This document shows, piece by piece, positions 1 through 24,353 of a stretch of 24,353 bases of DNA. How positions within the stretch are numbered: position 1 is the stretch's first letter; the number at the start of each line of letters is the position of its first letter. The stretch lies in the IMG/VR virus record IMGVR_UViG_3300025759_010933, positions 1 to 24,353 of that record. The stretch is one strand, 5' to 3'. The notes below the pieces were generated by a model. That model did no database searches. It was given only the letters and a program-made list of their open reading frames with translations, and had not been told where the DNA came from. A program made the position numbers and the translations under genes. The stretch comes from a virus.

Positions 1-1068
1 GCCAGCACCAGTTGCGCCAGTTTGACCAGTATTACCTTGCGAACCTATGGGTGAATTTTCGTAACTTAAACTACCGTCTGGATTGACTCCAAGACTATTA
101 AAAGTTCCATCTGGGTTAGTGAACCTAATACTTCCAGTGCTTATATATAAATCTTTAACTAGTTGGCCTGTTGACCCTATATCATACTCATTAGTGTCAG
201 CAGGTAAAAAGTTTCCATCTGCATCTTCTGACCAAAAAGAAAAAACTGACCCCGTGGGTCCAGTTTGTCCAGTAGCACCAGATTGGCCTACTCCAGTAGA
301 ACCTGTTTGACCAGTTTGACCAGTTTGACCAGTTTGACCAGTGTTACCGCTACTACCAGTTTTACCAGTATTCCCTTGACTGCCTACGCTACCAACAGCC
401 CCAGTTTGACCAGTAGCACCAGTATTCCCAGAGTTTCCCTGAGCACCTGTATTACCAACCGCTCCAGTTTGACCAGAGGCTCCAGTGTTCCCGCTTTGAC
501 CAGTTTGACCAACATTACCTTGAGGACCAGTTTGTCCAGTAGCACCAGTGGCTCCAGTATTTCCGCTCTGACCAGTTTGACCTATATCACCTTGAGAACC
601 AGTTTGACCAGTAGCACCAGTGGCTCCAGTATTTCCGCTCTGACCAGTTTGACCGATATCACCTTGAGAACCAGTTTGACCAGTAGCACCAGTTGCCCCT
701 GTTTGGCCTGAGTTACCACTAGCACCAGTCTCACCAGCACCTGTTTGACCAGTAGCACCACTTGATCCAGTATTACCAGTTTGACCTGTGACACCAGTCT
801 CACCAGCACCTGTTTGACCAGTAGCACCACTTAATCCAGTATTACCAGTTTGACCAGTAACACCACTTTCACCTGCACCTGTCGCACCTGTGTTACCAGT
901 CGCACCTTGTGGGCCTCTTAGACCCGTATCTACGGTTGGGGCCGCAGCAGTATCAGAAACAACATTTACAGACTGTCTTTCTGAAACTGTAACGCTTGCA
1001 GAAGTCGCGTCAGAATCCGTAACGACGCTAATAGCTTGTCTTCCTGATACTGTAACGTCTACAGACAT
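1..1068 (-). CDS. Collagen-like tail fibre protein, partial (C-terminus beyond window)
   Basis: This frame is open from an ATG at 1068 to the left edge, giving 356 residues with no stop, so the 3' end is missing. Residues 1-48 are a short beta-type head containing two similar copies of a V-x-V-T-V-S-x-R-Q motif. Residues about 49-272 are an almost unbroken Gly-X-Y array rich in GQT, GNT and GAT. Then comes a globular insert (about 273-342) with the motif [16 protein letters not shown], a pattern common in phage fibre and appendage proteins, after which Gly-X-Y repeats resume at the edge. Collagen-like arrays in phages form trimeric fibre stalks, so a receptor-binding or tail appendage role is likely. 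The start lies 1 nt after the stop of the 110-aa gene, so the two are probably co-translated. Open frames on other strands across this array are repeat artefacts. Confidence 0.85.
539..682 (-). repeat. 72-bp tandem repeat in the collagen array (two near-identical copies)
   Basis: Positions 539-610 and 611-682 are copies of one 72-bp unit that differ at a single base by eye (CCTATATC versus CCGATATC). A more diverged related stretch precedes them. The unit encodes 24 residues, eight Gly-X-Y triplets, so gain or loss of a copy stays in frame and changes only stalk length. Confidence 0.85.
723..860 (-). repeat. 69-bp tandem repeat in the collagen array
   Basis: A second in-frame repeat has unit starts at about 723 and 792, 69 bp apart, and encodes 23 residues containing GAGETG. 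The copies differ at a few positions (for example cttgatcc versus cttaatcc). It differs in period and sequence from the neighbouring 72-bp repeat, so the stalk seems to have grown by more than one duplication event. Confidence 0.75.
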
Positions 1069-1069
1069 A

Positions 1070-1402
1070 TTATGTCGTTACTTCTGGAAACACTAATATC
1101 TTACCATCAACAACATTTTCGGCGTAAGTCCCACTGTGTATCTCGACATTGTAGACAGCCTCACCAACTGGCAAAGTAGCGGTATTTGAAGCTAATATCT
1201 TTATATTTATCTGGCCACTTTGAGGAACCCCGCTATAAGGGGCCAAATCTATTAATGTACCAGTATCGCCGTATCGACGTTTAGCTTTTCCTCTTATACC
1301 ATACTGGTTTAAATCTATGAAGTCGCCATCGCTATCTTTAAGAGTAAAGGTAACAAAAAACTCAGATCCTTGTGTAATATTAAGATTATAGCTAGTCGCC
1401 AT
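1070..1402 (-). CDS. Small virion protein, probable tail or baseplate (BppU-like N-terminal type)
   Basis: This 110-aa protein opens with [21 protein letters not shown] and continues with [19 protein letters not shown]. The pattern (a 'QG-s-f-f' start, 'D-G-x-x-I-D-L-x-x-Y', then an R/K pair) resembles the small beta-sandwich domain found in many phage baseplate and fibre-attachment proteins. It has no signal peptide or membrane segment. It sits directly before the collagen-like fibre gene, with the stop TAA 1 nt before the next ATG, so it may be an adaptor or fibre-associated protein. A GTGTAATAATA promoter-like motif ends a few bases before the ATG, and no Shine-Dalgarno is seen. The family match is from memory of the pattern; the exact role is inferred. 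Confidence 0.7.
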
Positions 1403-1405
1403 AAA

Positions 1406-1416
1406 TATTATTACAC
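1406..1416 (-). promoter_or_regulatory. GTGTAATAATA promoter-like motif
   Basis: On the minus strand this reads GTGTAATAATA, a one-base-expanded version of the GTGTAATATA element, and ends 3 nt before the ATG at 1402. If it is a -10-type element, the transcript of the 110-aa and fibre genes would be essentially leaderless. Confidence 0.45.
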
Positions 1417-1439
1417 TTTTTTAACGATTTATTGAAAAA

Positions 1440-1796
1440 CTATCTACCTTCAGATAGTATTTTTAAGACTTCTGGCGATATATTGGGGGTGTCTTTTTTA
1501 TCTTCGATTGGTTTTTTGTAAGCCGATGAAAATTTTAAAAACTCTTTTAACAAAGTTCTAGTCAATAAATCTCTATTATCTACTGGTATTATACCTATAG
1601 ATGCAGCATGAGCGAATATATCTGACTTCGACATATCATCTAACTTAGCCTTATATTCTTTATCGCAAAGAGTGCCATACTTACTAAGACCATCGTCACC
1701 CCAAATTTGATCTAACGTGGTTGGTTGGACTTTCTCTTCTTTACCGTGAGCCTGAGAAATGTCAGTTAACTTTTCAGCTTTTTTTCTTCTACCCAT
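1440..1796 (-). CDS. Hypothetical protein (118 aa), basic N-terminus, after the capsid gene
   Basis: I do not recognise a named family with certainty. The N-terminus is basic (MGRRKKAEK), and the middle (about residues 52-86) has a predicted helical segment, DMSKSDIFAHAASIGIIPVDNRDLLTRTL, broken here only by description: it runs Asp-Met to Leu and resembles small SAP/LEM-like helix-extended-helix modules. The C-terminus is Lys/Glu-rich. It lies after the capsid terminator and carries its own upstream GTGTAA motif. In many phages the first gene after the major capsid gene encodes a head-completion or neck component, which is a plausible but unproven role here. Confidence 0.65.
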   Translation of the reverse strand: MGRRKKAEKLTDISQAHGKEEKVQPTTLDQIWGDDGLSKYGTLCDKEYKAKLDDMSKSDIFAHAASIGIIPVDNRDLLTRTLLKEFLKFSSAYKKPIEDKKDTPNISPEVLKILSEGR

Positions 1797-1803
1797 AATG
1801 CTT

Positions 1804-1813
1804 AAACTTACAC
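1804..1813 (-). promoter_or_regulatory. GTGTAAGTTT promoter-like motif after the capsid terminator
   Basis: The minus strand reads GTGTAAGTTT, a divergent copy of GTGTAATATA. It begins about 32 nt after the T-run of the intrinsic terminator and ends 7 nt before the ATG at 1796. The terminator-then-motif order fits re-initiation of transcription. Confidence 0.45.
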
Positions 1814-1844
1814 TATTTTTACAAAAAAGCGAATAAAAATAAAT

Positions 1845-1871
1845 AAAAAACCCCGCCCGAAGGCGGGGTTT
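1845..1871 (-). terminator. Strong intrinsic terminator after the major capsid gene
   Basis: On the minus strand, AAACCCCGCC, loop TTCG, GGCGGGGTTT form a perfect 10-bp stem closed by a stable UUCG tetraloop and followed by a T-run. It starts about 23 nt after the capsid stop codon. This is the most GC-rich hairpin in the window. Confidence 0.95.
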
Positions 1872-1894
1872 GAATTTCGAAACTAACTAATTTC

Positions 1895-3034
1895 TTAGCT
1901 AGCGTCAAGGAAGATACCAGCAACGGCACGGGCGTCAACAAGAACGCGACCTTCTTCCAATGATCCGTAGAAACCTTGCTTGTCCATACGGTTGATAGCA
2001 AACTGCTCGTCAGGAATAGCAGTAAAGGTAGAACCAGTATCTGCGTTACGAGCGATAGGACGAACGAAAGCGCCCTTACTGTTATCAACACCAACCAAGA
2101 TTTGATCGGCTGATCCGTCGAACTGCTGTCCACCAGTATTATCATGCTTCTTATAAGCAGTAGTTCCAGCGAACGTATCGAACAAGGTGTTGTACTTCTG
2201 ACCAACGCCAAGCTCATTCAACTCAGTGATGTTAACACCAAAGATCTCTTGGGAACCAGCAGATCTATAGATGTCGTCACGGATATTGTCTGGCAAGTCG
2301 GTGTGAGTTCTGCCAGCATTGTTGTCAGCGCCACCAACGGCATTGTAAGCAAATGCACGGATGTTAGCTTTAACTTCAGGACTTACGAATAAGTCAGTTA
2401 CACCTTGACTATAAGCGTCAGAAGGAGTACCACCAGCAAAAGAAGAGTTGATGCGCTTCATACGAGTCATCAAATCATTCAAAGAACCGATGTTGAAGTT
2501 ACTTTGGCTAGCTTCACGAACAACGTGCTGATAAGCAGTACCGTCAACATCAGTTGATGCCTCGGCCAAGCCCTTCATAACAACAGACCAAGCATTACGC
2601 TCTTGCTTAACAAGAACTTCTTGGGCCATGCGTTCAACAGCCTTGCTGACAACATCCAAACGAGCCTTGCGAGCATAACGTTTGTTAAAGCTAACAGCAG
2701 AATCCAAACGATAAGTAGCGATTTTCAATTCGCTCATGCCTTCAACATAAGAAGAAGGAAGACCACCAGCTAAGTTTTGGCTCCATACGGTTACAAAACC
2801 TTTGCCTTCATTGTAGTACAAATCAAGTGGGTAACTTGGGTTATCATCCTCATCATAAGGAGCGTCAGTGTAGATCGAGGAAGCGGTAGCGGCTTGATAG
2901 ATAACCTTCTGGACCACTGGTCCCAAGAAAGCGGCAAAAGCCTCGGATGCTTCTCTAGCTACAGCAGGATCTTTAGAACCCATTGCGCGAATGAGTTCTA
3001 CTTGCTCTGGAGTATTTTTTAATTGTAATCTCAT
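1895..3034 (-). CDS. Major capsid protein
   Basis: The 379-aa length, the position between a decoration protein and a strong terminator, and the lack of Cys-rich or catalytic motifs fit a HK97-fold major capsid protein. Residues 1-60 are a helical N-terminal arm (NTPEQVELIRAMGSKDP, then ASEAFAAFLGPVVQKVIYQ). A segment with EGMSELKIATYRLDSAVSF follows, then a helix RKARLDVVSKAVERMAQEV typical of the E-loop/spine-helix region. A strong Shine-Dalgarno, GAGGAG, precedes the ATG, unlike most genes here. Codon use is more GC-rich and less A/T-ending than in neighbouring genes, consistent with very high expression. The scaffold/protease gene lies two genes upstream. I could not confirm the fold without a profile search. 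Confidence 0.85.
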   Translation of the reverse strand: MRLQLKNTPEQVELIRAMGSKDPAVAREASEAFAAFLGPVVQKVIYQAATASSIYTDAPYDEDDNPSYPLDLYYNEGKGFVTVWSQNLAGGLPSSYVEGMSELKIATYRLDSAVSFNKRYARKARLDVVSKAVERMAQEVLVKQERNAWSVVMKGLAEASTDVDGTAYQHVVREASQSNFNIGSLNDLMTRMKRINSSFAGGTPSDAYSQGVTDLFVSPEVKANIRAFAYNAVGGADNNAGRTHTDLPDNIRDDIYRSAGSQEIFGVNITELNELGVGQKYNTLFDTFAGTTAYKKHDNTGGQQFDGSADQILVGVDNSKGAFVRPIARNADTGSTFTAIPDEQFAINRMDKQGFYGSLEEGRVLVDARAVAGIFLDAS

Positions 3035-3053
3035 TTTAAATTCTCCTCTGTAA

Positions 3054-3590
3054 TTAGAGTTCTAATTTGATTAAAACGACGCCATCAGAATCTGGAGCAC
3101 CAAGAGCCTGACCGACTTTAGTACCAGCAGAACCAGTAGTGATTTCACCACCAGCAGCGGTGTAAAGAGCAGTACCTCCTACTGGAGATTGGGCTGCTAA
3201 AGTAGCACCACTGTAAAGGAATACACCTTTAGTAGCAACTGGAACGGCTTGTCCACTCAAGGCAACGTCCATTTCAGCGGCCTTGCGAGGATTGAATTTC
3301 AATTTTTCACCGTTTTCATCTTCTTCTTTTACATCGTGTAAAAGGATACCAAAAGGGGTGTCAGCAGCACCGCAATCAGCAACAGCCGCTGCAACGCCGT
3401 AACGCTCAGAAACAGTGTTGTTGAAAGCGCTACCAACGTCTCCCAAGAGTTCGATTTCGTCGGTGGATTTCCAACCATTGCCCATGATTTTGACAAGCGT
3501 GCCTTTATCAACAGGAATGGTTCCGCTATATTTGAAGAGATTTACAACGTCGTGTTCGTCGTAGTCTCTGAATGGTCTTAGTGTAGGCAT
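3054..3590 (-). CDS. Capsid decoration/head stabilisation protein
   Basis: This 178-aa protein lies between scaffold and capsid genes, the usual place for a head decoration protein. It is Gly/Ala/Val/Thr-rich with predicted beta strands, contains GTLVKIMGN and GQAVPVATKGVFLYSG, and ends in a beta-rich segment (GTKVGQALG, then DGVVLIKLEL). This 'constant value, then image- or parameter-like beta repeats' layout is typical of small trimeric capsid cement proteins. The start has a clear TAGGAG Shine-Dalgarno. Base composition is richer in G+C than the flanking genes, as for the capsid gene. The specific family is not certain. Confidence 0.7.
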   Translation of the reverse strand: MPTLRPFRDYDEHDVVNLFKYSGTIPVDKGTLVKIMGNGWKSTDEIELLGDVGSAFNNTVSERYGVAAAVADCGAADTPFGILLHDVKEEDENGEKLKFNPRKAAEMDVALSGQAVPVATKGVFLYSGATLAAQSPVGGTALYTAAGGEITTGSAGTKVGQALGAPDSDGVVLIKLEL

Positions 3591-3608
3591 ATTAAATATC
3601 TCCTAAAA

Positions 3609-4262
3609 TTACTTAATTTCATAACCCTCTTCTAACGAAAAGGCTGACTTATATTTTTCAATTAAAGTTGGCTCGGAAGCTTCGCTTGTAGTAGGAATTT
3701 CGCTCTTAGCCTCAACAGCATTATCAATAGCTTCTTCAACTACCGCTTCTGCTGGGGTTTCTTGAGCAACAACTTCTTCTTCTACCTGCTCGGTTTCTTC
3801 AGCAACGGACTCTTCTTGAACTTCTTCAGCTTGATCTTCTGCCTTTACTGTTAAAAGCATACCCATTTTGCTGGAGTAGGTCTCGAAAGACTCCTCGTCT
3901 AATTCTTGAATTTCAGAAGCAATCAAAGAGCGAACATCATCACTCAACTCATACTTCTCATCAAACATAGACATGCGCTGGTTGAATTTCTCTTCAGCTT
4001 CTTTAGCTGCTACCTCGCTTTTGATTTGATCTAAAGATTCGGAAATCTTATCGAAGTCCTCTTTAAGCTTGGTGTGCTCTTCTAATAGTTGCTGATGTTC
4101 TTCTTGAGATGCCTGAAGTTTTCTTTCCACTTCTTCTTTCTCGGAAACAAATTGCTCAGAAGCTTTCTTAAACTCCTGCTCAATAAAGTCCGATACTACA
4201 GAAGCTTTGAGATCTTTCAAGTTCTCATCGGTAATATCTTTGATTGATTCTATCTTATCCAT
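3609..4262 (-). CDS. Nested in-frame scaffold protein (internal start)
   Basis: Inside the protease gene, Met296 (ATG at 4262-4260) follows AAGGA with a 7-nt spacer. It sits exactly at the junction between the protease and the coiled-coil region. Translation from here gives 217 aa containing only the scaffold. Lambda C/Nu3 and similar phages use this arrangement to make excess scaffold relative to protease. The sequence shows the Shine-Dalgarno and the domain boundary; use of the start is inferred. Confidence 0.6.
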   Translation of the reverse strand: MDKIESIKDITDENLKDLKASVVSDFIEQEFKKASEQFVSEKEEVERKLQASQEEHQQLLEEHTKLKEDFDKISESLDQIKSEVAAKEAEEKFNQRMSMFDEKYELSDDVRSLIASEIQELDEESFETYSSKMGMLLTVKAEDQAEEVQEESVAEETEQVEEEVVAQETPAEAVVEEAIDNAVEAKSEIPTTSEASEPTLIEKYKSAFSLEEGYEIK

Positions 4263-5147
4263 AATAGATTCCTTATTAGTTTTTACATTATTTTCTTGTA
4301 AATGGGAACTTTTTTCTGCATTTTTTTCTAAATTTGCAGCTATATCCACTTGTTCACAAGATTCTGCTTCAGACTCATCTGCATTGGCGGACTCGTAAGA
4401 TTGTTTTGTTACCACTCCTTTTACGTCAGCGGCTGGGTTTTCGGTTAAACCGATGCCCAATGGTAATACATTATTAATGACTTGTCTATATATTTTCTTG
4501 CCATTTTTCAAAGTACCAGAACCACCAAATGCTCTTAGGTACTTTTTATACTTGCTTACATCTTCCGAGTTAGAGAATATCTCTGCATATTCTATGTTTT
4601 TATCCTCTTCCTCTAAAGCAACTATATTATATTCGCTAAATCCTAGCTCCCAACTTGCTGATACCTTCATGTAAGACTCGCTAGTGGGATCGCTTGCTTC
4701 TTCAATTATCGCGGCTAATTTAGAGTTTACTATCTTCCAAACTACACCGCCTAAAGCAACGTTAAAGGGTCCATTGTACTCAGATAGCTCTTCTTTTGCA
4801 ATTGGCTTATCCGTGCCAAATTCAGTAAACCCTACAGTTAGTATAACACCAACTACTTTTTCTCTATTGTGCTCTATATTTATTGGTTTATTTATGAAGT
4901 ACTCACTCATAGCCAATGCTGTTTGAGTATCAACTACATCATGATTTTTATTAACTCTATTAGCTACACAGGCGTTGAAAGCTACTGGCAGTAAATCTAT
5001 GTTCTTTTCTACATCTATTTCTGGTATTATCTCGCCTATTTCAATCAAGCTAGCTAAAGCTAGATACTTATCTTTTTGTTCATTAACCAAAGGTTTTATG
5101 TTTGAACTAAAGATCGTTCTGTATTTAAAGTCTTCCATTTTAGCCAT
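3609..5147 (-). CDS. Prohead protease with C-terminal scaffold domain
   Basis: This 512-aa protein has two parts. Residues 1-250 look like a prohead maturation protease: NKPINIEHNRE (His93 candidate), KVSASWELG (Ser163 or Ser165 candidate) and GLTENPAADV near 234-243, in the order seen in serine-type phage prohead proteases. Residues about 296-512 are a scaffold: a long Glu/Lys-rich coiled coil (about 315-400), then a low-complexity acidic V/E/A stretch and a short C-terminal domain ending in YKSAFSLEEGYEIK. The protease would cleave the scaffold and capsid arms during maturation. The full-length ATG follows a GTGTAATATA motif and an AAAGGA Shine-Dalgarno. Catalytic residues are my alignment by eye. 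Confidence 0.85.
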   Translation of the reverse strand: MAKMEDFKYRTIFSSNIKPLVNEQKDKYLALASLIEIGEIIPEIDVEKNIDLLPVAFNACVANRVNKNHDVVDTQTALAMSEYFINKPINIEHNREKVVGVILTVGFTEFGTDKPIAKEELSEYNGPFNVALGGVVWKIVNSKLAAIIEEASDPTSESYMKVSASWELGFSEYNIVALEEEDKNIEYAEIFSNSEDVSKYKKYLRAFGGSGTLKNGKKIYRQVINNVLPLGIGLTENPAADVKGVVTKQSYESANADESEAESCEQVDIAANLEKNAEKSSHLQENNVKTNKESIMDKIESIKDITDENLKDLKASVVSDFIEQEFKKASEQFVSEKEEVERKLQASQEEHQQLLEEHTKLKEDFDKISESLDQIKSEVAAKEAEEKFNQRMSMFDEKYELSDDVRSLIASEIQELDEESFETYSSKMGMLLTVKAEDQAEEVQEESVAEETEQVEEEVVAQETPAEAVVEEAIDNAVEAKSEIPTTSEASEPTLIEKYKSAFSLEEGYEIK

Positions 5148-5166
5148 TTTTTAAAAATCCTTTTAG

Positions 5167-5176
5167 TATATTACAC
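5167..5176 (-). promoter_or_regulatory. GTGTAATATA promoter-like motif (protease gene)
   Basis: This exact minus-strand GTGTAATATA, preceded by TTTTG, ends 19 nt before the ATG at 5147, with the AAAGGA Shine-Dalgarno in between. It lies in the gap between the 147-aa gene and the protease gene. Confidence 0.6.
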
Positions 5177-5191
5177 CAAAACTTCATATTA

Positions 5192-5635
5192 TTAGTATAA
5201 AATATACGACATTTGATTTTTTGGTTCTATATACAAATCATCTATGTCGGTAATATTGAAATCTTTCAAAAACTCATCGCAGTCTTTAGACGCTTCGGTT
5301 ATATCATTTTCATCTGGAGCGAATGGTTTGGAGTAATCAAACTTTTTATCAACCATTCTTAAATACATTACAATCGAAGCCACGGACCATACTTTAAGGT
5401 CTTTTACGTGATCTTGTTCTTTAAAGGTTGCGTTGGAATTACAGAATACTTCTTTTAAAGTATTATACGATACTTTTCTATCGCTTTGTGAATTATGGTT
5501 TTTCTGTTTTGTTTTTAAGAGGTCTACCACTCTTATAGAAGCGTCTATATCGTTTTGCAAACTTGCAGCTTGCTCGAAGCCTTTTGTATTTACTTCGATC
5601 TCTATACTTTGCTGCTTTTCCTGTTCTTGGTGCAT
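5192..5635 (-). CDS. Hypothetical protein (147 aa), acidic C-terminus
   Basis: I do not recognise this protein. It is hydrophilic and mainly helical, with Gln/Glu-rich residues 1-30, a central segment SYNTLKEVFCNSN, then LKVWSVASIVMYLRMVDKKFD and an acidic tail rich in Asp (DFNITDIDDLYIE). It has no signal peptide or membrane segment. It is the first gene after an intrinsic terminator, has a GTGTAA-type motif just upstream and precedes the protease/scaffold gene, so a virion-assembly function is plausible from context only. The ATG at 5635 is preceded by AGAGCAAG, a weak purine stretch. Confidence 0.6.
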   Translation of the reverse strand: MHQEQEKQQSIEIEVNTKGFEQAASLQNDIDASIRVVDLLKTKQKNHNSQSDRKVSYNTLKEVFCNSNATFKEQDHVKDLKVWSVASIVMYLRMVDKKFDYSKPFAPDENDITEASKDCDEFLKDFNITDIDDLYIEPKNQMSYILY

Positions 5636-5644
5636 CTTGCTCTA

Positions 5645-5654
5645 TAAGTTACAC
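5645..5654 (-). promoter_or_regulatory. GTGTAACTTA promoter-like motif after a terminator
   Basis: The minus strand reads GTGTAACTTA. It ends 9 nt before the ATG at 5635 and starts about 40 nt beyond the terminator's T-run. This is the second case of an intrinsic terminator followed at once by a GTGTAA element. Confidence 0.45.
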
Positions 5655-5694
5655 AAATAATAGAGCAAAAAAATTAAAAAACAAATATTTTTTC

Positions 5695-5724
5695 AAAAAA
5701 AAAGGCCACTCTAAAAAGAGTGGC
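5695..5724 (-). terminator. Intrinsic terminator after the lysis-type cluster
   Basis: On the minus strand, GCCACTC (5724-5718), loop TTTTTA, GAGTGGC (5711-5705) form a 7-bp stem followed by a long T-run. It lies about 23 nt after the stop of the 71-aa lipoprotein gene. Confidence 0.93.
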
Positions 5725-5747
5725 TTGTAAATCACACTAAGTTATTA

Positions 5748-5963
5748 TTACTTAGCTTCTTTAACAGTCGGGAACGGAATGTTCACATCCACTAATGGAG
5801 CAGTAGCATTGATGCCCTTCTTCGTCACACCGAAGTTTAAAACAGCATCTTTATTTGCACCTGCGCCAACCGTCACAGAAGGAAGGTTTTGACTGGATGC
5901 ACAACCTACGCCGATAAAAATCGCCGCACCGAGTGTTAGTAATGTTAGGATATATTTCTTCAT
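5748..5963 (-). CDS. Small putative lipoprotein (71 aa)
   Basis: The protein starts MKKYILTLLTLGAAIFIGVG followed by Cys21. This is a Lys-Lys n-region, a hydrophobic core and a lipobox-like site, although Gly rather than Leu stands at -3, so lipidation is less certain than a signal peptide. The mature part is about 50 residues, Val/Asn-rich and probably beta, with no recognised domain. It ends the cluster that contains the holin and another lipoprotein and is followed by a terminator. Possible roles are outer-membrane disruption, superinfection exclusion or accessory lysis; none can be chosen from sequence. Confidence 0.6.
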   Translation of the reverse strand: MKKYILTLLTLGAAIFIGVGCASSQNLPSVTVGAGANKDAVLNFGVTKKGINATAPLVDVNIPFPTVKEAK

Positions 5964-6012
5964 AACAATGAACTGATCTATAAGGTAAAGGTTTTATAAA
6001 AAGAAGTCAATA

Positions 6013-6234
6013 CTAATCAGTGGGTAATCCACCTGCGTACCATCCCTCTGGTAACTTTACTTTATTCTTGGAAAGTACCCATTCCCCGTTTTTTTGAACG
6101 TAGACTCTACCTGAGACATCTGGGCCTATCCGAACTAAATTAGATTGAGTATCAACAAAAACAACTCTTGTTGACCCACAGCCAGCAAATAGTAGAGACA
6201 TTAAGATTAAAAATAAAATAATAATTTTTTTCAT
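6013..6234 (-). CDS. Small lipoprotein, possible o-spanin-type lysis protein (73 aa)
   Basis: I place the start at the ATG at 6234, not at an earlier in-frame ATG at 6276, because the earlier stretch is the out-of-frame tail of the 52-aa gene. The protein then begins MKKIIILFLILMSLLFAG with Cys20 in a good lipobox (LFAGC). The mature part contains STRVVFVDTQ, LVRIGPDVSGRVYV, NGEWVLSKNKV and LPEGWYAG, a pattern I associate with a small lipoprotein family near phage lysis genes. Its ATG overlaps the stop of the 52-aa gene as ATGA, indicating translational coupling. Outer-membrane spanin activity is inferred from size, lipobox and neighbours. Confidence 0.65.
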   Translation of the reverse strand: MKKIIILFLILMSLLFAGCGSTRVVFVDTQSNLVRIGPDVSGRVYVQKNGEWVLSKNKVKLPEGWYAGGLPTD

Positions 6235-6389
6235 TTTTTTAGATTTTTTTCTTGCTCTTCTATTCTTTCGCGCCATCTGTCTTTCAAGTCTTTGGGTGTT
6301 GTATCTGCATCGGTAGCCTTAGTATCTTTTTTTACTTCAGCGGAAAGCCACTCTAACAGGGCTTTAAATAATGCAGATAACCAAGACAT
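6231..6389 (-). CDS. Small lysis-associated protein (52 aa)
   Basis: This short gene begins at ATG 6389, 5 nt after the holin stop, and ends with a TGA that overlaps the next ATG. The protein starts MSWLSALFKALLEWLSAEVK, an amphipathic or weakly membrane-active helix. A Thr/Asp linker and a charged C-terminus (KDRWRERIEEQEKN) follow. The Trp/Leu-rich helix and the K-D-R-W-R segment recur in small phage proteins coded next to holins. It could be an inner-membrane partner of the lipoprotein or a holin regulator. Tight packing on both sides supports a real gene. Confidence 0.7.
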   Translation of the reverse strand: MSWLSALFKALLEWLSAEVKKDTKATDADTTPKDLKDRWRERIEEQEKNLKK

Positions 6390-6394
6390 TTAGA

Positions 6395-6604
6395 CTATTG
6401 CTTTTTAGCTAGACCTCTGGAAATGGTATAACCTAAAGCTGCGGCTGTACTGCAAATGAATCCAAATATCTTATCTGCATTTGATGCACCCTCTGGGTCT
6501 ACGACTCCTGCTCCCCACAAAAGAGAGCAAACCGTCACCGCAACTGTGATCCAGAATTCTGTAGTCTTATATCCTTGTTTTGGTTCTTTATTATTAGTAG
6601 GCAT
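6395..6604 (-). CDS. Holin-like membrane protein (69 aa)
   Basis: The protein has a hydrophilic N-terminus ending in GYKTTEFWITVAVTVCSLLWG, then a turn (VVDPEGASNADK), a second hydrophobic segment (IFGFICSTAAALGYTISR) and a basic tail GLAKKQ. Two membrane segments and the K-T-T-E-F-W entry motif match a common phage holin group that permeabilises the inner membrane at lysis. It sits 6 nt after the tubulin-like gene and before two further small lysis-type genes. No endolysin is encoded in the window, so the muralytic enzyme must lie elsewhere. Confidence 0.75.
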   Translation of the reverse strand: MPTNNKEPKQGYKTTEFWITVAVTVCSLLWGAGVVDPEGASNADKIFGFICSTAAALGYTISRGLAKKQ

Positions 6605-6610
6605 AATATA

Positions 6611-7783
6611 TTATATGTTAGCTATTTTTTTAAGTTCCTCAAGTTTGTCTGCTGGCTCTGCCAACCCCCCAACCGCACTAAACACGGTTAAGTTAGGTTT
6701 GTCTCCACTATAGATGCCTCTATGGACAATACTATTCGGTTTTAACATTCTAGATAATTGGTCAAAAGCTTCATCTAGACTTTTTTGAGGAATTTCGTTT
6801 AACTGTTCAGTTCCACCGATTATAACTCCAGCAGCAGTGTTGCCAGAGCTTAGGTCTACACCTCCAGTTAAAATATTATTTTTTAAATTTTCTCTTACTG
6901 CTCTTGATATAGATACTGAGTCCTTCCAGTCTTTTACTGGAGAAGCTCCAAAAACAATCAAACCAGAGTCTAAAAGGTTTCCATAGTCATTCGAATCAAA
7001 AGCTGAATAAGTACTGTCTTTAGCCGATGTGTGGTTGAACAAATGAAACAATCCAGCCATGCTATGATTAGAGACCTTCCAAAAATCAGCAACACTTAAA
7101 TTAGGATAAAGTTTTCCAACTTTTTCATTATCTATCAGTATAAGAGGAGAGACGACCCCAGAAGCAACCATGTCATAAGCTTTTTTAAGCCCTTCGAATG
7201 CATTTGCATTTACTCTTTTGCCTTCTGAGTATTTTGGTAAAGCTAGTATTAAACCAACTTTTTTAGATTTAGATTTTATAGCAGTCTGCATTTCTAGAGC
7301 AGTATTAACCAGCGGCTCTAATGTTCCACTCCCAGTGCCTCCCCCTGCTCCAATACAAACGTATATTCTATCAACTTCATCCCCAAATGATCTTCTCATG
7401 AAGTCCAATACATCTTCTCTTTTGTCTTCAAACTTCTTTCTAGCTACTTCGGGATCTTTACCTGCCCCACCTTCGCCAAAGCAAAATTTGTTTTCTAGAG
7501 ATATGGTATTTAAATCTTGCTGCGCCGTATTTATTGCAGCGACTCTCCTATACCCAAGGCCGTAAAAAGTTTCGGCTATTCTAGAGCCTCCTTGGCCAGA
7601 ACCTATGAAAGCATTTTTGAAAGATACTAGACATTCATCTTTTACTTCGTTTCTAGTCTTGTCTTCTTCAATTTCTGGTGGCAAAAGTATATCTGGAAGC
7701 TCTATATCTACAGAGTCTCCATAGATAGATTGAACCACTTCTTGCTCGTTGCTATTACTCGTATTTTCTGGTTCTTCAGTCAT
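6611..7783 (-). CDS. Tubulin/FtsZ superfamily GTPase
   Basis: This 390-aa protein carries the main tubulin/FtsZ nucleotide-binding loops: T1 GSGQGGSR (61-68), a following VAAINTAQQDL strand/loop, T3 GGAGKDPEVARK (105-116) and the tubulin signature GAGGGTGSGT (145-154). A T7-type loop is likely at NDYGN (265-269); the Asp equivalent to FtsZ Asp209 is kept, but the position of Asp212 is Asn. Residues 1-50 are an acidic, poorly conserved extension, and there is a C-terminal domain (about 290-390). Phage tubulins such as PhuZ and TubZ form filaments for DNA positioning or segregation. Here the gene lies between the portal (1-nt gap) and the holin, inside the late cluster. Family assignment is strong; PhuZ, TubZ or another clade cannot be decided by eye. 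Confidence 0.88.
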   Translation of the reverse strand: MTEEPENTSNSNEQEVVQSIYGDSVDIELPDILLPPEIEEDKTRNEVKDECLVSFKNAFIGSGQGGSRIAETFYGLGYRRVAAINTAQQDLNTISLENKFCFGEGGAGKDPEVARKKFEDKREDVLDFMRRSFGDEVDRIYVCIGAGGGTGSGTLEPLVNTALEMQTAIKSKSKKVGLILALPKYSEGKRVNANAFEGLKKAYDMVASGVVSPLILIDNEKVGKLYPNLSVADFWKVSNHSMAGLFHLFNHTSAKDSTYSAFDSNDYGNLLDSGLIVFGASPVKDWKDSVSISRAVRENLKNNILTGGVDLSSGNTAAGVIIGGTEQLNEIPQKSLDEAFDQLSRMLKPNSIVHRGIYSGDKPNLTVFSAVGGLAEPADKLEELKKIANI

Positions 7784-7784
7784 T

Positions 7785-9701
7785 TTAAATTTTACTCGCC
7801 AACATTAGACTTGCTAGATAGAAATCCACAGAGTATTCTTCACTAATTTGATAGATATGTTTGACTCTATCATGGTTCTTATCTTTTGGATTATCTGCGT
7901 AATCGCCAATCTTGTCAAGCCATGCTTTTGGCTCTTCATTAGCTATGATTAGATTTGCAATAGAAGTACAAACTTCTTTCTGTTCTTTTTTAAGTCTTTT
8001 TACAGAATGTCTAGCTCTCAAAAATGATTGAACTTTCTTTTCAAGTTCTTGAGCCAGCAACATGTTGTCTTTTATCTTAGAGAAGTCAAACTGCTCAGAG
8101 GCGACAGACGGATTTTCTTGAGGTTCACCGCCCGAATCAACAGGTCTGCCATTTTCTTTTGGCATCTCTTCTGGGCTTTTGTTTTCATCTGATGGGTTAG
8201 GCTTGGCCCCTCCGATGACTGGTTGGTAGTATCCCTTTTCTTTCTGGTTGACAAAATCCTGCTGAGACTCTAAAGACTGGTCTTTCGTTGGAAGCCTATT
8301 ACTTTCCAAAGCCTCTACTATCTCGTCAGCAGTGAGTACACCTAGTTCATAAAGTCTCGTATATATTCTTTCTTTAGCCACGTTATCCCCAAGACTTATC
8401 TCATCGTAATAAGGAGTAGGGTAGTTTTTTAAGTTCAGAGCCTTAGCTACTCTTTTGATCTCAGGTTTTATAAAGTAGTTTAAAAACGCTTCTCTACCAG
8501 AGTTGAGTCTAGATAAGAATAACTCTACCTTGCTAACCAAGTTAGAGAATTTTTCCCCACCAACTAAAATATTATTTAATCCTAAGTTTATGTCTCTATC
8601 GAATATTTCATACTTTCTTGGGTCCATGAGGTCTGCCACTCTTGGAACAACGAACTCCGCTTTGGTTGTGTAGTCTGAAATGAGAACTCTGCCGACAGAT
8701 TCGTTTTGGAAAAGTTCTTGCATTGCTGCTAAATTTCTTTGATTGATACCACCCTCGTCAGGAGGAGCTCCCATCGTCACAAGTAAAACTGCTTGCTGGA
8801 TACATCTTCCTATAGCCATATCCATTTGCTTGAGCTCTTGCTTAAAATTTAGATCCATTAAAACTGGATAACCCATCGGTACTGCAAAGGGTTCGTAATC
8901 CTGCTTTTTATAAAACACTGCTATAACTTTATCTGCCGACAAAGGTATCATCAAAGACTGATCTTTTTTAGAACTTTTTAAAGATTTTTTACTTTCCTCT
9001 GGAAGCGAATTTAAAAAATCGTAGTCCTCTTCTGTCGTGGGATTTATTAATCTAGACTTTTCATACGCGGATAAAGTCTTGTAATAACCTCCATACGCAC
9101 CAAAGTTCAAAGAGCCAGTTAACCTAAGATCTGCTGGGTTTAAAAATAAATATTTAGTTGGTAAATTAGTTGTATCAGCAACGGACTCCTCTAAAGATGC
9201 AAAAGTTTGAGTTATCTTTTTAACATCCTCCTGACTCATCTCTGACTCAAGCCTATATATAAATACATTCCCAGATCTATAATACTCTCTAAAAAATTTA
9301 TCTTGTATATCCCAAATTCCTATTTTTTTGAGGTAAGCATCAAAGAAGTTTCTAGACTTTTTAGAACCTCCTTTGAAATAAATGCTTCCGCTGGAGAATT
9401 CAGTCATTAGATCTATTACGTTTCTAAATTGAGAAAAATTATAATAGGCTTTTTGACACAAAATTACAGAATCTCTAATTTCTAACAGAGAGTTGTTATT
9501 GTAATTTGCAGAGTACTTCCAAGGTATTAAGCCATCGTCAATATTTTTGTAAGCATCGGTACGGTGAATAGAAGAAGCAGCATTTCTTCTAGTTCTGGTT
9601 CTTGAAGTGCTTAAATTAGCACTAGACTCATAAGCCATCAATGGCTTTACGCCGTTATCTTCGGTCTTAGGCGGGTTAGGTTTTTGAGGCTTTTTTCTCA
9701 T
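7785..9701 (-). CDS. Portal protein
   Basis: The 638-aa length and the position directly after the large terminase identify this as the portal, the dodecameric ring at the unique capsid vertex. Recognisable parts are an N-terminal basic arm, the region LCQKAYYNFSQFRNVIDLMTE with FREYYRSGNVFIYRLE (about 80-155), and the central GEKFSNLVSKVELFLSRL helix followed by FLNYFIKPEIKRVAKAL, matching the stem/crown helices of portals. A Pro/Glu-rich linker (about 515-545) precedes a helical C-terminus with LEKKVQSFLRARHSVKRLKK. It overlaps no gene but is 1 nt from the tubulin-like ATG. Its leader contains GTGTAATATA, and no Shine-Dalgarno is seen. Confidence 0.85.
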   Translation of the reverse strand: MRKKPQKPNPPKTEDNGVKPLMAYESSANLSTSRTRTRRNAASSIHRTDAYKNIDDGLIPWKYSANYNNNSLLEIRDSVILCQKAYYNFSQFRNVIDLMTEFSSGSIYFKGGSKKSRNFFDAYLKKIGIWDIQDKFFREYYRSGNVFIYRLESEMSQEDVKKITQTFASLEESVADTTNLPTKYLFLNPADLRLTGSLNFGAYGGYYKTLSAYEKSRLINPTTEEDYDFLNSLPEESKKSLKSSKKDQSLMIPLSADKVIAVFYKKQDYEPFAVPMGYPVLMDLNFKQELKQMDMAIGRCIQQAVLLVTMGAPPDEGGINQRNLAAMQELFQNESVGRVLISDYTTKAEFVVPRVADLMDPRKYEIFDRDINLGLNNILVGGEKFSNLVSKVELFLSRLNSGREAFLNYFIKPEIKRVAKALNLKNYPTPYYDEISLGDNVAKERIYTRLYELGVLTADEIVEALESNRLPTKDQSLESQQDFVNQKEKGYYQPVIGGAKPNPSDENKSPEEMPKENGRPVDSGGEPQENPSVASEQFDFSKIKDNMLLAQELEKKVQSFLRARHSVKRLKKEQKEVCTSIANLIIANEEPKAWLDKIGDYADNPKDKNHDRVKHIYQISEEYSVDFYLASLMLASKI

Positions 9702-9710
9702 TTTATAAAG

Positions 9711-9720
9711 TATATTACAC
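9711..9720 (-). promoter_or_regulatory. GTGTAATATA promoter-like motif (portal gene)
   Basis: An exact minus-strand copy ends 9 nt before the ATG at 9701, in the 23-nt gap after the terminase stop. The following bases CTTTATAAA are almost the same as those after the copy before PhoH (TTTTGTAAA), so the conserved block extends to the start codon. Confidence 0.6.
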
Positions 9721-9724
9721 TATT

Positions 9725-11557
9725 TTATATTAATCTTGGTTGAAAAGTGTGAGAAATTTCTTCTTTCTGATTTTTCGTGTCATTGTAGCATTTTAAAGCC
9801 CAATTAGCTAGCATTAATGCTGTATAGTTATCTCGTCTAGCTCTGTTTACACTGGTCGATCTTTTTAGGTGTTGTGGCAAATCAAATGTCTGAGTTCCTT
9901 TTGCAGTGCTTTTAACTTCTATTAACGCACACTGTTTTTTAGTTTGGTATACTAGTATATCTTGATTTTCTATCAGTTCTCCTAAATTTTTAATATCTTT
10001 GCTAAAATTAGACATATCTATGTTTAAAAACGCTTGTCTATTAAAAGATTCTCCATTAGCAGTTGCCCTTGATGCGAACCATATTTTTTTATAATCTATA
10101 CAAGCCTGTAAGTGCTCATTCGCCTTTCTCAAAAAATCGCTAGTAAAATTCTGCTTAAAACAGATTTTATGGTTTTCTTTATTCAGATCAAGCTTTAATT
10201 TTCTTATTTGCTTTCCGTATTCAATTCCATCTTTAGTGGAGTCAAAATCGATAAATTTTAAATTAATATTGCTTTTCAGGAAATTGGTTGACTCATTGCA
10301 ACTATCTAGAAATTGATATCCTGCATTATCAATGCACACCATAGCAACGTCAAAGTTTGTATAAACATAATAAAAATAATTTATATGGTCTTTTAAATCC
10401 CCTCCAGCCACAGCATAATTATGAACTAATGTTCCTTCGCCAGTGTCCTGATCAACCTCCAGTACAGCTATTGCAAAATAGTCAGAAGAAGGACTATTAC
10501 TAAAACTTGGATCGATCCCTATGATATACTTACATCCCTTCTTCCCTTTGATTAAAGTAGTTGGTTCTTCACCATCTGGTATAGTACATTGGTGCATTTT
10601 TTTAGCACTAAAATAAGAATCAGAACCGTCTGTAAATTGAGCGCAGTACTCTCTTAAAAAAGAAGAGTGTGAAGACCCACCTGTTTTTGCTTCCTCAATT
10701 ACCGTTTTATCCACCATCTCTTCGGGCAACGCTTCATAACTCATTTGAGATATAAAGTAAGAAGCTTCAGAGGGTTCTTCAGACTCTATTTTGCTGTACC
10801 ATTCTTTGTAGGTTTTGAAAAGGTTTTCGAAAGTGTAGCTAGCAGAGGACAAGGCTATCATCTTGGAGGTATTTTCAAATACAAATCTTTCCTCCTCCTT
10901 CATTTTACCTTCTTTTATCAACTGGTCTTCTATCTCCCTTATCTCTAATCTCTCTTTCATGTTTTGAGGTGCGACCAAAAAAGGCATTAAAACCGTATTC
11001 ACCAACTCTTCTGGCAACAGTAAAAACTCGTCAAGGACTAGTATGTTCGCTCTAAAACCACGAATCTTTTCCCCGTTCAAAGGAATGGCTGTTATAGTAC
11101 CACCATTTATCTCCCACTCGTATTGATCATTTCTCTTAGAAGGCTTTGCTGAAAAGGCTTGAGCTAAAAGATTAGCACCTTTGGATTTAACTATTTTTTC
11201 TAAATTATTAAATATAAATCTAGCAGTACGAAAGGTAGGTCCAGCTATTAATATTTTAGTACCTGGTTCAAATATGCATTGTAAAAAGCAAAAGACCGAA
11301 GCTATGAAAGTTTTTCCGCAGCCACGGCCCCAGACACACATTGAAAAATTTCTATTAAGCATTCCTTTCAACGTCGCCTCTTGATATGGAGCTAGTTTTA
11401 TACCCGATATCAACTCGGTAGTAAAAGACAGGTTGCCTCTAAGAAACTTAGCTAATGAAATTTTAGCCTCCTTGTCTTCTAGCTCTCCTTTTAGACTCAT
11501 TAATTCTTCGTTTATATCGAAGAGCTCTTTCTTGTATTTGTCTGGGCAAAAAATCAT
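9725..11557 (-). CDS. terL: Terminase large subunit
   Basis: The 610-aa protein has both halves of a phage packaging motor. The N-terminal ATPase has an adenine-binding entry LAPYQEATL (55-63), Walker A WGRGCGKT (76-83) and Walker B NILVLDE (171-177). The C-terminal RNase H-like nuclease has YIIGIDPSFSNSPSSDY with Asp349 and VCIDNAGY with Asp410. It cuts concatemers and pumps DNA into the prohead through the portal, whose gene follows after 23 nt. The start overlaps the stop of the ERCC4-type nuclease gene as ATGA. Length is within the usual range for large terminases. Confidence 0.95.
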   Translation of the reverse strand: MIFCPDKYKKELFDINEELMSLKGELEDKEAKISLAKFLRGNLSFTTELISGIKLAPYQEATLKGMLNRNFSMCVWGRGCGKTFIASVFCFLQCIFEPGTKILIAGPTFRTARFIFNNLEKIVKSKGANLLAQAFSAKPSKRNDQYEWEINGGTITAIPLNGEKIRGFRANILVLDEFLLLPEELVNTVLMPFLVAPQNMKERLEIREIEDQLIKEGKMKEEERFVFENTSKMIALSSASYTFENLFKTYKEWYSKIESEEPSEASYFISQMSYEALPEEMVDKTVIEEAKTGGSSHSSFLREYCAQFTDGSDSYFSAKKMHQCTIPDGEEPTTLIKGKKGCKYIIGIDPSFSNSPSSDYFAIAVLEVDQDTGEGTLVHNYAVAGGDLKDHINYFYYVYTNFDVAMVCIDNAGYQFLDSCNESTNFLKSNINLKFIDFDSTKDGIEYGKQIRKLKLDLNKENHKICFKQNFTSDFLRKANEHLQACIDYKKIWFASRATANGESFNRQAFLNIDMSNFSKDIKNLGELIENQDILVYQTKKQCALIEVKSTAKGTQTFDLPQHLKRSTSVNRARRDNYTALMLANWALKCYNDTKNQKEEISHTFQPRLI

Positions 11558-12495
11558 AGGATTTTTTTATCGTAAGCTAATTGAAGGTCTATTTCTTTGT
11601 AAATACACCCACTAAAAAATATTTTTTCTATAACTCTCACCGACTCTTTTCTACCATTTACGAATAAAAATTGAACGTGCTCATATTTTTGTATTATTTC
11701 TCTAACTTTATGAAATATGTATTCTGGTGTGGCTTTTATTTTTTTTGATATATGAGGGAGGTGTCTGAAAGATAAGGCTCTATTTAGATTCTCCTCAACA
11801 ACTACTATTAAGTTGGCGTCGTCTTCTTCAGCGCGTTCTATCTCCTTACAGAACCTTTCATGATTTAGGACGCTTATAGTGGATATAAAATCAGCCAATG
11901 ACTTTCTCTCTATATAGCAATTACAAGTTAAAGACTTGTTACTTAAAGCGTAGTCTCCATATTTTAAAGCTTTTGCTTCAGATTCTAAATTGAACTTTAG
12001 AGGCATTTGCTCTCTAGTATCTATATATACTTTTAGATCATCTATCTGCTTATGCTTTGAATCTTCTTTTATACTTTCTACTTTTTTAAATTTATTTTTC
12101 AAACCTAAAGAAGAACACATGTCGTAATAATCATCAAAATACTTTTCGTAAGTTAGTATGGACGGGGTCATCAGAGTCCTAAGCTCTATCTGACATGGTG
12201 AAAAAGTTAAATTCTTTTTTTCTTTTCTTTTTTCTATTATTTTTTTAAGGTACTCTCTGGATTTATCTAAAGGCTGTTCTTGCAACCACTTTCTTTGGTT
12301 TATTCTAGAATTAAAGTCAGAATCAAAATAGTGTCTTTTGTCTTTAAATTTTATTATTTCTCCAGTATACATATCATGTCTAGGGAAATATTGCTGATAA
12401 TACGACGCCATCCTAAGACCATGAGCTTTGAGATGAGAGTGTAATCGCCTCTCGGTTTCGAACTCTTTGCCACAAACCTTGCAAATAAAAGACAT
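11554..12495 (-). CDS. C2H2 zinc finger plus ERCC4-type nuclease
   Basis: This 313-aa protein starts with a perfect C2H2 finger: Cys5, Cys8, His21, His25. A basic helical linker follows (about 60-150). The C-terminal half has ERCC4/XPF nuclease marks: YIDTREQ (157-163), LKYGDYAL (177-184) and IERKSLADF (195-203), which contains the defining ERKxxxD. XPF-type nucleases cut branched or flap DNA. Its 3' end overlaps the terminase ATG by 4 nt, suggesting coupled translation and a role in packaging or resolving replication intermediates before packaging. No helicase domain is present. The domain call is by motif and the packaging role is inferred from position. Confidence 0.82.
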   Translation of the reverse strand: MSFICKVCGKEFETERRLHSHLKAHGLRMASYYQQYFPRHDMYTGEIIKFKDKRHYFDSDFNSRINQRKWLQEQPLDKSREYLKKIIEKRKEKKNLTFSPCQIELRTLMTPSILTYEKYFDDYYDMCSSLGLKNKFKKVESIKEDSKHKQIDDLKVYIDTREQMPLKFNLESEAKALKYGDYALSNKSLTCNCYIERKSLADFISTISVLNHERFCKEIERAEEDDANLIVVVEENLNRALSFRHLPHISKKIKATPEYIFHKVREIIQKYEHVQFLFVNGRKESVRVIEKIFFSGCIYKEIDLQLAYDKKIL

Positions 12496-12501
12496 ATAAA
12501 A

Positions 12502-13590
12502 TTACCCGTTTAAAATTTCTTCCTCACTAATCCCAAGTATTCTACATTTTATTTCATCCATACTAGAAAGTTTATCAACCTCTTCTTTCGTGGCTTCTTT
12601 CCTAAGCTGCGCCAACTTTAACATTTTTTTCCTACTCTCTTCGTTCTTCCACATTTCAACCAAATTGAGTATGCTCGCAGAATCTGATTGTCTTTTTTTA
12701 AGTCTATCGCTACGCTTTTCCTTTAAATCATTAAGTAAAGTTTGCTGTCTTTTTACCGATTGATTGTATTCCGTTTCCACTTTGCCTATTATCTCAACCA
12801 AGGACATAGAAGCTCTCCCGTCAGCTTCTTGCATCGACTCTCTCAAAAGAATGTTTAAATCTTCTTTTCTTCTTTGTATGTCAGATGCAATTACAACTTC
12901 AGAAGCTAGTATTATGTATTGATCAACCTCCTCCTCTGTTAAATCTGGTTTATCATGAGTATATCTTATAAAAGTTGACTCAAACAAATCCCTCTCAATC
13001 GAACTTTGTATAGAATTTATCTGATGGATGAACCTATACGAGTTAACATAGCTCAGTAGAGCTTCTACTCCGTGCTTTTGGGACGGGGTTATTTTTTCTT
13101 TATCAATTGAATCGCTGATGTATTTTTGTATCCTTGAAACCATTTTATCAAAAGACTTGGGAGGTTTAAAGGCGGACGGCGATTGTGGTAATTCTTGACT
13201 AGATTCAAAAGGTTCGTCATTAGTTTGTATTGAGTCTATGTACTCTTTTACTGTTATAGCCTCTATACTCAGATTTGTTAAAGTATTATCCTTGAATAAT
13301 ACCTTAGCAACCTCCACATAAGTCATTAAAGTGAAATTATTATTTATAAATTCTTTTTGATCTGAGGTTAGATCCGCTCTTTCTTTTTTGCTGTAGACAG
13401 AAGTGGTCTTTGGCTTTAAATCCCTAGAGGCTAAAAATTGTTTAATAGCACGACCCTCCTTACTTCTGCCATCTATACTCTCTTGATCTGGAAATAACAA
13501 CTTGGTAAGATCTTGAAGGGATGGGGGCTCACCCTCGGAATCGTTCCAAGCCTTTATTATTGCATCACCTTGTTCTTTATTTAATTTCAT
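12502..13590 (-). CDS. Hypothetical helical protein, candidate small-terminase-like
   Basis: This 362-aa protein is almost all helical. Residues 1-110 contain two similar segments that could be helix-turn-helix repeats (MKLNKEQGDAIIKAW with LTKLLFPDQ, and LTSDQKEFINNNF with YVEVAKVLFKDN). A Pro/Ser linker (about 128-143) leads into a long helical region, about 250-335, with heptad-like spacing. It lies between the sigma-like gene (ATGA overlap) and the nuclease/terminase pair. DNA-binding N-terminus, coiled-coil oligomerisation region and proximity to terL suggest a small-terminase role, but I recognise no family signature. Confidence 0.6.
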   Translation of the reverse strand: MKLNKEQGDAIIKAWNDSEGEPPSLQDLTKLLFPDQESIDGRSKEGRAIKQFLASRDLKPKTTSVYSKKERADLTSDQKEFINNNFTLMTYVEVAKVLFKDNTLTNLSIEAITVKEYIDSIQTNDEPFESSQELPQSPSAFKPPKSFDKMVSRIQKYISDSIDKEKITPSQKHGVEALLSYVNSYRFIHQINSIQSSIERDLFESTFIRYTHDKPDLTEEEVDQYIILASEVVIASDIQRRKEDLNILLRESMQEADGRASMSLVEIIGKVETEYNQSVKRQQTLLNDLKEKRSDRLKKRQSDSASILNLVEMWKNEESRKKMLKLAQLRKEATKEEVDKLSSMDEIKCRILGISEEEILNG

Positions 13591-14288
13591 AGATCTAACT
13601 TGTCGCTATCTAAAAGATTTTTCGCTTTGTCTAAAATATTTTTTTTAATATTTTTTATTTGCTTGTAACCTGGTTTCCTGTCTTTTTCGGAGGTTTTATA
13701 TCCCATTAACTTGGCTGCTTCTTCCTCGCTTTTATTTTCAATATAAAGCAGTATATAGACTTTCCTTTCTAGAGGTTTCAAATGCTTTACGATTTCTTTA
13801 TGAAATTTATTAAGCACCCCTTCTATGTCGTTGTATTTTTCTAAAAACTTGGAGTTTATTTCGTGAGTATGATATTCTAAAGGCAGTGTTAGCTTTACAT
13901 TATAAGCTGACTTTTTACTTTCACTCCATCTTTTGTACACAGCGCATTCTACTGATTCGTTTGTAAATATCATGCATAAACCATTACCTTCGTAAGCAGC
14001 GCACTTTAAACATGGTTTTGCAAAATTAGAGTAATTGTTTCTTATTAAGTTCTTTATTTGGTTTGAAATTATCCTATTAAGCCAAGGCTCTAGTGGTTTT
14101 TTAGGATCGTATTGATGCCATTTCTTATATATATGAATCCTCAGAATTTGAGACACGTCATCATAGTCAAGCCATGATAAAGACTTTAGCTTCCACTTAG
14201 CCCTTCTTTTTCTTATCTCATTGTCTATTCTATCTATAGACTCTTCAAAAGATGGCTTTTTAGGAGGTCTCCCTCTTTTTTTAGCCAT
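13587..14288 (-). CDS. RNA polymerase sigma-factor-like protein with inserted Cys cluster
   Basis: This 233-aa protein starts with an AT-hook-like KKRGRPPKK. Residues about 36-85 resemble sigma region 2: DYDDVSQILRIHIYKKW, then PLEPWLNRIISNQIKNLIR. Residues about 168-225 resemble region 4: LKPLERKVYILLYIENKSEE and an HTH-like AAKLMGYKT segment. Between them is a cluster Cys93, Cys96, Cys105, Cys115 that could bind zinc or an iron-sulfur cluster. Such phage sigma factors direct late transcription, as T4 gp55 does in another family. Its start overlaps the zinc-ribbon gene by 8 nt, and its stop overlaps the next ATG. A link to the GTGTAATATA motif is inferred. Confidence 0.72.
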   Translation of the reverse strand: MAKKRGRPPKKPSFEESIDRIDNEIRKRRAKWKLKSLSWLDYDDVSQILRIHIYKKWHQYDPKKPLEPWLNRIISNQIKNLIRNNYSNFAKPCLKCAAYEGNGLCMIFTNESVECAVYKRWSESKKSAYNVKLTLPLEYHTHEINSKFLEKYNDIEGVLNKFHKEIVKHLKPLERKVYILLYIENKSEEEAAKLMGYKTSEKDRKPGYKQIKNIKKNILDKAKNLLDSDKLDL

Positions 14289-14691
14289 TAGGTTTTATGG
14301 CCCCAGCTTCTCTTCTAAAAGCTTCGGCAACTTCTTCCGCTGAAGCATTTTTCCCCCCGTATGTTTGAGATGGTCTAGGGACGGCACTGTTTATGTCCAA
14401 CGGAGGAGATGACTGTCCTTTTGACTCCTCTATCAAACTAGATAGTGTGGTGCTTTTATTTTGGAAGACTTGAGAATCGAAAGCTAAAGACGAGATGTCG
14501 GGAATCTTAAAAGACTCTTCCTCGCTAACGCCTTGCGTATCTAAGCTTGGCTTAGTCTTCAAATCTTTATTAGGGCTAGTCTTCGTCGTTGCTACTGATA
14601 AAGAACTACCACATTTTTGACAAAACCTTGGCTTCTCCGAAGTGTAACTATTAGGAGAACCGCATTTGTGACAATATATTTTAGACGGCAT
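14281..14691 (-). CDS. Zinc-ribbon protein (136 aa), unknown function
   Basis: The N-terminus has two CxxC knuckles, YCHKCGSPNSY and FCQKCGSSL (Cys7, Cys10, Cys23, Cys26), a small zinc ribbon. The remaining about 105 residues are Ser/Thr/Pro/Lys-rich and look disordered, ending in a short helix EEVAEAFRREAGAIKP. It is the first gene of the minus-strand late region and overlaps the sigma-like gene by 8 nt. A partnership with that protein or with RNA polymerase is possible but rests on position alone. A GTGTAATATA motif lies about 54 nt upstream. Confidence 0.65.
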   Translation of the reverse strand: MPSKIYCHKCGSPNSYTSEKPRFCQKCGSSLSVATTKTSPNKDLKTKPSLDTQGVSEEESFKIPDISSLAFDSQVFQNKSTTLSSLIEESKGQSSPPLDINSAVPRPSQTYGGKNASAEEVAEAFRREAGAIKPNG

Positions 14692-14730
14692 ATTTGTTAG
14701 ATAGCTTTTTTAATTAAAAATTTAAGTAAA

Positions 14731-14907
14731 ATGAAATCAAAAGATATATTACACCAAATTCAAAAGAATTTCAAAGAAATTTTAAATTTAAGTTATCCCT
14801 TGTGTAAACACGATAATAAAGAGATTTCAAAATTATCTTCAAAAATTAATAAAGACTGCTATAACAAGGTCAAAGAAATATCAAGATTTCTTGACTCTAA
14901 AAAATAA
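14731..14907 (+). CDS. Possible small gene (58 aa) at the head of the plus-strand operon
   Basis: An ATG at 14731 opens a 58-codon frame ending TAA at 14907. The product is helical and charged (MKSKDILHQIQKNFKEIL, later KINKDCYNKVKEISRF). Its amphipathic pattern looks more protein-like than random AT-rich sequence. It lies 18 nt before the GT9-like start in the same direction. No good Shine-Dalgarno is present (TTTAAGTAAA). It also overlaps the opposing GTGTAATATA motif of the zinc-ribbon gene. This could be a real small gene or the divergent intergenic region. Confidence 0.4.
   Translation: MKSKDILHQIQKNFKEILNLSYPLCKHDNKEISKLSSKINKDCYNKVKEISRFLDSKK
14745..14754 (-). promoter_or_regulatory. 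GTGTAATATA promoter-like motif (head of late region)
   Basis: An exact minus-strand copy preceded by TTTG. It lies about 54 nt before the ATG at 14691, the longest leader among the copies, and would drive the zinc-ribbon, sigma-like and following packaging genes. It sits in the gap between divergently oriented gene blocks, where a promoter is expected. Confidence 0.6.
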
Positions 14908-14925
14908 AAAACGTACCATCTCTGA

Positions 14926-15813
14926 GTGGAGTACGAAAATATAACCGTTAGAAGAAACGGGGCTCTTGGCGACGTAATCGCTAGTCTTAATGCTCTACCG
15001 AAACTTAAAGAAAAATATAATAAAGTAACATATGTTACATCTCAAGAAATCATAGATAATATTGGGTTTTTGATATCAAATTACTGCGACGAATTAAAAA
15101 CGGAAAGCGATCTCAGTGAAGAGGAGTCTCATAGCTTGATTGATTTTTTAGGATATACCCCACCTTTTCCAGAAAAAGTAACGTCTAGCTTGATAGAAAA
15201 CTTTTGTAAAGAAGTAAACGTTGATTACAACCTAAATCTTCCAGCTATAGATTCTCTGCCAAATCCTTTTGTCGATAAAGCCGAAGAGGATAAAATAATC
15301 ACAATTCAAAAAAACGCTGGGTGGTCTGTATACAAAGAATATAACAATTTTAATAAAGTAATAGAGATATTAAAAGCTTACGATAAAAATTTTAAATTTT
15401 ATCAAATAGGCGGTCCAGACGAAGACTTATTAAATAATTTAGAGGGTTCTTTTATAGGAAAGTCTTTTAAAGAAAACCTATCGGCTCAGTCGCACTCGGA
15501 CTTGCATATAGGGGTAGACTCTGTGTTTAATAATACTTCAAATATATCTTGGAGTCATCGCGATAAAACGAGGTCATTGATCCTATTTTTAAGCTCAAGT
15601 GAAAGACTAACAGCTTACCCACACAACTTAAATGTATTTAAAGAGCTAGAATGTAGACCATGTTTTAGAGATAATCCAGACAGATCCTATGGAAGTCTTG
15701 GTCCTAAAACGCCCTGCGATAACCCGCCAAATCAGTCTTATGAAAACCCCATTCACGAGTGTGGGAATATCGACCCAATGTATATATCTAATATAGTGAG
15801 ACAAGTTATATGA
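14926..15813 (+). CDS. Glycosyltransferase, GT9/heptosyltransferase-like
   Basis: This 295-aa protein has RRNGALGDVIASL at residues 9-21, the N-terminal signature of ADP-heptose:LPS heptosyltransferase-like enzymes, and a C-terminal donor-site motif HIGVDSV (194-200). Its C-terminal tail has four Cys (243, 246, 264, 279) spaced as C-x2-C...C...C, seen in some GT9 relatives. The start is a GTG directly following an in-frame TGA; no ATG is available before the conserved motif, so GTG is preferred. It opens an operon in which genes overlap by 4 nt or lie 1 nt apart. Donor and acceptor sugars cannot be predicted. Confidence 0.8.
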   Translation: MEYENITVRRNGALGDVIASLNALPKLKEKYNKVTYVTSQEIIDNIGFLISNYCDELKTESDLSEEESHSLIDFLGYTPPFPEKVTSSLIENFCKEVNVDYNLNLPAIDSLPNPFVDKAEEDKIITIQKNAGWSVYKEYNNFNKVIEILKAYDKNFKFYQIGGPDEDLLNNLEGSFIGKSFKENLSAQSHSDLHIGVDSVFNNTSNISWSHRDKTRSLILFLSSSERLTAYPHNLNVFKELECRPCFRDNPDRSYGSLGPKTPCDNPPNQSYENPIHECGNIDPMYISNIVRQVI

Positions 15814-16661
15814 GTAAAATATTTATAGCGATACAGTCTTGCAAAGAAAAAGAGTCCAGAAAAGACGCCTGTAGAAAGACTTGGCTTAAAGACTTAGACT
15901 ACGATAAGTACGAATACATGTTTTATCAAAGTGGGTACGAAGGGCCAGAGCCTTACTTAATAGAGGGCGATACTATAACTTTCAATACCCCAAAGCCAGA
16001 AAAAGTGGAAATGTGGGCTAGCTATAGAGATTTAGATAATATAGAAGGCGAGCCAATAAGAACCAGTAAAAATTCTTTTCCAGTTGGAATAAAAACTTGG
16101 GATGGTAGATTTTACTTTGGTAATGATATTTTTAGAAAAAAAGTATCAGAACATAAGCTTGGCATACAGTGGTTAAACCTAACCGCGCAATTAAGTGCTG
16201 TTTGTAACTGGTCTTTACAAAATAAAGATCCAAGCTTTTTTGTAAAGGTAGACGACGACACTTTTGTTGTAGCTGAAAATTTTAATAAAATTGATCCGAC
16301 TCCATACGATTACTATGGCTATTTCAATCATACCGACTGGATCTGGACTTTTGGTTCGTGCTATTTCATTAACAATGAATGCCTCCGTATCTTCTGTAAT
16401 AATTCAAGTCCAAGTCAACTAGCCAAGGTAAATATAAGGTGCTGCCACATGGATGACTGTGCGATGGGTATGGTTTTAGACGCTCATAAAAAAGACTTGA
16501 TCAAAAAACACGAGCCTGAAATGAAACCGTGGAGACCCGAATACCATGAACCTACTTTGCCTTTAGAATATAAAAAGAATTTAATCGTATCGCATGGTTA
16601 CGACAACTTAGACCATATGCTAGACATGGATCATATGATGAAAGAGATATTTAAATCCTAA
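15810..16661 (+). CDS. GT31-like (galactosyltransferase/Fringe-type) glycosyltransferase
   Basis: This 283-aa protein begins with a strand and SRKDACRKTWL (16-26), equivalent to the R-x-x-x-R-x-T-W motif of beta-1,3-galactosyltransferases. It has the metal-binding triad in FFVKVDDDTFVV (DDD 148-150), then FGSCYFIN and CHMDDCAMGMVL (Asp215/216), which matches the E/D-D-V/C-x-x-G motif near the active site. It lacks a membrane anchor, unlike the eukaryotic Golgi members. ATGA overlap with the GT9-like gene indicates coupling. The domain is best known from eukaryotes but occurs in giant viruses and some phages and bacteria. Confidence 0.78.
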   Translation: MSKIFIAIQSCKEKESRKDACRKTWLKDLDYDKYEYMFYQSGYEGPEPYLIEGDTITFNTPKPEKVEMWASYRDLDNIEGEPIRTSKNSFPVGIKTWDGRFYFGNDIFRKKVSEHKLGIQWLNLTAQLSAVCNWSLQNKDPSFFVKVDDDTFVVAENFNKIDPTPYDYYGYFNHTDWIWTFGSCYFINNECLRIFCNNSSPSQLAKVNIRCCHMDDCAMGMVLDAHKKDLIKKHEPEMKPWRPEYHEPTLPLEYKKNLIVSHGYDNLDHMLDMDHMMKEIFKS

Positions 16662-16662
16662 C

Positions 16663-17775
16663 ATGAAAACCATCGCTTTTACAGCTATCGTCAGAAACGA
16701 ACAGGACAATATATTAAATTGTTTAGAATCAGTGAAAGATTTGTGTGATAAATTTATCATACTCGACACTGGCTCTAATGATGAGACGATCAATGTAGTT
16801 AAAGACTTTTTCAAAAAGAATAATTTAGATGGTGATATCATCTCTGATCCTTGGGTAAGTTTTTCAACAAATAGAACCAATGCTCTAAACAAGGCTAAAG
16901 ACCTTGGTTGCGATTACGTACTAATGCTAGATGCTGACGAGACTATGAACTACAAGCCTGATTTCAACCTTTCCAAGTTCAAAGAAAACTTAAAGGCTCA
17001 GGTATACGATGTTGAAACCAACTTAGATATTATTTATTATCGACCACTGTTAACGAGAGCAGATCTTAATTGCTTTTACAAATCGGTGATTCACGAATTC
17101 TTAGAGTGTCCTAATAACTGGGATAGTAGGGATAAAACCGAAGGGGTCTTTGTATCATCGTCTTTAAATGGATATAGATCCAAACAGTCTGAAAACAAAT
17201 TTATAAATGACATCAAAGTATTAAAAAAAGAACTTGAAACAGAAACCGATGAATTTCTAATATCTCGTTATACTTTCTATCTAGCAGAATCTCTTAAAAA
17301 TTCAGGTAATAGTCTCGAAGCAGTTAAGTACTACAGAAAGAGAACTCAACAAGGCTTTTGGGATCAAGAGATTTTCGAAAGTTACTACGCTATGGCTAAA
17401 TGCTTTGAAGATATTGATGAAAAACCTGAGATAGTAATGAGTACTTATCTACAGGCTTTCGAAGCCTGTCCCTCAAGAGCGGAGTCTTTGCATGATTTGG
17501 CTTTCTACTGTAGAAAAAAAGAATGGTTTAATATAGCTCTTATGTATGCCCTTCAAGGAACTAGAATTCCGCTTCCAGACAATGGCTTATTTGTTAAAAA
17601 ATGGATTTACGACTATGGACTAAAAGACGAGGCTTCTGTCTCCGCTTATTGGACTGGCGATTACGAAACTAGTTATCAGTTATCGGTGCAATTGGTTAAA
17701 GAAAATCTTTACCCCGAAAGTCAGGAGGACCGAATTAAAGCAAACTTACAGTTCGCAAAAGAAAAGATAGGATGA
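16663..17775 (+). CDS. GT2-family glycosyltransferase with TPR-like repeats
   Basis: The 370-aa protein opens with IAFTAIVRNEQDNILNCLESV, continues with ILDTGSNDET and has the metal/nucleotide-binding DAD at 90-92 (LMLDADETM), the hallmark of GT-A family 2 enzymes. The C-terminal half (about 205-330) has helical pairs such as YTFYLAESLKNSGNSLEAVK and YYAMAKCFEDIDEKPE, resembling TPR repeats seen in SunS-like and other protein-acting GT2 enzymes. TPRs may present a peptide or protein acceptor. It starts 1 nt after the preceding stop. The acceptor could be a virion protein, but that is inference. Confidence 0.85.
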   Translation: MKTIAFTAIVRNEQDNILNCLESVKDLCDKFIILDTGSNDETINVVKDFFKKNNLDGDIISDPWVSFSTNRTNALNKAKDLGCDYVLMLDADETMNYKPDFNLSKFKENLKAQVYDVETNLDIIYYRPLLTRADLNCFYKSVIHEFLECPNNWDSRDKTEGVFVSSSLNGYRSKQSENKFINDIKVLKKELETETDEFLISRYTFYLAESLKNSGNSLEAVKYYRKRTQQGFWDQEIFESYYAMAKCFEDIDEKPEIVMSTYLQAFEACPSRAESLHDLAFYCRKKEWFNIALMYALQGTRIPLPDNGLFVKKWIYDYGLKDEASVSAYWTGDYETSYQLSVQLVKENLYPESQEDRIKANLQFAKEKIG

Positions 17776-18749
17776 ATATTCTCATAACATCAATAGGCTC
17801 CTTAACATCTAAAGAAATTATAAATGACTTAAAAGAAAAGGGTCATTTTGTTTTAGGTATAGATGCTAAATTCGTAAAAAATTCTTTAGTTGATAAGTTT
17901 TTCTCGTGTCCTCTTGCAAAGAACGAAAACGAGTACATTTCCTTTGTTCTTAACGCCTGTAAGATAGAGGGAGTCGAATGTATAATCCCATTGTCAACTT
18001 CCGAGATTAAAGCGATATCTAATAACTTAGAACTGTTTAGTAGAAATAATATAAAAGTAAAAACAAGCTCTTTGGAATATATAGACCTATGTCAAGACAA
18101 GTCTAGATTCTATGATTTTTGTAAATGTAACCATATAGAAACTCCAGATTACCTTCTTTGTAGAAGCTTTAAAGATATTAAAAAATTTTACGATAAAATT
18201 CACAAACGCAATAAGCAAGCTTGCATTAAGCCAAGATTTGGAGAAGGATCTAGGGGGTTTAGGATTATTAGAAACCAATCCTTGGACGATCTACTAAGCA
18301 CCAAGTCATCTATTGAGATTAGCTTGGATGAGCTTCTTAAAACCTGTGGAGAACAAAATTTCAAAATACTAGGCATGGAATACCTAAGCGGTAAAGAATA
18401 TTCCGTGGATATTTTAGCCAAAGATGGAAAAGTCCTACAAATAGCTATTAGAACAAGAGATACTGTCATGAATGGGTTCTCCCATAAAGCTACTTTTGTA
18501 GAAAATAATCTTATATCCTCAGTGTGTGTACGGTTGGTCGAAAAATTAAATCTGAATGGTCTAGTAGGCTTTCAGTTTAAAGAAAACGAATTGGGTACGC
18601 CTATTATACTAGAATGCAATCCAAGAGTTCAAGGCGGTATTTTCTTCGCTAGAAAAGCGGGTATTGATTTCATTGACTCGTATCTAGAATTATGTAATGA
18701 TAAGGCCGTTTCCAATAAGCCATATGAACTAATTTCTGTAGAAAGATGA
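17772..18749 (+). CDS. ATP-grasp ligase (carbamoyl-phosphate-synthase-like fold)
   Basis: The 325-aa protein has an N-terminal pre-ATP-grasp Rossmann domain (MNILITSIGS, then GIDAKF). The ATP-grasp core contains CIKPRFGEGSRG (151-162) with the lysine and glycine-rich loop, GMEYLSGKEYSVDI (201-214), and the metal-binding ECNPRVQGG (281-289). ATP-grasp enzymes activate a carboxylate as acyl phosphate and join it to an amine or thiol. Overlaps of ATGA with both neighbours put it between a glycosyltransferase and a deacetylase. A plausible reaction is amide formation on an amino sugar exposed by the PIG-L enzyme; substrate is unknown. Confidence 0.87.
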   Translation: MNILITSIGSLTSKEIINDLKEKGHFVLGIDAKFVKNSLVDKFFSCPLAKNENEYISFVLNACKIEGVECIIPLSTSEIKAISNNLELFSRNNIKVKTSSLEYIDLCQDKSRFYDFCKCNHIETPDYLLCRSFKDIKKFYDKIHKRNKQACIKPRFGEGSRGFRIIRNQSLDDLLSTKSSIEISLDELLKTCGEQNFKILGMEYLSGKEYSVDILAKDGKVLQIAIRTRDTVMNGFSHKATFVENNLISSVCVRLVEKLNLNGLVGFQFKENELGTPIILECNPRVQGGIFFARKAGIDFIDSYLELCNDKAVSNKPYELISVER

Positions 18750-19375
18750 AAAAGGTTTTATTCATAGGAGCTCATCCAGACGATATTGAGATTGGTTGTG
18801 GTGGGACAATTCACAAGCATAGAAAAGAATGGGATATAACTACTATTACTTTATGCGATAAAACTTTAACAGATCATTGTTTAAAAAATTATCATTATAA
18901 ATCTCTATCAAAACTTGGGGTTTCTAAAGATAAGGTGATTTTAAAGTCATTTGATCCAAGCTCATTAGACCATTGTAGGCAGCTTGTTTGGGAATCTTTC
19001 AACAAAGCCAATAACCAAATAAATCCAGAACTAGTTTTTACCCACTCTAGAGATGATCATCAGGATCATGTCACAGTCTATAACGAGACTATACGTAATT
19101 TTTATGAGTCCTCTATAGTAACCTACCATATAAACAGAAGCCAAAGAACTTTTGATCCAAATTATTATGAAATTTTATCAAAAAATAATGCTAAAGCAAA
19201 AATGCTGGCATTAAAAGAATATGCTCCTTATCAATATTCTGGGCAAAAGAAAGCCTCTGTTAAGTTTTGCATGTATGAAAAGACTGTAGAGTCTCAACTT
19301 AGGTCCAATGGGGTGTACCTTGGCAAAGAATACGTAGAGGCATTCAAAATAGTAAAAATGATTAACTTAGATTAA
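18746..19375 (+). CDS. PIG-L family N-deacetylase
   Basis: This 209-aa protein has the family motif GAHPDDIEIGCGG (8-20; His10, Asp12, Asp13) and the zinc-binding HSRDDHQDHVTV (His108 as third ligand, in the HxxDH-type segment). LmbE/PIG-L enzymes are zinc-dependent and remove acetyl groups from N-acetylglucosaminyl substrates. Typical length and all key residues are present, so it should be active. It ends the operon and its last bases TTAA are shared with the stop codon of the converging PhoH-like gene. Confidence 0.9.
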   Translation: MKKVLFIGAHPDDIEIGCGGTIHKHRKEWDITTITLCDKTLTDHCLKNYHYKSLSKLGVSKDKVILKSFDPSSLDHCRQLVWESFNKANNQINPELVFTHSRDDHQDHVTVYNETIRNFYESSIVTYHINRSQRTFDPNYYEILSKNNAKAKMLALKEYAPYQYSGQKKASVKFCMYEKTVESQLRSNGVYLGKEYVEAFKIVKMINLD

Positions 19376-20145
19376 GACTTGATGCTCTTTAACTTTTTAA
19401 CTAAAAATTTAACTAGCTTAGATCTCATGATATCCTCTTCCGTGAAAGCAAAGGTATAGACGCCTTCCTGCATACTTTCTTGATCAGACTTAAACAGGTC
19501 ATACATTTTACAAAATCCAGTTTTAGTACCACTTATATCTGTTTGCATCGGATCTGCTAAAATAAAACATTTCGACCCTTCGCCTAATCTAGTCAAAACA
19601 GTAGTAATTTCTTTAACCGTACAGTTTTGAGCCTCGTCCATTATAACGCATTTATTTTTCCAGTTAACACCTCTAGTAAAGTTTACTGGAAACATTGACA
19701 CTCTACCTTCTTTTTCTAACCTTTCAGTGGTGGCTTCTGGCAATAGTTCGTCCATTTTCTCCAAAAGAGGTATTTTGTAAAAAGACAACTTTTCTTCAGC
19801 CGAACCAGGTAGGTAACCAAGTCTTTGATCGGAAGATTCCACCGAAGATCTGAGATACATTACGTCGGAAATACTTTTTCTATTAAGCATTTGAAGACCG
19901 CAATATACCGATAGTAAAGTTTTACTGGTTCCAGCAGGGCCACTTACGAATACTATGTTAGTATTATGGTCTAAGGCAAGTTTAAAAAATTCTTTTTGTT
20001 TATCAGTCCACTGAAGCTGATTTATTTTAAGTTGCCTTTTTATAGGGTTTAAATTATCAGAATCTGGATAAAGGTCTTCATTTATAAGTTTAATGGCCTC
20101 TTCTTTGATCTTGGCTCTTGATTGAGCTTTTTTATTCTTTCGCAT
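19372..20145 (-). CDS. phoH: PhoH-like ATPase
   Basis: I start this gene at ATG 20145 (257 aa), because an upstream in-frame ATG would translate the GTGTAATATA motif into an unlikely N-terminus (MWCNIFCK). Walker A VSGPAGTSKT is at about 67-76, Walker B CVIMDEAQN at 166-174, and the LRSSVESSDQRLGYLPG segment is the typical PhoH 'R-x-x-v-e-x-g-x-x-x-G-x-L-P-G' motif in modified form. PhoH-like P-loop proteins are common in marine phages, with suggested RNA-related helicase/ATPase activity. It is monocistronic, faces the plus-strand operon, and has no terminator between them. Confidence 0.92.
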   Translation of the reverse strand: MRKNKKAQSRAKIKEEAIKLINEDLYPDSDNLNPIKRQLKINQLQWTDKQKEFFKLALDHNTNIVFVSGPAGTSKTLLSVYCGLQMLNRKSISDVMYLRSSVESSDQRLGYLPGSAEEKLSFYKIPLLEKMDELLPEATTERLEKEGRVSMFPVNFTRGVNWKNKCVIMDEAQNCTVKEITTVLTRLGEGSKCFILADPMQTDISGTKTGFCKMYDLFKSDQESMQEGVYTFAFTEEDIMRSKLVKFLVKKLKSIKS

Positions 20146-20154
20146 TTTACAAAA

Positions 20155-20164
20155 TATATTACAC
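20155..20164 (-). promoter_or_regulatory. GTGTAATATA promoter-like motif (PhoH gene)
   Basis: An exact minus-strand copy ends 9 nt before ATG 20145, at the same distance as the copy before the portal gene. Here the motif lies within an upstream in-frame extension of the PhoH frame, which argues for the later start. Confidence 0.6.
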
Positions 20165-20195
20165 CACAATATTTGTTTTTTCTTAAAAAATTAGA

Positions 20196-20340
20196 AATAA
20201 GACCGCTTGGTAGACGTTTTAGGTGTCAGAAGGCCAAAAGCCTTTGAAAACCGCTCAGAACTAAAAATAAAGCTAATAAGACCCATTTAAACGAGTTGGT
20301 AGAACTTAATTTATAAAATTAAATTACCTCAAACCAATTC
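20196..20340 (+). ncRNA. Candidate structured RNA or regulatory region between PhoH and RmlD-like genes
   Basis: No gene covers 20170-20338. Hairpin 1 spans 20216-20251: an outer GTTTT/AAAAC pairing and an inner AAGGC/GCCTT stem with a 5-nt loop. Hairpin 2 spans 20293-20340: GAGTTGGT pairs with ACCAATTC over 8 bp, with one G-U pair valid only for a plus-strand RNA, and an inner AT stem TTAATTT/AAATTAA. Both halves begin with the direct repeat AATAAGACC (20196, 20275) and contain TTGGTAGA (20207, 20296), which looks like a tRNA D-loop. No T-arm is present, so I do not call tRNAs. Strand and function are uncertain. Confidence 0.35.
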
Positions 20341-21199
20341 AAGTCATTTTAAAACTTTTTATACAACTTTTTATAGCGTCTCGAACATCAGGCATTTCAA
20401 ACCCTGTATCGATAAGTTTTTTATTATCTATTGTACAATAAGAAGAATCTTTTTGACCTATCATTTTGAAATCATTCTCATTATCGTAGAAAGAGTATTG
20501 TTTGTCTACTTCTTTATTATTTCTTTTAAACTCCTCGACTATCAGAGACCTTGAGAAGAATCCGCTGTTCACCACATTGTAAACACCAGCCTGTTGCTCA
20601 GTATTAACGAAGTGTAAAATAGCCCTTGTGAAATCATCCAACCTTGTAGCAGAAGTATTGCAAGTCAATATACTATCTTGTTTTAAAACTTTAGAAATTA
20701 AATTCTTTTCTTTATGCTCGTTACTAAATGGTAAATAACATCTCAATATATAATGATTGCTAGGTAAAAAGGCAGAAACGCGGGTTTCTGCTAAATATTT
20801 GCAAAAATAATAATAATTTAAATCTTCATCACATCTGTTTGGATGATCCTCCTCTGTATAAAGCTTTTGGTCACCATTGAATATACCCGCATCAGAAACG
20901 TGTATCAGTTTAACGTTTAATAAACAACAAACTCTGGCTAAGTTGGTCGGAAATTCGATGTTCGCCGTATAACATTCTTCTTTATCTTCTTTATTTTTTG
21001 CACAAAAAGAATCAGGAACAAAACCCGTTGAATTTATTATTGTTTTTATATTGTTGGAAAGAATCAGTTGAGATAATTTTTCAGAATCATAGTAATCTAC
21101 GCGCCATCTAGGCATTTCTATGAAACTCTTACGGGCCTTTGCTAGCTCCGAGGCTATATTCCAGCCTATGTAACCTGTAGATCCTAAGATTAAAATCAT
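20339..21199 (-). CDS. NAD(P)-dependent RmlD/epimerase-like sugar reductase
   Basis: The 286-aa protein (start ATG 21199, overlapping the FkbM stop as ATGA; a GTG 6 nt earlier is less likely) has an extended-SDR nucleotide-binding GSTGYIG (6-12) and the RmlD-like HVSDAGIFNGD (about 100-110). It has the catalytic pair Y130-x3-K134 in YYYFCKYLAE. The C-terminal half contains FNRTS-independent substrate-domain features such as FTRAILHFVNTEQQAGVYNV. dTDP-4-dehydrorhamnose reductases and relatives make deoxysugars. No other nucleotide-sugar pathway gene is in the window, so it may act on a host-made intermediate. Confidence 0.82.
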   Translation of the reverse strand: MILILGSTGYIGWNIASELAKARKSFIEMPRWRVDYYDSEKLSQLILSNNIKTIINSTGFVPDSFCAKNKEDKEECYTANIEFPTNLARVCCLLNVKLIHVSDAGIFNGDQKLYTEEDHPNRCDEDLNYYYFCKYLAETRVSAFLPSNHYILRCYLPFSNEHKEKNLISKVLKQDSILTCNTSATRLDDFTRAILHFVNTEQQAGVYNVVNSGFFSRSLIVEEFKRNNKEVDKQYSFYDNENDFKMIGQKDSSYCTIDNKKLIDTGFEMPDVRDAIKSCIKSFKMT

Positions 21200-21993
21200 A
21201 ACCACTTTAGACTAAGATGGCTTTCATCATTAAATGCTAGAATGGAAAAGAAAGCTTCTATTGGTCCTCCAAAATCTTTTTCTTTTTCTATGTACATTTT
21301 AGACAAATCTTCTATACTTACAAACCTATTAAGTGAAGAATTATTATGGTTTATATGGTATAAATATTTATATCTTTTAAAGAAATTTAATATTGTTTTA
21401 TAGCCTATCTTTTTATAATGGAGCCAAGGAGTATGTATTTCTACTAGCATGGGTACGTTAAAAGAATCATCACATTGACTTAAAATCAAATCTTCCATTC
21501 CTTCTACGTCTATTTTTATGAAATTAAGGTCATCTATCTTTTTTTCCTTAATTAAAGAAGGCAAAGAAATAGATGGTGCAAAGAATACTTGGTCTTTAAA
21601 AGCAGCCGAAGTGCGACTATTTCCCAAAGCATGATTACTGTCAGGAAGACCTAGTTCAACTTCTCCGTCTTCACCTAAAGCTTTCTCAATTAAATCTATA
21701 TTTTCAAATTGATTTAAATTTATATTTGATTTAGTGATTCTTAGTGCTTCTGGATCGGGTTCAACTGCGTAGCACTTTTTTGATAATTGCGAGCCAAACA
21801 ATATAGTTTGTCCCAAATGAACTCCTGCGTCTATATAAGAGTGATCTTTGTCTAAGAATTTTTCTAATACGGCATAGGTAGCAGATTCCCAGTTGTCCCA
21901 ATCCCAAAAATCTGCTGTGCATGGAGATTCGTCTTGATAAACAACGAAATCTAAGTTTCTTCGTTTTATTCTTTTCCAAATATTACTTTTCAT
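21196..21993 (-). CDS. FkbM family methyltransferase
   Basis: The ATG at 21993 overlaps the upstream TAA by one base (TAATG) and gives 265 aa; an earlier in-frame ATG at 22014 lies inside the radical SAM gene. SAM-binding motif I is YIDAGVHLGQT (53-63), followed by CYAVEPDPEAL with the acidic residue that binds the ribose, and FIKIDVEGMEDLIL, the FkbM signature. Such enzymes O-methylate sugars or small molecules, often in glycan clusters. The N-terminal region is basic (KRIKRRN). Confidence 0.88.
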   Translation of the reverse strand: MKSNIWKRIKRRNLDFVVYQDESPCTADFWDWDNWESATYAVLEKFLDKDHSYIDAGVHLGQTILFGSQLSKKCYAVEPDPEALRITKSNINLNQFENIDLIEKALGEDGEVELGLPDSNHALGNSRTSAAFKDQVFFAPSISLPSLIKEKKIDDLNFIKIDVEGMEDLILSQCDDSFNVPMLVEIHTPWLHYKKIGYKTILNFFKRYKYLYHINHNNSSLNRFVSIEDLSKMYIEKEKDFGGPIEAFFSILAFNDESHLSLKWL

Positions 21994-22754
21994 TATTTTG
22001 GACAGATAGAACAAAATTCATAATTAAGTCTTCCGCCTTCTTCCGAAAGTGTGGAATCTAAGTCTCTTTTCTTTTTACTAAACCAAACTTCAGCTAAACT
22101 TTTTTCTTTTACGTTCCCTAGATCAAAATGTCCTGTGTAATCATCGCAACACTGAAGGACTGTTCCATCGAAAGCAATAATAAACTGGCGATTATAGTAA
22201 GTGCATGGTTTATTATTTGCGTTCTTTATCACTTCTGCTAAATCTTGCGAAGGATAATAATGACTGTAATAGTGTACTCCTTTTGTATAATGTATTTTGG
22301 TTTTATTGAATAGAGAATTTATATATTCTTCTCTTTTAACTTGTTTTTCTTCGTCCATGTAAAGAGCTACGTCAAATTGATGAAATAATCCGTCTAGCTT
22401 TTCAGCTAAAGACTCATTTATCAAGTCCATATTTGTACATGCACCAAGATAATGACAGCCTTTCAAGTTTTCTCTAACGTATGATGCTAATTCTGGAAGT
22501 CTTTCGTCTAGGAGAGGTTCGTTATAGTGCTGCAAGCATACGCTGCCTTTAAATCCTAAGTCATTAGCTTGGTCAATTATTTTTTTAAACAATTTCCAAG
22601 GCATTTTAACTCCTTCTCCTATCTTAGAAGTTACTGGCATTCTAAGTTTATGGAGGGGATGGTTTCTAGCTGGAAAACTTTGCCTTATACAAGTTGGACA
22701 GGACCGATTGCATGAGCCTTGAGTTTCTATTTCCAAATGTTCAAATAACTTCAT
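21993..22754 (-). CDS. Radical SAM protein with SPASM-type C-terminus
   Basis: I place the start at ATG 22754, 2 nt after the upstream stop, giving 253 aa. The radical SAM [4Fe-4S] motif is CNRSCPTC (Cys15, Cys19, Cys22), followed by the GEP-like HYNEPLLDE. The C-terminal part has KPCTYYN, FDGTVLQCCDDYTG and FCSICPK, matching a SPASM auxiliary-cluster layout with dispersed Cys. Typical members modify peptides or carbohydrates by radical chemistry. Flanking methyltransferases on both sides point to a small tailoring cluster; the substrate is unknown. Confidence 0.88.
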   Translation of the reverse strand: MKLFEHLEIETQGSCNRSCPTCIRQSFPARNHPLHKLRMPVTSKIGEGVKMPWKLFKKIIDQANDLGFKGSVCLQHYNEPLLDERLPELASYVRENLKGCHYLGACTNMDLINESLAEKLDGLFHQFDVALYMDEEKQVKREEYINSLFNKTKIHYTKGVHYYSHYYPSQDLAEVIKNANNKPCTYYNRQFIIAFDGTVLQCCDDYTGHFDLGNVKEKSLAEVWFSKKKRDLDSTLSEEGGRLNYEFCSICPK

Positions 22755-22756
22755 AA

Positions 22757-23395
22757 TTAGCTGTTTACGATAAATCCAATTCCACAACCCATATTACCAT
22801 TGGGAACAAAAAACTCATAGAACTTTTTATAGTCTTCCTTGACTTGATTCCATACTTTTGTTACGCCTTTGAATCTAGGAGAATAAATATCATGAAATAC
22901 TAAAATACCGCGATTTCTAAGCATTTTAGAATAATTACGATAATCTTGATTAGCATAATACTCTTCGTGACACCCATCTATGAATATCATGTCGTATGGC
23001 CCTAGATTTGTCGCTGTGTCGATTACCCTATTGGATGTTGAGTCACCGCAGATCATTGTCAAGTTTTTGAATCTATGATTTGCACGGAATGCTTCTGCGT
23101 TGCAAGGTTGATCAACTAAATCAATCGCTACATTGTTTTTAAACTCAAATACTTTGTCCAAAATGGTGTTTGTGTAGCCATTATGAAAGCCAATTTCAAG
23201 AAAATCATCAATTTTTAAGTTTTTTTTCTTTTTTACATTAATTAGTCCTTCCAAGAACGATACAAACTCTTCTGGGTTTTGTTGCAAGTGGTCATTCTTG
23301 CCATCGTATAGCTTCTCACCACCCCATTCAATAGTTGCCAATGATTTTAGTAGATTTAGTACGGCTTTTCTATCGAAACTTTCTTCTTTTAGCAT
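22757..23395 (-). CDS. Class I SAM methyltransferase (Methyltransf_24-like)
   Basis: This 212-aa protein has FLEIGFHNGYTN (65-76) as SAM motif I, VAIDLVDQP as motif II, and YDMIFIDGCHEEYYANQDY, a pattern of the macrocin-O-methyltransferase-like family in which D-G-x-H contributes to metal and substrate binding. GILVFHDI follows. It begins the tailoring cluster, with no Shine-Dalgarno and an AT-rich leader (AATACTAATATC). It is probably an O-methyltransferase of sugars or small molecules. Confidence 0.83.
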   Translation of the reverse strand: MLKEESFDRKAVLNLLKSLATIEWGGEKLYDGKNDHLQQNPEEFVSFLEGLINVKKKKNLKIDDFLEIGFHNGYTNTILDKVFEFKNNVAIDLVDQPCNAEAFRANHRFKNLTMICGDSTSNRVIDTATNLGPYDMIFIDGCHEEYYANQDYRNYSKMLRNRGILVFHDIYSPRFKGVTKVWNQVKEDYKKFYEFFVPNGNMGCGIGFIVNS

Positions 23396-23444
23396 GATAT
23401 TAGTATTTTTAATTTAAATTTATACTTTTAATTAATTATATTTA

Positions 23445-24140
23445 TTAACGTCCACCCCATTTTACATACTGGTTGCCTCGGAACTCTTTAAATACCTTTG
23501 CTCGCCAAGCGTAGCTTTTTCTAGGCGTGTTTCGTGATGTTGTTTTTGTTCTAGCAAATTTCGCTTTATGGATTGCCCAAGCTATGTCTTTATTTCTTGA
23601 GAACGTATTTCCAGAGAGTATGTCTTGCTTTGCTCGAATTGAGTAGTAGTTGTACAGATCATCTAGGGTACGGCGATTAAATTGCATAAATGATATTCTA
23701 CTTGGTACGCAACTTGGTAAAAACATTGGGTTTGGGTCTATTGTATGAGGATGTCCATAGGTTGGAGGGCTAGGAATCTCTACTGGAGGCTCTGAGTAGG
23801 TTCCATCGCCATTATCAATCCATCCTGTAATTGGGTGTCTTGACTGTTTTAGGTTTCTGGTTGGGTAATGATGTATATAGATTTTATTATCTAGGGTCTG
23901 TAAGATCGGACCTGTTTCATTAATACCTTCGGTAAAAGATCCTGCTCCATTGTATATCTTACCGCGAAATCTTGTTCCATCTTTGAACTGGAATAGGAAT
24001 CCTACGGGTCTTACAGGCTTCGGATTAACGTATGTGTAGTTTGGTTTTCCAAAAGTACTACTCATACTGGTGGTCTTCGCTCGCTCGGCGGACATCAGAA
24101 GACTTAGACTTGCGATATAAGCTGTGATTATCTTCTTCAT
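23445..24140 (-). CDS. Secreted protein of unknown function (231 aa)
   Basis: The N-terminus MKKIITAYIASLSLLMSA is a clear Sec signal with probable cleavage after Ala18-Glu19 or nearby; there is no lipobox. The mature protein is Pro/Tyr-rich and basic. It has a central region with GFLFQFKDGTRFRGKIYNG, LQTLDNKIYIHHYP and WIDNGDGTYSEPP, which may be beta-rich. The C-terminal third is helical and basic, with SRNKDIAWAIHKAKFARTKT and a WGGR end. I recognise no family. A 49-nt gap separates it from the methyltransferase gene, so they need not share a transcript. Its base composition is somewhat less AT-rich than the leader region. Confidence 0.65.
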   Translation of the reverse strand: MKKIITAYIASLSLLMSAERAKTTSMSSTFGKPNYTYVNPKPVRPVGFLFQFKDGTRFRGKIYNGAGSFTEGINETGPILQTLDNKIYIHHYPTRNLKQSRHPITGWIDNGDGTYSEPPVEIPSPPTYGHPHTIDPNPMFLPSCVPSRISFMQFNRRTLDDLYNYYSIRAKQDILSGNTFSRNKDIAWAIHKAKFARTKTTSRNTPRKSYAWRAKVFKEFRGNQYVKWGGR

Positions 24141-24224
24141 GCTTCTAATATAATTTTTTTATTAAATCAGGTCAAGGACAATGTATACATTAATTAAGAA
24201 TATTTTCGCCGCTTATTGTTTATT

Positions 24225-24353
24225 TTTTTGTATATAACTGAAAAGAACTATCAAGAAATATAAGGTCTGGGTATTTTTTTGATATGTGCCTTTGAATATA
24301 TATAAATTTTAATATTTTTTTGAAAAGTGGGGGGGGTAAGGTCTGGGAAAACT
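24225..24353. repeat. AT-rich intergenic end with a direct repeat
   Basis: No gene is visible from 24141 to the right edge (213 nt). TAAGGTCTGGG occurs at 24262-24272 and 24337-24347. Each copy lies after a GAAAAG, and a T-rich ATTTTTTTGA lies at about 24274 and 24314, so the blocks recur about 75 nt apart. The second copy is preceded by a run of eight G. It may be the edge of an iteron-like or terminal repeat array that continues outside the window, or simple low-complexity DNA. Confidence 0.45.

Follow-up and report, generated by a model that had tools for sequence, protein, structure and literature searches.

A conserved, oriented GTGTA[A/T] element as a probable late promoter of uncultured phages, and its likely ECF-like sigma factor

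The element and the genes around it

The DNA analyzed here (the window) comprises all 24,353 bases of an IMG/VR record, which evidently covers only part of a larger phage. On its minus strand there is an operon in which the gene of a phage ECF-like sigma factor of 233 residues (13587–14288), whose regions 2 and 4 are separated by an insertion with four cysteines, is located upstream of a nuclease gene and of the gene for the terminase large subunit (9725–11557). The first gene of this operon is a zinc-ribbon ORF with four invariant cysteines (14281–14691, minus strand), which lies upstream of the sigma gene and overlaps it. The terminase is followed by a portal-like gene (7785–9701, minus strand), assigned on the basis of this position and a weak Phage_portal Pfam match below the cut-off, and a phoH-like gene is found at 19372–20145, also on the minus strand.

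The first-pass annotation of this DNA had singled out the 10-mer GTGTAATATA, with four exact copies on the minus strand upstream of minus-strand genes. Both the positions and the orientation are confirmed: exact matches in the window occur on the minus strand only (n = 4), on the coding strand and closely 5′ of genes. The copy at 5167–5176 lies 19 nt before gene 3609–5147, which by position is prohead-protease-like and whose counterpart in the relative G001 has GTGTAA 25 nt upstream. The copy at 9711–9720 is placed directly after the terminase stop, 9 nt before the portal-like gene, and the terminase itself is not preceded by the element. At 14745–14754, a third copy is found 53 nt before the zinc-ribbon ORF, an arrangement present in just 12 of 75 relatives. 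The fourth, at 20155–20164, would serve the phoH-like gene, with a spacing of 9 nt provided that the start is the ATG at 20145, which is likely, and not the TTG at 20169. All these spacings are measured from the end of the 10-mer to the start codon.

Shorter GTGTAA variants had been reported ahead of three further minus-strand genes, and all three could be located on that strand: at 1411–1416 (GTGTAATAATATTT-ATG) before gene 1070–1402, whose equivalents in G001, G002, G003 and G005 have GTGTAA 8–13 nt ahead of the start, at 1808–1813 before gene 1440–1796, and at 5649–5654 before gene 5192–5635. Two variants were said to follow intrinsic terminators, and these are indeed present on the minus strand closely upstream of the last two elements, at 1848–1871 and 5705–5724, respectively.

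It had also been expected that fewer than one exact copy of the 10-mer would occur in the window by chance, and dinucleotide shuffles bear this out, giving 0.03 copies on the minus strand and a maximum of one in 300 shuffles. The word was picked by eye after reading, and for this reason the check was extended to whichever 10-mer is the most frequent. GTGTAATATA is the top 10-mer with at least two G/C in the window, and some 10-mer of this kind reaches at least four copies in 116 of the 300 shuffles (ca 39%). Since the shuffles often hold another 10-mer four times, the copy number in the window is suggestive and no proof; the proof rests on position and conservation.

Conservation, core word and direction among relatives

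The terminase relatives comprise 80 viral loci, at 78 of which the terminase–portal junction was compared. In 76 of these junctions, whose flanks have diverged, TGTAA directly follows the terminase stop codon, and in the two others another gene comes after the terminase. Upstream regions were taken from ca 160 related contigs. After removal of redundant genes by protein identity, 814 genes were left, 464 of them with a gap of 12 nt or more; these sets are not phylogenetically independent, and genes and starts come from a simple ORF rule.

The top strand-asymmetric hexamer upstream of the 464 non-redundant genes is GTGTAA, with 147 sense versus 34 antisense occurrences. A comparison of genes with intergenic regions, which the first-pass annotation had proposed, yields for the relatives a density of 5.28 copies per kb in upstream regions and of 0.075 per kb within genes, a difference of about 70-fold, and does not refute the promoter reading. 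The enrichment is seen in upstream regions only, as the loose word GTGTAWW, counted over the whole of the long contigs of clade B, shows no excess over a reversed-word control. The phages MaeS, Stills and phiEco32, used as negative controls, have no GTGTAA enrichment at this spacing. Inside genes GTGTAA is depleted 2.4-fold relative to codon shuffles; a specific avoidance was considered here and dropped, because permutations such as TGTGAA are depleted nearly as much.

Started from random seeds, an EM search converged on a GTGTAA motif in 43% of regions, namely G-T-G-T-A-A followed by a weak T, with A/T-rich flanks. Among single-base variants at the right spacing, G1, T2, T4 and A5 are nearly fixed, base 3 is G and in some cases A, and base 6 is A or T. 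Because these counts fix only the core, GTGTAATATA is an over-long version of GTGTA[A/T]. The earlier reading of the word as a strand-specific late or middle promoter class for a phage-encoded or phage-modified RNA polymerase is supported in the version with a late class and a modified polymerase, which agrees best with the evidence as a whole, and the 10-mer as its core has to be given up for GTGTA[A/T]. In the literature searched, we found no paper that ties GTGTAA to a phage late promoter.

Every one of the 57 distinct portal genes has the element upstream, and so do 45 of the 52 distinct phoH genes. In several families of structural and of small genes, too, many members are preceded by it. 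On the other side are genes that are all operon-internal, where it was found ahead of 0 of 86 sigma, 0 of 89 gene-after-sigma, 0 of 94 nuclease and 0 of 91 terminase genes. Its frequency depends on the gap, being 2% at gaps below 5 nt, where genes abut, and highest (60%) at 20–40 nt. An inverted upstream copy is present in 36 of 104 divergent gene arrangements versus 4 of 179 co-directional ones, so that divergent genes each tend to own an oriented copy. In a 112.8-kb relative, the copies cluster in the late, structural half, and the module of DnaB and DNA polymerase has TTGAC-like/TATAAT-like promoters in place of the element; the G001 replication genes (DnaB, DNA polymerase module) have TTGAC..TATAAT-like sites ahead of them and no GTGTAA. 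As judged from these sequences, the element is conserved, oriented and ahead of structural operons, and it is absent from operon-internal genes and from the replication genes examined.

The putative recognizer and competing explanations

We now turn to the protein that may read the element. In place of a phage polymerase, one of the two options suggested earlier, the likely recognizer is a phage ECF-like sigma factor that is encoded in the window and would act on the host core enzyme. Region 2 of this protein scores above the Pfam cut-off (Sigma70_r2, PF04542, 32.9 bits versus 24), while region 4 (PF08281, 24.6 versus 25.7) and the NCBI model TIGR02937 (sigma70-ECF, 42.3 versus 42.9) are slightly under theirs. 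The sigma has no region 3 match, and between its two domains there is a linker of ca 65 residues with four cysteines, C93, C96, C105 and C115 (C-x2-C-x8-C-x9-C), that are invariant in an alignment of 60 members. The aligned relatives are 42–61% identical to the sigma of the window, and region 2 is strongly conserved among the 60. Most structures matched by the predicted fold are sigma factors, and the agreement is best in region 4, where residues 155–230 can be aligned with region 4 of ECF structures (for 3vfz, for example, Z is 9.8 and the rmsd 1.6 over 62 residues); the placement of the domains in the model is unreliable, because its mean pLDDT is 78 and its pTM 0.41.

The sigma is present exactly once in 13 of 13 long contigs. 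In the same 13 contigs, which are up to 194 kb long and possibly incomplete, RNA_pol_Rpb2_6 (multisubunit RNA polymerase) was not detected, the control being positive in 14 of 14. The zinc-ribbon ORF, which is conserved in the alignment of the window with four long contigs, is a possible partner of the sigma.

Despite the region 4 fold, an EM search of the stretch from 42 to 8 nt upstream gave no convincing −35 element. The strongest of the weak motifs, TTTACAC in the clade of the window, was rejected in this role, as it is the inverted element and occurs mainly in divergent pairs; besides it, the stretch shows only A/T-rich blocks ca 10 bp apart.

One alternative is that the late promoter is read by a host sigma, or by host sigma-70 together with a phage activator. 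The link between the phage sigma and the element is one of co-occurrence, in relatives recruited by sigma or terminase, and other genes of these phages appear to use host sigma-70, which leaves some room for this option. However, TGTAAT has a G where sigma-70 needs an A and lacks a −35 partner, and the sigma-70-type sites of the same phages are well formed: with TTGACA-N17-TATAAT as the test pattern, no such −35 was found at the elements, and promoters of this kind were found before replication genes. Together with the regular occurrence of a single phage sigma in the long contigs, whose near-invariant region 2 matches the invariant core of the element, this makes recognition by a host sigma unlikely.

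In the clade of the window, very few copies of GTGTAA end nearer than 8 nt to the start codon; the spacing has a sharp floor there, peaks at 8–9 and 11–13 nt and extends in a tail beyond 60 nt. The floor recurs in a clade whose sigma is ca 47% identical to that of the window, with 39 copies at 8 nt, 24 at 9 nt and three below. Such a floor would follow from a −10 box whose transcript begins at the ATG or immediately ahead of it. In these phages, most promoters of sigma-70 type end 5–9 nt before ATG. A Shine-Dalgarno match is present in 0–2% of genes 6–15 nt from the element, in 39% of those at 16 nt or more and in 31% of operon-internal genes; its scarcity in the short-spaced genes is partly forced, because the element fills that space. 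Near-leaderless late mRNAs are thus a strong prediction of the geometry. Leaderless phage transcripts are said to be frequent (PMC5312081).

The same geometry, in which the majority of copies stand 8–13 nt ahead of start codons lacking a Shine-Dalgarno sequence, could also be taken to mean that GTGTAA is a translation-initiation signal that substitutes for the latter and is not a promoter. We consider this very unlikely, since abutting genes hardly ever have the element and operon-internal ones more often carry a Shine-Dalgarno sequence, and copies also occur 20–60 nt upstream, many with an intervening Shine-Dalgarno. Furthermore, divergent genes may each own a copy, and two copies in the window are behind terminators. 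GTGTAA is also not complementary to the anti-Shine-Dalgarno sequence.

Another option considered was an mRNA processing or operator site within late transcripts that begin elsewhere. The location at gene junctions agrees with it, and the terminase–portal junction could be inside one operon, but the copies behind terminators and before divergent genes are found where no same-strand upstream transcript is expected, and this scenario is scarcely probable. The phiKZ early promoter, TATATTAC, corresponds to part of the word read on the opposite strand; a reading of this type was dismissed because the element has a direction and a multisubunit polymerase was not detected in the 13 long contigs. A chance repeat of an A/T-rich word within one window, to which the post hoc choice of the word and the shuffle result above lend something, is already refuted by conservation, since many diverged contigs carry the element at corresponding junctions, and its probability is negligible.

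Proposed late programme and known systems

Our preferred reading, a phage sigma at a late promoter, can be put as follows. GTGTA[A/T] is most probably a single-element, directional late promoter, at which the phage ECF-like sigma would redirect the host RNA polymerase. In the early phase, the replication genes would be transcribed by host sigma-70 polymerase. Next, the phage sigma would be produced and take over the host core enzyme; its region 2 would read G-T-G at −10, like the G-T-X −10 element of ECF sigmas, and melt the A/T-rich DNA beyond it, and transcription would start ca 7–9 nt downstream of the element. As most elements end 8–13 nt before the ATG, the leaders of late mRNAs would be roughly 0 to 6 nt long, and elements at least 16 nt away would supply ordinary leaders, 39% of them with the Shine-Dalgarno match. 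In the window, the element before the sigma operon would result in positive feedback there. We give an even chance to the wider picture of a whole late programme that runs on near-leaderless mRNAs, with an unusual ECF-like sigma whose four-cysteine insertion resembles a zinc finger, and with promoters that amount to one five-base word fused to the translation start in a unit of ca 20 bp.

Almost nothing is known about late gene control in uncultured phages. With a promoter code and a probable sigma that can be read from metagenomes, it would be possible to call the late genes of hundreds of contigs from their sequence and to put leaderless translation of late genes to a direct test. The compact sigma/promoter pair also forms a diverged series, in which the identity to the sigma of the window goes down to ca 42–44% while the same core is kept, and which should be useful for examining how ECF-type sigmas read the third −10 base. 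The phage group is large and apparently uncultured: a tblastn search of a cultivated phage collection gave no match for the sigma, and among the terminase matches listed for that collection, the best are below 29% identity. In GTDB contigs the terminase had no match. Three phage-like contigs match the sigma; the MAGs to which they belong are labelled Flavobacteriales, Halobacteriovorax and uncultured, and these labels disagree and may reflect binning errors.

By analogy, the functionally closest case would be gp36 of phiEco32, which uses middle/late promoters of the form tAATGTAtA (PMC8948821, PMC4331800), with host core polymerase, a single element and a start 6–8 bp downstream (PMC8948821). 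In both systems, as we infer for the present one, a phage sigma works with the host core RNA polymerase and early genes are left to host sigma-70, and a short single-element promoter stands ahead of structural genes. The consensus sequences, on the other hand, have only TGTA in common, gp36 is reportedly devoid of region 4 homology whereas the sigma here has a region 4 fold and the four-cysteine insertion, and downstream of the phiEco32 promoters there are leaders with Shine-Dalgarno sequences, in contrast to the mostly near-leaderless mRNAs predicted here. An hhalign run against gp36, with a single-sequence template, gave no alignment, and profile comparison to gp36 or to the Stills ECF sigma gave no signal. 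Because homology was not detected, the consensus differs and the phiEco32 leaders carry Shine-Dalgarno sequences, we do not file the present system as a phiEco32 member.

The sigma of phage 7-11, SaPh711_gp47, recognizes late promoters of the form GTAAtg-(16)-aCTA (PMC8948821). It is likewise a phage-encoded late sigma on host core RNA polymerase, as proposed here, but its promoter is bipartite, and a second element is not clear in our case. Structures of the ECF sigmas sigma-E of E. coli and sigma-H of M. tuberculosis show a −10 of the type G-T-X being read (PMC6411747), a form into which the GTG would fit by analogy. The present sigma resembles the ECF group in its region 2 and region 4 fold, and the element in its putative G-T-X-type −10 with a short invariant core. 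Differences are that a strict −35 of the GGAAC type and a spacer are required at bacterial ECF promoters, of which nothing convincing is seen here, that the third −10 base is G, and that an insertion with four cysteines separates the two domains.

T4 late promoters have a TATAAATA box and depend on gp55, gp33 and gp45. They too use a single short −10-type element for late genes, and the first-pass annotation was right that the word does not match that box, the core being GTGTA[A/T].

Cysteine insertion and neighbor of the sigma factor

We now turn to the phage ECF-like sigma factor itself (13587-14288, minus strand), which is the proposed reader of the GTGTA[A/T] core. Four cysteines within residues 93-115, located between regions 2 and 4, are invariant in 60 of 60 aligned relatives, and this conservation suggests a zinc-binding insertion in the protein. 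Directly upstream lies a zinc-ribbon ORF (14281-14691), which is kept in the aligned contigs and is present also in diverged MAG contigs; it is a possible partner or regulator of the sigma factor.

Among the nearest cultivated terminases is that of Bacillus phage Stills (L332). As in the window, a gene annotated as an ECF sigma factor (L332 7636-8346) is found a few genes before the terminase, and no homology was detected between its product and the window sigma factor.

Early promoters and the host

In the replication genes of loci L160-L161 and the related phage contigs G001-G005, the sigma-70-type promoters mostly end 5-9 nt before the ATG, such that the early mRNAs may, judging from this spacing, be leaderless too. 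The short distance bears on the nature of the phage host. One phage contig also carries two pseudopilin-like ORFs with a GFTLIELLVVIAIIAILAALLLP-type signature (L168 509-2436, equal to G002 40509-42436). Such ORFs are a common pattern in Planctomycetota/Verrucomicrobiota, and a possible clue to the host.

Other genes of the window

Directly after the portal-like gene comes an FtsZ/tubulin-like GTPase (6611-7783; Pfam Tubulin 5.5e-10, TIGR00065 6.4e-15), a position that is unusual for a phage tubulin. Two blocks of glycosyltransferase-, sugar-modification- and methyltransferase-like genes, assigned from translations only, sit amid the late genes, one on the plus strand (14926-19375), opposite to the other (20339-23395, minus strand). 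A collagen-like Gly-x-Thr repeat protein (1-1068) continues past the window end.
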